NCBI RefSeq assembly: GCF_029958905.1
Contig: NZ_CP124614.1
Span: 744,001-808,000 of the forward strand
DNA: 64,000 nt
Source: Vibrio sp. YMD68
GTDB lineage: Bacteria > Pseudomonadota > Gammaproteobacteria > Enterobacterales > Vibrionaceae
Direction of reading: 5' to 3'
The translations under genes and the position numbers were made by a program. Numbering within the stretch: position 1 is the stretch's first letter; every line of letters begins with the position of its first letter. The notes beneath the pieces were generated by a model. That model did no database searches. It was given only the letters and a program-made list of their open reading frames with translations, and was not told the DNA's origin. Of this stretch, positions 1 through 64,000 are shown one piece after another.

Positions 1-524
1 AAGGGCGTAAGCAAAAGACGAAGACACTGAATGTTAAAATCCCATCTGGTGTAGATACCGGAGATCGCATTCGTCTTTCAGGCGAAGGTGAAGCGGGAGA
101 TATGGGCGCACCGGCTGGTGACCTATATGTACAAGTACACGTAAAAGAACACAATATTTTTGAGCGTGATGGTAACAACCTTTACTGTGAAGTGCCGGTT
201 AGCTTTGCAATGGCCGCGCTTGGTGGTGAAGTTGAAGTTCCAACACTGGACGGTCGAGTTAACCTAAAAGTGCCAGAAGAGACGCAAACTGGTCGCATGT
301 TCCGTATGCGTGGCAAAGGCGTGAAAGGTGTTCGCGGCGGTGGTGTTGGTGATCTACTGGTTAAACTGGTCGTTGAGACACCAGTGAAATTAAGTTCACG
401 TCAAAAAGAGTTACTCAAAGAATTTGAAGAGTCTTGTGGTGGTGATGCGGCTAATAAGCATAAACCAAAATCTGAAGGCTTCTTTAATGGTGTTAAAAAG
501 TTCTTTGACGATCTGACAAGCTAA
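1..524 (+). CDS. dnaJ: Chaperone DnaJ, C-terminal part (5' end outside window)
   Basis: Hsp40 co-chaperone that delivers unfolded clients to DnaK and stimulates its ATPase in the cytoplasm. The open frame enters from the left edge (first full codon at base 3) and holds the substrate-binding C-terminal domain: residues reading [18 protein letters not shown], and the hydrophobic [10 protein letters not shown] segment typical of DnaJ, followed by the dimerisation tail. The J domain and zinc fingers lie upstream of the window. It ends with TAA and is followed by a hairpin terminator, so it is the last gene of its (presumably dnaK-dnaJ) operon. Family assignment is secure; only the C-terminal ~173 residues can be seen. 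Confidence 0.96.
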
Positions 525-542
525 GTAACGTGTTGAAAAGAA

Positions 543-572
543 AGGGTGTGCTAATCTAGCATGCCCTTTTTT
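543..572 (+). terminator. Rho-independent terminator of dnaJ
   Basis: Ten-base-pair stem (AGGGTGTGCT with AGCATGCCCT, two G-U pairs), five-base loop, then a run of Ts. It lies 19 bases after the dnaJ stop codon. Confidence 0.88.
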
Positions 573-652
573 ATGTCAATTTATCCTGCCTATTTACACT
601 AATCTTACGGCATTTTATTGTTTGAAGATTTAGCCGATATATTCATGCCTTT

Positions 653-698
653 CTTACCTGCATCACTCTTACCTGTATCACTCTTACCAACAATCACT
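653..698. repeat. 15-bp tandem repeat, about 3 copies
   Basis: Units CTTACCTGCATCACT and CTTACCTGTATCACT followed by a degraded third copy. The array sits at the 3' end of the minus-strand pilin gene and the last unit overlaps its stop codon. Confidence 0.75.
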
Positions 699-1112
699 CG
701 GGGCGGTTTCACCTTTCGCGTTAAGCGTCATCTTGTGGTCGCTTGATAGACAAGCATCGTTCGTTTGTCCTTTATCCGTTTGCGCTGTTGCCGTAATGGT
801 ATAGGTCGAGGTCGAGGAGCTAACGACTGAAAACAGGTACCGTTCACCACTACTCTCACAAACCGTGCAGGTCCCCGCCGAAATAATACTGCTCCAGCTA
901 TAAGTTCCCACATACCCTTCTTCAAGCAATAGTTGTATTCGCATCATATCCATTTTTGCTGCCGTTCTGTGCGCTTCGATTACATGAGAAGTGTAACTAG
1001 GGTAAGCGATCGCCGATAAGATGGCGATGATGGCAACTGTGAATAATAACTCGATCAGTGTCATCCCAACCTGTCGATTTTTGTATAGGTTACAGCTAAT
1101 TATTCGAATCAT
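684..1112 (-). CDS. pilE: Type IV pilin, PilE-like
   Basis: Prepilin of the type IV pilus/secretin-associated family, processed by the prepilin peptidase and assembled through the inner membrane. A 16-residue basic leader ends in QVG, followed by the mature N terminus MTLIELLFTVAIIAIL, which has the conserved Glu at position +5 and the hydrophobic helix. A C-terminal disulfide region ends in SDCW, as in PilE-type minor pilins. Length (142 aa) fits. It is divergent from the FimT-PilW-PilX-PilV operon, sharing a ~100-bp intergenic region. The symbol reflects family resemblance; whether it is a major or minor subunit is not shown. Confidence 0.85.
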   Translation of the reverse strand: MIRIISCNLYKNRQVGMTLIELLFTVAIIAILSAIAYPSYTSHVIEAHRTAAKMDMMRIQLLLEEGYVGTYSWSSIISAGTCTVCESSGERYLFSVVSSSTSTYTITATAQTDKGQTNDACLSSDHKMTLNAKGETAPSDCW

Positions 1113-1213
1113 TACGTGTTGTCCTTATATATTCTCCTCCTATTTTTGTTAGCTGCTAGCATCGATGCAAGTAAATTGATTTTTAAGCAAAAAGTTTTAG
1201 GGGGATTTGGGAA

Positions 1214-1723
1214 ATGACTCGCGGCTTTACTTTGTTGGAACTGGTAATAACGATGAGTGTTTGTGGTGTTGTCCTCGCTTTTGCTGCCCCAAACTTTAGC
1301 AAAATGATCGAAAGTAGCAAGATGCAACGTCTCGCCACAGAGCTAAACGGATTTTTGATTCAAGCGAGATCAGAGGCTGTGATGCGAAATGAAGCACTCT
1401 ATGCACATATATCTTTTCTTGAGGGGACGGAGAACGCGACCGGCACTTGGAGTATCGTATTAGCTGACTCCGATGATTTGAGTACCGCATATACGATTGC
1501 CCACTTTGATGGTAGCCCGTACAAAGGCATAAAGTTGACTCATACGTTCAGTTCTCAACAGGTCTCTTTTGAGGAAATTAGAGGTCGCCCTAAATCCGGC
1601 AGTTTTACTTTTCATCCCAAGTTAGACAGCACCAATAAAATGGCCATTAAAACGTCTAACCCACCAGGCAGAATAAGAGTTTGTGGCATTGAAGGGGACC
1701 GATATGGTTATAAAGCGTGCTAA
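1214..1723 (+). CDS. fimT: Minor pseudopilin, FimT/GspH family
   Basis: First gene of a four-gene pseudopilin operon. A very short leader (MTRG) precedes FTLLELVITM with Glu at +5 and a single hydrophobic helix (residues ~5-28); the C-terminal globular domain carries the GRPKSGSFTF stretch typical of GspH/FimT proteins. A Shine-Dalgarno-like AGGGGGA lies just before the start. FimT-type minor pilins prime pilus assembly, and some bind DNA during natural transformation. The basic C-terminal patch (RIRVCG) is compatible with DNA binding, but that is inference. It overlaps the next gene by 20 bases. Confidence 0.87.
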   Translation: MTRGFTLLELVITMSVCGVVLAFAAPNFSKMIESSKMQRLATELNGFLIQARSEAVMRNEALYAHISFLEGTENATGTWSIVLADSDDLSTAYTIAHFDGSPYKGIKLTHTFSSQQVSFEEIRGRPKSGSFTFHPKLDSTNKMAIKTSNPPGRIRVCGIEGDRYGYKAC

Positions 1724-2294
1724 AAATCAGCGGGGAAGCTTATTGCTTGAGTTGATGATTTCCTCGTCAATTACTCTGATCGCAATCATGGTTATAGGTT
1801 CGGTATTTATCAGCGGGCAGCGCATTGCAAAAGAGCGAAGTTTGGATCTATTGGTTCTGCAAAGTTTGATGACCACAACGTCAATGATACGAGCAGATAT
1901 ACAGCGTGCGGGTTTTGATGGGGGGCATGGACAATCAGTTAGATTGACAGGCGCTGAGGATACCATTGCGGTGAGTGGCAGCAGCATGGGGTTTGCTTAT
2001 TATCACTCAAAATCAGGCCAGTATCAGCATGTGAAATACACGTTGGATAATGGTTCATTGAAAGCATGTGAAAGAAAGCAGGCTGCGCTAGCGTCTTTAG
2101 CCGAGTTAACAGGGTGTACTCATCTACTTGATCAAAATATTCTAAACGTAGTGTCATTTGCGGTAACCACTACTCCACTTGTTACCAGTAGCGCTGAAAA
2201 CCTGTTTACTCATATTTACCTCGAAGCCGAACTGCACGATGGTCGATACAACCAGTCCATTTCTATGGGTATAAAGCAAAGGAATTGGCGATGA
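1704..2294 (+). CDS. pilW: Minor pilin, PilW-like
   Basis: Prepilin with leader MVIKRAKNQRG, cleavage after Gly, and mature start SLLLELMISSSITLIAIMVI, with Glu at +5. The remainder is a globular domain with several cysteines. I prefer the ATG at 1704 over the upstream GTG at 1683, because GAAGGGG lies seven bases before the ATG and the leader then has normal length. The end overlaps the next start as ATGA, suggesting translational coupling. PilW-type proteins belong to the pilus tip or priming complex with FimT, PilV and PilX. Confidence 0.82.
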   Translation: MVIKRAKNQRGSLLLELMISSSITLIAIMVIGSVFISGQRIAKERSLDLLVLQSLMTTTSMIRADIQRAGFDGGHGQSVRLTGAEDTIAVSGSSMGFAYYHSKSGQYQHVKYTLDNGSLKACERKQAALASLAELTGCTHLLDQNILNVVSFAVTTTPLVTSSAENLFTHIYLEAELHDGRYNQSISMGIKQRNWR

Positions 2295-3589
2295 GAAAAA
2301 ATCAACAAGGGGCGGCTGCGTTGGTCGTCACTGCACTGCTATTGGTTGGGGCGTTAGCGTTTGCACTCAGTTCTTATCGAGGTGTCTTTTATCAAATAAA
2401 GGTGGCTAACAACCAGATTGATGCTCGTATCGCTCACTGGCGAGCAGAAGGAGGGCTAGAGTGTGGATTTAGCGCTATCGTGCTAAACAACAACAGTGCC
2501 ATTCCGGCGAATTTAAACACGGTCTGTTCAGCGATGGGGTTAGCGCACCTTAAAGCTACAGATGATGATCCTGAACGGTTGTCGGCGAAATTTGGTCATC
2601 GAGAAGTGAATAAGAGTATCACGTTCTCTGGTGATTCAGGCTCTGGGGCGATTAAGTCGACATCGGATCTCATCATCTATGGCTCCACATTGGTCTCGCC
2701 TCCTGATCCTGGTGTCAGGAATAGTGATAACGAATATGAATGTATAGCGGTAGTCGTGAGTCATAGCTTATTGGCAAGTGCAGGTATATTGAACCATGGT
2801 GTGGGCTCGGCCATTCCCAAATCAAGCGTTGGATTTGATAACAGTTCTGATTGTGTAGGAAATCATAAAACAAGTACTTCTTTAAAGGCTGGAATATGGC
2901 GCGATGCTTCAAGCAATTATGTCTCGTTCAACGCAGGCAATGATCTTCAGCGTGATGAAACACTCAATCCATTTAAGGCTGAGTTTGATTTTGAACGTGG
3001 AGATTGGGAAAAGGTAAGGGACCATTCTGACTATGGTTTTATGTCTTACACAATGCTTGGGTCTGACGTAGATTGCGTTCAACAGTTTAAAGACGATTTG
3101 GTTCGAGGGCAGGCAAATAAAGTATGGATAGACGGAAGCTGTGAACTCAATCAAGCTGCAATTAATGAGATCACGGACATTCAAAGTGCTCATTCGGGAA
3201 CGTATTTATTCTTACTTGTCCACAATGGTGTGTTTGCGATTCGGGGATCTGGCTCAATAAAAGGTGTGATTTTCCACTTTAACGAGAACTTTCAACCCGA
3301 ACCGACGTATTGGGAGCGATTTTCAACGGAAACTGTTGCTGATCTTAATGCAAATTTTACCGTTCCGATTCAAACGGTCTATGGCGAGTCGACACTATTA
3401 ACCCCCAAGCATGCCACTTTCTTACAGTCTGGCTCATTCAAGTTCACTGGGGGGATGATGTTTGATACCCAAGGGCAGATGGCTCTGTTTTACGACTCAA
3501 TGAGGCTCCAATACAACAGTGATATTACATCGAGCTTTGTTTTCTCTACCAAACCGAAATGGAAAAAAGGATCCTGGAATGATCACTAA
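2291..3589 (+). CDS. Minor pilin, PilX/GspK-like
   Basis: Third pseudopilin of the operon. N terminus MRKNQQG then AAALVVTALLLVGALAFAL: a prepilin cleavage site followed by a hydrophobic helix that lacks the Glu at +5, a feature shared with GspK/PilX-type tip subunits. At about 432 residues it is long for a minor pilin, with a large cysteine-containing C-terminal domain I do not recognise in detail. The chosen ATG overlaps the previous stop (ATGA) and has AAAGGAA upstream. Position between PilW- and PilV-like genes supports a role at the pilus tip; a substrate- or surface-binding role for the large domain is speculative. Confidence 0.75.
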   Translation: MRKNQQGAAALVVTALLLVGALAFALSSYRGVFYQIKVANNQIDARIAHWRAEGGLECGFSAIVLNNNSAIPANLNTVCSAMGLAHLKATDDDPERLSAKFGHREVNKSITFSGDSGSGAIKSTSDLIIYGSTLVSPPDPGVRNSDNEYECIAVVVSHSLLASAGILNHGVGSAIPKSSVGFDNSSDCVGNHKTSTSLKAGIWRDASSNYVSFNAGNDLQRDETLNPFKAEFDFERGDWEKVRDHSDYGFMSYTMLGSDVDCVQQFKDDLVRGQANKVWIDGSCELNQAAINEITDIQSAHSGTYLFLLVHNGVFAIRGSGSIKGVIFHFNENFQPEPTYWERFSTETVADLNANFTVPIQTVYGESTLLTPKHATFLQSGSFKFTGGMMFDTQGQMALFYDSMRLQYNSDITSSFVFSTKPKWKKGSWNDH

Positions 3590-3992
3590 ACACCAAGGTT
3601 TTAGCTTGATAGAGGTCATGATTGCTTTTGTCCTCATTGGTATTTCGTCACTAGGTTTAGTGAAGTTACAAACGATGGTAGAGAGCCAGGCTGAAGAAGC
3701 AAAAAATCGCCTTGGTGCTTTGTACTTAATGGAAACAAAATTTGAGGGCTTTCGTCAGCGAGGCGTCTCTTCTGCGAGTCACTCTTATTCTTTTCACGAT
3801 GTGCATAATGAGTGCAATGCGATGGTTGAAAAGAGTGCCACCTCAGAGATTCAGCTGACCTGTGAATCAGAATTACTGCTTACGGACACCGTGAGTTCAA
3901 TCATCTTAAAAGCGTATTGGCTCGATAGATTTAATCAAAAAAAACAGCTTGAGCTAATAACCATGATTTCTAAATACAGTGAATTTGACTGA
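3579..3992 (+). CDS. pilV: Minor pilin, PilV-like
   Basis: Prepilin with leader MITKHQG and mature start FSLIEVMIAFVLIGISSLGL, with Glu at +5; the GLVKLQ motif just after the helix is typical of PilV. The upstream in-frame start at 3519 would give an implausible leader inside the previous gene, so the ATG at 3579 (AAGG upstream, 11-base overlap with the previous gene) is used. Last gene of the pseudopilin operon; the following ~290 bases carry no gene. Confidence 0.85.
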   Translation: MITKHQGFSLIEVMIAFVLIGISSLGLVKLQTMVESQAEEAKNRLGALYLMETKFEGFRQRGVSSASHSYSFHDVHNECNAMVEKSATSEIQLTCESELLLTDTVSSIILKAYWLDRFNQKKQLELITMISKYSEFD

Positions 3993-4215
3993 TTCATCTA
4001 AACCCCAACAATCCCACCTATAGGCAAAACAAATAGTGGGTTGCGGTGGTAATGATTCGTTCAATGTATGTCATAAGGGTATCAATTTTGTTTTTTTTGG
4101 TATGTGAGTTTGTGTTTATTATGTTGCACGTTAATGGTGTTTTTGCAAAACATGCCTCTGTTTAATAAAAACATTATGGAATCTTGTGCTTTTGTGGTGC
4201 GGATTTTATAGAATA

Positions 4216-4269
4216 TGTGGTGATATATAGACCAACAATATTATCTACAAAGGTCTAAAAGCAACCACA
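4216..4269 (+). other. Nested inverted repeats in leader of the first AbgT gene
   Basis: Two nested arm pairs lie directly before the ribosome-binding site: outer TGTGGT (4216-4221) with ACCACA (4264-4269), and inner TAGACC (4228-4233) with GGTCTA (4252-4257), around an AT-rich centre. The GGAG of the transporter gene follows at about 4281. This could be an RNA hairpin affecting translation or a DNA operator; nothing identifies the ligand or regulator. The rest of 3993-4288 holds no recognisable gene. Confidence 0.45.
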
Positions 4270-4288
4270 TCAAACAGACGGAGTTACC

Positions 4289-5848
4289 ATGAGTAACCAA
4301 GCAACACAACAAGCACCATTGCCGAAGCCGAAAGCTATGGATCGCTTTTTAAACGCTATCGAAACCGCGGGTAATAAAATACCTGATCCTGCTATTTTGT
4401 TTTTCTGGGCATTGGTTATTGTCTGGGTATCATCGGCATTATTGTCTAACGTATCTTTCGATCTTATTAACCCACGTACCGGCGATGCACTCGAAGTTAA
4501 TAACTTATTGACGGGTGAGGCTCTTGCTAGCTTTCTAGCGAACATGGTTACGACGTTTACTGGCTTTGCTCCTCTAGGTATCGTATTGGTTGCGATGCTG
4601 GGTGTGGGTGTGGCAGATTCTTCAGGCTTTATTCAAACCGGTCTTAAGAAAATGCTTAACTTTACGCCAGCTAAGCTTCTAACACCGATGCTAATTTTGG
4701 TTGCTATCGTATCTCATACAGCAGCTGATGCCGGTTATGTACTGGTTATCCCACTAGGCGGTATCATCTTCCATGCAGCGGGTCGTCACCCTCTAGCGGG
4801 TATTGCAGCAGCATTTGCTGGTGTGTCAGGTGGTTTTTCTGCAAACTTTATTCCTTCAGGTATCGACCCTCTATTAGCAGGTTTTACACAAACTGCAGCT
4901 CAAGTTCTTGATCCTGAATACATTATCAATCCATTAGCTAACATTTTCTTTACAGGATTATCTTCATTCCTAATCGTTGGTATCGGTTGGTGGGTAACAG
5001 AGAAAATCATTGAACCACGTCTTGCAAATACGCCTGTTGATGAAGATGCAGAAGAAGCCCCTGATCTGGGCACGTTCACTGAGATTGAATCTAAAGCATT
5101 CCGTTGGGCTGGCTGGGCAATGGTTGCGGGTATTGCAGCGCTCGTTTTCGCACTTATGCCTGAAGATTCTGCACTACGTTCTCCTGAAGGCGAGCTAACG
5201 GCATTCTCTGCACCTCTTATGCAGTCTATCGTGCCGCTGATCTTTGTTCTGTTTGTTATCCCAGGTATCGTCTATGGCCGAGTGTCGGGTAAGTTCAACA
5301 GCAATAACGATGTGATTAAGTCAATGTCAGAGACTATGTCTACAATGGGCGCTTACATTGTGATGTCGTTCTTCTGTGCACAGTTTCTTTCTGCATTTGG
5401 TCAATCCAACATCGGTACAATGCTTGCGCTTTACGGCGCTGAAGGCCTAAAAGCGATGGATCTTGCTGGTGAGGCGACAATCGTTGGTATGATTCTGCTT
5501 ACTGCGTTTGTTAACCTGCTCGTGGGCTCTGCATCGGCTAAGTGGGCGCTAATTGGTCCAATTCTGGTTCCAATGTTGATGGTTGTCGGGATTTCACCTG
5601 AGCTATCTCAAGCGGCTTACCGTGTGGGGGATTCTGTCTCTAATATCATTTCTCCACTGATGGTGTTCTTCCCACTTGTGGTTGTTTACTGCCAACGCTA
5701 TGTTAAGTCGACAGGCATTGGTACGTTAGCGGCTCTGATGATGCCGTTCTCTATTGCTATGCTGATCGGTTGGACTCTCTTCCTACTAGGTTACTGGGCT
5801 CTAGGCATCCCTCTAGGTATCAATGCACCTTACACTTACGCAATGTAA
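4289..5848 (+). CDS. abgT: AbgT-family transporter (first of two paralogs)
   Basis: Inner-membrane transporter of the AbgT family (p-aminobenzoyl-glutamate importers and sulfonamide/PABA exporters such as MtrF). 519 residues with many hydrophobic segments. Family signatures include TGFAPLGIVLVAMLGVG near residue 90, the hairpin region SHTAADAGYVLVIPL near 145, AGVSGGFSANF, and near 415 the conserved GSASAKWALIGPILVPML. The start has GGAGTTACC upstream. Monocistronic, with a terminator ~50 bases downstream. Substrate and direction of transport cannot be inferred. A close paralog lies at 18740-20326. Confidence 0.88.
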   Translation: MSNQATQQAPLPKPKAMDRFLNAIETAGNKIPDPAILFFWALVIVWVSSALLSNVSFDLINPRTGDALEVNNLLTGEALASFLANMVTTFTGFAPLGIVLVAMLGVGVADSSGFIQTGLKKMLNFTPAKLLTPMLILVAIVSHTAADAGYVLVIPLGGIIFHAAGRHPLAGIAAAFAGVSGGFSANFIPSGIDPLLAGFTQTAAQVLDPEYIINPLANIFFTGLSSFLIVGIGWWVTEKIIEPRLANTPVDEDAEEAPDLGTFTEIESKAFRWAGWAMVAGIAALVFALMPEDSALRSPEGELTAFSAPLMQSIVPLIFVLFVIPGIVYGRVSGKFNSNNDVIKSMSETMSTMGAYIVMSFFCAQFLSAFGQSNIGTMLALYGAEGLKAMDLAGEATIVGMILLTAFVNLLVGSASAKWALIGPILVPMLMVVGISPELSQAAYRVGDSVSNIISPLMVFFPLVVVYCQRYVKSTGIGTLAALMMPFSIAMLIGWTLFLLGYWALGIPLGINAPYTYAM

Positions 5849-5901
5849 GTGGTGCTAGAAGACCTAACTTAGATATGGGTCTTCAATAAAACCTTTATCT
5901 G

Positions 5902-5931
5902 AAGCCCGCGATAATTGTTGCGGGCTTTTTC
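5902..5931 (+). terminator. Terminator of first AbgT gene
   Basis: Stem AAGCCCGC/GCGGGCTT with a ten-base loop followed by a T run, 53 bases past the stop codon. Confidence 0.9.
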
Positions 5932-6010
5932 TTATCTGTGAAATCAAGGTACACTTCCGATCTGATTGTATATTTACACCCAATTGACGATTTTTACTTC
6001 GGAGTGTTTT

Positions 6011-6538
6011 GTGTCTGTTTCTCTATTTTCTTCTCAAGATGAATATTTTATGCGTCGAGCTCTAGAGCTAGCAGCGGTGGCAGAAAGTGAAGGAGAGGTA
6101 CCGATTGGCGCCGTTCTTGTAAGGGACGGGGAAATCATCTCAGAAGGCTGGAACCGCTCGATTGGTCAGCACGATGCTACCGCCCATGCAGAGGTTGAAG
6201 TCTTGCGAAAAGCGGGCAAAGTATTAGAGAATTATCGTCTGCTGGATACAACCTTGTATGTCACGTTGGAGCCATGTCCAATGTGTGCGGGTGCGCTTTT
6301 ACATAGCAGGGTCAAACGAGTCGTGTATGGTGCATCGGATCTCAAAGCAGGGGCTGCGGGTACTGTATTGGATCTTTTTCAAAGCCAGGCAGCGTATCAT
6401 TATGCAGAAGTGGAGCATGGGCTTCTTGAAGCAGAATGCAAAGCGGTGCTGCAAGCATTTTTTAAACGTCGACGTAAGGAAATAAAAGCAAAGAAACAGC
6501 AGATGAAACAGGAGTTAGAAGGCAAGCCAGATAAGTAG
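6011..6538 (+). CDS. tadA: tRNA-specific adenosine deaminase TadA
   Basis: Deaminates A34 to inosine in tRNA-Arg(ACG), allowing wobble decoding; cytoplasmic and essential in most bacteria. The zinc deaminase signature is complete: HAEVEVL supplies the zinc-binding His and catalytic Glu, and PCPMCAGAL the two zinc-binding Cys. I place the start at GTG 6011, six bases after GGAG, giving 175 residues; the longer frame from 5966 adds an unconserved tail. The C terminus is Lys-rich (KRRRKEIKAKKQQ), usual in gammaproteobacterial TadA. It stands alone between a terminator and a structured intergenic region. Confidence 0.93.
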   Translation: MSVSLFSSQDEYFMRRALELAAVAESEGEVPIGAVLVRDGEIISEGWNRSIGQHDATAHAEVEVLRKAGKVLENYRLLDTTLYVTLEPCPMCAGALLHSRVKRVVYGASDLKAGAAGTVLDLFQSQAAYHYAEVEHGLLEAECKAVLQAFFKRRRKEIKAKKQQMKQELEGKPDK

Positions 6539-6620
6539 AAATGGGATTTAGCAAACACCCACATCTGAATACATTCACCGTGGTGTATTATATTGCTAAT
6601 GATAGATGTTTGCTGACTGT

Positions 6621-6755
6621 TTAATCCAAAAGTAGCTGGGTGTACGTGCGGTTGCGCCAAATGATTTTCTTTTTGTTATTGGCGAGCATGCGTTTTCTGC
6701 GATTTGCTGACACTGTTTTATTCAAACGTTTGGATTGCATTTTACGCTTCATCAT
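6621..6755 (-). CDS. Small basic protein, 44 residues, unknown function
   Basis: Too short for usual ORF cut-offs. The frame reads MMKRKMQSKRLNK at the N terminus, then SANRRKRMLANNKKK and a hydrophobic-tipped end (YTQLLLD). About 17 of 44 residues are Lys or Arg, with a single Trp in the middle. A strong Shine-Dalgarno, AAAGGAG, lies six bases before the ATG, and the double-ATG start resembles small ribosome- or RNA-associated proteins. I do not recognise the family. Composition suggests nucleic-acid or ribosome contact (inference). The overlapping plus-strand frame 6640-6921 lacks comparable signals. Confidence 0.62.
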   Translation of the reverse strand: MMKRKMQSKRLNKTVSANRRKRMLANNKKKIIWRNRTYTQLLLD

Positions 6756-7076
6756 AAAATACTCCTTTCTAAAGGTTCTTATTTTCGTTTTTCAAACACG
6801 TCGGTTTGAACCGTTCCATTCTAATTACTCACCCGTTATAAGAGTGAATTGTTACGGCAATATGAACGTGCTTGAACAAAGTAAGACATGCGGCTCATCT
6901 AAACAAAATTCAAGTACCTAGAAATTAAAGTACCTAGAAATTAACGAGTGTATCCGTTTGCTGTGCACTAGGGCTCTCGGATCAAAGTGAGCGTAAAGTG
7001 TGCAACAGCTCGACTACTCTTGCACACTGCTCGTGGTTATGGACTAAAGATAGTGCCTTTAAGATCAACCCGTCGA
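6756..7076. other. Intergenic region, no gene seen
   Basis: About 320 bases between the small basic protein gene and mltF. It holds the upstream region of the small gene, a direct duplication of a 16-base unit (6912-6943) and an inverted repeat TGTGCAA...TTGCACA near 6998-7025. No convincing promoter or RNA gene was identified. Confidence 0.5.
6912..6943. repeat. 16-bp direct tandem duplication
   Basis: Two exact adjacent copies of AAGTACCTAGAAATTA in non-coding sequence. Confidence 0.85.
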
Positions 7077-8690
7077 CTAATTAGTGGGTGATGCTTCACT
7101 TATTGAAGAGAGACTCTCACCAGACACCGCTACCCCTGCCGAAACTTCAGCTTCAGAAACCTTATCCTCAGCAACCTTATCTTCAGAAACCTTATCTTCA
7201 GAAACCTCAGGAGGTAACGGTTGGATAACAGTTAAATCATCCATGTTGGCCCCTATGTTTGAGGTATTCACTTGGTTGATATGGCCAATAATACTCTGAT
7301 AATACCGTCGTATATTCTCTACGTAGTTTCTCGCCTCATCACCTCGAGCAAACCCATAGTAAGTTTGGCTGTAGTATTTCTGTTTCCTAAGCAGCGGTAA
7401 ACGATCTTTTACATCCGCCCACGAATCTGGGTTTGCCCCTTGGCTTTTTGTTAAGCGTCTTGCGTCCATCACATGACCAAAGCCAACGTTGTATGAAGCT
7501 AGTGCAAACCAGATTTTTTCATGTTGAGGAATACTGTCAGGAATCCGACCCACCATTTTTCTTAGGTATTTTACGCCGCCATGGATGGATTGCTCAGGAT
7601 CTAGCCGATTGGTGACACCTACACTTTTCGCTGTTGGTAGCGTAAGCATCATCATGCCTCGCACCCCTGTTGGGGATCGAGCTGTCGGGTTCCAATGGGA
7701 TTCTTGATAAGCTAACGCTGCAATGAGGCGCCAGTCAAACTCTTCAGAGTATTTTTGAAAAAGAGGTGACCATTCGGGAAGTTTACTGTCCAAAGCGCGA
7801 ATGAAAGCCCGTGTATCAACATAATCAAAGCTGCCGATATGCCCGATGTATTTTTCTTCCAGTTCATCCAATCGCCCCGACTGTTTTATCGAGCCAAAGA
7901 ACTCGATCAGCAGCGCGTATAAGCTTTCATCTTGAGAGCGGTTAAGAAACCAAGAAATAGGCTGGTCTTCCGTCAGTTCAAAGGCAATGGCGACATCTGG
8001 GTAGATTCGCTGGGAAAGGGAAATTTCAATGGAGTCAGCAACAGTAAAGGGCAGGTCACCTTTAGATACCTGTTTCAGTACTTCATTAATATCTGCGTTA
8101 ATATTAACGGAGTAATCTAAGCCCTCGTGCTGCGCTTTCAACGTCTCTAGTGTATTAATGAAGTGTGAATCATCGACAACGCTGATGATGGATTTACCGT
8201 CATTTTTTTCAATGAGTGATGCCTGGCGGTCAAGGAGCTGTTCTAAGTTTCTAGGTCTCCACTGTCCTTTTTTATACACTAACTGTTGGCTGACATAGTA
8301 ATAAGCAGGCCCGGCTCTAAACTCTTCGAGGCGTCTTTCCGACTGACTTAATCCCGCCGCAATAATATCGATCTCACCATTTCTTAGCGCAGGGTAGAGG
8401 CTAGACATTCGATAAGCAGGTTTCATCTCTAGATTAACACCAAGCTCATTCGCAAATTCTCTGACCAGCTCGTAATCAAGCCCCGCAGGGCCATCCGGGC
8501 CAATATAGTAAGAAAGTTGATTGTTCAGTGTTCCAACACGCAACACGCCTCGGTCGAGAATTTGTTCCAATTCACTTTTGGGCTCAGATTCAATTTGGCA
8601 GCCTGCGAGAATCAACGAAGCAAAAATATACATCGCAGTCAGTTTTAATTTTGAGAGAGTATTATTTAACATTTTTAAATTCTCATACAT
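7077..8690 (-). CDS. mltF: Membrane-bound lytic murein transglycosylase F
   Basis: Cleaves the MurNAc-GlcNAc bond of peptidoglycan with formation of 1,6-anhydro ends, anchored to the outer membrane. Layout: N-terminal signal with lipobox LAGC, a periplasmic solute-binding-like domain (residues ~45-290, beginning ILDRGVLRVGTL), then a family 1 lytic transglycosylase domain with the catalytic Glu in AYQESHWNP, and SPTGVRGMMML. The C terminus has a low-complexity tail made from a 15-bp repeat (7151-7210). Start is uncertain: Met1 (8690) or Met7 (8672); neither has a strong ribosome site. Divergent from purL. Confidence 0.93.
   Translation of the reverse strand: MYENLKMLNNTLSKLKLTAMYIFASLILAGCQIESEPKSELEQILDRGVLRVGTLNNQLSYYIGPDGPAGLDYELVREFANELGVNLEMKPAYRMSSLYPALRNGEIDIIAAGLSQSERRLEEFRAGPAYYYVSQQLVYKKGQWRPRNLEQLLDRQASLIEKNDGKSIISVVDDSHFINTLETLKAQHEGLDYSVNINADINEVLKQVSKGDLPFTVADSIEISLSQRIYPDVAIAFELTEDQPISWFLNRSQDESLYALLIEFFGSIKQSGRLDELEEKYIGHIGSFDYVDTRAFIRALDSKLPEWSPLFQKYSEEFDWRLIAALAYQESHWNPTARSPTGVRGMMMLTLPTAKSVGVTNRLDPEQSIHGGVKYLRKMVGRIPDSIPQHEKIWFALASYNVGFGHVMDARRLTKSQGANPDSWADVKDRLPLLRKQKYYSQTYYGFARGDEARNYVENIRRYYQSIIGHINQVNTSNIGANMDDLTVIQPLPPEVSEDKVSEDKVAEDKVSEAEVSAGVAVSGESLSSISEASPTN
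7151..7210. repeat. In-frame 15-bp tandem repeat in mltF, 4 copies
   Basis: Four adjacent units of the form CTTCAGAAACCTTAT (plus strand) encode repeats of DKVSE/DKVAE in the C-terminal tail of MltF. The period is a multiple of three, so copy-number change keeps the frame. Confidence 0.85.
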
Positions 8691-8807
8691 CCAGTATGGC
8701 TTTTATATCAAAGCCTAACGGTATGGAAAAGCAGAGTTACAAAAGAATGAGCGAACTGAGGTTTAATTCGCTCATTGAGGTGTAACCTGACATTGACGAA
8801 AAAAATG

Positions 8808-8858
8808 ACGCAAACGGTTGCTTTTGGTGTTACATCACAAAAGTAATTGCTTTATAAT
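8808..8858 (+). promoter_or_regulatory. purL promoter with PurR box
   Basis: ACGCAAACGGTTGCTT (8808-8823) matches the PurR operator (ACGCAAACGTTTNCGT type). Downstream lie -35 GTTACA (8829-8834), an 18-base spacer and -10 TATAAT (8853-8858). The leader to the purL start is about 110 bases. Purine-dependent repression of purL by PurR is established in E. coli; its operation here is inferred from the site. Confidence 0.8.
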
Positions 8859-8977
8859 GCGCTCGCAACAGAGAGGTGAAATCGGCATAAGTTCAAAGTC
8901 TTTCTTTATGGGATGACGATAACCCACTGAATTTATTCCAATACTACCTTAATCAACTGCATAAGAGACCTAAGCAC

Positions 8978-11900
8978 ATGAGAATTTTGCGTGGCTCCCC
9001 AGCCTTTTCTGAGTTTCGTGTAAACAAGCTTTTAGAGCTTTGTCGTGAATTAAGCTTACCAGTAACTGGTATTTATGCTGAGTTTACCCACTTTGCTGAT
9101 CTAAAGGCAGATCTTGACTCGTCTGAAGTCGAGAAACTAGAAAAGCTGCTGACTTATGGTCCTACGATTGAAGAGCATGAACCTGAAGGTTTATTGCTGC
9201 TTGCAACGCCACGCCCAGGCACTATTTCGCCTTGGTCTTCAAAATCTACTGACATCGCTCACAACTGTGGACTGGATAAAGTGTCTCGTCTAGAGCGCGG
9301 TACGGCTTTCTACATTGAAACTTCTTCTGAACTTTCTGAGCTTCAACTTGTTGAGCTGAAAGCCATTCTGCACGATCGTATGATGGAAGTGGTATTCACT
9401 GACTTCGAATCAGCAGCGGCACTATTCACGGTTGCTGAGCCTGCTCCTTATGCGGAAGTTGACCTATTAACTGGCGGACGTAAAGCGCTTGAAGAAGCAA
9501 ACGTTACCCTAGGTCTTGCCCTTGCAGAAGATGAAATTGATTACCTTCTTGAAAGCTTCACTGAAAAGCTTGGTCGTAACCCGACTGACATCGAGCTAAT
9601 GATGTTTGCACAAGCGAACTCAGAGCACTGTCGTCACAAGATCTTTAACGCTGATTGGACTATCGATGGCGTTAAGCAAGAAAAATCATTGTTCAAGATG
9701 ATTAAGAACACCTTTGAAACGACACCAGAACACGTTCTGTCTGCTTATAAAGATAACGCAGCGGTAATGACCGGTTCTGAAGTCGGTCGTTTCTTCCCAG
9801 ATCCAGAAACTCGCCAGTACAACTACCACCAAGAGAAAACACACATCTTGATGAAAGTTGAAACGCATAACCACCCAACGGCTATCTCTCCATGGCCGGG
9901 CGCATCAACAGGTTCAGGCGGTGAAATCCGTGATGAAGGCGCAACGGGTATTGGTGGTAAGCCGAAAGCTGGTCTGGTTGCGTTTTCTGTATCTAACCTT
10001 AAGATCCCGAACTTTGTTCAACCTTGGGAAACAGACTTTGGTAAGCCAAGCCGTATCGTTACTGCTCTGGATATCATGCTTGAAGGTCCTCTTGGCGGCG
10101 CGGCATTCAACAACGAATTTGGTCGTCCAAACCTACTAGGTTACTTCCGTACTTACGAAGAGAAAGTAAACTCTCACGCAGGTGAAGAAGTACGTGGTTA
10201 CCACAAGCCAATCATGCTAGCTGGTGGTCTGGGTAACATCCGTGATGAGCACGTTCAGAAGAAAGAGATCCCAGTTGGTGCAAGCCTAATCGTTCTTGGT
10301 GGTCCTGCGATGAACATCGGCCTTGGTGGCGGTGCGGCATCTTCAATGGACTCGGGTTCTTCTTCTGAAGATTTAGATTTTGCTTCTGTACAACGTGAAA
10401 ACCCAGAGATGGAACGTCGTTGTCAGGAAGTAATCGACCGTTGTTGGCAGCTTGGTGATGCGAACCCAATCGCATTCATCCACGATGTGGGCGCGGGCGG
10501 TATCTCAAATGCACTTCCTGAGTTAGTAGACGATGGTGAGCGTGGCGGTATCTTTAACCTACGTGACGTACCAAACGATGAGCCTGGCATGAGCCCACTT
10601 GAAATCTGGTGTAATGAATCTCAAGAGCGTTACGTAATGGCGGTTGCTGACAAAGACATGGCAACGTTCGACGCAATTTGTAAGCGTGAACGCGCACCAT
10701 ACGCAGTGGTTGGTAAAGCAACAGAAGAACGTGATCTTAAATTAGAAGATTCTCACTTCGACAATACGCCAATCGACATGCCAATGGACATCCTATTAGG
10801 TAAAACGCCTAAGATGCACCGTGATGCGAAAACGCTAAAAGTAAACAACCCAGCGATTGACCGTTTTGGTATTGAAATGAACGAAGCGGTCGACCGTGTT
10901 CTTCGTCTACCAACAGTCGCTGAGAAAACATTCCTTATCACCATCGGTGACCGCTCGGTAACAGGCCTTGTCGCTCGTGACCAAATGGTTGGCCCTTGGC
11001 AGGTTCCTGTTGCTAACTGTGCGGTAACGGCAGCAAGCTACGACTCTTACCACGGTGAGGCGATGTCTCTTGGTGAGCGCACGCCAGTGGCACTACTAGA
11101 CTTTGGCGCATCGGCTCGTCTAGCGGTTGGTGAAGCAATCACTAACATCGCAGCGACGAACATCGGTGATATCAAACACATTAAATTGTCAGCTAACTGG
11201 ATGTCTCCAGCAGGTCACCCTGGTGAAGATGCAGGTCTTTACGAAGCGGTTAAAGCGGTTGGTGAAGAACTATGTCCTGCACTGGGTCTAACTATCCCAG
11301 TGGGTAAAGACTCAATGTCGATGAAGACTAAGTGGGAAGAGAATGGCGAGCAGAAAGAAGTAACGTCTCCGCTATCTCTTGTTATCACTGCGTTCGCACG
11401 TGTTGAAGACGTTCGTAAGACAATCACTCCTCAGCTTCGCACTGACAAAGGCAATACAAGCCTAGTTCTTATCGACCTAGGTAACGGCAAAAACCGTATG
11501 GGTGCGACAGCACTTGCACAGGTATACAAGCAGCTTGGTGACAAGCCAGCAGACGTAGACAACGCAGCGCAACTAAAAGGTTTTTACGAAGGCGTTCAAG
11601 CGCTTGTAGCGAACGACCAAGTTGTTGCTTACCACGATAAAGGCGATGGTGGTCTATTCGTAACGCTAGCAGAAATGGCGTTCGCAGGTCACTGTGGTGT
11701 TAACGCTGATATTGCAGCGCTTTTATCTGCATCAGAGAATAGCGAAGATACACTAGCTGCATTATTCAACGAAGAGCTAGGTGCGGTAATTCAAGTTCGC
11801 AATGATGATTTAGACGCAGTTCTTGCAACACTTGCAGCAAATGGCCTAGAAGCATGTTCACATGTGATTGGCAGCGTTGTTGGTGAAGGGGAAGCATCAG

Positions 11901-12904
11901 ACGAAGTAGTGATTAAGTCAGGCGCAGACGTTGTAATCCAACGTAACCGTACTGAACTACGTACTATCTGGGCTGAGACGACGCATAAGATGCAAGGTCT
12001 ACGTGATAACCCAGCATGTGCTGACCAAGAGCACGAAGCGAAGAAAGACAACTCAGATCCAGGTCTGAATGTTAGCCTAAGCTTTGACGTAAACGAAGAT
12101 ATCGCTGCACCGTTCATCAACACAGGTGCTAAACCTAAGATGGCAATTCTACGTGAGCAGGGTGTTAACTCTCACGTTGAAATGGCAGCAGCATTCGACC
12201 GTGCAGGCTTCGAAGCAACTGATATTCACATGAGCGACATCCTAACGGGTCAAGCGGTACTAGAAGAGTACAACGGCCTTGTGGCGTGTGGTGGCTTCTC
12301 TTACGGTGACGTATTAGGCGCTGGTGAAGGTTGGGCTAAGTCAGTTCTGTTTAACGACTCTACTCGTGACCAGTTTGAAAACTTCTTCAAGCGTGAAGAT
12401 ACTTTCTCTCTAGGTGTGTGTAACGGTTGTCAGATGCTGTCTAACCTGCGTGACCTAATCCCAGGTGCGGAATACTGGCCACGTTTCGTTCGTAACGAAT
12501 CAGAGCGTTTTGAAGCACGTTTCAGCCTAGTAGAAGTTCAGAAGTCAGATTCTGTCTTCTTCAACGGCATGGAAGGTTCTCGTATGCCAATCGCTGTTTC
12601 TCACGGTGAAGGCCGCGTAGAAGTACGTGATAACGACCACCTAAACGCGATTGAAAACTCAGGTACGGTTGCTCTACGTTACGTTGATAACAACGGTAAC
12701 CAAACGCAGCAATACCCGAACAACCCGAACGGTTCGCCAAACGCTATCACAGGTTTAACAACGACTGACGGCCGCGTGACTATCATGATGCCTCACCCAG
12801 AGCGTGTATTCCGCACAGTTGCTAACTCTTGGTCTCCAGAAGGCTGGGGTGAGAATGGCGCTTGGATGCGTATGTTCCAAAATGCACGTAAGAATGTAGG
12901 CTAA
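8978..12904 (+). CDS. purL: Phosphoribosylformylglycinamidine synthase
   Basis: Fourth step of de novo purine synthesis: FGAR + glutamine + ATP to FGAM. 1308 residues, the large single-chain form of gammaproteobacteria. N-terminal domain, then two ATP-binding synthetase halves ([10 protein letters not shown] near residue 215; [17 protein letters not shown] near 290), and a C-terminal glutamine amidotransferase domain with nucleophile Cys in [11 protein letters not shown] and His in [10 protein letters not shown]. Starts at ATG 8978 ([11 protein letters not shown], the family N terminus). Monocistronic: own PurR-type promoter and own terminator. Confidence 0.98.
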
Positions 12905-12937
12905 CGATTAGGGTAAATTGATTTAGCTTAAAATTAG

Positions 12938-12967
12938 AAATCGCCACTCATTCAGTGGCGATTTTTT
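12938..12967 (+). terminator. purL terminator
   Basis: Perfect 11-bp stem AAATCGCCACT/AGTGGCGATTT, five-base loop, then T run. Confidence 0.93.
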
Positions 12968-13109
12968 ATTCTTCACCAGAAAATTTTGTACAACAATGTG
13001 GCCTCATGAAACCATACTATTTGAAAGGGAATAATGCTTATTGAGGTTGGCTAATATCACCTATCTTAACTAATGTAATAGTAATATCTAATATAGGTGT
13101 CTAGATTTA

Positions 13110-14636
13110 ATGTCTTTTTCAAATTGGAGCATGAGAGCTCTTTCTGGGTTGATGTCGTTTTTAATCGTTGTGATGTTTCTTTCGGCTTATTTTGCATTTA
13201 AGTATCTGTGGTCGCACGACGCGGCATTGGCACAAGTTGAAAGTATTCAAAAAAGAGAGTTGCAACAGGTTTACACGATGTTGGACTTGGCCAAAAGTGA
13301 CTTACAGGGAAAGCTTGAAGATTATGCCGCATGGGATTCAATGGCAGAGTTTGCCGATGATGGTAATGTAGAATTTACAAAAGATGATCTTAATATACAC
13401 ACCTTGGTTTCAATGAGTTTAGAAGCTGTGTTTGTTTTTAGTCAGGGAAGAGATCTTGTTTATTCTAAACGTTATGATCATAGAAAAAGCAAGGAAATTG
13501 AAGTTGGCAGTGAGCTTGAAAACCACCTAGATTTACTGCTTGACTTAGGTGAATCCATGCCGACTGAGGAAATTAGTTCAGTTACACGGCTGTTAGCGTT
13601 TGAAGATCAGGCATATATATTTTCTCTTTCCAGAATATGCAATAGTGATGCTTATGAATGTGATAAGGGTTTTGTCATATTTATCAGCCCACTAGAGCCT
13701 GATTATCTTGAATTGATTGAAAAAACAACCGGGCTTAAAGTGTCAATTCGAACGTTAAAAATTCTCCCTACAATGTATGGACAAGACCGTGATGTGGCAG
13801 AAAGCTATTTAAATTATTTAGATCCAATATCTAACCTTAATATTAATATCAAAGTAACACACAGTATTGTCCGACCTGAATTTTTTGATGAGAACGAACT
13901 GACAGTGGTTATTGGTTTTTCCGTCACTCTTTTTCTCATGAACCTGCTTTTAGTGAGTAAGTTAACCGCGCCAATTGTGAACGCGAGAAATGCATTTATT
14001 GAGTTTTCTCAACACGGAAAAGCGCTACCCGAAGAGCAACAGTTTGTTTCCAAAGAGATGAAGCAATTCTCCAGTACAATCAATAGTTTGATAAATGAGA
14101 TCAATGAGAACCGTAAAGAGCTAAGGTGGCAATCTGAGCATGATTATCTGACTGGTCTTGCGAATAAAAGGTTACTCGATAAGTTAACATCAGAGTGGAT
14201 AAACGATCCTAAGATTTCTCATTTGACTTTTTTCATGATTGATATTGATTTTTTTAAATCTTACAACGATCACTATGGTCACTTGGCGGGGGATCAAGCA
14301 CTTGAACGGGTAGCTAAGCAGTTGTCCCAATCTATATTCAGTGAAAATCAAGTCGCTGCTCGATTTGGCGGAGAGGAGTTTTGTCTAGTTATTGCGTCAG
14401 CGACTTATTTCGATAGCCTTGCAATAGCTAAACAGCTGCATAAAAACATTAGCAGACTAGGTATTTTACACGAACACTCTACAGTATCTGAGTTGTTGAC
14501 CATCAGCATAGGAGGGGTTCAGTGTATAAATAGTTCGAATGAGAGCTACCAAAGCTTGATCCATAAGGCGGATATCGAACTTTACAAAGTGAAGAATAAT
14601 GGTCGCAACAGCACTAGCATTATTGATGGCAACTGA
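13110..14636 (+). CDS. Membrane diguanylate cyclase with CHASE4-like sensor
   Basis: Probable c-di-GMP synthase. Membrane segment at residues ~10-32, a periplasmic domain of ~230 residues whose start KLEDYAAWDSMAEF has the CHASE4 pattern, a second membrane segment (~264-286), a short linker, then a GGDEF domain. The active-site loop is intact: RFGGEEF (~residue 420), with IDIDFFKSYNDHYGHLAGDQAL upstream for metal and substrate binding. The inhibitory RxxD site is absent (SENQ at that position), so product feedback is not expected. The first ATG has no obvious ribosome site. Ligand of the sensor domain is unknown. Confidence 0.9.
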   Translation: MSFSNWSMRALSGLMSFLIVVMFLSAYFAFKYLWSHDAALAQVESIQKRELQQVYTMLDLAKSDLQGKLEDYAAWDSMAEFADDGNVEFTKDDLNIHTLVSMSLEAVFVFSQGRDLVYSKRYDHRKSKEIEVGSELENHLDLLLDLGESMPTEEISSVTRLLAFEDQAYIFSLSRICNSDAYECDKGFVIFISPLEPDYLELIEKTTGLKVSIRTLKILPTMYGQDRDVAESYLNYLDPISNLNINIKVTHSIVRPEFFDENELTVVIGFSVTLFLMNLLLVSKLTAPIVNARNAFIEFSQHGKALPEEQQFVSKEMKQFSSTINSLINEINENRKELRWQSEHDYLTGLANKRLLDKLTSEWINDPKISHLTFFMIDIDFFKSYNDHYGHLAGDQALERVAKQLSQSIFSENQVAARFGGEEFCLVIASATYFDSLAIAKQLHKNISRLGILHEHSTVSELLTISIGGVQCINSSNESYQSLIHKADIELYKVKNNGRNSTSIIDGN

Positions 14637-14838
14637 ATTATCGCGATATTAGAAAACCAATTGATGGTGGTTTTATTGAACGATATTTTTGCTCTTAAGA
14701 CTGAATAAAACAGCAGCAAATCTTTTGTATTTGTGCTCTAATACCGCGCTTACCAAGGGATGGTTTTAAACGCGCTCAATATAGATAGAATTCTTAGCGT
14801 TGGGCAATCCCTGATTTAATCCCTTAGGAATACAAAAA

Positions 14839-15144
14839 ATGGCTACAAATAAAAAATTTGCTATCCGCTTAACTGAAAAGCGCACAGGCTGGTCTGCGGA
14901 AATCACACGTCAAGTCACCTCTCGTAAAGTGGTTGTTTCAAAACGTGAAATGGGTTTTGAAACCGAAGAGCAAGCACAAGCTTGGGCTGAGAAAGAGCTA
15001 GCAGGTTTTGTTAAAAACCAAGCAGAGCGCAATGAGCGTAAGGGCCAACAACGCCAAGAGCGTGAAGAACGCGAAGCAGCTGCGGCTCGTGAAGCAGAAC
15101 AAAGAAGAGAAGCTCGTCTTGCTGCTGAAGATGATGCAGAGTAA
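14839..15144 (+). CDS. DUF3622-like small charged protein
   Basis: 101 residues. The N-terminal half (MATNKKFAIRLTEKRTGWSA, then SKREMGFETEEQAQAWAEKEL) is a compact alpha/beta pattern that I associate with DUF3622 of vibrios; the C-terminal half is a highly charged Arg/Glu/Ala-rich helix likely to form a coiled coil. Function unknown. It has its own ~200-bp upstream region and a very strong terminator, so it is a stand-alone, probably well-expressed gene. Confidence 0.75.
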   Translation: MATNKKFAIRLTEKRTGWSAEITRQVTSRKVVVSKREMGFETEEQAQAWAEKELAGFVKNQAERNERKGQQRQEREEREAAAAREAEQRREARLAAEDDAE

Positions 15145-15160
15145 TCTCTGAATTCAATAT

Positions 15161-15188
15161 AAAAAAACCGCCAATGGGCGGTTTTTTT
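15161..15188 (+). terminator. Strong terminator after DUF3622-like gene
   Basis: Twelve-base-pair stem AAAAAAACCGCC/GGCGGTTTTTTT with four-base loop. A-rich and T-rich flanks make it potentially bidirectional, so it may also serve the minus-strand DUF4250 gene. Confidence 0.92.
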
Positions 15189-15220
15189 ATATTCTTATTT
15201 ATAATATCGAAGCTTCTGGC

Positions 15221-15412
15221 TTAACGAAATTGACCAGCATCTGATAGGAAGTCAAAACCTGCTGTTGCTAATTTTGCTTCTAATGCTGTTCTATCAATCT
15301 CAAAGTAGACGGCGAGCTTATCGAGGTCACCGCCAAAATCATCGCGAAGCTTCATATTGATGATACTCATGAGCATGATTGGATCCATCGCTTCAAAATT
15401 CGATAGATTCAT
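15221..15412 (-). CDS. DUF4250 domain protein
   Basis: 63 residues. The pattern MDPIMLMSIINMKLRDDFGGDLDKL, then a helix beginning FEIDRTALEAKLA, matches the DUF4250 small-protein family; function unknown. GAGGA lies six bases before the ATG, and the gene starts two bases after the yaeP stop, so the two form an operon. Second gene of yaeP-DUF4250. Confidence 0.82.
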   Translation of the reverse strand: MNLSNFEAMDPIMLMSIINMKLRDDFGGDLDKLAVYFEIDRTALEAKLATAGFDFLSDAGQFR

Positions 15413-15414
15413 GA

Positions 15415-15618
15415 TTAATCCTCAAAATCAGAAATCAATAAATTTGCCGCTGCAAATGCCGCTCGTTCACGGGTCTCTTTAGGAAGAGATTCATCAGCCG
15501 CAATGTCATTAAATGATTTCACAGCGCAAGTAATGGCTTTAGGAATGTAGCTTTGATCGCCACTGCCAATTTGTGAGTACAGTTCACGTACCAGATCACA
15601 ACAGTCGTATACTTTCAT
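15415..15618 (-). CDS. yaeP: UPF0253 protein YaeP
   Basis: 67-residue conserved protein of unknown function. Matches E. coli YaeP along its length: [20 protein letters not shown], then a C terminus [17 protein letters not shown]. In E. coli yaeP also lies near proS and trmO, so neighbourhood is conserved. Probably cotranscribed with the DUF4250 gene immediately downstream. Confidence 0.92.
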
Positions 15619-15811
15619 GGTTTAACCCTAACTAAATGATAACTGCTCTCAATATACACATAGCCATTGGGAAACTCAAAACGAGAATTTGTTATAGCTC
15701 AAGGTATGGCTTTGTATGGTTGAGAAGTAAACGATCAATACGATCAGATTGATGAAAAATGGCGGGATTTAAGATGAGAGAGTGCAATGGTCAGAAGCTA
15801 GAATGGTCAAA

Positions 15812-15846
15812 AAAAAGGGCTAACGATCATCGTTAACCCTTTTTTA
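15812..15846 (-). terminator. proS terminator
   Basis: Stem AAGGGCTAACGA/TCGTTAACCCTT with a three-base loop, flanked by A and T runs on both sides. It follows the end of minus-strand proS. Confidence 0.9.
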
Positions 15847-15862
15847 TTTACTTAACGGATTG

Positions 15863-17578
15863 TTATTTAAGCTGAGCTTTTACATGCTCAATAATGTCAG
15901 TCATCGGAATAGCCGACTTTTCACCAGCACGACGGTTCTTGTACTCAAAATTGCCTTCTTTCATTGAGCGATCGCCGATAACGATAGTGTGTGGAATACC
16001 AATTAATTCGATATCTGAGAACATGACGCCTGGGCGCTCTTTACGGTCATCGAATAGTACTTCAATGCCCATCGCAGTCAGTTCAGTGTAGAGTTTTTCA
16101 GCCGCATCTCTTACTTCTTCAGACTTGTGCATGTTCATTGGAACGATAGCCACTTGGAATGGTGCAAGTGCGTCAGGCCAAATAATGCCGTATTTATCGT
16201 GGTTTTGCTCGATTGCAGAAGCAACCACACGAGAAACACCGATACCGTAACAGCCCATCTCTAAAATGGTATTTTTACCATCAGGCCCAAGCACGCCACA
16301 ATTCATCGCTTCTGAGTATGCTTTACCCAGTTGGAAAATGTGTCCGACTTCGATACCACGTTTTAGCATCAGTGTACCTTGACCACATGGGCTGGCATCA
16401 CCTTCTACCACGTTACGTAAATCTTCAACCTGAGCAAGCTCAACATCACGACCCCAGTTGATACCGAAATAGTGCTTACCGTCTACGTTTGCGCCTGCGC
16501 CGAAGTCATTCATTACTGCAACTGTGCGATCAACGATGAATGGTAACTCTAGGCCAACAGGGCCCAGTGAACCAGGACCAGCACCGATAAGTGCACGAAT
16601 CTCTGCTTCATCAGCCATTTGCAGTGGAGAAGCAACCTGTGGAAGATTTTCAGCTTTCACTTCGTTAAGCTCGTGATCACCACGGATGATGAGAGCGATA
16701 ATATCAGCGTCTACTTCATCAGAAGCTTTAACGAATAGAGTCTTAACTGTTTTCTCAATGGCTAAACCGTGTTGCTCAACCAATTCCGCGATAGTTTTCG
16801 CGTTTGGCGTATCAACCAGTTCCATCTCTTGAGTTGGCGCTGCAGCTTCTTCTGTCGGAGCCAAAGCTTCTGCTTTCTCGAGGTTTGCTGCGTAATCTGA
16901 TTCTGTAGAGAATGCGATTAGGTCTTCGCCACTCTCTGCAAGCACGTGGAATTCTTGTGAGCCACTACCGCCGATAGCGCCAGAGTCAGCCAATACTGGA
17001 CGGTATTCAAGGCCCATGCGATCAAAGGCTTTGCAGTAAGCATCGTGCATCGCTTGGTAAGATTTCTCTAGGCCTTCTTTGTCGATGTCGAAGCTGTACG
17101 CATCCATCATTGAGAATTCACGTGCACGCATGACGCCAAAACGAGGGCGACGCTCATCACGGAATTTAGTCTGGATTTGATACAGGTTTAGCGGAAGCTG
17201 CTTATAAGAGTTCACTTCATTGCGTACTAGGCTAGTAATGACTTCTTCAGCTGTTGGGCTAAGAACAAACGGACGAGAATGACGGTCAGTAAAACGAAGT
17301 AGCTCAGGGCCCATTTTCTCTGAACGGCCTGTCTCTTCCCAAAGCTCAAACGGCTGAACAACGGGCATCAAGGTTTCAACAGCACCTGCATTGTCGATCT
17401 CTTGACGAACGATGTTTTCGACTTTACGCAGTACACGTAGACCGGTAGGTAGCCAAGTGTATAAACCTGAAGCTAACTTACGGATCATACCTGCACGTAG
17501 CATCAGCTGGTGGCTGATAACTTCTGCGTCGTTTGGAGTCTCTTTCAAAGTAGAAAGAAGATAGTTACTGGTACGCAT
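15863..17578 (-). CDS. proS: Prolyl-tRNA synthetase
   Basis: Class II aminoacyl-tRNA synthetase charging tRNA-Pro. 571 residues, the bacterial form with an inserted editing domain. Motif 2 region [26 protein letters not shown], the INS editing domain (~230-400) and motif 3 region [18 protein letters not shown] are all present, followed by the anticodon-binding domain ending VKAQLK. Lies between trmO (upstream) and its own terminator. Confidence 0.98.
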
Positions 17579-17679
17579 TCTATGGTATCCGTTTGATCAT
17601 TGATAAAAGAAAATTTGCGGTGGTCAATGACGACAGCAAATCTGATATAGCCGTATATAATATCAGCCTATTTGTGATC

Positions 17680-18375
17680 TCAAAAGCGCTCAATGTCAGT
17701 AACCGTAATGAAAAGCGCTTCTATGACAAATTTCACGTTGAGATCGAACAAATTTACCGCATATTCTTTGCTGTCTGGTTGTCCTTTTTTGTACGCTGGG
17801 CGGGGATCTTGCCCAAGAACTTCTTTGATTACCTGAATGATATGGCGAGCTTGTGGGTGCTCAGCCAGTTGACGTTGTGCGCGTTCTGAGAAGTTGACAT
17901 CTCGAACTTCAGGTTCTTCAGTGGCAAACCCCCCTAATGCGTCTGGAATCGAATCGGAGTAGGGAATATAAGGTTTTATGTCGAGAATGGGGGTTCCGTC
18001 GACGAGATCAACACTGCCTAGATCTAACCAAGTTTGCCCCTTTTCTTGAGAGACGCCTTTTAACTCCACGGCTGACATACCAATCCCATTTGGCCTAAAT
18101 GTTGCTCGTGATGCAAACACACCAATGCGCTCATTCCCCCCTAATCTTGGTGGACGAACCGTGGGCTTCCAACCAGCCGCGAGATTCTTGTCGAACAGAA
18201 AAAGCAGCCACAAATGGCTGAATTCGTTTATCCCTCTTACCGATTCCATGCAGTTAGCCTCATCAATAAGTTTAATCCGGGCTGTAGCACTAGGGGCCAG
18301 CCGAGGCTGCCGTGGGACAGCAAACTTTTCTTTATATGGCGTTTGAATAACACCTATCGGTTTTACGGAGTACAC
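17680..18375 (-). CDS. trmO: tRNA (N6-t6A37) methyltransferase TrmO
   Basis: SAM-dependent methylation of t6A37 to m6t6A37 in tRNA-Thr(GGU); formerly TsaA/YaeB. The core reads KPIGVIQTPYKEKFAVPRQP at the N terminus, FRPNGIGMSAVEL, and the late DPRPAYKKG motif. The frame extends upstream to 18462, but GTG 18375, preceded by GTGAGG, gives 231 residues and matches the E. coli N terminus; an ATG farther upstream would add an unconserved tail. Adjacent to proS as in E. coli. The start is an inference. Confidence 0.92.
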   Translation of the reverse strand: MYSVKPIGVIQTPYKEKFAVPRQPRLAPSATARIKLIDEANCMESVRGINEFSHLWLLFLFDKNLAAGWKPTVRPPRLGGNERIGVFASRATFRPNGIGMSAVELKGVSQEKGQTWLDLGSVDLVDGTPILDIKPYIPYSDSIPDALGGFATEEPEVRDVNFSERAQRQLAEHPQARHIIQVIKEVLGQDPRPAYKKGQPDSKEYAVNLFDLNVKFVIEALFITVTDIERF

Positions 18376-18508
18376 GTTTGGCCTCACACTGTCGTAATTA
18401 TTAAGCAATTGTTGAGAATTGAACCAGAGCACTGACATGCTAATCAATCTTACTATCGCCACATATTAGCAAAATATTCCTATGAACAAGTGCTTATCGC
18501 TGTTTGGG

Positions 18509-18536
18509 TTGACTGCTCGACCTAGCTATCTATATT
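18509..18536 (+). promoter_or_regulatory. Candidate promoter of second AbgT gene
   Basis: TTGACT (18509-18514), 16-base spacer, TATATT (18531-18536). It predicts a leader of about 200 bases that contains a CTTGCG...CGCAAG hairpin at 18666-18686. The rest of 18376-18739 shows no gene. Confidence 0.6.
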
Positions 18537-18739
18537 GTCTGGTTGTTAATTTTCAGTTAAATGGTCTTTGTTTTTGTGCGTAATTGGTTTCTTAAGCTGC
18601 CATTTAATATTTTTTGTTACATATTTGGCTTCATTTATTTCAAAATGTGAAGTAATCTTCCGCCTCTTGCGTGCTGGCAGCGCAAGAACAGGGAAAAACA
18701 AATCACTAAGATTAAAAGTAAACTCAATGGAGGGAACAG

Positions 18740-20326
18740 ATGAGTTCATCTGCTTCGATAAAAAACAATTCGCCGAAAAAACCTATTTTTACCCGCTTTT
18801 TAGACGGCGTTGAATATTTGGGGAACTTATTACCCCACCCAATCACCCTTTTTGCAATCTTCTGTGTCGCAATTCTAATTACTTCAGGCATTGCTGGATA
18901 CTTTGAAGTGTCTGTTATGGACCCTCGCCCAGAAGGGGCTAAAGGTCGTGCTGCTGACGGCATGATTCATGTAGTCAGTCTATTTAATGCCGAAGGTCTG
19001 CAACTGATTGTGACCAATCTGGTTAAAAACTTTGTCGGTTTTGCACCATTAGGAACGGTACTGGTTGCCATGCTTGGTGTTGCTATTGCTGAGCACTCAG
19101 GGTTACTTTCTGCGGCAATGCGTGGCATGGTTATGGGCGCTTCTCAGCGTATGGTAACCGTGACGGTCGTGTTTGCTGGTATTATTTCAAATACAGCATC
19201 TGAGCTTGGCTATGTGGTCCTTATTCCACTTGCTGCGATGCTTTTCCATTCTTTAGGGCGTCACCCGCTTGCTGGTTTGGCGGCGGCGTTCGCCGGTGTA
19301 TCCGGTGGTTATTCTGCAAACCTTCTAATCGGTACGGTTGATCCACTGCTTTCTGGTATTACAGAAACCGCAGCACAGATGATTGATCCATCGTATACCG
19401 TTGGTCCTGAAGCAAACTGGTACTTCATGTTTGTTTCTACTTTCTTTATTGCGATTACTGGTGCATTTGTTACCGAGAAGATTGTTGAGCCTAAACTGGG
19501 TAAATACAATGACGAGGAAGCGTCTGAAGATTTATCAAACGACTCAATGGGTAAGTTAACGGATATCGAGAAGAAAGGCCTTAAATTTGCTGGTATTGCT
19601 GTTCTGGCCGTGAGTGCGCTTCTTGCTTGGACGATTGTTCCTGCTGATGGCGTTCTTCGTTCAGCATCAGGTACGGTTTCTGGTTCTCCTTTCCTAAAGA
19701 GTATCGTTGCGTTCATCTTCGTATTCTTTGCTATTCCAGGCTTTGTGTACGGTAAAGTAACCGGCTCTATGAAGAACGACCGCGATGTCATCAATGCGAT
19801 GGCAACGTCGATGTCTTCAATGGGCATGTACATTGTTCTTGTCTTTTTTGCCGCGCAGTTTGTTGCTTTCTTTAAGTGGACTAACTTTGGCCAAGTGATT
19901 GCTGTGGGTGGCGCGAGCTTCTTGCAAGAAATTGGTTTGACAGGGCCAATGTTGTTCTTCGCATTCATCTTAATGTGTGGCTTCATCAACCTGATGATCG
20001 GTTCAGCTTCTGCACAGTGGGCAGTCACAGCACCAATCTTCGTTCCAATGCTAATGCTAGTAGGCTACGCACCAGAAACAATTCAAGCGGCTTACCGTAT
20101 CGGTGATTCAACAACGAACATTATTACACCAATGATGAGCTACTTCGGTCTTATCCTTGCAGTAGCCACGCGTTACATGAAGAATCTAGGTATTGGTACG
20201 CTGATTGCGACCATGTTGCCTTATTCAATCTGCTTTATGTTCGGTTGGAGCGTCTTGTTCTATCTGTGGGTATTCGTATTTGGTCTACCTGTAGGCCCAG
20301 GTGCTGCTACCTTCTACACGCCGTAG
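18740..20326 (+). CDS. abgT: AbgT-family transporter (second paralog)
   Basis: 528-residue inner-membrane protein homologous to the product of 4289-5848: the same sequence of motifs (VGFAPLGTVLVAMLGVA, SNTASELGYVVLIPL, AGVSGGYSANL, GSASAQWAVTAPIFVPML). One difference from the first copy is Ala-Asp to Ser-Glu in the conserved loop (SHTAADAGY versus SNTASELGY). GGAGGGAACAG precedes the ATG. Monocistronic with its own promoter and terminator. Substrate is unresolved. Confidence 0.88.
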   Translation: MSSSASIKNNSPKKPIFTRFLDGVEYLGNLLPHPITLFAIFCVAILITSGIAGYFEVSVMDPRPEGAKGRAADGMIHVVSLFNAEGLQLIVTNLVKNFVGFAPLGTVLVAMLGVAIAEHSGLLSAAMRGMVMGASQRMVTVTVVFAGIISNTASELGYVVLIPLAAMLFHSLGRHPLAGLAAAFAGVSGGYSANLLIGTVDPLLSGITETAAQMIDPSYTVGPEANWYFMFVSTFFIAITGAFVTEKIVEPKLGKYNDEEASEDLSNDSMGKLTDIEKKGLKFAGIAVLAVSALLAWTIVPADGVLRSASGTVSGSPFLKSIVAFIFVFFAIPGFVYGKVTGSMKNDRDVINAMATSMSSMGMYIVLVFFAAQFVAFFKWTNFGQVIAVGGASFLQEIGLTGPMLFFAFILMCGFINLMIGSASAQWAVTAPIFVPMLMLVGYAPETIQAAYRIGDSTTNIITPMMSYFGLILAVATRYMKNLGIGTLIATMLPYSICFMFGWSVLFYLWVFVFGLPVGPGAATFYTP

Positions 20327-20353
20327 TCGTGTAAATAAAAAAGTATTGTGAAT

Positions 20354-20384
20354 AAAAACCTGTGACGATGTCGCAGGTTTTTTT
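20354..20384 (+). terminator. Terminator of second AbgT gene
   Basis: Stem AAAAACCTGTGA/TCGCAGGTTTTT (one G-U), five-base loop, T run. Confidence 0.9.
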
Positions 20385-20412
20385 ATGTCGAAATTCTCAC
20401 TAACGGTGTGCT

Positions 20413-20862
20413 TTATCGACGTTTTGCTAGAATGCGGTCGAGGTGGTTAGCAAATTCACGTCTATCGGTTTGAGACAGTGTCGCCGGCCCACCGGTTTGA
20501 ATACCGCTTGAGCGCATAGTGTCCATAAAGTCTCGCATATTTAGCCGAGCTTTAATGGTCTCTGTTGTGTATAGCTCCCCCCGAGTATTTAGGGCTAATG
20601 CGCCTTTAGTAATCACTTCATCCGCTAAGGGAATATCTGAGGTGATGACTAAGTCGCCAGCGTTGGTTCGGCGCACGATTTCATTGTCTGCGATATCAAA
20701 GCCAGCTGGCACTTGAAGCGAATGAATATTAGCCCGTTTTGGCACCGGCACTACGTGGTTGGCAACAAAAGTGCACTCCACCCCCGTTCGCTCGGCAGCG
20801 CGCACAATCGTTTCTCTGATCACTTTCGGACAGGCGTCGGCATCGACCCAAATTTTCATCAT
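20413..20862 (-). CDS. yaiI: UPF0178 protein YaiI (DUF188)
   Basis: 149 residues with the family's [14 protein letters not shown] at the N terminus, then [27 protein letters not shown] and [17 protein letters not shown]. The Asp-rich pattern resembles PIN-type nucleases; biochemical function is not established. The start codon overlaps the stop of the upstream gene (ATGA), so the two are translationally coupled. Confidence 0.93.
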
Positions 20863-21155
20863 TCTGACTTCTCGTTTAATTTTTCTTCTAATACAGTGAC
20901 TCGCTGAATCAGTTGGTTAATTTGTTGTTCTAGGTGGGCGATTTTATCTTGCTCAAGGGTGTTGGCCACGGCGACTTCAACTTTAGGGACTCGATTCGAG
21001 TTTTTCCAACTTTTAATCGCGGTAATCAAGGCAGGAATAGGAACGGAGCTGCTTAAACGTGCTTTAACGAGTGCAACGGTCGGTTCTTTTCCTTCTTTCG
21101 CAAGACTGGATAATATGCTCGTGAGTTCGTCAGTGACATTTTGAGTTAACATCAT
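20859..21155 (-). CDS. Small conserved-type protein with coiled coil, coupled to yaiI
   Basis: 98 residues. The N-terminal half ([30 protein letters not shown]) has a helix-turn-helix-like layout similar in outline to KfrA-type N domains; the C-terminal third ([19 protein letters not shown]) is a leucine-heptad coiled coil. A DNA-binding role is inference only. AGGAG precedes the double ATG. It overlaps yaiI by four bases. Upstream lies the csr sRNA control region, transcribed divergently. Confidence 0.78.
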
Positions 21156-21231
21156 TGGCTCCTAATTATTTTCTTTGCCACATCATACTGTTAATTGTCA
21201 TTTTTGGCGAATCTCAAAATCGTCCTCTCTG

Positions 21232-21249
21232 TGTGAGAGATCTCTTACA
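21232..21249 (+). promoter_or_regulatory. GacA/UvrY/VarA upstream activating site
   Basis: TGTGAGAGATCTCTTACA: an 18-bp near-perfect palindrome matching the TGTAAG-N6-CTTACA consensus that controls csr/rsm sRNA genes. It is centred about 150 bases before the predicted sRNA start, a normal distance. Confidence 0.88.
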
Positions 21250-21357
21250 AGTGATGTGAGAGAAGTGCATTTTATGGAGAGATAAATAGAAATTGATTTT
21301 ATTAATATATTGATTTTAATGGTTTTTTGTTTTGTTCATGTTTGAGTGTCAATAATT

Positions 21358-21386
21358 TTAACATTGCAGTGTCTTGTCTATATATG
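21358..21386 (+). promoter_or_regulatory. csr sRNA promoter
   Basis: TTAACA (21358-21363), 17-base spacer, TATATG (21381-21386); predicted start about 21393. Confidence 0.62.
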
Positions 21387-21392
21387 AAATGA

Positions 21393-21804
21393 GCGTAGAT
21401 TAGAACGGGTCGAAAGGAGTTCGATATGGAACAGGAAAACACCAAGGAATCGGTGGTCTTCAGGATGAAGAGTTGGCAGCTAGGATAGCCGTCAGCAGGA
21501 AGCGAAGGACATTGTACGGATACAACAGTGGCTAGGATGGTTACTGCAAGGGAACGACAATGGACACCTCTAGGAAGAGGTAGGACAGCATCAGGATGAT
21601 GTCATGGACACCGCTCAAGGAACAAGTGATGAGTGCTAACGAGGATTGTTGGCTATCAGGACGACTAGGACACCGCTAGGACGGCGAAGTACGGAAATGC
21701 TGATGGATTCAGCCACTATTATGGATGATGCATGGAGCACAACAAGTAGCCGGACTGCTGCGAGTAAGACTATAACCCCGATACGCAAGTGTCGGGGTTT
21801 TTCT
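21393..21804 (+). ncRNA. CsrB/CsrC-family regulatory RNA
   Basis: An RNA of about 410 bases that sequesters the translational regulator CsrA. The region has about 26 GGA trinucleotides, 16 of them AGGA, many placed in the loops of short hairpins (for example CCTCT-AGGA-AGAGG). It ends in a strong terminator (AACCCCGATA/TGTCGGGGTT, then Ts, 21774-21803). The upstream VarA-type site and lack of a sensible protein frame support the call. Vibrios carry several such RNAs (CsrB, CsrC, CsrD); which one this is cannot be decided here. The 5' end is predicted, not mapped. Confidence 0.92.
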
Positions 21805-21955
21805 TTTGTACTCTGCTTCTTGTTTTGATAGAAAACATAATAAGCACCTCAAAAGTAACCTAGATCAATACTTTGCTAGGATGCTTAGTTTAACTTTCGC
21901 CTCTGTAATAAAGGCTTTGTAATTATCTATTAGATAGTCCCATCAAGGATTAGAT

Positions 21956-22462
21956 ATGACTATAGTAACTCGACGATTGATGCTACTTCCCTATAGCGAA
22001 TCTCTGCAATCAGAATTTCTGATGTTGAATTGCTGTGTGAAGAATCGGGCTGAAATGAATGGCCCTCACACGGTCGCATCAGCAAGAGCGTTGTTCGATC
22101 GGGTACTGAACGATAGCTCAATGTATTGCATGGCTGTTTTAGATAACTACAACCGCGAATACATTGGCCACATCTTTATTTCTCAATTGGAATCTGAACC
22201 TGAACTTGGTTTTATCATTGATAAAGCGTATTGGGGGAAAGGGCTTGCAAGCGAAGCATTAAAGGCGTTTATTCCAAAAGCCTACAGAGAACTGTCTTTA
22301 CAAAAAGTAGTGGCGACTGCCAATACCCATCATATAGCTTCAATTAAATTATTGGAAAAACTTGGCTTTCAAAAAGTAGGTGAAAACCAAGATTTTCATG
22401 GGCCTTACTACGAATATGAGCTTACAGCCGATGTGGTGGCAAATGAAAATTCAATGGCCTAA
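21956..22462 (+). CDS. GNAT-family N-acetyltransferase, RimJ/RimL type
   Basis: 168 residues. Begins MTIVTRRLMLLPYSES, as in ribosomal-protein-acetyltransferase-like GNATs, with the acetyl-CoA binding loop in WGKGLASEALKAF and the closing SIKLLEKLGFQKVGE motif. Transfers acetyl from acetyl-CoA to an unknown amine. The last 41 bases overlap the convergent DUF3301 gene; the tail after YEYEL is probably unstructured. Confidence 0.88.
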   Translation: MTIVTRRLMLLPYSESLQSEFLMLNCCVKNRAEMNGPHTVASARALFDRVLNDSSMYCMAVLDNYNREYIGHIFISQLESEPELGFIIDKAYWGKGLASEALKAFIPKAYRELSLQKVVATANTHHIASIKLLEKLGFQKVGENQDFHGPYYEYELTADVVANENSMA

Positions 22463-22721
22463 ATCCACTCATCATTAACTCCCCTTGGTAACAATCATCG
22501 CCCAACGATGAAAATTCAAAATGATACACCGTGTGCCATTGCCATTTACCTTGAGGTGTTCGCAACTTATGTTGTCCGAGTGAAACAGACACCAATTGTA
22601 AATCGAGCTGTTTACATTTTCGCTCTATCGCTGATTTTGCTAATTCCCCTTGTTTTCTTTGTTGCCAAAATATAAAGCAAACGAGAAACAAAGCGATAAT
22701 GGCCAGTAAATTATTAATCAT
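22422..22721 (-). CDS. DUF3301 single-span membrane protein
   Basis: 99 residues: membrane segment at ~4-20 (LLAIIALFLVCFIFW) followed by QQRKQGELAKSAIERKCKQLDLQLVSVS, the DUF3301 pattern, and an aromatic-rich C-terminal half. Function unknown. Lies 23 bases after DUF3549 on the same strand, likely one operon; its 3' end overlaps the convergent acetyltransferase gene. Confidence 0.87.
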   Translation of the reverse strand: MINNLLAIIALFLVCFIFWQQRKQGELAKSAIERKCKQLDLQLVSVSLGQHKLRTPQGKWQWHTVYHFEFSSLGDDCYQGELMMSGFRPLNFHLPPHRL

Positions 22722-22744
22722 GCAGTCTCTTTATCGTTAAAGTG

Positions 22745-23785
22745 TTAAGACGAAAGCGTTGATTGCTGTAGCGTTAATAACGCATTGGCCAACTCATCCG
22801 ATGGATTGGAATGAAGAAGGGGCAAGATCACCATACGCAGCTCTGGTAGCATCACTAAGTCTGAAAACAGTTGATTGAACAGTGCTTGGTTTCCTGTCTG
22901 TGCTAATCGAAGTAAGAACTGTTCAGCGATACCAGGCTCAGCTAATAGATGCCATGTACGCCCCGCAATACCGATCAGAACCTCTTGATGGCTTAAACGC
23001 GGGCTTGCTAATATTTGATGAATAACGGGAAGAGAAATCGTACTGTCAGCCCCAGAAAGCGCACGGCACAAGGCCGATATTAAGAACAGATCGGGTTCTG
23101 GCGCGTCGATTTGAGTGACGGTCATTTCGGCAATGTTTTGTGCAAGCTTTTCGGGTAATTGGGTATGTTCTAGTGCGCCAAGTAATGCGTATAAAGGCTC
23201 GCTAGGTAAATGGCGCAACGCTTTACGTACCATTACGGAATTTTGAGATTGGCCTAAACGAGCACAAAGATCCGTGATTCCTTGTAGCCCAACTGTTTGC
23301 CAGTTTTCCCATCCTAAATGACCGGTAAAGTAGTGCTGCGCATGTTCGTAGTATTGGCTGCTTGGTAAGGCCAAATCAGAGCGGACTTGGCTATGGAATA
23401 CCGCCATTTTGTCATCGCTTGGCTTGAATGTGTAAGGGTTGTTTGAGAGCTTTTCTTGTTGTTCTTCACTCATATCTTGGCTGATTCGAGATCCCATCGC
23501 TTCGAGAACGAATTTCAAAAAGTTACCTACGTCGGCCTGCTTTAATAATCCACGTTCATCCAATTCAAATTTTAGAAACCAAATCCACGGTTGCTGTTTT
23601 TCATTCCAGTAGGCAATCGCTAAATGCGCCTTACGTTGTAGTGGAAATGGATAAGGCTGCTGCCCTTTTTCGACACGAGCGAAAGCGGCATTTTCGATGG
23701 TGGTAATTCGACGACCGAGGTCAAAAATCTTATATTGGCAGCCACTGTTTGTGAGTAGCTCAGTAAGGGTATGCATAACTTCCAT
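22745..23785 (-). CDS. DUF3549 family protein
   Basis: 346 residues, mainly helical, recognised from its N terminus MHTLTELLTNSGCQYKIFDLGRR and the segment PQWIWFLKFELDE-like (here PWIWFLKFELDERGLL). Function unknown; no signal peptide or membrane helix. The start may be Met1 (23785) or Met4 (23776); the latter has GGAAG but at very short spacing. Paired with DUF3301 downstream; divergent from yqcC. Confidence 0.85.
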   Translation of the reverse strand: MEVMHTLTELLTNSGCQYKIFDLGRRITTIENAAFARVEKGQQPYPFPLQRKAHLAIAYWNEKQQPWIWFLKFELDERGLLKQADVGNFLKFVLEAMGSRISQDMSEEQQEKLSNNPYTFKPSDDKMAVFHSQVRSDLALPSSQYYEHAQHYFTGHLGWENWQTVGLQGITDLCARLGQSQNSVMVRKALRHLPSEPLYALLGALEHTQLPEKLAQNIAEMTVTQIDAPEPDLFLISALCRALSGADSTISLPVIHQILASPRLSHQEVLIGIAGRTWHLLAEPGIAEQFLLRLAQTGNQALFNQLFSDLVMLPELRMVILPLLHSNPSDELANALLTLQQSTLSS

Positions 23786-23872
23786 GAGGATAATGACCTT
23801 GAGTTTCTTTGTTTATTACATGGTATCCTAGCGCGTAATTTCAAGGTCTAAGCCCAATTTTCAGAGTGATTA

Positions 23873-24193
23873 ATGACGCAATCTGCACAACTTCTTACTT
23901 TGCTTGATGAGTTACAGCTGGAGTTAAAGAGAAAACAGCTATGGCAATCGAATAAGCCGACTCAACAAGCACTGCAAAGCCAAGAACCATTTTCTCTAGA
24001 TACACTAGAGCCCGAGCAATGGCTGCAATGGATTTTTATTCCTAAAATACAAACTTTGCTGGCCGAGAAACTAACTCTGCCCAGCGGTTTTTCTATTTCC
24101 CCTTATTTTGAGCAAGTATGGAAAGAGAAACCGGATTATCAGTCCATTGTATCAATCACCAAGAAAATCGATGAGGTGTGTCAGCCATGCTAG
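23873..24193 (+). CDS. yqcC: YqcC family protein (DUF446)
   Basis: 106 residues. The core EPFSLDTLEPEQWLQWIFIPKIQTLL closely follows E. coli YqcC. Function unknown. Its stop overlaps the truC start by seven bases (ATGCTAG), and yqcC-truC is a conserved pair in enterics. Confidence 0.92.
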   Translation: MTQSAQLLTLLDELQLELKRKQLWQSNKPTQQALQSQEPFSLDTLEPEQWLQWIFIPKIQTLLAEKLTLPSGFSISPYFEQVWKEKPDYQSIVSITKKIDEVCQPC

Positions 24194-24903
24194 AGATTAT
24201 TTACCAAGATGAATATTTGGTCGCTGTGAATAAACCAGCGGGTATGTTGGTGCACCGAAGTTGGTTAGACAAACACGAAACACAATTTGTCATGCAAACG
24301 TTACGCGATCAAATTGGCCAGCATGTGTTTCCATTACATCGATTAGATAGGCCCACATCGGGTGTGTTGGTCTTTGCATTGTCTAGTGACGTCGCCTCTC
24401 AAGTCATGCCGATGTTCGCCAATCATGAAATGGAAAAAACCTATCACGCTATTGTTCGCGGTTGGATAGAAGAGGGCGGTGTACTCGATTACCCACTAAA
24501 GGTTGAGCTAGACAAGATAGCAGACAAATTTGCTAACCAAGAGAAAGAACCTCAAGAAGCAGTGACTGCTTATCAGCCGTTAGCACAGGTTGAAGTGCCA
24601 TTCTCAACTGGACGTTTTCCAACCAGTCGGTATTGCTTAATGGAAATGAAACCTCAAACTGGACGGAAACACCAGTTACGTCGTCATATGGCGCACTTGA
24701 GGCATCCGATTGTCGGAGATACGACTCATGGTGATGGAAAGCACAACCGACTGTTTCGCGAAAACTACGATGCTTACCAATTGATGCTGCATGCGTCTGA
24801 ACTCAAGTTTACTCACCCCCTCACCAATGAGGAGTTAGTACTTAAAGCTGGATTTGATGAAACTTGGCAAAGGCTAATGACGGAGTTTGGTTGGCATAAA
24901 TAG
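24187..24903 (+). CDS. truC: tRNA pseudouridine(65) synthase TruC
   Basis: Isomerises U65 in the acceptor-T stem of tRNA-Ile and tRNA-Asp. RluA-family fold: catalytic Asp in LHRLDRPTSGVLVF, later QTGRKHQLRRHMAHLRHPIVGD. I use ATG 24187 (MLEIIYQDEYLVAVNKPAG, the E. coli start) with GAGGTG nine bases upstream, not the GTG at 24178. Translationally coupled to yqcC. Confidence 0.95.
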   Translation: MLEIIYQDEYLVAVNKPAGMLVHRSWLDKHETQFVMQTLRDQIGQHVFPLHRLDRPTSGVLVFALSSDVASQVMPMFANHEMEKTYHAIVRGWIEEGGVLDYPLKVELDKIADKFANQEKEPQEAVTAYQPLAQVEVPFSTGRFPTSRYCLMEMKPQTGRKHQLRRHMAHLRHPIVGDTTHGDGKHNRLFRENYDAYQLMLHASELKFTHPLTNEELVLKAGFDETWQRLMTEFGWHK

Positions 24904-24910
24904 AAGGAAT

Positions 24911-24940
24911 AAAAAACGGAGCGAGAAGCTCCGTTTTTTT
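24911..24940 (+). terminator. truC terminator, possibly shared with dxs
   Basis: Twelve-base-pair stem AAAAAACGGAGC/GCTCCGTTTTTT with five-base loop, between convergent truC and dxs; symmetric enough to act in both directions. Confidence 0.92.
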
Positions 24941-24992
24941 ATTTTATTACTATCTAGCAATGCTTGCTATGCAAGCTCTTGATTCCGTGGTG

Positions 24993-26888
24993 TTATTTAG
25001 CAAGGTACTGGCTGATTGAACCTACAATACCTTGTGCATCTAAACCGAGCTCAGCATACAGTTCTTGCTGCGTTCCCTGGGCGATAAACTTGTCTGGGAT
25101 GCCTAGGTTTAACACGGGTTTGATGATTTTTTCGCTCATCATATACTCGATGACACCTGCACCAGCGCCACCGGCAATAGCATTTTCCTCTAAGGTGACG
25201 ATAACATCGTGCTTGTCGGCCAGTTCTTTGATCAGCTCTTGGTCTAGAGGTTTCACAAATCGCATGTCGGCAACCGTCGCATTCAGCTCTTCTGCCGCTT
25301 GTAGAGCGTCGGGTAGGAAGGTACCAAAGTTCAAAATCGCGACTTTTTCACCTTGACACTTTTCACCTTGAGACTTTCCACCTTGACGTATTAGGCGACC
25401 TTTACCGATTTCTAGTTCAGTAAACTCCGATTGAATTTCGCTCCCCATGCCATTACCACGAGGGTAACGTACTGCGCTTGGCCCATTATGTTGATGTCCA
25501 GTGTACAGCATCTGACGACATTCATTTTCATCACTTGGTGTCATGATCGTTAGGTTCGGGATGCAGCGCATAAAGCTTAAATCAAACGCACCTTGGTGGG
25601 TTTGACCGTCCGCGCCAACAAGCCCAGCGCGATCGATAGCAAACATAACAGGTAGATCCATAATCGCAACATCATGAATCAACTGATCGTATCCACGTTG
25701 TAAAAATGTAGAGTAGATGGCCACAATAGGCTTATCACCTGCAATGGCCATGCCTGCTGCTAATGTCACCGCGTGCTGTTCAGCAATGGCAACATCAAAA
25801 AAGCGTTCAGGGTATTCTTTTGCAAAACGCACCATACCCGAACCTTCTTTCATTGCCGGGGTAATGGCCATTAATTTAGGATCTTGCGCCGCAAGGTCAC
25901 ACAGGAAGTCGCCAAAAATCTTAGAGAAAGTCGGTTTTGTACTACTGCTTTTCGGTAGGCTTAATTGGCTTGGGTCAAACTTAGGAACACCGTGGTAACC
26001 AATTGGGTCTTTCTCTGCTGGCTCATAGCCTTTGCCTTTCTTGGTCATAATATGCAAGAACTGTGGCCCTTTTAGTCCACGCATATTTTTTAAGGTCTTG
26101 ATCAGCTCATTGACGTCATGGCCATCAATAGGGCCAATATAGTTGAACCCAAGCTCTTCGAATAATGTGCCGGGAACCACCATTCCTTTGAGATGCTCTT
26201 CCGTTCTGCGAACCAGTTCTTTGATTGGCGGAACGCCAGAAAGGACTTTTTTGCCCCCTTCTCTGATAGAGGTATACAGGGTACCCGAAAGCACTTGAGC
26301 GAGGTGGTTATTCAGAGCACCAACATTTTCAGAGATAGACATTTCGTTATCGTTGAGGATAACCAACATATCGGAATGAACATCGCCAGCGTGATTCATC
26401 GCCTCAAAGGCCATGCCCGCAGTGATGGCACCATCGCCAATGACACTGACAACTTTACGATTCTTTTGCTCTTTTTCGGCACAGATAGCGATACCAAGCG
26501 CAGCACTGATAGAAGTTGAAGAGTGACCCACCGATAACGTGTCAAATTCGCTTTCTTCGCGCCAAGGGAACGGGTGAAGCCCATCTTTTTGGCGAATCGT
26601 TGACATCTGCTCACGGCGACCAGTGAGAATTTTATGCGGGTATGCTTGGTGTCCAACATCCCAAATGACTTTGTCAAAAGGAGTATTATAGACGTAGTGC
26701 AACGCGACGGTTAACTCGACAGTACCCAGGCCTGATGCTAAGTGACCACTGGATTGGCTCACAGAGTTCAGTAAATAAGTTCGAAGTTCATCACACAGCT
26801 TAGGGAGCGTCTCTTTAGGAAGACTTCGAAGTTCATCCGGTGTATTGGCCAGTGATAACGTTGGATATTTTGAAATATCAAGAGTCAT
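24993..26888 (-). CDS. dxs: 1-deoxy-D-xylulose-5-phosphate synthase
   Basis: First step of the non-mevalonate isoprenoid pathway: pyruvate + glyceraldehyde 3-phosphate to DXP, thiamine diphosphate dependent. 631 residues, with [18 protein letters not shown] for ThDP/Mg binding, [16 protein letters not shown] with the catalytic Glu, and transketolase C domain. An unusual in-frame expansion [15 protein letters not shown] sits near residue 510 (DNA 25341-25385). Last gene of xseB-ispA-dxs. Confidence 0.97.
25341..25385. repeat. In-frame 15-bp tandem repeat in dxs, 3 copies
   Basis: Three adjacent 15-base units (GACTTTTTCACCTTG and two variants, plus strand) encode [10 protein letters not shown] and QGEKV at the start of the C-terminal domain of Dxs. 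Other Dxs proteins I know have a single copy of this motif here. Confidence 0.8.
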
Positions 26889-26908
26889 AGTAATGCGCTT
26901 ATTAGTGT

Positions 26909-27793
26909 TTAGTTCTTGCGTTCGATGACGTATCGGGCGAACTCTTCAAGTAATTCTGTATTGTAAGGAATCTCTTCGAGTGCCTGAAGGGCTTCATTCA
27001 ATAGAGTATGAGCTTTATCTATCGCACCGTCCAAACCGAGTAGGGATGGGTAGGTACTTTTATTCAATTCTTGATCAGAGCCTTGAGGCTTGCCAAGGGT
27101 TTCAGTATCGCCAATAACATCTAAAATGTCATCTTGGACTTGGAAGGCAAGACCGATGGCATCCGCAAATTTATCAAGCTGAGGGAGTATGGCAATGCCT
27201 TTCTCCCCTGCAGATAGAGCACCGAGTCGAACGGCGCATTTGATCAGTGCGCCTGTCTTGTTACGATGAATTTCTTCGAGTTCTTCAAGAGTCACTTGGC
27301 AGCTTTCGGCTTCAAGATCGAGAGATTGGCCGATACACATGCCATGAGCCCCTGACGCTTGTGCCAGTACTTGAATCATCTTAATGCGTTGCGCTTCAGC
27401 GACGGAGGAGAGTTCACCTTCTGCCAACACCGTAAAAGCGAGGGTTTGCAGAGCATCACCCGTTAGTATGGCTGTTGCTTCATCAAACTTAATATGACAA
27501 GTCAGCTGACCGCGACGCAGTTCATCGTCGTCCATTGCGGGCAGATCGTCATGAATTAGTGAGTAAGCATGAATACATTCAATAGCAGCAGCGGGTGTGT
27601 CTAACTCCGCTTGTCCACAGTTGAGCATTTGGCCAGTGGCATAGACTAAGAAAGGACGAGCGCGCTTTCCACCAAGTAGCAAACCGTAACGCATGGCATT
27701 AATGAGCGTACTGTCTTGGTGTGGCAGACGATCCAACCATGCGTTGAGCGTGTGATTGTTTTGTTGTTGATAAGCGGTTAACGCCTCAATCAT
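26909..27793 (-). CDS. ispA: Farnesyl diphosphate synthase
   Basis: Condenses DMAPP and IPP to geranyl- and farnesyl diphosphate. Trans-prenyltransferase with both aspartate-rich motifs: [14 protein letters not shown] (first) and QVQDDILDV (second), plus [11 protein letters not shown] near residue 42. 294 residues, normal length. Middle gene of xseB-ispA-dxs, with 15- and 20-base gaps to its neighbours. Confidence 0.97.
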
Positions 27794-27808
27794 AATGGGT
27801 CTTCTATA

Positions 27809-28051
27809 TTATTCCGTCGGAGATTCAAAAGGGCTCAGAGGCGCTTCGTCATCATTTTGCAGCAAAATGCTCACACGTTGTTCAGCATCGCTTAGTTTTG
27901 TTTGACCGACGCGAGCTAAAGCAATACCACGTTCGAATTTTTTTAGAGCGTCATCAAGTGCTAACTCGCCATTTTCCAACTGTTCAACTAAAGTGTCGAG
28001 TTCTTCAATGGTCGCTTCAAACGACATGTTCTCAGGTTTTTTACTCGCCAT
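27809..28051 (-). CDS. xseB: Exodeoxyribonuclease VII small subunit
   Basis: 80-residue helical subunit that associates with XseA to form exonuclease VII, which degrades single-stranded DNA. Signature SFEATIEELDTLVEQLENGELALDDALKKFERGIAL. First gene of the isoprenoid operon xseB-ispA-dxs, a conserved gammaproteobacterial arrangement. Confidence 0.97.
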   Translation of the reverse strand: MASKKPENMSFEATIEELDTLVEQLENGELALDDALKKFERGIALARVGQTKLSDAEQRVSILLQNDDEAPLSPFESPTE

Positions 28052-28480
28052 AATATGTCTCGTTTAGCTGTCTAGTTGAGAAAGATGGACGAAAGTTACC
28101 TTAGGGCGTGGTGATGGTCAAATTTAACCAAAAAAAATTGTTAGAAAAGTGGAGCTTAAACGGTCTATTTTCTATACCTAAGTGACAGTGTGTTACTCGT
28201 ATGAATAGAATGTTGTGACTCAATATGAATAATTTTAGCCGCCGTTGTGATAAAAACACACTGTAAATGTCATCATAGGTTGATCTGTGTGGCGAAAAAC
28301 TTTGAAAGGAATTCCAATAATTTAGTTAAAGATCTTATGATCAGGCCGATAACTAATTTAACTGACGAAAGAATACCAATTTATCTTATCCTTAAATAAC
28401 GTTAATTGAGCACTCGCATTGTGTTTTTTTGAATTGGTATCAATCTCATATTCGCTGATAAATAGCATGAGGAGTGCTTT
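28052..28480. other. Divergent intergenic region xseB/pomA
   Basis: 429 bases without a gene. It holds the FliA-type promoter for pomA (28327-28352), the unmapped promoter of xseB-ispA-dxs, and AT-rich sequence in which I see nothing further. Confidence 0.6.
28327..28352 (+). promoter_or_regulatory. Sigma-28 (FliA) promoter of pomAB
   Basis: TAAAG (28327-28331), 13 bases, then a perfect GCCGATAA (28345-28352). The spacing is one base shorter than the E. coli FliA consensus. Location ~130 bases before pomA fits a late flagellar gene. Confidence 0.72.
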
Positions 28481-29245
28481 GTGGATTTAGCAACGCTGTT
28501 AGGACTCATTGGAGGTTTTGCCTTTGTCATCATGGCGATGATCCTTGGTGGCAGCATCATGATGTTCATCGATGTCACTTCTATCTTGATCGTGGTCGGT
28601 GGCTCAACCTTCGTTGTACTGATGAAGTTTACAATGGGCCAGTTTTTTGGGGCAGCAAAAATTGCCGGCAAAGCATTCATGTTTAAAGTGGATGAGCCTG
28701 AAGATTTGATTGCGAAAGTGGTTGAAATGGCAGACGCAGCACGTAAAGGTGGCTTTCTAGCACTGGAAGAGATGGAGATAACCAATGGTTTCATGCAAAA
28801 AGGCATCGATCTGTTGGTGGATGGCCATGACGCCGACGTGGTGAGAGCGGCACTGCAAAAAGACATCGCATTAACCGATGAGAGGCACGACTTTGGTGCC
28901 AGTGTTTTTAGAGCCTTTGGTGATGTTGCTCCTGCGATGGGAATGATTGGTACTCTTGTTGGTTTGGTTGCGATGCTGTCTAACATGGATGATCCAAAAT
29001 CCATTGGCCCTGCGATGGCGGTTGCATTGTTAACCACACTCTACGGCGCGATTTTATCAAACATGGTGTTTTTCCCTATTGCCGATAAATTGTCCCTCAG
29101 ACGTGAACAAGAAAAACTGAACCGTCGTTTGATTATGGATGGTGTGCTGGCTATCCAAGATGGTCAAAACCCACGCGTTATCGATAGTTACCTTAAGAAC
29201 TACCTCCATGAAGGTAAGCGTGTTCTTGATGTAGATAACGAGTAA
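28481..29245 (+). CDS. pomA: Polar flagellar sodium-motor stator protein PomA
   Basis: MotA homologue; four membrane helices, forming with PomB the Na+ channel of the polar flagellar motor. 254 residues, near identical in pattern to Vibrio PomA (MDLATLLGLIGGFAFVIMAM; SILIVVGGSTFVVLMKF; DVAPAMGMIGTLVGLVAMLSNMDDP). GTG start with GAGGAG upstream. The charged cytoplasmic loop (~85-150) contacts the rotor protein FliG. Ten bases before pomB. Confidence 0.97.
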   Translation: MDLATLLGLIGGFAFVIMAMILGGSIMMFIDVTSILIVVGGSTFVVLMKFTMGQFFGAAKIAGKAFMFKVDEPEDLIAKVVEMADAARKGGFLALEEMEITNGFMQKGIDLLVDGHDADVVRAALQKDIALTDERHDFGASVFRAFGDVAPAMGMIGTLVGLVAMLSNMDDPKSIGPAMAVALLTTLYGAILSNMVFFPIADKLSLRREQEKLNRRLIMDGVLAIQDGQNPRVIDSYLKNYLHEGKRVLDVDNE

Positions 29246-29255
29246 GGAACGCAGT

Positions 29256-30224
29256 ATGGATGATGAAGATGATTGCAAATGTCCGCCCCCCGGGCTCCCG
29301 CTGTGGATGGGAACATTTGCCGATTTGATGTCACTGTTGATGTGCTTTTTCGTATTACTGCTTTCGTTTTCAGAAATGGATGTTCTGAAATTTAAACAGA
29401 TAGCGGGTTCGATGAAGTTTGCCTTTGGGGTTCAAAACCGTCTTGAAGTGAAAGACATCCCTAAAGGGACCAGTATTATTGCCCAAGAGTTTCGACCTGG
29501 GCGACCAGAACCTACCCCGATTGACGTGATCATGCAGCAAACCATTGATATCACGCAGCAAACCCTTGATTTTCACGAAGGGGAATCTGATCGAGCGGGG
29601 GGGACTCAGCGAGACAAGGGTAAACAGACGGGCGGAAAATCACCCGATACCTCAACGCAAGACAACCAAAACAACGAAGCCGATCAACAACAGCAGCAGG
29701 AATCGGATTCACAATCAGAAGCGCAATCTGAAGAGCTTGAAATCTTAGAAGAAGCGATCAAAAAAGCCCTAGAGCGAGAAATAGCAGAAGGGGCGATTGA
29801 AGTTGAAAATCTGGGTCAGCAAATCGTCATCCGTATTCGAGAGAAAGGGGCATTCCCTGAAGGATCGGCGTTTTTACAACCGAAGTTTAGACCCTTGGTT
29901 CGTCAAATCGCAGAGTTGGTTAAAGATGTCCCTGGCATTGTTCGTATTTCGGGTCATACCGATGACCAACGATTAGACTCTGAACTGTATCGTTCTAATT
30001 GGGATCTCTCTTCTCAGCGGGCGGTTTCTGTTGCTCAAGAGATGGAAAAAGTCCGCGGCTTCTCTCATCAGCGTTTGAGAGTCAGAGGGATGGCCGACAC
30101 TGAACCGCTAGGGGAAAATGATACGGCGGCTCAACGCTCTCGAAACCGTCGAGTTGAGATCAGCATTATGCAAGGTGAGCCACTGTACAGTGATGAAGTA
30201 CCATCAATACCGCTTGAACAGTAA
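29256..30224 (+). CDS. pomB: Polar flagellar sodium-motor stator protein PomB
   Basis: MotB homologue. Single N-terminal membrane helix LPLWMGTFADLMSLLMCFFV with the ion-binding Asp (Asp23, equivalent to Asp24 of V. alginolyticus PomB), a plug/linker region, and an OmpA-like peptidoglycan-binding domain (RISGHTDDQRL...RAVSVAQEM, ~residues 220-305). The linker has a Gln/Ser/Glu-rich low-complexity stretch with five consecutive Gln. Cotranscribed with pomA. Confidence 0.97.
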   Translation: MDDEDDCKCPPPGLPLWMGTFADLMSLLMCFFVLLLSFSEMDVLKFKQIAGSMKFAFGVQNRLEVKDIPKGTSIIAQEFRPGRPEPTPIDVIMQQTIDITQQTLDFHEGESDRAGGTQRDKGKQTGGKSPDTSTQDNQNNEADQQQQQESDSQSEAQSEELEILEEAIKKALEREIAEGAIEVENLGQQIVIRIREKGAFPEGSAFLQPKFRPLVRQIAELVKDVPGIVRISGHTDDQRLDSELYRSNWDLSSQRAVSVAQEMEKVRGFSHQRLRVRGMADTEPLGENDTAAQRSRNRRVEISIMQGEPLYSDEVPSIPLEQ

Positions 30225-30279
30225 TGTATTGATTAAAAAAGCGTTGTCGGTGGAGTTCGTCAACTCTCTTGGTCATTAG

Positions 30280-30308
30280 AAAGGTGAGTGTAACGCTCAC
30301 CTTTTTTA
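30280..30308 (+). terminator. pomAB terminator
   Basis: Stem AAAGGTGAGTG/CGCTCACCTTT, three-base loop, T run; ~55 bases after pomB. Confidence 0.9.
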
Positions 30309-30455
30309 TGTTTGCAACCTCGTGTATAATCTTGCGCCCTTATAGAGCGGTTATTAAAACACGCTTATTATTATGGTGATTGGCCTTTGGGTTACTTACC
30401 GTAATGAGAAGTAGAATAGTCGCGTTGCGCCAGCTTTTAACCTGTGAAGTGATGT

Positions 30456-31904
30456 ATGAAATTTATCGTTAAGCCCCATCCAGAAATTTTTGTCAAAAGT
30501 GATTCTGTGCGCAAGCGCTTCACAAGGATTCTAGAGTGTAACATTCGCAACATACTACAAAACCGAACCGAGTCGGTTGCCGTATTCAACCGTCGTGATT
30601 ACATCGAAGTGACTTCACAAAGTGACAAGTTCTACAATGAAACGTTAGACGTTTTAACGCAGACTCCGGGTATTCACCACTCTCTTGAAGTTCAGCAGTC
30701 TGATTTTAAAGATTTGCATGATATCTACGAGCAGGTCTTGGAGTTAAGCGGTTCTCTTATTGTCGATAAGACTTTTTCAGTACGTGCTAAGCGTCGTGGC
30801 AAGCATGACTTTTCTTCGATTGAGCTTGAACGTTATGTTGGTGGCGGTCTTAATCAAGCGGTTGAAAGTGCCAAAGTACAGCTGAAGAACCCCGATGTAA
30901 CGGTCAAAGTTGAGATTGAAAAAGATAAACTTAACCAAGTGATTGCTCGTCATAAAGGCTTGGGTGGGTTCCCTCTAGGAACACAGGAAGACCTTCTTAG
31001 CTTAATTTCTGGTGGCTTTGATTCTGGTGTTTCAAGTTACTTACATATTAAACGTGGTTCAAAAGTACACTACTGTTTCTTCAATTTAGGTGGCCCTGCA
31101 CACGAAATTGGTGTTAAGCAAGTTGCTCACTTCCTTTGGAATAAATACGGTTCATCGGCAAAAGTAAAATTCATCTCTGTGGATTTTGAACCGGTTGTGG
31201 CAGAGATTTTAGAGAAAGTCGACGATGGTCAAATGGGCGTCGTACTAAAACGTATGTTTATGCGTGCGGCAGGGCAAGTTGCTGAAAAATTTGGTATTCA
31301 GGCATTAATCACAGGCGAAGCGCTTGGGCAGGTTTCGAGCCAGACGCTGACGAATCTTCGTCATATTGATAACGTGACCGATTCATTGATTCTTCGACCG
31401 CTGATCAACTGGGATAAAGAAGACATCATTTCTCTTGCTCGTGAAATCGGCACAGAAGACTTCGCAAAAACAATGCCGGAATATTGTGGTGTTATTTCTA
31501 AAAATCCAACGGTTAAAGCAGTCAAAGCCAAACTGGAAAGAGAAGAAGAAAACTTTGATTTCGCTATTTTAGATGGTGTTGTCGAGAACGCTCGAGTCAT
31601 GGATATTCGTGACATTGCAAAAGAGAGTGTGCAAGCAGCGCCGGAAGTCGAACACGTACAAAAAGCAGATGGCAGTGCTATCGTACTGGATATTCGTAGC
31701 CCGGAAGAAGAAGATGGCAACCCATTAGTGATTGATGGCGTTGAAGTAAAACATATTCCTTTCTTCAAACTCGGCACACAATTTGGCGATTTGGATCAAG
31801 GTAAAGAGTACCTTCTTTATTGCGATCGCGGCGTTATGAGTCGCTTGCAAGCGTTGTACTTGCAAGAGCAGGGTTACCACAACGTAAAAGTGTACCGACC
31901 TTAG
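30456..31904 (+). CDS. thiI: tRNA 4-thiouridine synthase ThiI (with rhodanese domain)
   Basis: Sulfur transfer to U8 of tRNA and to ThiS for thiazole synthesis. 482 residues: N-terminal ferredoxin-like and THUMP domains (to ~165), PP-loop [11 protein letters not shown] near residue 187, a conserved Cys in [10 protein letters not shown], and a C-terminal rhodanese domain with persulfide Cys in LYCDRGVMS. It thus has the long enteric/vibrio architecture. Monocistronic, followed by a terminator. Confidence 0.97.
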
Positions 31905-31944
31905 GTTACGGTTAATAAAGACAGCCCAAGGTAATAGAATGATG

Positions 31945-31974
31945 ACGCGAATCGTATGACGGTTCGCGTTTTTT
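31945..31974 (+). terminator. thiI terminator
   Basis: Stem ACGCGAATC/GGTTCGCGT, seven-base loop, T run. Confidence 0.87.
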
Positions 31975-32008
31975 ATTGCTGTTCAGCCTGGGGCTATTGT
32001 CGATAGAT

Positions 32009-32212
32009 AAAAAAACACCGCCAAAAAGGCGGTGTAAAAGAATTTGACAGACAGGTCAAAAATACAGGAAGTTGATCTTGTCGTTGAGATAACAGCGACA
32101 AAATATTTGGTAGAAATCTACCTAACTCGAAAATCGAGTATGCAAACACAACATAGCAAGCAGCAAGCCAATTAATTCTGGAGAGAATTAAGCCGTTCAG
32201 GCTTGCGCTGCG
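32009..32212 (-). ncRNA. gcvB: GcvB small regulatory RNA
   Basis: Hfq-dependent sRNA of about 204 bases repressing many amino-acid and peptide transporter mRNAs. Minus-strand signatures match GcvB: the GU-rich seed region R1 GTTGTGTTTGCA (32141-32152), ACTTCCTGTA (32063-32072), CCTGTCTGTC shortly after, two hairpins (ACTCGATTTTCGAGT and GGTAGATTTCTACC), and a final terminator ACACCGCC-TTTTT-GGCGGTGT with T run. It is divergent from gcvA, as in E. coli. Ends are predicted: promoter -35 TTGCTT and -10 TATATT (32247-32219). Confidence 0.93.
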
Positions 32213-32218
32213 GGATGA

Positions 32219-32247
32219 AATATAGAATTTCTCTGGCCGCTAAGCAA
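32219..32247 (-). promoter_or_regulatory. gcvB promoter
   Basis: On the minus strand TTGCTT (32247-32242), 17-base spacer, TATATT (32224-32219). Activation by GcvA binding upstream is known in E. coli; I did not identify the GcvA site. Confidence 0.6.
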
Positions 32248-32303
32248 TCGACAATTTATAATGTTTCAGATTAAAAAAACTAATCCATTTTTTGAGTGCT
32301 CCT

Positions 32304-33212
32304 ATGTCTAGAAGATTGCCTCCTCTTAATTCGTTAAAAGTGTTCGAAGCTGCCGCTCGGCACTTAAGTTTCACTCGTGCTGCTGAAGAGTTATTTGTCA
32401 CTCAAGCTGCAGTTAGTCATCAAATTAAAGCTCTGGAAGAGTTCTTAAGTCTGAAGCTGTTTCGTCGACGAAATCGTTCTCTGCTGTTGACAGAAGAGGG
32501 CCAAAGTTACTTCCTCGATATTAAAGACATCTTTTCATCTCTTGCTGAAGCGACCGATAAAGTGCTTGAGCGCAGTGAAAAAGGTGCGCTCACCATTAGT
32601 CTGCCCCCCAGTTTTGCTATTCAATGGTTAGTACCGCGTTTAGCCGATTTTAATCAGCAACAACCTGACATCGATGTTCGAATAAAAGCCGTTGATATGG
32701 ATGATGGCTCTTTGACTGATGATGTCGATGTGGCGATTTACTATGGTCGAGGCAATTGGCCAGGTTTACGAGCCGATAAACTGTATCAGGAATATTTGGT
32801 TCCCTTGTGCTCTCCTGCTCTTTTATTGGGGAGTAAGCCTCTAGAGTCATTGAATGACCTTAAATCCCATACGTTACTGCATGATACTTCTCGTAAAGAC
32901 TGGAAGCAGTTCACTAAGCAATATGGATTGGAAGGGGTGAACGTCAACCATGGGCCTATCTTCAGCCATTCTACTATGGTGCTTCAAGCTGCGGCTCATG
33001 GACAAGGCATTGCTCTAGGACACAACGTATTGGCTCAACCAGAATTAGAAGCCGGACGCCTTATTGCTCCATTTGATGAGATATTTGTCACCAAGAATGC
33101 TTTTTATGTGGTGTGCCATGACAAGCAAGCGGATATGGGGCGGATAGCCACATTCCGTGACTGGATGTTAGCCAAGGCTCAAAGTGAGCAAGAGGAGTTT
33201 CTTGATGACTGA
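32304..33212 (+). CDS. gcvA: LysR-type regulator GcvA of glycine cleavage
   Basis: Transcription factor controlling the glycine cleavage operon and gcvB. N-terminal winged helix (RLPPLNSLKVFEAAARHLSF...QAAVSHQIKALE) and a LysR effector domain, matching E. coli GcvA along its length (FRRRNRSLLLTEEGQSYFLDIK; DVDVAIYYGRGNWPGLRADKLY). ATG 32304 is preferred over the TTG at 32292 because MSRRLPPLN equals the family start. First gene of gcvA-hydrolase-ygdD-rlmM. Confidence 0.96.
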   Translation: MSRRLPPLNSLKVFEAAARHLSFTRAAEELFVTQAAVSHQIKALEEFLSLKLFRRRNRSLLLTEEGQSYFLDIKDIFSSLAEATDKVLERSEKGALTISLPPSFAIQWLVPRLADFNQQQPDIDVRIKAVDMDDGSLTDDVDVAIYYGRGNWPGLRADKLYQEYLVPLCSPALLLGSKPLESLNDLKSHTLLHDTSRKDWKQFTKQYGLEGVNVNHGPIFSHSTMVLQAAAHGQGIALGHNVLAQPELEAGRLIAPFDEIFVTKNAFYVVCHDKQADMGRIATFRDWMLAKAQSEQEEFLDD

Positions 33213-33828
33213 TTATCTGATTGATGGTCAAAGCGATCAGCCCGTATTCATTTTTGCTCACGGTGCGGGGGCGGGAATGGACCACGATTTTATGGTTCAA
33301 GTGGCTAAAGGTTTGGCTGATAATGGCATTCAGGTGATTCGCTTTAATTTTCCCTATATGGTCGAACGGGCTGAAAGTGGAAAAAAGCGTCCTCCCGATC
33401 GTGCGCCAAAGCTCTTAGAGGCGTACCAGAAAGTGATTGATGACGTTGCAACTCGACCTGTTGTCATTGGTGGAAAGTCGATGGGAGGGCGAATGGCAAG
33501 CCTATTGGCTGATGAAACATTGGTGGCTGGCGTGGCTTGTTTAGGTTACCCGTTTCACCCACCGGGAAAACCCGAAAAGTATAAAGGGGTCCATTTGGCT
33601 ACACTGAGTAAGCCATGCCTTATTTTGCAAGGTGAACGCGATACGATGGGAAAAAGAGAAGAGTTTACTGAGTTTTCACTTTCAAACCATATCGAGGTTG
33701 CATTTATTCCCGATGGTGATCATAGCTTCAAGCCTCGTCAACGTTCAGGGTTTACGCAAGAACAAAATATCGCGTTAACCGTTGAAAAACTCAGCCAGTT
33801 TATTTTTGAGGTATACGATGCGAAGTAA
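33205..33828 (+). CDS. Alpha/beta hydrolase, KANL3/Tex30-like
   Basis: 207 residues. Nucleophile elbow GGKSMGGRMAS (Ser), N-terminal FIFAHGAGAGMD oxyanion region, and late DGDHSFKP with the probable catalytic His; an Asp in GERDTMG would complete the triad. Substrate unknown. Starts at ATG 33205, overlapping the gcvA stop, with AGGAG upstream; overlaps ygdD at the 3' end. E. coli lacks this gene between gcvA and ygdD. Confidence 0.85.
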   Translation: MTDYLIDGQSDQPVFIFAHGAGAGMDHDFMVQVAKGLADNGIQVIRFNFPYMVERAESGKKRPPDRAPKLLEAYQKVIDDVATRPVVIGGKSMGGRMASLLADETLVAGVACLGYPFHPPGKPEKYKGVHLATLSKPCLILQGERDTMGKREEFTEFSLSNHIEVAFIPDGDHSFKPRQRSGFTQEQNIALTVEKLSQFIFEVYDAK

Positions 33829-34216
33829 GTCATTGCTTACATTTTGTGGTCTATCTGGCATGGTTTCAGTCGCTTTAGGGGCTTTTGCCGCACACGGCCT
33901 AAAGTCTATCTTGTCGCCGTACCTGCTGGGTGTGTTTGAAACGGGTGTGCAATATCAATTTATTCACTCCATCGCGATTGCGGTATGTGCGATTTTAATT
34001 CAGATAAATATGGGCCAAAAAGCACAAAAGTATTTTTTCCTTGCCGCAATTTGCTTTATTATCGGCATCCTTTGTTTTAGTGGCAGTCTTTATGCACTAG
34101 CGCTTACCGGAATTAAGTGGTTTGGACCGATTACCCCGTTGGGTGGTCTACTATTTATTATTGGGTGGGGGCTGTTTACTGTCGCAGCACTACAGTTAAA
34201 AGAGGTTAACAAGTGA
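33818..34216 (+). CDS. ygdD: DUF423 membrane protein YgdD
   Basis: 132 residues, four predicted membrane helices. Family pattern [19 protein letters not shown] near the N terminus and [12 protein letters not shown] late. Function unknown. ATG 33818 with GAGG upstream; start overlaps the hydrolase stop and its end overlaps the rlmM start (GTGA). Conserved between gcvA and rlmM in enterics too. Confidence 0.92.
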
Positions 34217-35304
34217 AACACGTAATGCTCTATTGCCGTTCTGGCTTTGAAAAAGAGTGCGCTGGTGAAATTCAAGATAAAGCGAATCACCTAGAGGTGT
34301 ATGGTTTTCCTCGTGTACAGAAAAATACTGGTTATGTGCTGTTTGAGTGCTACCAAGAAGGCGATGCGGTTAAGTTGATCAAATCGATCGATTTTCAAAC
34401 GTTGATCTTTGCTCGCCAAATGTTTGCGGTTGCGACTGAGCTGACTGAGCTGCCAACAGAAGACCGCATCTCTCCTATTTTACAAGCGTTGAGTGAGGTT
34501 GAAGGCTTTCCTCGTTGCGGTGATATTCGTATTGAAACGCCAGATACCAATGAAGCAAAAGAGCTGCTGAAATTCTGCCGTAAATTTACCGTGCCGATGC
34601 GTCAAGCCATGCGCGGTAAAGGGTTATTGTTTAATAAAGATAACCCTAAAAAACCAGTTATGCATCTCTGCTTTGTCGCACCTGGCCACTGTTACGTGGG
34701 TTACTCAAACGTCGACAATAACTCAAAGTTCTTTATGGGGATTCCACGGTTAAAATTCCCTGCCGATGCACCAAGCCGTTCGACATTGAAACTTGAAGAA
34801 GCATTCCATGTTTTTATCCCTCGCGATGAGTGGGATGAACGATTAGCCTCAGGGATGTGGGGCGTGGATTTGGGTGCATGCCCAGGTGGTTGGACATATC
34901 AATTGGTGAAGCGCTCTATGTTTGTTCATGCGGTCGATAACGGCATGATGGCTGACAGTTTAATGGAAACGGGCCAAGTTAAGCACCACCAAGTTGATGG
35001 GTTTAAATTTGAGCCTGATCGTAAGAACGTAACTTGGCTTATTTGTGACATGATTGAAAAACCGTCTCGAGTTGCTCAGCTTATGGGCGAGTGGATCATT
35101 AGTGGTTGGGCAAAAGAAGCGATTTTCAACCTGAAACTGCCGATGAAAGGTCGTTATGATGAAGTGCTTCAAGATATTGAAAACCTGAAGCAATTCTTAA
35201 CTGAAAATGACGTTAAGTATAAGCTTCAAGCGAAGCATCTTTATCATGATCGTGAAGAGATAACGGTTCACCTTCAGTGTTTGTCGAATATCTCGCCGCA
35301 CTAA
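34213..35304 (+). CDS. rlmM: 23S rRNA 2'-O-ribose C2498 methyltransferase RlmM
   Basis: SAM-dependent methylation of C2498 in 23S rRNA before 50S assembly. 363 residues: N-terminal THUMP-related domain, then Rossmann methyltransferase with [14 protein letters not shown] as SAM motif and catalytic lysines, including one in the conserved [13 protein letters not shown] start overlapping the ygdD stop. The stop codon lies inside the first unit of a 17-bp tandem array. Confidence 0.96.
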
Positions 35305-35416
35305 CTATTCAACCGCACTAACTATCTCAACGTACTAACTATTTCAACGTGCTAACTATTTCAACGTACTAACTATTTCAACGTAGTAAGTATTTCAACG
35401 TAGTAAGTATTTCACA
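35298..35416. repeat. 17-bp tandem array, 7 copies
   Basis: Seven adjacent 17-base units with consensus GTACTAACTATTTCAAC and graded divergence: the first (with a one-base shift) includes the rlmM stop codon, and the last two carry TAGTAAGT. No gene or promoter is apparent inside. Confidence 0.93.
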
Positions 35417-35442
35417 ACGCTGAAAAGATTAGCGACTTTGAT

Positions 35443-35505
35443 GAAGGCCCACGGTTAGTCTCCTGGTTCGGATGATGGATTAAGGAGAACGACAGTGGGT
35501 CTTTT
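35443..35505 (+). terminator. Likely rlmM operon terminator, long stem
   Basis: GGCCCAC pairs with GTGGGTC, with an inner TCTCC/GGAGA pair, followed by TTTTTG. It is the only terminator-like element between the repeat array and xni. The rest of 35305-35617 is non-coding. Confidence 0.55.
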
Positions 35506-35617
35506 TGTACGCTTAGGAAGGTCGATGGTGCAGTGATAACAGGTCGCTGAGAATTGAATGCCAGTAGCTAATAATGACTCGTTAACAACAACCGGCTTTG
35601 CTAGAGGTCACCTCTGT

Positions 35618-36385
35618 TTATCCATTAAAACGTAGTTCTTGTAAATTGAATCCTAGTTCGATATCCGTTTTAAGCGCACAGACGATTTTGCACGTACGCG
35701 CAGAGTCTATGTGCTCATCAAATTTCTTTCGGTATTTGGGTACGAGATCATCCGCGCAGTAGGCTGTCTCAATATCGGTGTATTGGTTCAGTATTTCTTT
35801 AGCCGCTTTTGGGCCGATGCCTGGAATCCCTGGGACTTGGCTTGAGCTAATACCAGTCAGCCCCCAGTAGTCAGAAAGCTGATTCGGTTTAACACCAAAT
35901 TCTTTTTCAATAAAAGGTTCATCGAGCCAGCGGTGTTGAAAATAATCGCGAATTTGTAGCGTTGGAGAGAGTAATTGGCAGTAGCCTTTATCGGTTGAGA
36001 TAATGGTGACTTTTTCACCGTGTTGAGCCACTTTTACCGCTAATGTTGCGACTAAATCATCGGCTTCATCACCATCGGAAAGCAGAGAATCAATTCCTAG
36101 ATCCCACCAGGCTTGCTGAATTTTATCTAAGCCATGCAGTAAAGGTTCAGGCATGGGTTTTCGGTTTTCTTTATATTTAGGCAGTATTTCTGCTCGCCAA
36201 CCTCGATTTTGCAAATGGTGATCAAACACCGCAATGATATGCGTAGGTTCGGCTTCATTTATTATGCGCTTTAATGTTCGGCTAGTCGTTTCAATGGTTC
36301 TTGCTATGTCTGCGGGATCGGGCTGAGCTGAGTGGACACGTCGAATGAGGTTGAGCGCATCGATGATCACTAGGTGTATTGACAT
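35618..36385 (-). CDS. xni: Flap endonuclease Xni (exonuclease IX family)
   Basis: 255 residues, related to the 5'-3' exonuclease domain of DNA polymerase I. Metal-binding acidic residues appear in VIIDALNLIRR, GDEADDLVATLA and STDKGYCQL; helix-hairpin-helix in VPGIPGIGPKAAKEIL. The lysine-containing helical gateway region is short, as in Xni. Likely removes flaps during repair or replication; physiological role is uncertain even in E. coli. Confidence 0.94.
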   Translation of the reverse strand: MSIHLVIIDALNLIRRVHSAQPDPADIARTIETTSRTLKRIINEAEPTHIIAVFDHHLQNRGWRAEILPKYKENRKPMPEPLLHGLDKIQQAWWDLGIDSLLSDGDEADDLVATLAVKVAQHGEKVTIISTDKGYCQLLSPTLQIRDYFQHRWLDEPFIEKEFGVKPNQLSDYWGLTGISSSQVPGIPGIGPKAAKEILNQYTDIETAYCADDLVPKYRKKFDEHIDSARTCKIVCALKTDIELGFNLQELRFNG

Positions 36386-36393
36386 AACATTCC

Positions 36394-36422
36394 AAAAAAT
36401 AAGGGCTTATTCAGCCCTTATT
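36394..36422 (-). terminator. ppnN terminator
   Basis: Perfect 10-bp stem AATAAGGGCT/AGCCCTTATT, five-base loop; T run on the minus strand. Confidence 0.88.
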
Positions 36423-36524
36423 GTAATGAATCAATGATAGATTGCTACCCATTGCCTGTAGAGAATGACTCACCGTGAAGAGTGACTGTACCCTGAAATG
36501 GCATCGTGATCGCTTTCTATCGGT

Positions 36525-37895
36525 TTAACGGTCGTCAGTGGTGGCTATTTTGTAACAAGGCACGTAATCGGTGCCACCGGGTAACTTCATTCTATGTTGT
36601 TCAACAAAGTCGTTGAGCAGCTTGTCCATCTTCTCCATAAGTATTGAATCGCCGTTGATTGTGAACGGCCCATGTTTCTCTATTTCGATGATGCCTTCCG
36701 CTTTAACGTTGCCAGCAACAATGCCAGAAAAGGCTTGTCTGAGTGCGGCCGCTAAGTTTTCTGGGGGCTGTTCAAGATGAAGATCCAAGCTCGCCATGCT
36801 TTCATGGGTAGGTTCGAAGGGGAGCTGAAATTCCGGTGCAATTTTCAGTGACCAGTTAAAACTGTAAGCATCACCGGTGTCTTTTCTGTGCTGTCTTACA
36901 CTCGGCATCGCTTGGCTGATAATTTGCGCTGCCTTTTCTGGATCATCGATGACTATTTGATAATGCTTTTGTGCTTCTTTGCCAAGAGTCTCACCAATAA
37001 ATTTATCGATTGAGCGGAAGTAACTTTCACTCTCTTTTGACCCTGTCAGTACGATCGGCATCGGTTGGTCGGCATTATCTGGGTGCATCATGATGCCCAG
37101 AATATACAAAAGCTCTTCTGCGGTTCCTGGTCCACCCGGGAAGATAACAATCCCGTGGGCCATACGAACGAACGCTTCAAGACGTTTCTCAATATCCGGC
37201 ATAATGATCAACTCATTGACGATCGGATTCGGTGGCTCTGCTGCAATAATAGATGGCTCGGTTAGCCCTAAGTAACGACGATTTTCATAACGCTGCTTAG
37301 CGTGACCAATCGCGGCTCCTTTCATTGGCCCTTCCATCGCTCCTGGCCCACAACCGGTACAGATGTTCAGCTCTCTAAGGCCGAGTTCATGGCCCACTTC
37401 TCTTGTGTACTGGTACTCAGTTGGATTGATCGAATGACCACCCCAGCAAACCACAAGGTTCGGCTCAATGCCAGGTGTTAATGCGTCTGCATTGCGTAAT
37501 ATGCCAAAGACCAAATTGGTAATATGAGTACTATTCGTGAGATTCAAACGTTGGCTGTCGGCTAGGTGCATATTGACGTAAACAATATCACGCAGCACTG
37601 AGAATAAGTGTTCTTGAATGCCCTTGATCATTTGCCCATCCACATAGGCATGTTCGGGCGCATTACTTAATTCGAGCTTGATACCACGCTCGCGACGAAC
37701 GACATTCACATCAAAGGATTTGTACTTTTCTAATAGCACCTTTGAGTTATCGGTGTGGCTACCAGAGTTGAGAACTGCCAGAGTGCAGTTTCTGTAAAGT
37801 TGATAAATATCACTTGATGCTGTTTTTTTAAGGCGCTCAACTTCTAGTTGAGAAAGCAAATCCATACTACCTGCTGGGCTAATATGAGTGATCAT
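36525..37895 (-). CDS. ppnN: Pyrimidine/purine nucleotide 5'-monophosphate nucleosidase
   Basis: Hydrolyses nucleoside monophosphates to base and ribose 5-phosphate; ppGpp-responsive in E. coli (YgdH). 456 residues with central LOG-type domain: [16 protein letters not shown] and [14 protein letters not shown] (phosphoribose binding), plus N- and C-terminal family domains. Start [22 protein letters not shown] matches the family. Monocistronic with own terminator. Confidence 0.96.
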
Positions 37896-38127
37896 AGTCG
37901 CCTCCTATTGTCTGAGAAATAAACACACCGAAAAAGTTGGTGTATTTAACATCTTAGCAAAGAAATTCAGTATATAACTATTTGAAAAGACTAAATCAAT
38001 ACAGAAATGTTAATAATTTGAATTTTATGGGATGGTGACAAAGAAATATGAGGGGGGAATGTGAGGTGAAAATAGGGTTAATGAACGGCAACGTTGAGTT
38101 TGAGATCACGGACTATAAGTGACGTGA

Positions 38128-39693
38128 TTATTTCCAAATAAGTTGATTTGTTCCTAAGCTTTTCGCTTCACTGAGATTGCGACTGATGCGATCAAGCACT
38201 TCTTCTGGGGTATCCGATTCTCTAAATACAGAGCTGGTGGCGGTAAGAGTGATAGAAATATTTTTATCTTTAAATTTGAAAGGTAATTTACTGATCTGCC
38301 TTTGAATGGTTTGAATCACTTTATAGCACTCGTTGTCGTCTCGTTCGGGCAATAAAAGAATAAACTCCTCACCTGCAAATCGAGCCACAGTATCGGTATC
38401 TGACACTTCTTTAGAAATAGTTCGGGCGATGATCTTCAATGCTTTATCACCAGCGACATAGCCAAAGCTATCATTGATGGCTTTAAAGTTATCAATGTCT
38501 AACAATACAATGCGTAAATTATTCTGTGTTCTAATCCAACGGCGGTACTCTAACTCCATACGATCATTAAAGGCCGTACGGTTATATATTTTGGTCAGAG
38601 GGTCGAGCAGCATTCGTTTGGCTTGATCTTCAAGTCGGCGACGGTGATCTTGGGTTAAATCAAATACCGCTTCCAATTGCTGCTTTCCATAGCTCATGCG
38701 TTCAATGAGAGCTTCTTCTCTTTGCTCTGCGTGGTTAAGCCGTTCTGTTAACGACGTCAATTGAGCGAATAAAGGGGTCATTTCTTTCTTTAGAGCGTCC
38801 AGGTCACTGGATGAATTGACCGCCGATTTTGACTTTATGACCAGTGCATCGAGTTCTTTATTGATATTTTTTCGTTGGTCAAAGTAGCTTTGGCTTTGGT
38901 CGACGCTTTGGGCGTTACTTTTTAGAGTAGAAGAGAGTGACGAGTTGACTTGCTCAAGGAATTGCTCTGACGTTTTACGCTCAAAATTTGTACCATCAAC
39001 GACCAGCTTAAGAACTTGCAGTGTGATCTCTAGTAAGGATTGCGTCGAGACACCGAGCAGCAGTTTCGCTCTGATGTCGATGAGTATGTCACCAGATTCG
39101 CCTTCAAAATCCAATTCAGTGATTAAATGTTGTAATTCTTCTGATAAACGGGCGAGCAGTTCTTTATCTGCGGCATTATTTATTTCAGATAATGCGGTGT
39201 CTGGGTTTGAGGTGATGATTTTTATCGAGCGTTCGTAGATCGCAAGCAGTTGTAGCGCATGGGTTGAATCTTTGTTTTTTTCGGATCCAGAATAACTAAG
39301 GAGATCTCTTAAATCACGCTTTATCCTAGGCGGCAGCCCAGTAATACGCAGCAGGGTTTCTCCACTGTGTTTGACTTGTGAATCTAACTGAACCGTCTTT
39401 TTTTCCATAGCCAACGTCTGTTGTTTCAGCATTCTTTCTAATACGGCAAGACGCGGTATTAGCGAGCTGATGTCTTTATGCTGCTCAAGAGACTGTCGCA
39501 ACTCACCCAGGCTCGTGCTTAGTTTTGAATTCTCTTCACCACAAGCAAAGCTGAGGGACGCAACAATACGCTTAAGAACATTTTGTTCTCGTTTAAATTT
39601 GAACGAAGAATCTCGTTGTGTCAAACGAACCTGTTCAAGTTCGCTTTTTAGCTTGATTAGCTCTAATTCTAAATCTTGTTCGAGAACGCCCAT
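38128..39693 (-). CDS. Cytoplasmic coiled-coil protein with AGEEF-type GGDEF domain
   Basis: 521 residues, no membrane helix. Long N-terminal coiled coils (1-90, 255-350), a helical domain between, and a C-terminal GGDEF domain (~350-520) starting LLDPLTKIYNRTAFNDRMELE. The signature reads RFAGEEF (Ala for the first Gly) and the inhibitory site is SDTD, not RxxD. The metal-binding DIDNFKAINDSFGY is intact, so it may still make c-di-GMP; some AGDEF proteins are active. By position beside ppnN and queF it resembles V. cholerae VC0900/CdgG (synteny inference). Confidence 0.87.
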   Translation of the reverse strand: MGVLEQDLELELIKLKSELEQVRLTQRDSSFKFKREQNVLKRIVASLSFACGEENSKLSTSLGELRQSLEQHKDISSLIPRLAVLERMLKQQTLAMEKKTVQLDSQVKHSGETLLRITGLPPRIKRDLRDLLSYSGSEKNKDSTHALQLLAIYERSIKIITSNPDTALSEINNAADKELLARLSEELQHLITELDFEGESGDILIDIRAKLLLGVSTQSLLEITLQVLKLVVDGTNFERKTSEQFLEQVNSSLSSTLKSNAQSVDQSQSYFDQRKNINKELDALVIKSKSAVNSSSDLDALKKEMTPLFAQLTSLTERLNHAEQREEALIERMSYGKQQLEAVFDLTQDHRRRLEDQAKRMLLDPLTKIYNRTAFNDRMELEYRRWIRTQNNLRIVLLDIDNFKAINDSFGYVAGDKALKIIARTISKEVSDTDTVARFAGEEFILLLPERDDNECYKVIQTIQRQISKLPFKFKDKNISITLTATSSVFRESDTPEEVLDRISRNLSEAKSLGTNQLIWK

Positions 39694-39809
39694 ACAAACT
39701 TAACTATATGTCCATGTAAAAAGATCAAAAATGATCTTATTAACTAATTAATCGATAATAACAAAATAAATAAGGACGTCACTGAATCTAATGCTTGAAC
39801 GCCCAGGTT

Positions 39810-42074
39810 TTATCCATCTTTTAATAGTTTTTTGATGCTGTCCTCATTCTTATAAGAAGAATGTACTTTTATTAGCCCTTGGTTGATTGAATGCTTGCAT
39901 GCTTTTCTTATGTTTCCAGTTGCAAGGCTAGCGGCTGGCGCATTTTCTATGGCTTTCAAATAGACCCACTGGCTTGAGTGTTCTTTCATGCTCAATGTTC
40001 GAGCAACACTGGTCGACATCAATAAAATATCAATCAGTTCTTTGTCGCTGATGGCTGTGTATGCTCGGGGTAAAAATGGGTAGTCAGCAATTCCTATTCT
40101 GACCACTCTCATCAGCGGAAGATCGGATTTAAATTCTTGAATCCAGCTTTGTATCTTATGAAATAGCTGTTCGGGATCGCTATTATCGTCATCTTGGGGT
40201 TCGATATACAAAAGATTGGCGTCTGAGAAATGGTAAATCCGAGCAGGCTCAGAGATTTTGCTCTTTAGAAACTCTCCAAATGATTCTTCAAGCTTTAAAC
40301 CGTCTTCATAACCGTGCTGTAAGTACATATTTCTTAAGAAAGGAATATCAATCAATATGAACTTTAACCGGTCGTGCAATGGTTCATGGATGAGTTCTCC
40401 CGCTGGCCATTGCTCAAATTGATGCCGATCTTTTACTGGTGTGGGCAACTTCGCACTTAACATGCGTAAATTTGGCAAGGTGGAGCGTGAGTGTGTGCAA
40501 AGCGCATCATTGAGATTAGCGTTATCTAAATTTAGTCTTTGGATTATGTACCCTCTGCGGAGTAATACAATGAAGATCAAAACACCAATAGTGAAAAGAG
40601 CCCATGAAATACGACGCAACTGAAGGTATTTCTCGTGGGTTTCTTGCAGTTCTTCTTTTTGGCCTGTTAGGTGTAAGGTTTGTTCAACGAATTCCTTCTG
40701 CTGACGAAAGGCTTCTTCATTAATCAGATTTAAAGATTGTTGTTGAATCAGGCTGAGGTCATTAAACTTTTCTAAATTCTCTAACGCCTCCTCAAATTTT
40801 TCCTTTTTCTCAAAGCCAAGATAAAGAAGCTTATGGGCGTGCATTTGAATTGTGATGTCTTTTAACGCTATACCAAGATCAAGGGCTTCATTGGCATAAG
40901 CATAAACTAAATCTGGCTCTTGCTTGTGATGAGCAAGCCCTGCATTGAGCAGCAGCGCTTCCGCTTTTAAATGAGGGAACTGCACATATTCCAGTAACTT
41001 TTCAGCTCGATTCAAATACTGTTCAGTTAATGAAAAGTTATAAAGCTGGAGGTAAGTGGCCGCCAACGACAAGCGTATATCGATGACATCTTCAATGTTA
41101 TTTATCTTTCTCTCGTGATCGATAACGTTGAAGTAGTGCACTAAAGCCAAATTGTATTTTGACTGCTGGTAGTAAATGTCGCCCATCTGTTTTAAAACTT
41201 CTGCCAGTACAACAGAGCTTTGGTAGTTGTCATAAAAATCGGCCGCTTGAGATAGGTGTTTTAAGGCCGTATCAAATACTTTTCGTTCATAAAAAAGCTG
41301 CGCAAGTAACCGATTGACCGCTGCAAGTTGACCACTTGAATTGTCTTCAATCGCTTGCCAATAGCTAATAAGTAATTGAGATAAGGCACGATTGTAGAGC
41401 TTATTATTCAAATAGTGATGGCCGACCGCAATGTGGTAATCGATATAGGTGGCTTTGGATTTAAGTGAATCGACATACGGTTTTACTTTATTAAAATACT
41501 GGTTCGCTAAATCGACGTTACCTTCGTACGATGCAATTTCAGCTTTGAGCATAAAAATACGGTAATAAATCACGCGAGCAAACTGATCCGCTTGTTTAAT
41601 GGTGCTGTATTTAAGCTGAATCTCTTCAATTGACTGGATGGCTTGTTCAGAGTTGCGCGTTTGAAGCCAAAGAAACCGAGTGTGGAGTGTTTTAACGCTC
41701 AGGTTTTGGTAATGAAGTCGGTGCTGGTTGGTAAGCTGTTCCGCTTCTTCTAAGCGCTTATTCGCAACCGATGTATTGCCCAGGTTATATTCCGCTTGAG
41801 CGAGAATCGTGAGGGCATTAACCGTACTGATTGGGGTACGGATCGTGTTGTCACTTTCATCCCGATTCATCGCCGATGGATTGTCATTTTGATCCGTAAT
41901 GAGCTTACGTTGATTCAAATAATTGGAAGTAAGTACTTTAGACTGCGCTGGTACAATACCCAGTAAATTGTTCGCCTCATTCAGTGTTGGAGAAGAATAA
42001 ATCGTGGCGTGGGTAAGTGTAGAAAACAAGCAAAGAGTGAAACAAAATAATTGCATCCAGCGCATTGGTAGCAT
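39810..42074 (-). CDS. TPR sensor protein with degenerate GGDEF-like domain
   Basis: 754 residues. Signal peptide (cleavage about THA-TI, residue ~23), periplasmic tetratricopeptide-like helices (~85-440), coiled coil, one membrane helix (~490-508), cytoplasmic C-terminal domain. That domain keeps the GGDEF outline (FILIDIPFLRNMYLQHGYEDGL for the usual DIDxFKxxND segment), but the catalytic signature is replaced by HFSDANL. It is therefore expected not to be an active cyclase; it may bind ligand or partner. Between the AGEEF-domain gene and queF, same strand. Confidence 0.82.
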   Translation of the reverse strand: MLPMRWMQLFCFTLCLFSTLTHATIYSSPTLNEANNLLGIVPAQSKVLTSNYLNQRKLITDQNDNPSAMNRDESDNTIRTPISTVNALTILAQAEYNLGNTSVANKRLEEAEQLTNQHRLHYQNLSVKTLHTRFLWLQTRNSEQAIQSIEEIQLKYSTIKQADQFARVIYYRIFMLKAEIASYEGNVDLANQYFNKVKPYVDSLKSKATYIDYHIAVGHHYLNNKLYNRALSQLLISYWQAIEDNSSGQLAAVNRLLAQLFYERKVFDTALKHLSQAADFYDNYQSSVVLAEVLKQMGDIYYQQSKYNLALVHYFNVIDHERKINNIEDVIDIRLSLAATYLQLYNFSLTEQYLNRAEKLLEYVQFPHLKAEALLLNAGLAHHKQEPDLVYAYANEALDLGIALKDITIQMHAHKLLYLGFEKKEKFEEALENLEKFNDLSLIQQQSLNLINEEAFRQQKEFVEQTLHLTGQKEELQETHEKYLQLRRISWALFTIGVLIFIVLLRRGYIIQRLNLDNANLNDALCTHSRSTLPNLRMLSAKLPTPVKDRHQFEQWPAGELIHEPLHDRLKFILIDIPFLRNMYLQHGYEDGLKLEESFGEFLKSKISEPARIYHFSDANLLYIEPQDDDNSDPEQLFHKIQSWIQEFKSDLPLMRVVRIGIADYPFLPRAYTAISDKELIDILLMSTSVARTLSMKEHSSQWVYLKAIENAPAASLATGNIRKACKHSINQGLIKVHSSYKNEDSIKKLLKDG

Positions 42075-42086
42075 TCTGGTTATTCC

Positions 42087-42932
42087 TTATTGGCGAGCCA
42101 TGCGCTGATTATGAGCGGGCTTCGAGTTTTCTGATGAACGATACGGGTTGATGTCTAAGCCACCACGACGAGTATATCGAGCGTATACCGTTAAACGCGT
42201 CGGCTGACAATATTTCATGATGTCAGTAAATATACGTTCAACACACTGCTCGTGGAACTCGTTATGTTCACGAAAAGAGACAATATAGCGTAACAGAGCT
42301 TCGCGGTTAATTTTTTGACCTTGATATTGAATTTCTACACTGCCCCAGTCGGGTTGGTTGGTAATCAAGCAATTGGACTTCAATAAGTGGCTGTGTAGTG
42401 TTTCTTCAACGATCTCATCACTGGTTGCGCCATCAAGTAACGTGGCATCAAAGTCGTAACTTTCAATCTTAATATCTTGTGCATCAATACATTCGCCCGA
42501 CATAGTGACGATAGGTTGCTGTGTATAATCGGTGACAGGGTAGATGTTTAAAGCCACGATTTCCCCAGCACAAGCAGATAAATCGTCTTGAAGTTGTTTC
42601 GACACTTGGTCCCAACTTTCAAAAGTGGTTTGGTTGTAACTGTTTAGATAGAGCTTAAAGGACTTGGATTCAATCAGATTTGCGCTGGTGGCTGGAATCG
42701 CCACTTCCCCGATAGCCACTTGGGGCAATCCATTCTCATTTAGCCAAGATAGCTCATACATGGTCCAAATATCGCAGCCTTGGAACGGAAGGCTATCACC
42801 TAGGTGCAAATCATCTCTATTTAAACTGCGAGGTACGGGCTGCAGCAAGCTGGCATCATATTGATTGGTGTATTGCGTTTTTTGGCCAAGGGTAAGACCC
42901 GCGAGCTCTTTTGCATTGGAATATTTGCTCAT
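42087..42932 (-). CDS. queF: NADPH-dependent 7-cyano-7-deazaguanine reductase
   Basis: Reduces preQ0 to preQ1 in queuosine synthesis. 281 residues, long two-domain QueF form: catalytic Cys in [19 protein letters not shown] and substrate motif [20 protein letters not shown], with [14 protein letters not shown] in the C-terminal half. Twelve bases before the TPR gene on the same strand; divergent from syd. Confidence 0.96.
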
Positions 42933-43043
42933 ACTTTGTCTTAAATTAGATTAGAATGGCGAGAATTTTACGCAATCCCCAGTGAACTGTCATTAATCAT
43001 ATGACCTAAAGCTGGCTTTCCGACCCATATTTTGGAGACCTCA

Positions 43044-43589
43044 ATGACTTCTGATGCTTCTCAGGCTCTTTTTTCTTTTAGCCAAAGGTATTTAGACGCA
43101 TATCAATTAGCTCATCACTCACTTCCTCATAACGAAGAACTTGCTCAGCTGGTATCTCCTTGTGTTGAAAAGAAGTGGCAAGACAGTGTGTTATGGAAAG
43201 CTCATCCACGTGAGAAGAGCGCTGACTTTACCAATGTGGAAAATGGCATTGAGTTGACCATTCATGATGATATTAAAGCCTTCTATGGCAGCCAGTACAG
43301 TGCTGACATGAACGCAAAGTGGAAAGGTAACGAACTGGCATTATTGCAGGTTTGGAATGATGAAGACTTTGTACTGTTGCAAGAAAATATCCTAGGGCAT
43401 TTGGTCACGCAAAGGCGTTTAAAGCTGAAACCCACGGTGTTTATTGCTGCGACTGACGCAGAGCTTGATGTGATTTCGATATGCAATTTGTCAGGAAACG
43501 TTATTTTGGAAAGGTTGGGCACCGATAAGCGCGATGTCCTAGCGCAAAGTATTGTTGAGTTTCTTACTCACTTAGAGCCAGCGGTATAG
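43044..43589 (+). CDS. syd: SecY-interacting protein Syd
   Basis: Peripheral inner-membrane protein that associates with SecY and may monitor translocon quality. Start at ATG 43044 with GGAG upstream gives 181 residues, as in E. coli; the TTG at 43032 is rejected. Contains [24 protein letters not shown], the conserved surface segment, and [10 protein letters not shown]. Followed by a DUF2310 gene 19 bases downstream. Confidence 0.94.
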
Positions 43590-43608
43590 TCGGGTTTGGG
43601 AATAAATA

Positions 43609-44388
43609 ATGTATGTAGTTGAATTGCAATTTGAGTGCTTTGATAACACGACGGTGAGCGCCGTTGATAAAGCGATCAATGGCCTGATGGATGCGCTGAG
43701 ATACAACGGACAAGTCCTGGGTCGTGAGTTCCCTATCGTAATGGGAGAGGGCGAGTTTCTGGTTCGTGTTGTGTGTCCTGAACAAGACAGTTTGCACCCT
43801 AAGTATCATTCTGATTTTGTTAAAGTGTGCTTTAACCGCTTAACGGAAGCATGCCTACTAGCGCCCAAAATGCGTTTGCTTGGAAGAGATCTTAACTCGG
43901 AAGAAGCCGCTGAAGAAGAGACGCCGAGTTGGCAAATCCTTTACACCACCTTCGTTCATACCTGCTCACCATTAAGAAGCGGTGAAAGCTTGTTGCCTAT
44001 TCCGTTGTATCGAAATCCTGCGACGTTCAATGGCGATCATAAAGCTTTGATTAAGTGGCAAACAGAATGGCAAGCGTGTGATGAAATTCAAATGGCAGGA
44101 GCTTGCCGAGCCGAGCACGCGACGCAGTTTGAAATCTGCAGTGCTGATAGTGTGCTGTTTCGCCGTGGTTGGGATTTAAGAGGACGCATTGAGTTTTTAA
44201 CTAAAGTGCCGACTTACTACTATCAATATCGAGTTGGCGGAGAGAGCTTAGCGAAAGAGAAAGAACGCAAGTGTCCTAAGTGTGGTGGGGATTGGTTACA
44301 GGATGAAGCATTGCACGATATCTTCCACTTTAAGTGCGATGACTGCCGTATAGTGTCCAATATTTCCTGGGATCAAATTAAAGTCTAG
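43609..44388 (+). CDS. Zinc-ribbon protein, DUF2310 family
   Basis: 259 residues. C-terminal zinc ribbon with CPKCGG and, 20 residues on, CDDC, the usual four-Cys knuckle; the larger N-terminal region (MYVVELQFECFDNTT) is specific to DUF2310, a family described as possibly nucleic-acid binding. Function unknown. Apparently cotranscribed with syd. Confidence 0.85.
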   Translation: MYVVELQFECFDNTTVSAVDKAINGLMDALRYNGQVLGREFPIVMGEGEFLVRVVCPEQDSLHPKYHSDFVKVCFNRLTEACLLAPKMRLLGRDLNSEEAAEEETPSWQILYTTFVHTCSPLRSGESLLPIPLYRNPATFNGDHKALIKWQTEWQACDEIQMAGACRAEHATQFEICSADSVLFRRGWDLRGRIEFLTKVPTYYYQYRVGGESLAKEKERKCPKCGGDWLQDEALHDIFHFKCDDCRIVSNISWDQIKV

Positions 44389-44457
44389 CCGCTAATGACT
44401 TCACCGCTGGACATTCAATCCTGAACACTTGATGCAGAACACGGGATAAAGGTGTTT

Positions 44458-44504
44458 ATAGGTAAGCAATGTTTACAGATAAGCAATGTTTAGATAAGCA
44501 ATAT
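44458..44504. repeat. 17-bp tandem repeat, about 2.8 copies
   Basis: Two 17-base units ATAGGTAAGCAATGTTT and ACAGATAAGCAATGTTT, then AGATAAGCAATAT with a two-base deletion. Confidence 0.8.
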
Positions 44505-44524
44505 ACTCAGACAAGAATAAAAAA

Positions 44525-44594
44525 AGCCGATATCTACTTTATTTTATTGAAAGCGAGCTCATGGAGCATGATTTCATTGAGTAGGATATCGGCA
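44525..44594 (-). terminator. metNIQ terminator with long stem-loop
   Basis: GCCGATATC-type arms (44526-44534 and 44586-44594), with partial pairing inside, followed by a T run in the minus-strand direction; ~65 bases past metQ. Confidence 0.7.
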
Positions 44595-44660
44595 TTTTAA
44601 ATGGTTTAGCGTTGACGTTCGGTTATTTTAATAACGTCGCGACAGTGAGCTTTGGGCTGA

Positions 44661-45470
44661 TTACCAGCCTTTTACTACGCCACCTTGGAAAATTTCAGAC
44701 GCTGCGCTGTATACTTCTTCCGTTTGGTATGCTTTTACAAAGTTCTGAACGTTTTCGGCATTCAGGTTATCTTCGCGAGCAACAACAAGGTTTACGTATG
44801 GAGATTCTTTGTCTTCAACAAAAATACCGTCTTTTTGTGGTGTTAGGTTGATAGAGCTCGCGTACGTTGTGTTGATTATAGAAAGCGCTACATCATCCAG
44901 TGAACGAGGAAGTTGCGCTGCATCGAGTTCAACAATAGTGATGTTTTTAGGGTTCGTTACGATATCGCGAACGGTAGCCAGTAGACCAGCGCCTTCACGT
45001 AAAGTAATAAGACCTTGTTGTTCAAGAAGAAGCAGTGAACGACCTAGGTTTGTTGGATCGTTTGGAACCGCAATACGCGCACCATCTTCGATTTGTTCAA
45101 CAGAGTCCACTTCTTTTGAATAACCTGCAATTGGGTAAACAAAGGTGTTACCAGCAATCACAATTTTGTAGCCGCGGTCAGCAACTTGCTGATCTAGGTA
45201 TGGTTTGTGTTGGAACGCGTTAACGTCGATAGAACCATCGTCAAGTGCCGCGTTGGGTGTCACGTAATCGGTGAACGTCACTAGCTCAACATCAAGGCCG
45301 TATTGCTCTTTTGCGATTTTTGCCGCTACTTCTGCTACTTGAGCTTCTGCACCAGCCATTACACCCACTTTGATTTTGCTGCTGTCTTCTGCTTTATCAC
45401 CACAACCTGAAAGAACAAGCGCAGACGCTATCGCTGCAATGGAAAGTAGACCTTTAACGTTAAATTTCAT
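44661..45470 (-). CDS. metQ: Methionine ABC transporter substrate-binding lipoprotein
   Basis: Periplasmic D/L-methionine receptor tethered to the inner membrane. Signal peptide with lipobox VLSGCGDKAED, then the NlpA-family fold: KIKVGVMAGAEAQVAEVAAKIAKEQYGLDVELVTFTDYVTPNAALDDGSIDVNAFQHKPYLD. 269 residues. Last gene of metN-metI-metQ; separated from metI by a 135-base gap filled by a 17-bp tandem repeat. Confidence 0.96.
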   Translation of the reverse strand: MKFNVKGLLSIAAIASALVLSGCGDKAEDSSKIKVGVMAGAEAQVAEVAAKIAKEQYGLDVELVTFTDYVTPNAALDDGSIDVNAFQHKPYLDQQVADRGYKIVIAGNTFVYPIAGYSKEVDSVEQIEDGARIAVPNDPTNLGRSLLLLEQQGLITLREGAGLLATVRDIVTNPKNITIVELDAAQLPRSLDDVALSIINTTYASSINLTPQKDGIFVEDKESPYVNLVVAREDNLNAENVQNFVKAYQTEEVYSAASEIFQGGVVKGW

Positions 45471-45497
45471 GATTATTTCCTTATCAAAAAATGAATA

Positions 45498-45565
45498 GCT
45501 TCTAATTAACTATTGCTTCTAATTAATTACTGTTTCTAATTAACTACTGCTTCTAATTAACTAAT
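45498..45565. repeat. 17-bp tandem array, 4 copies, in metI-metQ gap
   Basis: Four adjacent units with consensus GCTTCTAATTAACTAYT, positions 45498, 45515, 45532, 45549. It expands the otherwise short gap inside the met operon. Confidence 0.93.
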
Positions 45566-45605
45566 TGTGTAATCCGCTTCTCAAAACAAAAAGCGTGTTG
45601 AGTTT

Positions 45606-46298
45606 TTATCTGTGATCGACTCGGCGAACAATGGTGTCGCCAATAGATTGAATGATTTGTACTAGCACGATGAGCATCACGACGGTCACCGCCATAATCA
45701 CCACATCGTAGCGGTGGAAACCATATCGAATAGCAACATCACCCAAGCCACCGCCACCTACCGTCCCTGCCATAGCGGAGTAGCTCACGAGTGTGACGAG
45801 CGTAATCGTGACAGAGTTAATGATGGTCGGTAATGCTTCTGGTAATAACACTTTGGTAATAATTTGAGTCGGTGTCGCGCCCATTGATTGAGCTGCTTCG
45901 ACAAGCCCCGTTGGTACTTCTAGAAGTGCACCTTCAATAAGACGAGCAACAAAAGGAATCGCACCAATCGTCAGTGGCACAATCGCAGCCGTAGTACCAA
46001 TAAAGGTGCCAACTAGCAGCTTTGTCACCGGGATGATGGCAACCATAAGAACCAAAAATGGCACAGAACGCCCCATATTAACGATGGCACCGAGTACGGC
46101 ATTAAATTGGGTGTTTTCTAATAAGCCGCCTTTTTTGGTGGTATGTAAAATAACGCCAAGCGGAATACCGATAGCAAAACCGACAATCCCAGCCACACCG
46201 ACCATGTAAAGAGTTTCCCATGTCGCACCCAGCAACAGGTTTCCGTTTAGGCTTAGCCAGTCACCGACGGTACTTAAAGAAAGGGTATTAAAGGACAT
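45606..46298 (-). CDS. metI: Methionine ABC transporter permease
   Basis: Inner-membrane channel subunit of the MetNIQ importer. About 230 residues, five to six helices. The ABC-permease EAA loop reads [26 protein letters not shown]. Begins inside the end of metN; ATG 46298 ([17 protein letters not shown]) with GAGG nine bases before is preferred to TTG 46304. Confidence 0.95.
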
Positions 46299-47322
46299 AA
46301 CCAAGTACCTCTACTTTTACTTTGTTCTCACTTAAAAACGCAATAGCCGCATTATCATCTTCTTCGCTTCCAAACAGTTCTGCGACCATCATGCCGAACT
46401 TAACACCGCCTGCGTAATCGAGATCGGAACTTAAAATGCTCACATCAATATTGAATTGTCTCGTTATCTGCGACATCAGCGGGGCATCAACGGTCTCGCC
46501 GGTGAACTCTAAACGGACCAGTGGATAGCTTCCTTCTACGCGCGTTTTTTGTAGGCGAACTTGATAATCTTCAGGGATGCTCAGGTCGAGTGTTGAACGA
46601 ATAAACTCGTGCGCCAACTCTGTTTTAGGGTGAGCAAAAATTTCGCCAACCGTCCCTTTTTCAACCAATTCACCGTCGCCAATAATCGCAACTTGGTGAC
46701 AGATGCTTTTCACCACGTCCATTTCATGGGTGATGAGTAAGATCGTGATATTCAGCTTGCGGTTGATTTCACGCAGTAGCTCTAAAATCGATTGTGTTGT
46801 CGCAGGGTCTAGTGCACTTGTTGCTTCATCGCAGAGAAGTACTTTCGGGTCAGACGCCAGTGCTCTAGCGATAGCAACACGCTGCTTTTGTCCGCCACTT
46901 AAGTTAGCCGGGTAGGTGTCTCGCTTGTCTGCCAAGCCAACCAGTTTCAGCAATTCTGAAATCTTACTCTCAATATGCTGTTTGCTTTGCCCTGCAAGTT
47001 CGAGCGGTAAAGCGATGTTGTCAAATACCGTACGTGATGACAGTAAGTTGAAGTGTTGGAAAATCATGCCGATGTTACGGCGAGCTTCACACAGTTGTGA
47101 TTTGCTTAATAAAGTAAGGTCAACACCATCAACAATGATTGAGCCGGTAGTGGGTGCTTCCAGCATATTGACGCAGCGGATTAGGGTACTTTTCCCCGCA
47201 CCTGAAGAACCAATAACACCAAAGATGGTGCCTTGCTCAATATGAAGGTCGATATTTTTCAGGGCAACGATCTCTTTGGTGCCTTGATAAAAAACCTTAT
47301 TTACTTGATTTATCTCAATCAT
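46288..47322 (-). CDS. metN: Methionine ABC transporter ATP-binding protein
   Basis: ATPase of the MetNIQ importer. Walker [12 protein letters not shown] loop FQHFNLL, signature [15 protein letters not shown], Walker [13 protein letters not shown], switch THEMDVV. C-terminal NIL regulatory domain (~265-344), which senses methionine and inhibits transport. First gene of the operon, downstream of Met boxes. Confidence 0.97.
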
Positions 47323-47420
47323 TTTCTTTCCTGTGCAGGGATAACAGAATAATATTTTGAACTGTATCTCATTTAGTAGAGGATGCTATGGTTTTCCCTG
47401 AATCAAGTCAATAGATATTT

Positions 47421-47444
47421 TTACGTCTAGACGTCTAAACGTTC
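47421..47444 (-). promoter_or_regulatory. MetJ operator (three tandem Met boxes)
   Basis: Three adjacent 8-mers: TTACGTCT, AGACGTCT (perfect consensus) and AAACGTTC. Located ~100 bases before metN in the metN/gmhB divergent region; predicts repression by MetJ with S-adenosylmethionine. Confidence 0.88.
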
Positions 47445-47536
47445 GTTTGCACTAGTACCAAAAGTAATTAGATAGTGATGAAAGAAATAAAGCGTGCGAT
47501 AATTCCACAATATATTGACTAAATTGAGTATGAGTT

Positions 47537-48088
47537 TTGGCTAAACCCGCAGTGTTTTTGGATCGAGATGGCGTGATCAACGTGGATCATGGTTACGTAA
47601 ATGACGAGCACGATTTTGAGTTTATTGACGGTGTTTTTGACGCGACGAAGCAGCTTCAGAAAATGGGGTATATGCTTGTACTCGTAACGAATCAATCCGG
47701 TATTGCGCGTGGCATGTTTGATGAGGAGCGTTTTCTTTCCCTAACTCAGTGGATGGATTGGAACTTTGTCGATCATGGCGTCGAATTTGATGGTTTCTAT
47801 TACTGCCCCCATCATGCTGAGCATGGCATTGCTGAATACAAACAAGATTGTGAGTGTCGCAAGCCTAAACCCGGTATGTTTATTTCTGCACGTAACGATC
47901 TGGATATTGATATGGCAAACTCAATCATGGTTGGCGATAAAGCCGAAGACATGATGGCTGCTGAGGCGGCGGGCATAGAAACGAAGATTCTGGTGCGTAC
48001 GGGTAAACCCGTCACCGAACAAGGCGAAACGTTAGCCACGACCGTACTTAACAGCATTAAAGATGTACCGGCTTACTTAGCTAGTTAG
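47537..48088 (+). CDS. gmhB: D-glycero-beta-D-manno-heptose 1,7-bisphosphate 7-phosphatase
   Basis: Dephosphorylates heptose 1,7-bisphosphate for LPS inner-core ADP-heptose synthesis. HAD-family: [17 protein letters not shown] (nucleophile Asp), [10 protein letters not shown], the zinc site CPHH...[10 protein letters not shown], and MVGDKAEDM. The start must be TTG 47537: a stop codon lies two codons upstream in frame, and no ATG gives the family N terminus [12 protein letters not shown]. The TTG start suggests modest expression. 183 residues. Confidence 0.96.
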
Positions 48089-48102
48089 TACTTACTTAAA
48101 TA

Positions 48103-48146
48103 GCTATTTATCTATTTATCTATTTATCTATTTAGCTGTTTATCTA
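48103..48146. repeat. 8-bp tandem repeat downstream of gmhB
   Basis: About five copies of CTATTTAT with variants, in the gap between gmhB and the MliC-like gene. Confidence 0.8.
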
Positions 48147-48255
48147 TATTAGGAATTTGGCTATTTAGGCATTGGGCCATTTAGTTATGTCGTATTAGCT
48201 GTGCCATACTTTGCTGATTACCTGATGAGTATTATTATTGAATTTAGGGGGGACC

Positions 48256-48600
48256 ATGTACAAACAGTGTATTTCGGTATTTTTTATTGGATTGGGCTTA
48301 ATTGGCTGCACTCAAACGCAGCTAAATGACAGTCAAATCGATGGGCATCCTTACGTTCAATATCGTTGTGAATCAGGTGATAGCTTTGAAGTTGCCTATA
48401 TACCAGACAGTGATTTCGCAGTACTGCGAGAGGACGATGTTCAATACGATTTGGTGAGATCTCGCTCTGGCTCGGGGGTTATGTATATCCTCAAAGAGGT
48501 GATGGCTGAGGCTGAAAATCCCATTACACTTCGCACAAAAGGTAAAGAAGCGCTTTTAGAGCTTGACCACCATGTTTACAAAAACTGTAAAACACAATAG
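48256..48600 (+). CDS. MliC-like lipoprotein (lysozyme-inhibitor family)
   Basis: 114 residues. Signal peptide with lipobox LIGCTQTQ, then a single small domain beginning VQYRCESGDSFEVAYIPDSD and containing VRSRSGSGVMYI, the pattern of MliC/PliC inhibitors of C-type lysozyme. Cys in YRC and in the terminal KNC could form the usual disulfide. Start ATG 48256 behind AGGGGGG. Function is family-based; the exact inhibitory loop is not verified. Confidence 0.75.
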   Translation: MYKQCISVFFIGLGLIGCTQTQLNDSQIDGHPYVQYRCESGDSFEVAYIPDSDFAVLREDDVQYDLVRSRSGSGVMYILKEVMAEAENPITLRTKGKEALLELDHHVYKNCKTQ

Positions 48601-48632
48601 GTTAGTGTAAAACATAATAGGTTAGTATAAAA
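48586..48632. repeat. 20-bp tandem repeat across lipoprotein stop
   Basis: TGTAAAACACAATAGGTTAG, then the same with one change, then a partial copy. The stop codon lies inside the first unit. Confidence 0.85.
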
Positions 48633-48781
48633 CCAATGAGTACAGTACAAGTTAATCCAGAACCGTCTGTTTAAACAAGCGTCACCGAGTCCCGCTTTTT
48701 GAACAGGCCGTTTACCCAGTGACATGCCAGATCCGATAGCCATGTCGACTTTTTTCCTTCCAATAATGCTTTCCAATAACT

Positions 48782-49729
48782 ATGAGAAAAAAACTCACAA
48801 TTCACGATATCGCTAAACTATCCGGGGTTGGTAAGTCTACGGTTTCACGTGTATTGACCAATGATCCTAAAGTGAAACCTGCCACTCGGGCCAAAGTTGA
48901 GCAAGTGATCCAAGAGTCGGGTTATGTGCCGTCAAAGTCCGCGCAATCAATGCGTGGAGGCAGTCAAAAAGTGGTGGGGGTTATTATTTCCCGTCTGGAC
49001 TCCCCATCAGAAAATAAAGCCGTTGGGAGCATGCTCAAGAGCTTGTATGACGAAGGATATGATGTGGTGATCATGGAAAGTCAGTTCGATCGGCAGAAAA
49101 CCAATGAACATCTCGAGGTACTACAAAAACGGAATGTCGATGGTGTGATTGTGTTTGGGTTTAGCGATTTAGATCTTGGAAATCTAGAGGCATGGCAAGG
49201 GAAATCCGTTGTTATTGCCATGGATACTACGGTGACTTCATCGATTAATTATGACAATAAAGGCGTGATTACTTGCGCGTTACGATACTTGTCAGAGCGT
49301 AAAATCCGTAATATTGCGTTTATTGGCGTCGATCCTAGTGATAAAACCACAGGAAAGTTACGTTTAGAATCCTACATTGAATGGTGCCAAATCCACGACA
49401 TTGTCCCATCGTATCAAACTGGGCAACTGCATCATGAAAGCGCCTATCAGCTGGTTGATAAAGTGCTGACAAATCAAACCGAAGCGATAGTTTGTGCTAG
49501 TGATACCCTTGCTCTCGGTGTGATAAAGAGGCTGCAAGAATTAAGTCGTGATGACGTTATGGTGACAGGTGTTGGTGGTAATGAACTGCTTTCTTTCCTT
49601 TTCCCTAAAATTCATAGTATTGATCCTGGTTACACATTAGCGGGCTACCAAGCAGCTAAGCTTTTGATATCCCATATAAATGGCAATGCTGAGAAGTGCC
49701 ATGTCACTCAGGAACCGATCATTTCTTAA
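48782..49729 (+). CDS. treR: Trehalose operon repressor TreR
   Basis: LacI-family repressor of trehalose uptake; binds trehalose 6-phosphate. N-terminal helix-turn-helix LTIHDIAKLSGVGKSTVSRVL with hinge, then periplasmic-binding-protein-like core (VVGVIISRLDSPSENKAVGSML; NEHLEVLQKRNVDGVIVFGF), matching E. coli TreR. 315 residues. No clear ribosome-binding site before ATG. Upstream of treB in the same direction, with two likely operators between them. Confidence 0.95.
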   Translation: MRKKLTIHDIAKLSGVGKSTVSRVLTNDPKVKPATRAKVEQVIQESGYVPSKSAQSMRGGSQKVVGVIISRLDSPSENKAVGSMLKSLYDEGYDVVIMESQFDRQKTNEHLEVLQKRNVDGVIVFGFSDLDLGNLEAWQGKSVVIAMDTTVTSSINYDNKGVITCALRYLSERKIRNIAFIGVDPSDKTTGKLRLESYIEWCQIHDIVPSYQTGQLHHESAYQLVDKVLTNQTEAIVCASDTLALGVIKRLQELSRDDVMVTGVGGNELLSFLFPKIHSIDPGYTLAGYQAAKLLISHINGNAEKCHVTQEPIIS

Positions 49730-49779
49730 CTATTAATGTCCCATTGAATTAAAATTATACTGTGATCTCATTCAATTTA

Positions 49780-49851
49780 TGGGACTGTTCCCATTTTATT
49801 TTCAAGGGATGCCTGTCACTATCCTATCAAACGCGTTTGGGACTGTTCCCA
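49780..49851 (+). promoter_or_regulatory. Two TreR-type operators upstream of treB
   Basis: TGGGACTGTTCCCA occurs twice exactly, at 49780-49793 and 49838-49851, 58 bases apart. Each is an inverted repeat TGGGA-N4-TCCCA. Between treR and treB; assignment to TreR is inferred from location and duplication. Confidence 0.78.
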
Positions 49852-49910
49852 TTTTTGCGTGGGAAAACAAAATAGACTCAGAATGAGACTCCAACAGGGT
49901 GGATAAGGAT

Positions 49911-51335
49911 ATGAGTAAGATAGCAAAACAAGACGTAGAACGTCTGATTGAACGGGTCGGTGGTAGTGACAACATTGCGAGTGTGAGTCATTGCTTAACT
50001 CGACTTCGTTTTGTGCTAAAGGATACCAATAAGGCTGATGAAAAAGCGTTAGAGGCGTTGAGCCTAGTGAAAGGTTGCTTCACCAACGCGGGTCAATTTC
50101 AAGTGGTTATTGGGACTGAAGTTGATGAGGTGTATGCCATCCTTATTGAACTGTCTGGGCAATCTGAAGCATCAAAAGATGAATCTAAGCTGGCTGCGAG
50201 ACAGAATATGAATGCGCTAGAGCGTGGCATATCTCATCTCGCGGAAATATTTGTTCCATTGCTTCCTGCGATCATTACCGGTGGTTTGATTCTGGGTTTC
50301 CGTAATGTCATTGGCGACATCAAGATGTTTGATGGCCAGTCGTTAACTGAAATCAGTCAGTTCTGGGCCACGGTGCATTCATTTCTTTGGTTGATTGGAG
50401 AGGCTATTTTCTTCTTCTTACCAGTTGGCGTGTGCTGGGCAACAGTGAAAAAACTCGGTGGCACCCCCATTCTTGGTATAACCCTTGGTGTCACCCTAGT
50501 TTCACCACAGTTAATGAATGCGTATTTGATCGGTAAGGAAGTACCACAGGTTTGGGACTTCGGTTTGTTTGTCATCGAAAAAGTGGGCTATCAAGCACAG
50601 GTTATTCCAGCCATTCTCGCTGGGGTTGTCTTAGCGTTTATTGAGACTAATTTGAAGCGTATCGTCCCCGCCTATTTATATTTAGTGGTCGTGCCGTTTG
50701 TTTCTATTATCGTTTCTGTCGTTCTAGCCCATGCACTGATTGGTCCTTTCGGACGCGTGATTGGCGATGGCGTTGCGGCGGCGGCCAAATTTGCAATGAC
50801 AGGCGATTTTGCTGTGATCGGTTCAGTCGTGTTTGGTTTTCTTTATGCGCCATTGGTTATCACGGGTATCCACCACACCACGAATGCGGTTGATCTGCAG
50901 CTGATGCAAGAGCTTGGTGGAACGCCAATTTGGCCATTGATTGCACTGTCTAATATTGCTCAAGCTTCGGCAGTGGTTGGTATCATTATTATTAGCAAAA
51001 AGCATGGTGAGAGGGATATTTCTGTCCCTGCGGCTATCTCTGCTTACCTTGGTGTCACAGAGCCAGCGATGTATGGCGTTAACCTAAAATACAAATTCCC
51101 AATGCTGAGTGCCATGGTGGGCAGTGCGATTGCTGCGGCTATTTGTGGCGGCGCAGGCGTGATGGCCAATGGTATCGGTGTTGGCGGTTTACCTGGCATC
51201 TTATCTATTCAGCCGCAGTTCTGGGGTATTTATTTTGTGGCTATGCTGGTGGCGATCTTTGTTCCTGCGGTATTGACTTTGTTCTTCTATAAACGCGCAC
51301 AACAAAAAGGGGAGTTGGAGTTAGCGAGTGCTTAG
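49911..51335 (+). CDS. treB: PTS trehalose-specific EIIBC component
   Basis: Imports trehalose with phosphorylation to trehalose 6-phosphate. N-terminal EIIB domain with phospho-Cys in SVSHCLTRLRFVL, linker, then EIIC membrane domain (GGLILGFRNVIGD; GEAIFFFLPVGVCWA; GITLGVTLVSPQLMNAYL). ~474 residues. The EIIA function must come from elsewhere (Crr-type). ATG 49911 (MSKIAKQDVERLIE) equals the E. coli start; GTG 49899 is possible. Confidence 0.96.
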   Translation: MSKIAKQDVERLIERVGGSDNIASVSHCLTRLRFVLKDTNKADEKALEALSLVKGCFTNAGQFQVVIGTEVDEVYAILIELSGQSEASKDESKLAARQNMNALERGISHLAEIFVPLLPAIITGGLILGFRNVIGDIKMFDGQSLTEISQFWATVHSFLWLIGEAIFFFLPVGVCWATVKKLGGTPILGITLGVTLVSPQLMNAYLIGKEVPQVWDFGLFVIEKVGYQAQVIPAILAGVVLAFIETNLKRIVPAYLYLVVVPFVSIIVSVVLAHALIGPFGRVIGDGVAAAAKFAMTGDFAVIGSVVFGFLYAPLVITGIHHTTNAVDLQLMQELGGTPIWPLIALSNIAQASAVVGIIIISKKHGERDISVPAAISAYLGVTEPAMYGVNLKYKFPMLSAMVGSAIAAAICGGAGVMANGIGVGGLPGILSIQPQFWGIYFVAMLVAIFVPAVLTLFFYKRAQQKGELELASA

Positions 51336-51363
51336 TTCTTGTTACCAGTCCTTAGTTGGACAT

Positions 51364-51440
51364 AGTACATAGATAGAAAGAGTACATAAGCAGAAAGAGT
51401 ACATAAGCAGAAAGAGTACATAAGTAGAAAGAGTACCTAG
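51364..51440. repeat. 17-bp tandem array, 4.5 copies, in treB-treC gap
   Basis: Units of AGTACATAAGCAGAAAG (first and fourth with one or two changes) at 51364, 51381, 51398, 51415 and a partial fifth. Part of a 234-base gap that separates treB from treC. Confidence 0.93.
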
Positions 51441-51513
51441 CATTCGTACTTGGAAATACGATTTGGCTTTGTACCGGTGAAAAGTGCGGAGTCATTCATA
51501 GCAAGTCAATTTG

Positions 51514-51540
51514 GAGTGATGTTTATCACTCCTTTTTTAA
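51514..51540 (+). terminator. Terminator-like hairpin between treB and treC
   Basis: Perfect 7-bp stem GGAGTGA/TCACTCC, six-base loop, then a T run, only ~30 bases before the treC start. Confidence 0.8.
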
Positions 51541-51569
51541 TCTTTTTCGTTGGTAAGTGAGTGTCTTAA

Positions 51570-53255
51570 ATGGCGATGAATAACGCAGATAAAAACTGGT
51601 GGAAAACAGCCACCATTTATCAAATTTACCCAAAGAGCTTTTGTGATAGTGGTCATAAAGGGACTGGTGATATTCAAGGTATTATCAATAAGTTAGATTA
51701 CCTTCATCTGCTTGGTGTCGATGCCATTTGGCTAACCCCTATTTATGAATCACCCATGGTCGATAACGGCTATGACATCGCGGATTACTATAAAATAAAT
51801 CCCGACTTTGGCTCTATGGCCGATGTCGATGAATTGCTTAAACAAGCGCATCAGCGTGGCATTCGAGTGATTATGGATATCGTCGTGAATCATACTTCAA
51901 CGGCTCATCATTGGTTTCAATCGGCGCTAGGTGATAAACAAAGCCCATACCGAGATTACTACATTTGGAAAGATCCCATTGAGGGTAAAGAGCCCAATAA
52001 TTGGCAGTCAAAATTTGGCGGCAATGCATGGGCTCTAGACGATAAGACCGGTCAGTACTATTTGCATTTGTTTGCAAAGGAGCAGGCGGATCTGAATTGG
52101 GAAAACCCTAAGGTTCGTGAGGAAGTCAAACAAGTGATCGGCTTTTGGGCAGAGAAGGGCGTTGATGGTTTCCGACTCGATGTGATTAATTTAATCTCGA
52201 AGCGGCAAAGCTTTCCAAACGATGATGCTGGTGACGGTCGGTGTTTTTATACCGATGGCCCGCGTGTACACGAATATCTGCAAGAAATCAGTCAATCAGT
52301 ATTTCAAAAATATGGCAGTGTGACAGTGGGAGAAATGTCTTCCACGACCTTAGAGCACTGTTTGAAGTACTCGTCAAAAGATGGAAATGAGCTCTCAATG
52401 GTATTCAACTTTCATCATTTGAAGGCGGATTACTTGAATGGCGAGAAATGGACAAACGCGCCATTTGATTTCCTACAATTAAAGCGCATTTTCAATCATT
52501 GGCAGGTTGGTTTAAATGGCAAAGGTTGGGGGGCGTTATTCTGGTGTAACCACGATCAACCCCGTGTGGTTAGCCGATTAGGAAACGACAAAGAGTACCG
52601 AGTAGAATCGGCCAAAATGCTGGCGGCTTCCATTCATATGATGCAAGGAACTCCTTATGTCTATCAAGGCGAAGAGATTGGTATGACGAATCCACATTAT
52701 TGCAATATTGAGCAGTATAAGGATGTAGAAAGTATCAATATGTATGACATCATGGTCAACCAAGAGAAGGTCAGCCATGAGGCTATGATGGCTATTCTGG
52801 CACAAAAATCTCGAGATAATTCTAGAACACCGATGCAATGGAATGATTCTAAGTACGCTGGTTTCTCCAAAGTAGCGCCTTGGCTGAGCGTTGCGAATAA
52901 CTATGTCGATATCAATGCAAAGGCCGCAGTTGATGATCCTGACTCGGTATTTTATTTCTACCAACGGCTGATTCAGTTACGTAAAGACGTGGATGTTATT
53001 ACCGATGGCAATTATGTCGATTTACTTCCTGATCACAAGACGCTGTTCGTGTTTCAACGTCAATCAGAGACTCAGACTTTACTCTGCTTAAATAATTTCT
53101 ATGCGAATGAAGAAGAGTGTGTGTTGCCGAATGAGTTAGAATTAAGCAACGCTCGAGTATTACTTAGTAACTACCCCCAAACGAAAGGTGAGAACTTAAG
53201 TCGCCATCAGGCATTAAAACCTTATGAAACACGGATTCTTTTGATCGACCACTAA
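51570..53255 (+). CDS. treC: Trehalose-6-phosphate hydrolase
   Basis: Splits trehalose 6-phosphate into glucose and glucose 6-phosphate in the cytoplasm. GH13 enzyme: DIVVNHTS, nucleophile Asp in DGFRLDVINLISK, acid/base Glu in TVGEMSST, and NHDQPRVVSRLGND. 561 residues. ATG 51570 or the ATG two codons on; ribosome site weak. Same strand as treB, but separated by a 17-bp repeat array and a terminator-like hairpin. Confidence 0.96.
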   Translation: MAMNNADKNWWKTATIYQIYPKSFCDSGHKGTGDIQGIINKLDYLHLLGVDAIWLTPIYESPMVDNGYDIADYYKINPDFGSMADVDELLKQAHQRGIRVIMDIVVNHTSTAHHWFQSALGDKQSPYRDYYIWKDPIEGKEPNNWQSKFGGNAWALDDKTGQYYLHLFAKEQADLNWENPKVREEVKQVIGFWAEKGVDGFRLDVINLISKRQSFPNDDAGDGRCFYTDGPRVHEYLQEISQSVFQKYGSVTVGEMSSTTLEHCLKYSSKDGNELSMVFNFHHLKADYLNGEKWTNAPFDFLQLKRIFNHWQVGLNGKGWGALFWCNHDQPRVVSRLGNDKEYRVESAKMLAASIHMMQGTPYVYQGEEIGMTNPHYCNIEQYKDVESINMYDIMVNQEKVSHEAMMAILAQKSRDNSRTPMQWNDSKYAGFSKVAPWLSVANNYVDINAKAAVDDPDSVFYFYQRLIQLRKDVDVITDGNYVDLLPDHKTLFVFQRQSETQTLLCLNNFYANEEECVLPNELELSNARVLLSNYPQTKGENLSRHQALKPYETRILLIDH

Positions 53256-53301
53256 CCCCCTAACGTTCTGCTCATTGATTTGAGTTAATATTGTCGGTCT
53301 C

Positions 53302-53333
53302 AGGTCTCTCCAATGGTGAGGCCTTTTTTGTCG
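53302..53333 (+). terminator. Possible treC terminator
   Basis: Imperfect stem AGGTCTCTCC/GGTGAGGCCT (one G-U, one mismatch), then TTTTTT. Confidence 0.6.
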
Positions 53334-53399
53334 GACTTTTTATAGAGTGCATTGGGGCGAATGCCCATTATTGACGACGACGGGTATAAATTCAGGGAC

Positions 53400-53426
53400 A
53401 AAAAAAGCCAGCTCAATGAGCTGGCT
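53400..53426 (-). terminator. Terminator of tRNA-Tyr operon
   Basis: Stem AGCCAGCTC/GAGCTGGCT with three-base loop and T run on the minus strand, 22 bases past the last tRNA. Confidence 0.9.
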
Positions 53427-53447
53427 TTCGATTCTTATTACAGAATA

Positions 53448-53532
<85 letters not shown>

Positions 53533-53638
53533 AGGGGTGTTTTCTTACTTCTTTACAAAGCAAGCTTAAATGATGATTTCCCAACGCATCAAGCAAGTAT
53601 TTTCTATCGTTAAAAAGGAATTAACGTTAGAAGAAATA

Positions 53639-53723
<85 letters not shown>

Positions 53724-53829
53724 AGGGGTGTTTTCTTACTTCTTTACAAAGCAAGCTTAAATGATGATTTCCCAACGCATCAAGCAAGTATTTTCTATCG
53801 TTAAAAAGGAATTAACGTTAGAAGAAATA

Positions 53830-53914
<85 letters not shown>

Positions 53915-54020
53915 AGGGGTGTTTTCTTACTTCTTTACAAAGCAAGCTTAAATGATGATTTCCCAACGCATCAAGCAAGTATTTTCTATCGTTAAAAAGG
54001 AATTAACGTTAGAAGAAATA

Positions 54021-54105
<85 letters not shown>

Positions 54106-54180
54106 AGGGGTATTTTCTTACTTGTTTAGAAAGTAAGCTTAAACAATGTATTCCCAACACATCGCTCAAGTGCGGAGCGC

Positions 54181-54208
54181 ATAATAGCAAACTCGCTCAT
54201 GCTGTAAA
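54181..54208 (-). promoter_or_regulatory. tRNA-Tyr operon promoter
   Basis: Minus-strand TTTACA (54208-54203), 16-base spacer, TATTAT (54186-54181), followed by a GC-rich discriminator GCGCTCCGC, typical of stringently controlled stable-RNA promoters. Confidence 0.75.
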
Positions 54209-54411
54209 GATTTTTCTTATGATTTTGAATCAAATGCTGACTTTTTGGGCAAAGGCGTTGGTTTTTATACAAAAGGGTTAAATACCGGAACCGCTATGCC
54301 AGCATAAACAAAAGAAAGTTCGAATATTATTGAAATAATTTACACTCATTGACGTTACTGTGCGTATCAATAGATATACTACAGCCAGTCAACAATATTC
54401 AGCGAAGTACT

Positions 54412-55467
54412 ATGAAAAATACAATAATATTCAGCGTCATAATGTCTATTTTCGTTTCTGCAACTACCTATGCTAACGGTCCTCGCAAGGCTCCAGCGGT
54501 ATCTGTCATCACTGAGTCAGTTCAAATTCACCATGTGTCTCAATCTTTGTCTCTTGTTGGTAAAATTGAATCGGATCAGTCGGTGGTCATTTCTTCGGAA
54601 GTCGCGGGAAAGGTCGATACGATCGCAGTGAAAGCGAACCAAAAGGTGACCAAAAATCAAATACTGGTCAAACTCGATGACGATAAAGCGATTGCATCTG
54701 TTGCAGAGGCCAAAGCTTATTTACGTGATGAAAAACGTAAACTAACAGAATATGAGCGCTTGGCGAAACGCAATGCCATCACGCAAACGGAAATTGACGC
54801 ACAGAAAACCAGCGTTGATATTGCCCAAGCTCGTTTAGATGCCGCCAATGCCAATTTACGCGATTTACACATCTCTGCGCCATTTGAAGGTACGGTAGGC
54901 TTTATTGACTTCAGTCGCGGCGAATTGGTGAGCGCAGGGAGTGAGTTGCTGACTCTCGATGATTTGTCTTTAATGAGATTGGATTTGCAAGTGCCAGAGC
55001 ATTACTTATCGCGATTATCGATTGGGATGGGCGTGGTTGCAACAACCAGTGCATGGGGCAATGATCGTCAATTTAAGGGCGAGGTAGTTGGCATCGACTC
55101 CCGTATTAACCAAGAAACCTTAAACCTAAGGGTGCGTATCCACTTTGATAATACTGACATGAAATTGAAACCGGGCATGCTCGTATCGGCAGATATGGCA
55201 TTTCCAGAGATTGAAGCGCCGATTATTCCGGTTCAAGCACTGCAATACTCAGGAACCAAACGGTTTGTTTATGTTGTGAGCGATGACAACATCGCTAAAA
55301 AAACAGAAGTCATTTTAGGTGCTCGTATTGAGAACTTGGTGGTGATTGAGAAAGGGTTAGAGATAGGCCAGAAAATCGTTGTTCAGGGCATCGTTAATAT
55401 GAGAGATGGCGTATCGGTATCCGAATTGGGCGCTGATGGAAAAGCGAAGCAGAAGGAAACGAACTAA
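54412..55467 (+). CDS. RND efflux periplasmic adaptor (VexG-like)
   Basis: Membrane fusion protein linking an RND pump to an outer-membrane channel. Signal peptide ending TTYANG, barrel-sandwich/lipoyl halves (VVISSEVAGKVDTIAVKANQ; DLHISAPFEGTVGFIDF), alpha-hairpin between them, beta-barrel and C-terminal domain. 351 residues from ATG 54412; the frame from 54349 has no proper signal peptide. Overlaps the pump gene by one base (TAATG). Synteny after the tre genes suggests V. cholerae VexG (inference). Confidence 0.92.
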   Translation: MKNTIIFSVIMSIFVSATTYANGPRKAPAVSVITESVQIHHVSQSLSLVGKIESDQSVVISSEVAGKVDTIAVKANQKVTKNQILVKLDDDKAIASVAEAKAYLRDEKRKLTEYERLAKRNAITQTEIDAQKTSVDIAQARLDAANANLRDLHISAPFEGTVGFIDFSRGELVSAGSELLTLDDLSLMRLDLQVPEHYLSRLSIGMGVVATTSAWGNDRQFKGEVVGIDSRINQETLNLRVRIHFDNTDMKLKPGMLVSADMAFPEIEAPIIPVQALQYSGTKRFVYVVSDDNIAKKTEVILGARIENLVVIEKGLEIGQKIVVQGIVNMRDGVSVSELGADGKAKQKETN

Positions 55468-58400
55468 TGTGGTTATCCGATGTATCGGTGAAACGACCGG
55501 TTTCTGCCATTGTACTTAGCTTATTATTGTGTGTCTTTGGTATTGTTTCGTTTAGTAAGCTTGCTGTTCGTGAGATGCCTGATATTGAAAGCCCTGTGGT
55601 ATCCATATCGACTCGATATGAAGGGGCGTCTGCGACCATTATCGAAAGTCAGATTACGTCCGCTCTTGAAGATCAGCTCTCTGGTATCAGTGGGATTGAT
55701 GAGATTGAATCTACGACACGAAACGGCAGTTCTCGGATCACGATTACTTTTGATTTAGGTTATGACTTAAACACTGGGGTGAGTGATGTTCGTGATGCGG
55801 TTGCTCGTGCACAGCGTTCTTTGCCGGATGAGGCGGATGATCCTATCGTCTTCAAGAACAATGGTTCGGGAGAAGCCTCTTTATACATCAACCTTAGTTC
55901 TTCAGAAATGGACAGAACACAGCTCACTGACTACATCGAACGTGTGCTGTTAGACCGTTTCAGTTTGATCAGTGGCGTCAGTTCAGTTGATGTGTCGGGT
56001 GGCCTCTACAAAGTCATGTATGTGAAGCTTAAGCCTGAACTCATGGCTGGGCGTGGCGTGACGACGTCAGATATTACCCAAGCATTAAAACAAGAAAACT
56101 TAGAAAGCCCGGGTGGAGAAGTGCGTAACGATTCGATTGTTATGTCCGTGCGGACAGCTCGAAGCTACAACTCCGCTGAAGATTTTGATTATCTCGTCGT
56201 AAAACGTGCCAGTGACAACACACCTATTTACTTGAAAGACGTCGCCGATGTTTATGTTGGCGCTCAGAATGAAAGCTCCACGTTTAAAAGTGATGGGGTG
56301 GTCAACGTGAGTATGGGCATTGTTCCGCAATCGGATGCAAACCCGCTCGATGTCGCTGAACGTGTTCATAAGCAAGTGGATGATATACAGCAGTTTTTGC
56401 CAGAAGGTACGCGTCTTGCCATTGACTATGACTCGACCGTATTTATTGAGCGTTCCATTTCTGAAGTTTACAGTACGCTATTTATTACAGGTGGGTTGGT
56501 TATCCTGGTGCTGTACATATTTATAGGCCAAGCCAGAGCCACGCTGATTCCCGCAGTGACGGTACCGGTTTCGTTGATCTCATCATTTATTGCCGCTCAT
56601 TATTTTGGTTTTTCAATTAACCTGATTACGTTGATGGCGTTGATTTTATCGATAGGCCTAGTGGTCGATGATGCGATCGTGGTGGTGGAAAACATCTTTC
56701 ACCATATCGAGAAAGGTGAAAAGCCGTTATTAGCGGCTTACAAAGGAACCAGAGAGGTTGGTTTTGCCGTTGTGGCGACAACGTTAGTGCTTGTTATGGT
56801 CTTCTTACCCATTTCATTTATGGATGGAATGGTAGGGCTTTTGTTTACCGAGTTCTCGGTGTTATTGGCCATGTCTGTCATTTTCTCATCATTAGTCGCG
56901 CTGACCTTAACCCCTGTTCTTGGCAGTAAAATTCTTAAAGCTAATGTTAAACCGAATCGATTCAACCGCTTTATCGATAGATTGTTTACCCAGTTAGAGA
57001 ACGGTTATCGCCGAGCATTAACGCTGGCGCTTAAGTGGAAGTTTGCCGCGCCTCTGGTCATTATGGCCTGTATTGGTGGCAGCTACGGTTTAATGCAACA
57101 AGTTCCAGCACAGCTCACCCCATCAGAAGACCGTGGTGTTATCTTTGCCTTTGTGCGCGGTGCAGATGCAACCAGTTATAACCGAATGTCAGCCAACATG
57201 GATATTGTGGAAGCACGATTATTGCCACTTTTAGGGCAAGGCTTTCTTAAATCGTTCAGCATCCAATCACCGGCGTTTGGTGGTAATGCCGGTGACCAAA
57301 CGGGCTTTGTTATCATGATTTTGGATGACTGGAACGAGCGTGATATTACCGCTCAAAATGCCCTGGGTGAAGTGAGGAAAGCGCTGGCAGGTATTCCTGA
57401 CGTACGTGTCTTCCCATTTATGCCCGGTTTTAGAGGGGGCTCCAGTGAGCCTGTGCAATTTGTCTTAGGCGGCACCGATTACCCAGAATTGATGGAATGG
57501 GCCGAACGATTAAAAGTCGAGGCAGAAAACTCCCCGTTAATGGAAGGGGCAGAGATTAACTATTCAGAGAAAACGCCAGAGCTTGTCGTCACGATTGATC
57601 GTCAACGAGCGGCTGAATTAGGGATCAGTGTGTCGGATATTTCGGATACGCTTGAGGTGATGCTGGGCGGTAAAACGGAAACCACGTTTGTTGAACGAGG
57701 CGAAGAGTATGACGTTTACCTTCGTGGTGATGAAAATAGCTTCAACAATGCTTCCGACTTGAGTCAAATCTACATGCGAACCGTGTCGGGTGAATTAGTG
57801 ACGCTCGATGCGGTGACAACCATTGAAGAAGTTGCGTCATCGATTCGTCTTGCTCACTACAATAAACAGAAATCGATTACCGTGACAGCAAACCTAGCTG
57901 GCGATTCGACGTTGGGCGATGCGCTCGACTTCTTAGATTCCAAAGCGATTGAACTACTGCCGAACGAAATATCGGTGAGCTATTCTGGTGAATCGAAAGA
58001 CTACAAAGAAAACCAATCGAGTATTTTGATTGTCTTTGCATTGGCTTTGCTGGTGGCCTATTTAGTGTTAGCTGCTCAATTTGAAAGCTTTATTAACCCA
58101 TTGGTGGTGATGTTCACGGTGCCAATGGGGGTATTCGGTGGGTTCCTAGGGATGTATTTTATGGGGCAGGGTCTGAATATATATAGCCAGATCGGTATGA
58201 TCATGTTGATTGGTATGGTAACGAAAAATGGTATTTTGATCGTTGAGTTTACCAACCAGTTGCGTGACCGAGGTATTGAGTTCCAGCAGGCCATCATCGA
58301 TGCATCCGCAAGACGGCTAAGACCCATCATGATGACGGCATTTACCACATTGGCGGGAGCCATTCCATTGATAACGTCAACAGGTGCAGGCTATGAAAGC

Positions 58401-58577
58401 CGAGTAGCGGTCGGTACGGTTATCTTCTTTGGTATGGGGTTTGCGACCCTAGTGACCCTGTTTGTTATTCCTGCGATGTATCGTTTGATTTCTATAACAA
58501 CGCACTCTCCAGGCCATGTGGAAGCGGAATTAAATAAAGAACTGCAGCATGATGTCAAATCAAGAAGCGTGCATTAA
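55467..58577 (+). CDS. RND multidrug efflux transporter (VexH-like)
   Basis: 1036-residue inner-membrane proton/drug antiporter of the HAE1 family. Twelve helices with two large periplasmic loops; the proton-relay aspartates are in SIGLVVDDAIVVVENI, and the second half has YLVLAAQFESFINPLVVM. Forms a tripartite pump with the upstream adaptor and an unlinked outer-membrane channel. Substrates unknown; VexGH of V. cholerae exports bile salts and antibiotics. Confidence 0.95.
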   Translation: MWLSDVSVKRPVSAIVLSLLLCVFGIVSFSKLAVREMPDIESPVVSISTRYEGASATIIESQITSALEDQLSGISGIDEIESTTRNGSSRITITFDLGYDLNTGVSDVRDAVARAQRSLPDEADDPIVFKNNGSGEASLYINLSSSEMDRTQLTDYIERVLLDRFSLISGVSSVDVSGGLYKVMYVKLKPELMAGRGVTTSDITQALKQENLESPGGEVRNDSIVMSVRTARSYNSAEDFDYLVVKRASDNTPIYLKDVADVYVGAQNESSTFKSDGVVNVSMGIVPQSDANPLDVAERVHKQVDDIQQFLPEGTRLAIDYDSTVFIERSISEVYSTLFITGGLVILVLYIFIGQARATLIPAVTVPVSLISSFIAAHYFGFSINLITLMALILSIGLVVDDAIVVVENIFHHIEKGEKPLLAAYKGTREVGFAVVATTLVLVMVFLPISFMDGMVGLLFTEFSVLLAMSVIFSSLVALTLTPVLGSKILKANVKPNRFNRFIDRLFTQLENGYRRALTLALKWKFAAPLVIMACIGGSYGLMQQVPAQLTPSEDRGVIFAFVRGADATSYNRMSANMDIVEARLLPLLGQGFLKSFSIQSPAFGGNAGDQTGFVIMILDDWNERDITAQNALGEVRKALAGIPDVRVFPFMPGFRGGSSEPVQFVLGGTDYPELMEWAERLKVEAENSPLMEGAEINYSEKTPELVVTIDRQRAAELGISVSDISDTLEVMLGGKTETTFVERGEEYDVYLRGDENSFNNASDLSQIYMRTVSGELVTLDAVTTIEEVASSIRLAHYNKQKSITVTANLAGDSTLGDALDFLDSKAIELLPNEISVSYSGESKDYKENQSSILIVFALALLVAYLVLAAQFESFINPLVVMFTVPMGVFGGFLGMYFMGQGLNIYSQIGMIMLIGMVTKNGILIVEFTNQLRDRGIEFQQAIIDASARRLRPIMMTAFTTLAGAIPLITSTGAGYESRVAVGTVIFFGMGFATLVTLFVIPAMYRLISITTHSPGHVEAELNKELQHDVKSRSVH

Positions 58578-58606
58578 TGACACATTGAATTGACAGTCAC
58601 AAACAG

Positions 58607-58636
58607 AAAGGGCTCGCCAATGTGCGGGCCCTTTTT
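58607..58636 (+). terminator. RND operon terminator
   Basis: Stem AAAGGGCTCGC/GCGGGCCCTTT (one G-U), six-base loop, T run; convergent with the YitT gene. Confidence 0.9.
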
Positions 58637-58649
58637 ATGTTTGGAATAA

Positions 58650-59252
58650 CTAGCCGTAAGTGACGGTATAACGAGTCGGCTTGTGATTCATGGCAAGAAC
58701 CACATTGAGCGCTACGGTTCCAAGTAAAGACAAACCAATAACCATAGGAGAAACAAAAAAGAAGGAAGCGAACAAAATAGCCACATCAATCAGCATTTGA
58801 GTTTTTCCCACCGAAATGCCAAATCGATCTTGGATCACTAAACATAGAACGTTAAAGCCTCCGAGGCTTGAACGATGTCGAAATAAGATCAACATCCCCA
58901 AGCCCATTAATAGTCCGCCAGCGATTGCGCAGTAGATTTCATTGATCATATCTAATGTAATGACCAAATAAAGGTGATCAGCAAATACGGAGACTAATGC
59001 GCCTGATATTGCACTGTTGATCGCAAACCGTTTTCCAAAGCGCTGCCATGCCAATAAATAGAAAGGGCAGTTAATGAGAAAGTATAAGGTACCAAAAGAG
59101 ACGGAAACGATTTGGCTTAATAATAAAGCAAGCCCTGTTGTCCCGCCCGTCAGTAAGTGTGCCGACTGGAGAAAGAATACGCCCTGAGCGACTAAAAAAG
59201 TCCCGGTTAAAATTGCAATCCAATCTTCTTTACTTGAGTGTTTTTCCATCAA
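58650..59252 (-). CDS. YitT-family membrane protein
   Basis: 200 residues, five to six hydrophobic helices, no soluble C-terminal domain. Pattern GTFLVAQGVFFLQSAHLLTGGTTGLALLLSQ with TGGxTGL is typical of YitT/DUF161 proteins; SSLGGFNVLCLVIQDRFGISVGKTQM in the second half. Function unknown. Terminates close to the RND operon, and its promoter lies in the glyA upstream region. Confidence 0.85.
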   Translation of the reverse strand: MMEKHSSKEDWIAILTGTFLVAQGVFFLQSAHLLTGGTTGLALLLSQIVSVSFGTLYFLINCPFYLLAWQRFGKRFAINSAISGALVSVFADHLYLVITLDMINEIYCAIAGGLLMGLGMLILFRHRSSLGGFNVLCLVIQDRFGISVGKTQMLIDVAILFASFFFVSPMVIGLSLLGTVALNVVLAMNHKPTRYTVTYG

Positions 59253-59596
59253 CTTGATTTTCTTCTAGGGAATATTGGGGCGAATAGTAGAGAAAAGATG
59301 ATCTTTTCGGTAGCTAGAGAGATAAAATTAGGGTAAACCTATGTAATTATCGTTTTACAGGGTGTAAAGCGAAAACTTGACAGTAAGCTGCTTGTGGGTG
59401 ATCAAGGTACGACAAGCATTATAAAGCTTATCAGTCATTATGAATAAACTGCATGATAAAAAGTGATTTTGCTCTTTATGATATAGATCAAATTATGTAG
59501 AATGCTTTTCATAAATTCGACCTACGTAAACGTTTGCGCATGGTCGTTGTGTGGTTTTTTTGAAACTTTCAGTACAATCTGAGTCAGGAGATACAG
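59253..59596. other. Divergent intergenic region YitT/glyA
   Basis: 344 bases without a gene. Holds the glyA PurR box (59524-59539), a possible -10 TAGAAT (59498-59503) just before it, and the unmapped YitT-gene promoter. I found no convincing MetR site or glycine riboswitch. Confidence 0.55.
59524..59539 (+). promoter_or_regulatory. PurR box upstream of glyA
   Basis: ACGTAAACGTTTGCGC, one of the best matches to the PurR operator, just downstream of TAGAAT; about 60 bases before the start codon. glyA is a PurR target in E. coli. Confidence 0.82.
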
Positions 59597-60847
59597 ATGC
59601 TAACACGTGACATGAACATTGCAGATTATGATGCAGACCTATTTGAAGCGATCCAGGAAGAAACGGTTCGCCAAGAAGAACATATTGAGCTTATCGCTTC
59701 TGAAAACTACACCAGCCCACGTGTAATGGAAGCTCAAGGCTCTCAGTTAACGAACAAATATGCAGAAGGTTACCCTGGTAAACGTTACTACGGTGGTTGT
59801 GAGTTCGTTGATAAGGTTGAAACATTGGCAATTGAGCGTGCATGTGAACTGTTTGGCGCACAATACGCAAACGTACAGCCACACTCTGGTTCTCAAGCAA
59901 ACAACGCTGTTTACATGGCACTACTGAATGCTGGCGATACTGTTCTAGGTATGAGTCTCGCACACGGTGGTCACCTAACTCACGGTTCTCCAGTAAACTT
60001 CTCTGGTAAGCTTTACAACATCATTCCTTACGGTATCGATGAAGCCGGTCAAATCGATTACGAAGAGATGGAAGCGCTAGCTATCGAGCACAAGCCTAAG
60101 ATGATCATCGGTGGTTTTTCAGCTTACTCTCAAGTTTGTGATTGGAAGCGCATGCGTGAAATCGCTGACAAAGTAGGTGCTTACTTCTTCGTAGATATGG
60201 CGCACGTTGCTGGCCTCATCGCAGCAGGTGTTTACCCGAACCCAGTTCCACACGCACACGTTGTGACAACAACAACGCACAAAACGCTTGCGGGTCCTCG
60301 TGGTGGTCTTATCCTTTCTAACGAAGGCGAAGATCTTTACAAGAAGTTGAACTCAGCAGTATTCCCTGGAGGCCAAGGTGGTCCTCTAATGCACGTTATC
60401 GCGGGTAAAGCAGTAGCGTTCAAAGAAGCGTTAGAGCCAGAATTCAAAGAATACCAAGCTCGCGTAGTGGCTAACGCAAAAGCAATGGTTGCTGAATTCC
60501 TAGCTCGCGGTTACAACATCGTTTCAGGTTCTACAGAGAACCACCTGTTCCTCGTTGACCTAATCGACAAAGACATCACAGGTAAAGAAGCCGATGCAGC
60601 ACTAGGTTCAGCTAACATCACTGTTAACAAGAACTCAGTACCAAACGACCCACGTAGCCCGTTCGTTACGTCTGGTATCCGTATCGGTTCTCCTTCTATT
60701 ACTCGTCGTGGCTTCTCAGAAGCAGATGCGAAAGCTCTTGCTGGCTGGATGTGTGACATCCTTGATAACATGGGCGATGAGTCTGTTATCGAAGCAACCA
60801 AAGCAAAAGTGTTAGAAATTTGTAAGCGTCTACCGGTTTACGCTTAA
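59597..60847 (+). CDS. glyA: Serine hydroxymethyltransferase
   Basis: Converts serine + THF to glycine + 5,10-methylene-THF; PLP dependent. 416 residues with the Schiff-base Lys in [30 protein letters not shown] near residue 100, and the C-terminal [17 protein letters not shown] lies nine bases before the ATG. Monocistronic. It supplies the one-carbon units used by PurL-pathway enzymes and methionine synthesis. Confidence 0.98.
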
Positions 60848-60955
60848 TTTTTCTGCCTTAACTGTTCTATTTCGGTGTCAAAGGTGCTCATTTACTAGCG
60901 TAAACTCCGCGCCTTTCCCTAGAACTAGAATTCGTTAAGTTTGAAAATAATAATG

Positions 60956-60984
60956 AAGAGCTTCCAATTTGGGGGCTCTTTTAG
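60956..60984 (+). terminator. glyA terminator
   Basis: Stem AAGAGCTTCC/GGGGGCTCTT (two G-U), five-base loop, short T run. Confidence 0.75.
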
Positions 60985-61012
60985 TTTCTGCGTAGAACGA
61001 AACCTAGAAACG

Positions 61013-61045
61013 AAAAGACCAGCTTGTTGAAGAGCTGGTCTTTTT
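61013..61045 (-). terminator. Terminator, mainly for minus-strand lipoprotein gene
   Basis: Twelve-base-pair stem AAAAGACCAGCT/AGCTGGTCTTTT with eight-base loop, T runs on both sides; 29 bases past the lipoprotein stop. Confidence 0.88.
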
Positions 61046-61073
61046 AATATCGGTTATAGTCTAAAAGGTCGTC

Positions 61074-61403
61074 TTACTTCTTCGAAATACTCAGCAAGGT
61101 ACCTGATTTACATTGGAACGAGTAATATTTACGGCTTTCGTTGAATTTACCCAGCCCTTCACCGTCACAGTAATCGATATTGATATCTCGCATGACTTCT
61201 AACGTTTCTTCCGATGTTAGAGCGAACTTTGAACCATCAGAGCAGACGATACGAACGCGGCCATCATCACTGACCGAATAAATATCGACCTCTGTGTTAC
61301 AAAGCTCGAAAGAGGCTTCTCTATAGTTGTCTTGTTTGGTGTTGTTAGCACAACCCGCAGTAACGGCTGCAAACAATAGCGCCAATAATCCCATTTTATT
61401 CAT
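61074..61403 (-). CDS. Small lipoprotein of unknown function
   Basis: 109 residues. Signal peptide with lipobox VTAGCANN. The mature part contains three more Cys (ELCNTEVD, RIVCSDGSKF, DYCDGEG) and a fourth in FQCKSG, suggesting two disulfides. Pattern VRIVCSDGSKFAL followed later by YYSFQCKSGTLLSI looks like an internal repeat of two short Cys-centred strands. I recognise no family. Own terminator; not in an operon with lipA. Confidence 0.78.
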   Translation of the reverse strand: MNKMGLLALLFAAVTAGCANNTKQDNYREASFELCNTEVDIYSVSDDGRVRIVCSDGSKFALTSEETLEVMRDINIDYCDGEGLGKFNESRKYYSFQCKSGTLLSISKK

Positions 61404-61585
61404 TTTTATTCCTTAGCTATCTTAACGATAGGTGAGTGCATTCCGTTAGTTTCTTTAGCCTATCGATTTTACCGCTCAGTTTCAATTGCGAAGCGGATTA
61501 TTCACCATCTATTATTAACCATGGATGGTTTACCATAGATAAGAAAGCAAAGTCGATGATGTCACCGACTTTATCAATATTGGCG

Positions 61586-62551
61586 TTACTTCACTTCTTT
61601 GCCCTGTGCTTGCATATCAGCATGGTAAGAAGAACGCACAAAGGGTCCACAAGCTGCGTGAGTGAAACCTAGATCCAACGCAATTTCTTTCAATTCTTCA
61701 AATTCAGCCGGCGGTACATAGCGTTCAACCGGCAAGTGGTGACGGCTTGGTGCGAGGTACTGACCCAGAGTGAGCATGGTGACATCGTGCTCACGTAAGT
61801 CTTTAAGAACTTGAATGATTTCTTCTTTTGTTTCCCCAAGACCCATCATCACACCCGATTTAGTCGGAACATTAGGGTGCTGCTGCTTAAACTTTTTAAG
61901 AAGTTCTAATGACCATTTGTAGTTCGCCCCCGGGCGCGCTTTACGATACAGGCGTGGGGCGGTTTCTAGGTTATGGTTAAAGACATCCGGTGGGTTGTCT
62001 TTTAGCAATTCAAGGGCGATGTCCATACGGCCACGAAAGTCAGGGACCAATGTTTCAATATGAATGTTAGGGTTAAGCTCGCGGATTTCTCGGTTACAAT
62101 CGGCAAAGTGCTGTGCGCCTCCGTCTCTTAGATCGTCTCTATCGACTGAGGTAATTACCACATACTTAAGTTTCATGTCTTTAATGGTTTGTGCCAGCTT
62201 CTTCGGTTCATCACCTTCTGGAGCAAGAGGTCGGCCGTGGCCAACATCACAAAACGGGCAGCGGCGTGTACAGATAGCACCTAGAATCATGAAGGTCGCC
62301 GTTCCGTGGTTGAAACACTCTGAAAGGTTAGGGCAAGAGGCTTCTTCACAGACCGAGTTAAGATTATTCTTACGCAGAGCCGATTTGATCTCTTTGATGC
62401 GCTTACTGTCTGATGGCAGTTTTATTTTCATCCAGTCTGGTTTACGCAATACTTCTTTTGTTTCGCTTGGCATGTTTTTAACAGGAATCAATGCCATTTT
62501 GTCAGCATCTCTGTATTTGACGCCTTTTTCCATTTGAATTGGTTTGCTCAT
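61586..62551 (-). CDS. lipA: Lipoyl synthase
   Basis: Radical SAM enzyme inserting two sulfurs into octanoyl-E2/H proteins. Both iron-sulfur sites visible: [12 protein letters not shown] (auxiliary cluster) and [13 protein letters not shown] (radical SAM), plus terminal RSSYHAD. 321 residues. Four bases after lipB; lipoylation serves pyruvate and 2-oxoglutarate dehydrogenases and glycine cleavage (linked to gcvA elsewhere in the window). Confidence 0.97.
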
Positions 62552-62555
62552 GATT

Positions 62556-63212
62556 TTACTGCTTCTCGTTAAGGGCTTTTGTGCAAAATTTAACGTGCTC
62601 GTAGTCTAGGAGTGCGACGAGTTCTTGTATTAATTGCTGTTCAACGACGTCTAGCTGACTTGGTCCACCTAACTGGCTAACCTGTACCATTTCCATTCCT
62701 GCGTAACCACATGGATTGATGCGCAAAAACGGAGACAAGTCCATATCAACATTCAGTGCTAGACCATGAAAAGAACAGCCTTTTCGAATTCTTAATCCAA
62801 GGGAACAGATCTTTTTATTGTCGGAATAAACACCGGGTGCGTCGGGCTTTGCTGAAGCTTCGATATTGTAAGCTTTTAGAGTATTGATGACGAGATTCTC
62901 AATATGTGTAACGAGATCTCGAACGCCTAATTTTTTTCGTCTTAGGTTAATTAAGAAGTAAGCCACTAATTGGCCTGGACCGTGATAAGTGACTTGCCCC
63001 CCACGATCACTTTGCACGACAGGAATATCACCCGCAGCGAGAATATGCTCCGCTTTTCCTGCCTGCCCCTGCGTAAATACAGGATTATGCTCAACTAACC
63101 AAATTTCATCGCTACTTTCATCGGTTCGATTGTCGGTGAACTCGTGCATCGCTTTCCATACAGGATGGTAATCCTGGCGACCAAGTTGTCTGACGACTAA
63201 TTGATTTGGCAT
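62556..63212 (-). CDS. lipB: Octanoyl-[ACP]-protein N-octanoyltransferase
   Basis: Moves octanoyl from ACP to lipoyl domains. Contains [39 protein letters not shown] and the catalytic Cys in [11 protein letters not shown]. The frame extends to 63365, but Met at 63212 ([15 protein letters not shown]) gives 218 residues, as in E. coli, and the upstream part crosses the ybeD terminator. Confidence 0.95.
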
Positions 63213-63341
63213 TCCGCTTTCCGTAGTGATTTGTAAAGTTATCGCATTATAAACACATTCATGAGAATGGACTACATCTTGATAACCACAAATTAACCAG
63301 GAAAAACGCTCATATATCATAGGTATCTGATTAAAAACAAA

Positions 63342-63362
63342 AAAGCAGCCAATGGCTGCTTT
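63342..63362 (-). terminator. ybeD terminator
   Basis: Stem AAAGCAGCC/GGCTGCTTT, three-base loop, T run on the minus strand. Implies lipB has its own promoter. Confidence 0.85.
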
Positions 63363-63389
63363 CAATATTATTTTAAAGTTTAAACTTTA

Positions 63390-63668
63390 TTATAAGACCA
63401 TGCGTACGATATCAATATCGCCCAGCTCTTTATACAGGGTTTCTACCTGCTCAATAGACGTTGCTGTGATGTTGATTGATACGGAATTATAGGTGCCTTT
63501 AGCGCTTGGCTTAACAACTGGGCTGTAGTCACCTGGAGCGTGACGTTGAATGACTTCCAATACCAGCTCCGGTAATTCAGGTTTTGCGTAGCCCATCACT
63601 TTAAAGGTGAATGAACACGGGAATTCGAGCAAGTCTTTAAGCTTTGCATCTGAATTAATGGTCATCAT
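63390..63668 (-). CDS. ybeD: UPF0250 protein YbeD
   Basis: 92-residue ferredoxin-like small protein, conserved between dacA and lipB. Pattern [38 protein letters not shown] and [18 protein letters not shown] matches E. coli YbeD. Function unknown, possibly regulatory in lipoate metabolism. Confidence 0.95.
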
Positions 63669-63751
63669 TGTAGATACTCCAAGGTTAAATCGGTTTTTAG
63701 GGGACGAATATTACTGTCTATTGAGCGGGATCTCAACTAAGTACCTAAATG

Positions 63752-63776
63752 AAAAAAGCTGCACTAGGCAGCTTTT
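63752..63776 (-). terminator. dacA terminator
   Basis: Stem AAAAGCTGC/GCAGCTTTT, five-base loop, with T6 on the minus strand. Confidence 0.85.
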
Positions 63777-63797
63777 CAAATAATTAAAAAGGTTAGA

Positions 63798-64000
63798 TTA
63801 GAAAAAACCTTTGAAAAGTAACATTAGGTAGTCCCAAAGTCGGCTAAAGAGACCGCCTTGCTGCACGTCTTCCAGAGCGAGTAATGGGTACTCGGCAACA
63901 TCTTCACCTTCTAGTTGATAGAAAAGCTTACCGACTACGTCACCTTTCATGATCGGCGCTTCTAACTCACTTTCAAGAACAAAACTCGCGGTTAGGTTCT
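63798..64000 (-). CDS. dacA: D-alanyl-D-alanine carboxypeptidase DacA (PBP5), 3' end
   Basis: The window contains only the last ~67 codons: beta-rich C-terminal domain (LEAPIMKGDVVGKLFYQLEG; YPLLALEDVQQGGLFSRLWDY) and the amphipathic membrane anchor ending MLLFKGFF. PBP5 trims pentapeptide side chains of peptidoglycan. Order dacA-ybeD-lipB-lipA as in E. coli confirms it. 5' part lies beyond the right edge. Confidence 0.93.
   Translation of the reverse strand, partial: NLTASFVLESELEAPIMKGDVVGKLFYQLEGEDVAEYPLLALEDVQQGGLFSRLWDYLMLLFKGFF

Follow-up and report, generated by a model that had tools for sequence, protein, structure and literature searches.

Results

Unrelated tandem arrays in a 64-kb Vibrio window

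As listed in Table 1, short tandem arrays lie in the window (the whole 64-kb stretch of DNA that was analyzed) beside rlmM, xni, metI, metQ, gmhB, treB, and treC as well as inside two genes. The original prediction held that intergenic arrays of unrelated sequence share an exact unit length of 17 bp and that coding arrays have a period of 15 bp. Tandem Repeats Finder (TRF) returned period 17 for all four of the 17-bp arrays and period 15 for both coding arrays, which are thus real; besides 17, the non-coding arrays of the window also have periods of 8, 14, 15, 16, and 20 bp. We note that the rlmM stop codon sits inside the first unit of the array at 35296..35414.

Table 1. Tandem arrays of the window
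Feature	Position	Strand	Copies and context
17-bp array	35296..35414	.	6.8 copies; convergent rlmM/xni gap (TRF 35300-35414)
17-bp array	44453..44502	.	3.1 copies; convergent gap, DUF2310 gene/metQ (TRF)
17-bp array	45495..45563	.	3.9 copies; metI 3' side/metQ 5' side (TRF 45498-45563)
17-bp array	51347..51439	.	4.3 copies (TRF 51364-51436); treB/treC gap
8/16-bp array	48101..48181	.	Directly 3' of gmhB stop codon
20-bp array	48586..48637	.	Spans stop codon (48600) of MliC-like gene
16-bp array	6906..6944	.	2.4 copies; convergent gap
15-bp array	652..688	.	2.5 copies; convergent gap
14-bp array, weak	61497..61540	.	
In-frame 15-bp coding array	7151..7207	-	3.8 copies (TRF); gene annotated as mltF in the original prediction
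In-frame 15-bp coding array	25345..25387	-	2.9 copies (TRF); gene annotated as dxs in the original prediction

That the units are unrelated was borne out by a search of the whole genome with the unit of the 35298 array, which, with two mismatches at most, gave six matches (five in its own array and one elsewhere; reversed-pattern controls gave 2 and 5), and by the units of 64 arrays, among which no k-mer was dominant and the most enriched 5-mer occurred in eight. REP/BIME dispersed repeats were rejected for the 35298 unit, its single outside match being within the control, as were iterons of plasmids or origins, which require one motif for all arrays, and a CRISPR array, as the copies abut directly without unique spacers. 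At the gathering threshold, no Rfam match in the window overlapped an array; the six Rfam matches present were GcvB, CsrB, and four tRNAs.

A preferred band of unit lengths

We determined the periods of non-coding arrays elsewhere in the same genome, with genes called by a home-made codon-bias caller. In 1.11 Mb with the window excluded, 64 of 119 arrays had periods of 14-19 bp; periods of 15 (n = 12), 16 (n = 14), and 17 (n = 12) were about equally frequent, and few arrays fell at 9-13 bp. The period histogram, covering 1.17 of 4.85 Mb, has a peak, as predicted, but the peak spans 14-19 bp with its maximum at 16-17 bp, and the claim of an exact common length of 17 bp was not confirmed. Markov resampling of an 842-kb sample left a single non-coding array compared with 99 in the real sequence. 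At a score of 50, TRF is blind to two-copy units shorter than 13 bp, which could mimic a peak. However, the trough at 9-13 bp and the peak at 14-18 bp persisted both with a lag-match detector and when at least 2.7 copies were demanded (42 arrays at 14-18 bp versus 8 at 9-13 bp; P = 6e-7), and the peak is therefore not just a product of the detection threshold. Array density per non-coding kb was 0.407 on C2 and 0.353 on C1, with no array in 9.1 kb of the third replicon.

Arrays lie where other changes accumulate

Convergent gaps held 30 of the 67 placed arrays (10.2 expected), and divergent gaps held 5 (16.6 expected). From convergent gaps through the 3' side and the 5' side of co-directional gaps to divergent gaps, there were 1.27, 0.55, 0.20, and 0.19 arrays per kb. 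Over the same series, substitutions stood at 0.114, 0.067, 0.045, and 0.044 and non-tandem indels per kb at 5.8, 0.95, 0.42, and 0.18, the indel rate of convergent gaps being possibly inflated by misaligned decayed arrays. As substitutions and other indels share the gradient of the arrays, tolerance can explain where arrays lie, and their location near the ends of genes is not necessarily a sign of function. On co-directional gaps, 25 of 32 arrays were on the 3' side here, compared with 6 of 13, i.e. no 3' preference, in the sister genome described below.

Inside genes, 85 of 92 array periods were divisible by three, whereas 43 of 129 non-coding periods were, the latter being the level expected by chance; the proposal that genes retain multiples of three was upheld. 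Clean in-gene differences between the sister genomes measured 8, 12, and 15 bp, and the 8-bp difference, which is out of frame, lies at a called gene end.

Turnover between sister genomes

We compared the arrays with those of Vibrio genomosp. F10 ZF-129, a draft assembly, with insertions left unpolarized as there was no outgroup. The sister is shorter by 34 bp (two units) at the 45498 array and by one 20-bp unit at the 48586 array; the 48101 array is also shorter there, one of its gaps being 24 bp long. The 44453 array, of period 17 in this genome, has a 15-bp period in the sister (L137 9278-9323), and the 51364 array is present there with a TRF period of 17 and 2.9 copies. At the 35298 site, the sister retains just a decayed, weak lag-17 trace, and the 25345 coding array shows no gap. 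Among 50 relatives, each record contributing a single genomic site, an array scoring at least 14 was present in the initial 330 bp downstream of rlmM in only three (L034, L037, and L073); the trace in the sister scores 9. We conclude that the arrays turn over, by whole-unit differences between sister genomes and by decay through substitution.

Junctions of apparent new duplications

The alignment with the sister, 297 kb in length, contained nine tandem insertions with at least 85% identity and no internal gap, of 7, 12, 15, 15, 15, and 20 bp in non-coding DNA and 8, 12, and 15 bp in coding DNA. Their junction homologies were 0, 0, 0, 1, 1, 1, 3, 5, and 15 bp (null mean 0.74), the last belonging to a third copy joined to two existing ones. 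The six apparent births of two copies from one (12-20 bp) had homologies of 0, 0, 1, 1, 1, and 3 bp, close to the same null mean, and "slip" may therefore suit the growth of arrays better than their birth. With the identity cut relaxed to 75%, non-coding gaps of at least 4 bp and at most 120 bp numbered 17 of tandem type and 76 non-tandem; many of the 76 fall in diverged, badly aligning arrays.

Exact duplications extended by at least 3 bp of extra match in 21 of 38 runs here and in 5 of 12 in the sister, compared with 6.6% of random positions. Births are not isolated in this set, which also takes in arrays that are growing and tracts of 6/7-mers; nor does the set support homology-free duplication. 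A comparison of RlmM-locus contigs in 89 non-independent pairs (pairwise alignments totaling 1,272 kb, identity at least 86%) gave seven distinct tandem insertions (7, 7, 8, 15, 22, 24, and 28 bp), a number that is insufficient for a length spectrum.

Array abundance across Vibrio

Arrays per non-coding kb numbered 0.376 in this genome, 0.244 in the sister, 0.310 in G069, 0.212 in G059, 0.095 in G011, and 0.079 in seven other Vibrio; G011, G059, and G069 were sampled more deeply following an initial survey, the choice of G011 and G069 being due to arrays in that survey. The excess in this genome is modest, at 2.5 times the rate of the ten other Vibrio pooled, with P = 0.07 against the sister (rough tests). 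Compared with most other Vibrio sampled, the V. genomosp. F10 lineage seems to duplicate more actively or to retain the resulting arrays better. A simple mutator was rejected, as polA, mutS, mutL, recJ, and xseA are present, stop-free, and above the match cut-offs; we therefore found no cause of the excess in these five genes.

Discussion

We consider that the arrays are probably ordinary, mostly neutral intergenic variable-number tandem repeats (VNTRs) produced by one recurrent duplication process with a preferred length. A stretch of ~12-20 bp would first be copied in tandem, in many cases with little terminal homology, as the six unpolarized cases suggest. The duplicated tracts differ by whole units between the sister genomes and also decay by substitution. 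The survivors are found chiefly in places that accept indels, namely convergent gaps and the 3' flanks of genes, and inside genes it is mostly lengths divisible by three that remain. The ruler could perhaps be a single-stranded flap that has been displaced, or two staggered nicks ~15 nt apart, with fill-in and ligation, and later copies may be added by slippage. Counting against this explanation, clean births are few (six), and one of them has 3 bp of homology. With regard to the proposal of one mechanism with a preferred slip length, the preferred length stands, but as a band of 14-19 bp, and "slip" may fit births less well than growth, given the low homology of the six.

Replication slippage between chance direct repeats ~15-17 bp apart, with the length set by the size of loop that escapes repair, is a possible alternative to which we give real but limited weight. 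The whole-unit differences between the sisters, the extended matches of the mixed set of exact duplications, and a near-repeat flanking the 48586 unit are all consistent with slippage. However, the six apparent births have homologies near the null mean, and loops of 9-13 nt are expected to escape mismatch repair too, yet 9-13 bp is the trough. The origin of VNTRs is usually put down to slippage; a reproducible length band at duplication, if without junction homology, would indicate a specific biochemical source. We regard as rather doubtful a wider claim, namely that gammaproteobacteria as far apart as Vibrio and Yersinia share a homology-free duplication activity whose ~15-17-nt ruler would probably be the footprint of an enzyme or the length of a flap, that this activity is raised in the V. 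genomosp. F10 lineage, and that their intergenic VNTRs arise mainly from it.

It is quite improbable that the arrays are functional 3'-end elements (for termination, protection of mRNA 3' ends, or spacing by ~1.6 helical turns) with a selected period. The excess in convergent gaps, the deficit in divergent ones, and the arrays that span stop codons would fit such elements, but the gradient is shared by substitutions and non-tandem indels, the arrays have unrelated units, an array scoring at least 14 follows rlmM in 3 of 50 relatives, and no Rfam match covers an array in the window. Selection for ~1.6 helical turns, which had been offered as another option, is not supported, given a band spanning ~1.3 to 1.8 turns, the unequal period of the 44453 array in the two sisters, and the avoidance by arrays of divergent and 5' regions, the places in which regulatory phasing would be at work. 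Nor do we give more than the slightest credence to a chance meeting of four same-length arrays in one window, as the 14-19-bp band recurs elsewhere in this genome, in that of the sister, and, at lower density, in other Vibrio. For the band, chance is contradicted; it stands solely for "exactly 17," a length mildly over-represented in the window (four of eight arrays of period 14-20; P ~0.04 given the outside share, for arrays chosen by eye).

Comparison with known systems

Like VNTRs, or bacterial minisatellites, the Vibrio arrays consist of short units repeated head-to-tail, have copy numbers that change by whole units from one closely related genome to another (the sisters, at 45498 and 48586), and have in-frame units within genes. 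A named preference for 16-17 bp did not appear in titles or opening lines of abstracts among the matches listed, which is weak evidence of absence. In mutants of Okazaki-fragment processing, unprocessed 5' flaps lead to mutant-driven tandem duplications that are short, at tens of bp, and have short direct repeats at their flanks; the Vibrio arrays are likewise short and tandem, but polA is intact in this Vibrio.

In Yersinia pestis, our hand tally of Table 1 of PMC3689786, which holds loci selected for MLVA typing, gives 48 intergenic VNTRs, with units of 7-8 bp in 15, 9-13 bp in 5, and 14-19 bp in 19, and units divisible by three in 24 of 24 VNTRs within open reading frames (ORFs); in the same paper, ten loci overlap a gene 3' end, seven of them with 16-19-bp units. 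The Y. pestis repeats, as presented there, thus resemble the Vibrio arrays in their two-humped intergenic lengths (7-8 and 14-19 bp), multiples of three within ORFs, overlap with 3' ends, and copy numbers that vary among strains. They differ in belonging to another bacterial family, in their unit sequences, and in varying within one species, whereas the variation here is between sister genomes. The tandem repeats of archaeal Borgs, as portrayed in PMC9879509, also have unique, fast-evolving units of local origin, genome-specific abundance, and unit lengths divisible by three within ORFs and mostly not between genes. However, Borg repeats are described as almost perfect and enriched in A, with partial repeats often at their flanks, whereas Vibrio copies are often decayed and the six apparent births have little flanking homology.

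Results

The original prediction of four intergenic arrays with a 17-bp period and two coding arrays with a 15-bp period was borne out by TRF, with coordinates nearly unchanged, and further repeats of the window are listed in the table. NCBIfam/Pfam assignments gave the array-flanking pairs as rlmM/xni, a DUF2310 gene/metQ, metI/metQ, and treB/treC, with gmhB and an MliC-like gene also among the neighbors. The array at 35298 carries the rlmM stop codon within its first unit, and the 48586 array straddles the stop codon of the MliC-like gene. The host genome (three contigs, 4.85 Mb) has Vibrio as its nearest named relatives, the closest being V. genomosp. F10 str. ZF-129 (RlmM 99% identical), hereafter the sister, whose pieces match window 15.2-53.5 kb at 92-95% identity. 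We note that contig C80 of the sister draft ends within the tRNA-Tyr array, and the alignment stops at window 53488.

Further repeats and small RNA matches in the window
Feature	Window position (strand)	Source
Non-coding array, 15 bp	652	TRF / lag detector
Non-coding array, 16 bp	6906	TRF / lag detector
Non-coding array, 8/16 bp	48101	TRF / lag detector
Non-coding array, 20 bp	48586	TRF / lag detector
Non-coding array, 14 bp	61497	Lag detector
tRNA-Tyr x4, tandem array, 191-bp unit, 98% matches	53444-54163	TRF
CsrB small RNA	21438-21809 (+)	Rfam
GcvB small RNA	32007-32211 (-)	Rfam

The period spectrum was determined in the window plus 56 stretches of the genome (1.17 Mb) by scoring ungapped self-matches for every lag between 5 and 60, which yielded 129 non-coding arrays. 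The first 842 kb held 99 non-coding arrays versus 1 when the non-coding sequence was resampled once with a Markov model (1 to 3 in other sample sets). With the window included, we counted 11 arrays at 7 bp, 4 at 8, 10 in all at 9-13, then 10, 13, 15, 16, 10, and 7 at 14 to 19 bp, respectively, and 17 at 20-25. When the window was excluded, since it had suggested the idea, the counts at 14 to 19 bp were 9, 12, 14, 12, 10, and 7 (64 of 119). Because the counts are spread in this way, it is a 14-19-bp band that passes the histogram test, and 17 is not singled out. Requiring at least 2.7 copies left 42 non-coding arrays at 14-18 bp versus 8 at 9-13 bp. A second intergenic hump, at 7-8 bp, was seen in this genome and in other Vibrio samples. 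The arrays share no common unit, their sequences being unrelated, unlike a 'GACCTGACCCCTTT'-like string that underlies duplications at three places in two sampled stretches (L009 11323-11354 and 12541-12580; L010 19033-19074) and is possibly a dispersed element.

Inside genes, a reading-frame filter acts on the arrays: 85 of 92 coding periods were divisible by three (67/74 when tallied once per 2 kb and period), compared with 43 of 129 non-coding ones. Two other repeats were noted on the third replicon (L024): a 261-bp unit (x13.3, 99% matches) within a called coding region at 2049-5508, which looks like a large repeat protein, and a CTAT tract (x18.5) at 652-725, also called coding, which is a candidate phase-variable tract.

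Arrays with 14-19-bp periods occurred at 0.376 per non-coding kb in the window genome (71 arrays), 0.244 in the sister (27), 0.310, 0.212, and 0.095 in three other Vibrio genomes (G069, G059, and G011; 8, 4, and 4 arrays), and 0.079 in seven further Vibrio (3). In E. coli K-12, none was found in 31.3 kb of non-coding DNA (4.8 expected from the rate in the ten other Vibrio pooled). On RlmM-locus contigs, the 14-20-bp band gave 0.058 per non-coding kb in 40 other Vibrio records (6 arrays) and 0.021 in 17 Colwelliaceae contigs (1 array). A strong 16-bp array lies ~132-252 bp 3' of the rlmM stop in Vibrio maerlii; it is probably independent of the 17-bp array of the window because its distance from the stop differs.

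Aligning six non-coding window arrays with the sister revealed whole-unit differences: a clean 34 bp (two units) at 45498 and a clean 20 bp (one unit) at 48586. Further, the sister has fewer 17-bp copies at 51364, a 15-bp period at 44453, a shorter array at 48101, and, at 35298, a decayed remnant whose lag-17 similarity is weak. The two coding repeats compared (25345 and 29529) showed no gap. Over 297 kb aligned (37.7 kb non-coding), nine tandem insertions with identity of 85% or more were found, six non-coding (7, 12, 15, 15, 15, and 20 bp) and three coding (8, 12, and 15 bp).

Arrays of 13-21 bp numbered 1.27 per kb in convergent gaps, 0.55 and 0.20 in the downstream and upstream halves of co-directional gaps, and 0.19 in divergent gaps. 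In the same order, substitutions between the sisters were 0.114, 0.067, 0.045, and 0.044, non-tandem indels per kb 5.8, 0.95, 0.42, and 0.18, and tandem or periodic indels per kb 3.4, 1.6, 0.95, and 0.09, the convergent figures being perhaps inflated by misalignment over decayed arrays. Because substitutions and indels rank as the arrays do, tolerance of change, which shapes array location, suffices to explain it, and a 3'-end function is unneeded. Co-directional arrays of the sister had no 3' preference (6/13).

Discussion

The duplications fall in a length band. Junction homology totaled 0, 0, 0, 1, 1, 1, 3, 5, and 15 in the nine insertions, the 15 belonging to a third unit joined to two. 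Slippage between short repeats is a live explanation for their source: in a wider set of exact duplications, 21 of 38 runs from the window genome and 5 of the 12 sister runs had homology of at least 3 bp, although this set takes in partial third copies and 6/7-mer tracts, and birth and growth are therefore inseparable in it. Against slippage, the six one-to-two-copy insertions of 12-20 bp had homologies of 0, 0, 1, 1, 1, and 3, compared with a mean of 0.74 at random positions, of which 54% had none and 6.6% had at least 3. The births seen at 12-20 bp, few and unpolarised, have little homology at their junctions. We suggest that an array would be born when a 12-20-bp stretch is doubled with little junction homology, that a displaced flap or staggered nicks may provide the length ruler, and that slippage would then add copies during growth. 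The replication and repair genes polA, mutS, mutL, recJ, and xseA are all intact in the window genome and offer no cause for the array excess of this lineage.

As objects, the arrays are VNTRs, a known kind. What is of interest is their length band and a possible homology-free birth, rather than the arrays as such. Among the matches listed, no title or abstract opening named a 16-17-bp duplication length in bacteria. For Yersinia pestis, Table 1 of PMC3689786 gives 88 VNTRs, 48 of them intergenic, which by our hand tally comprise 6 of 1-6 bp, 15 of 7-8 bp (a hump likewise), 5 of 9-13 bp, 19 of 14-19 bp, and 3 of 20-22 bp, a biased sample since the loci were selected for typing. In the same table, all 24 of 24 in-ORF units are divisible by three, in agreement with the text of that paper.
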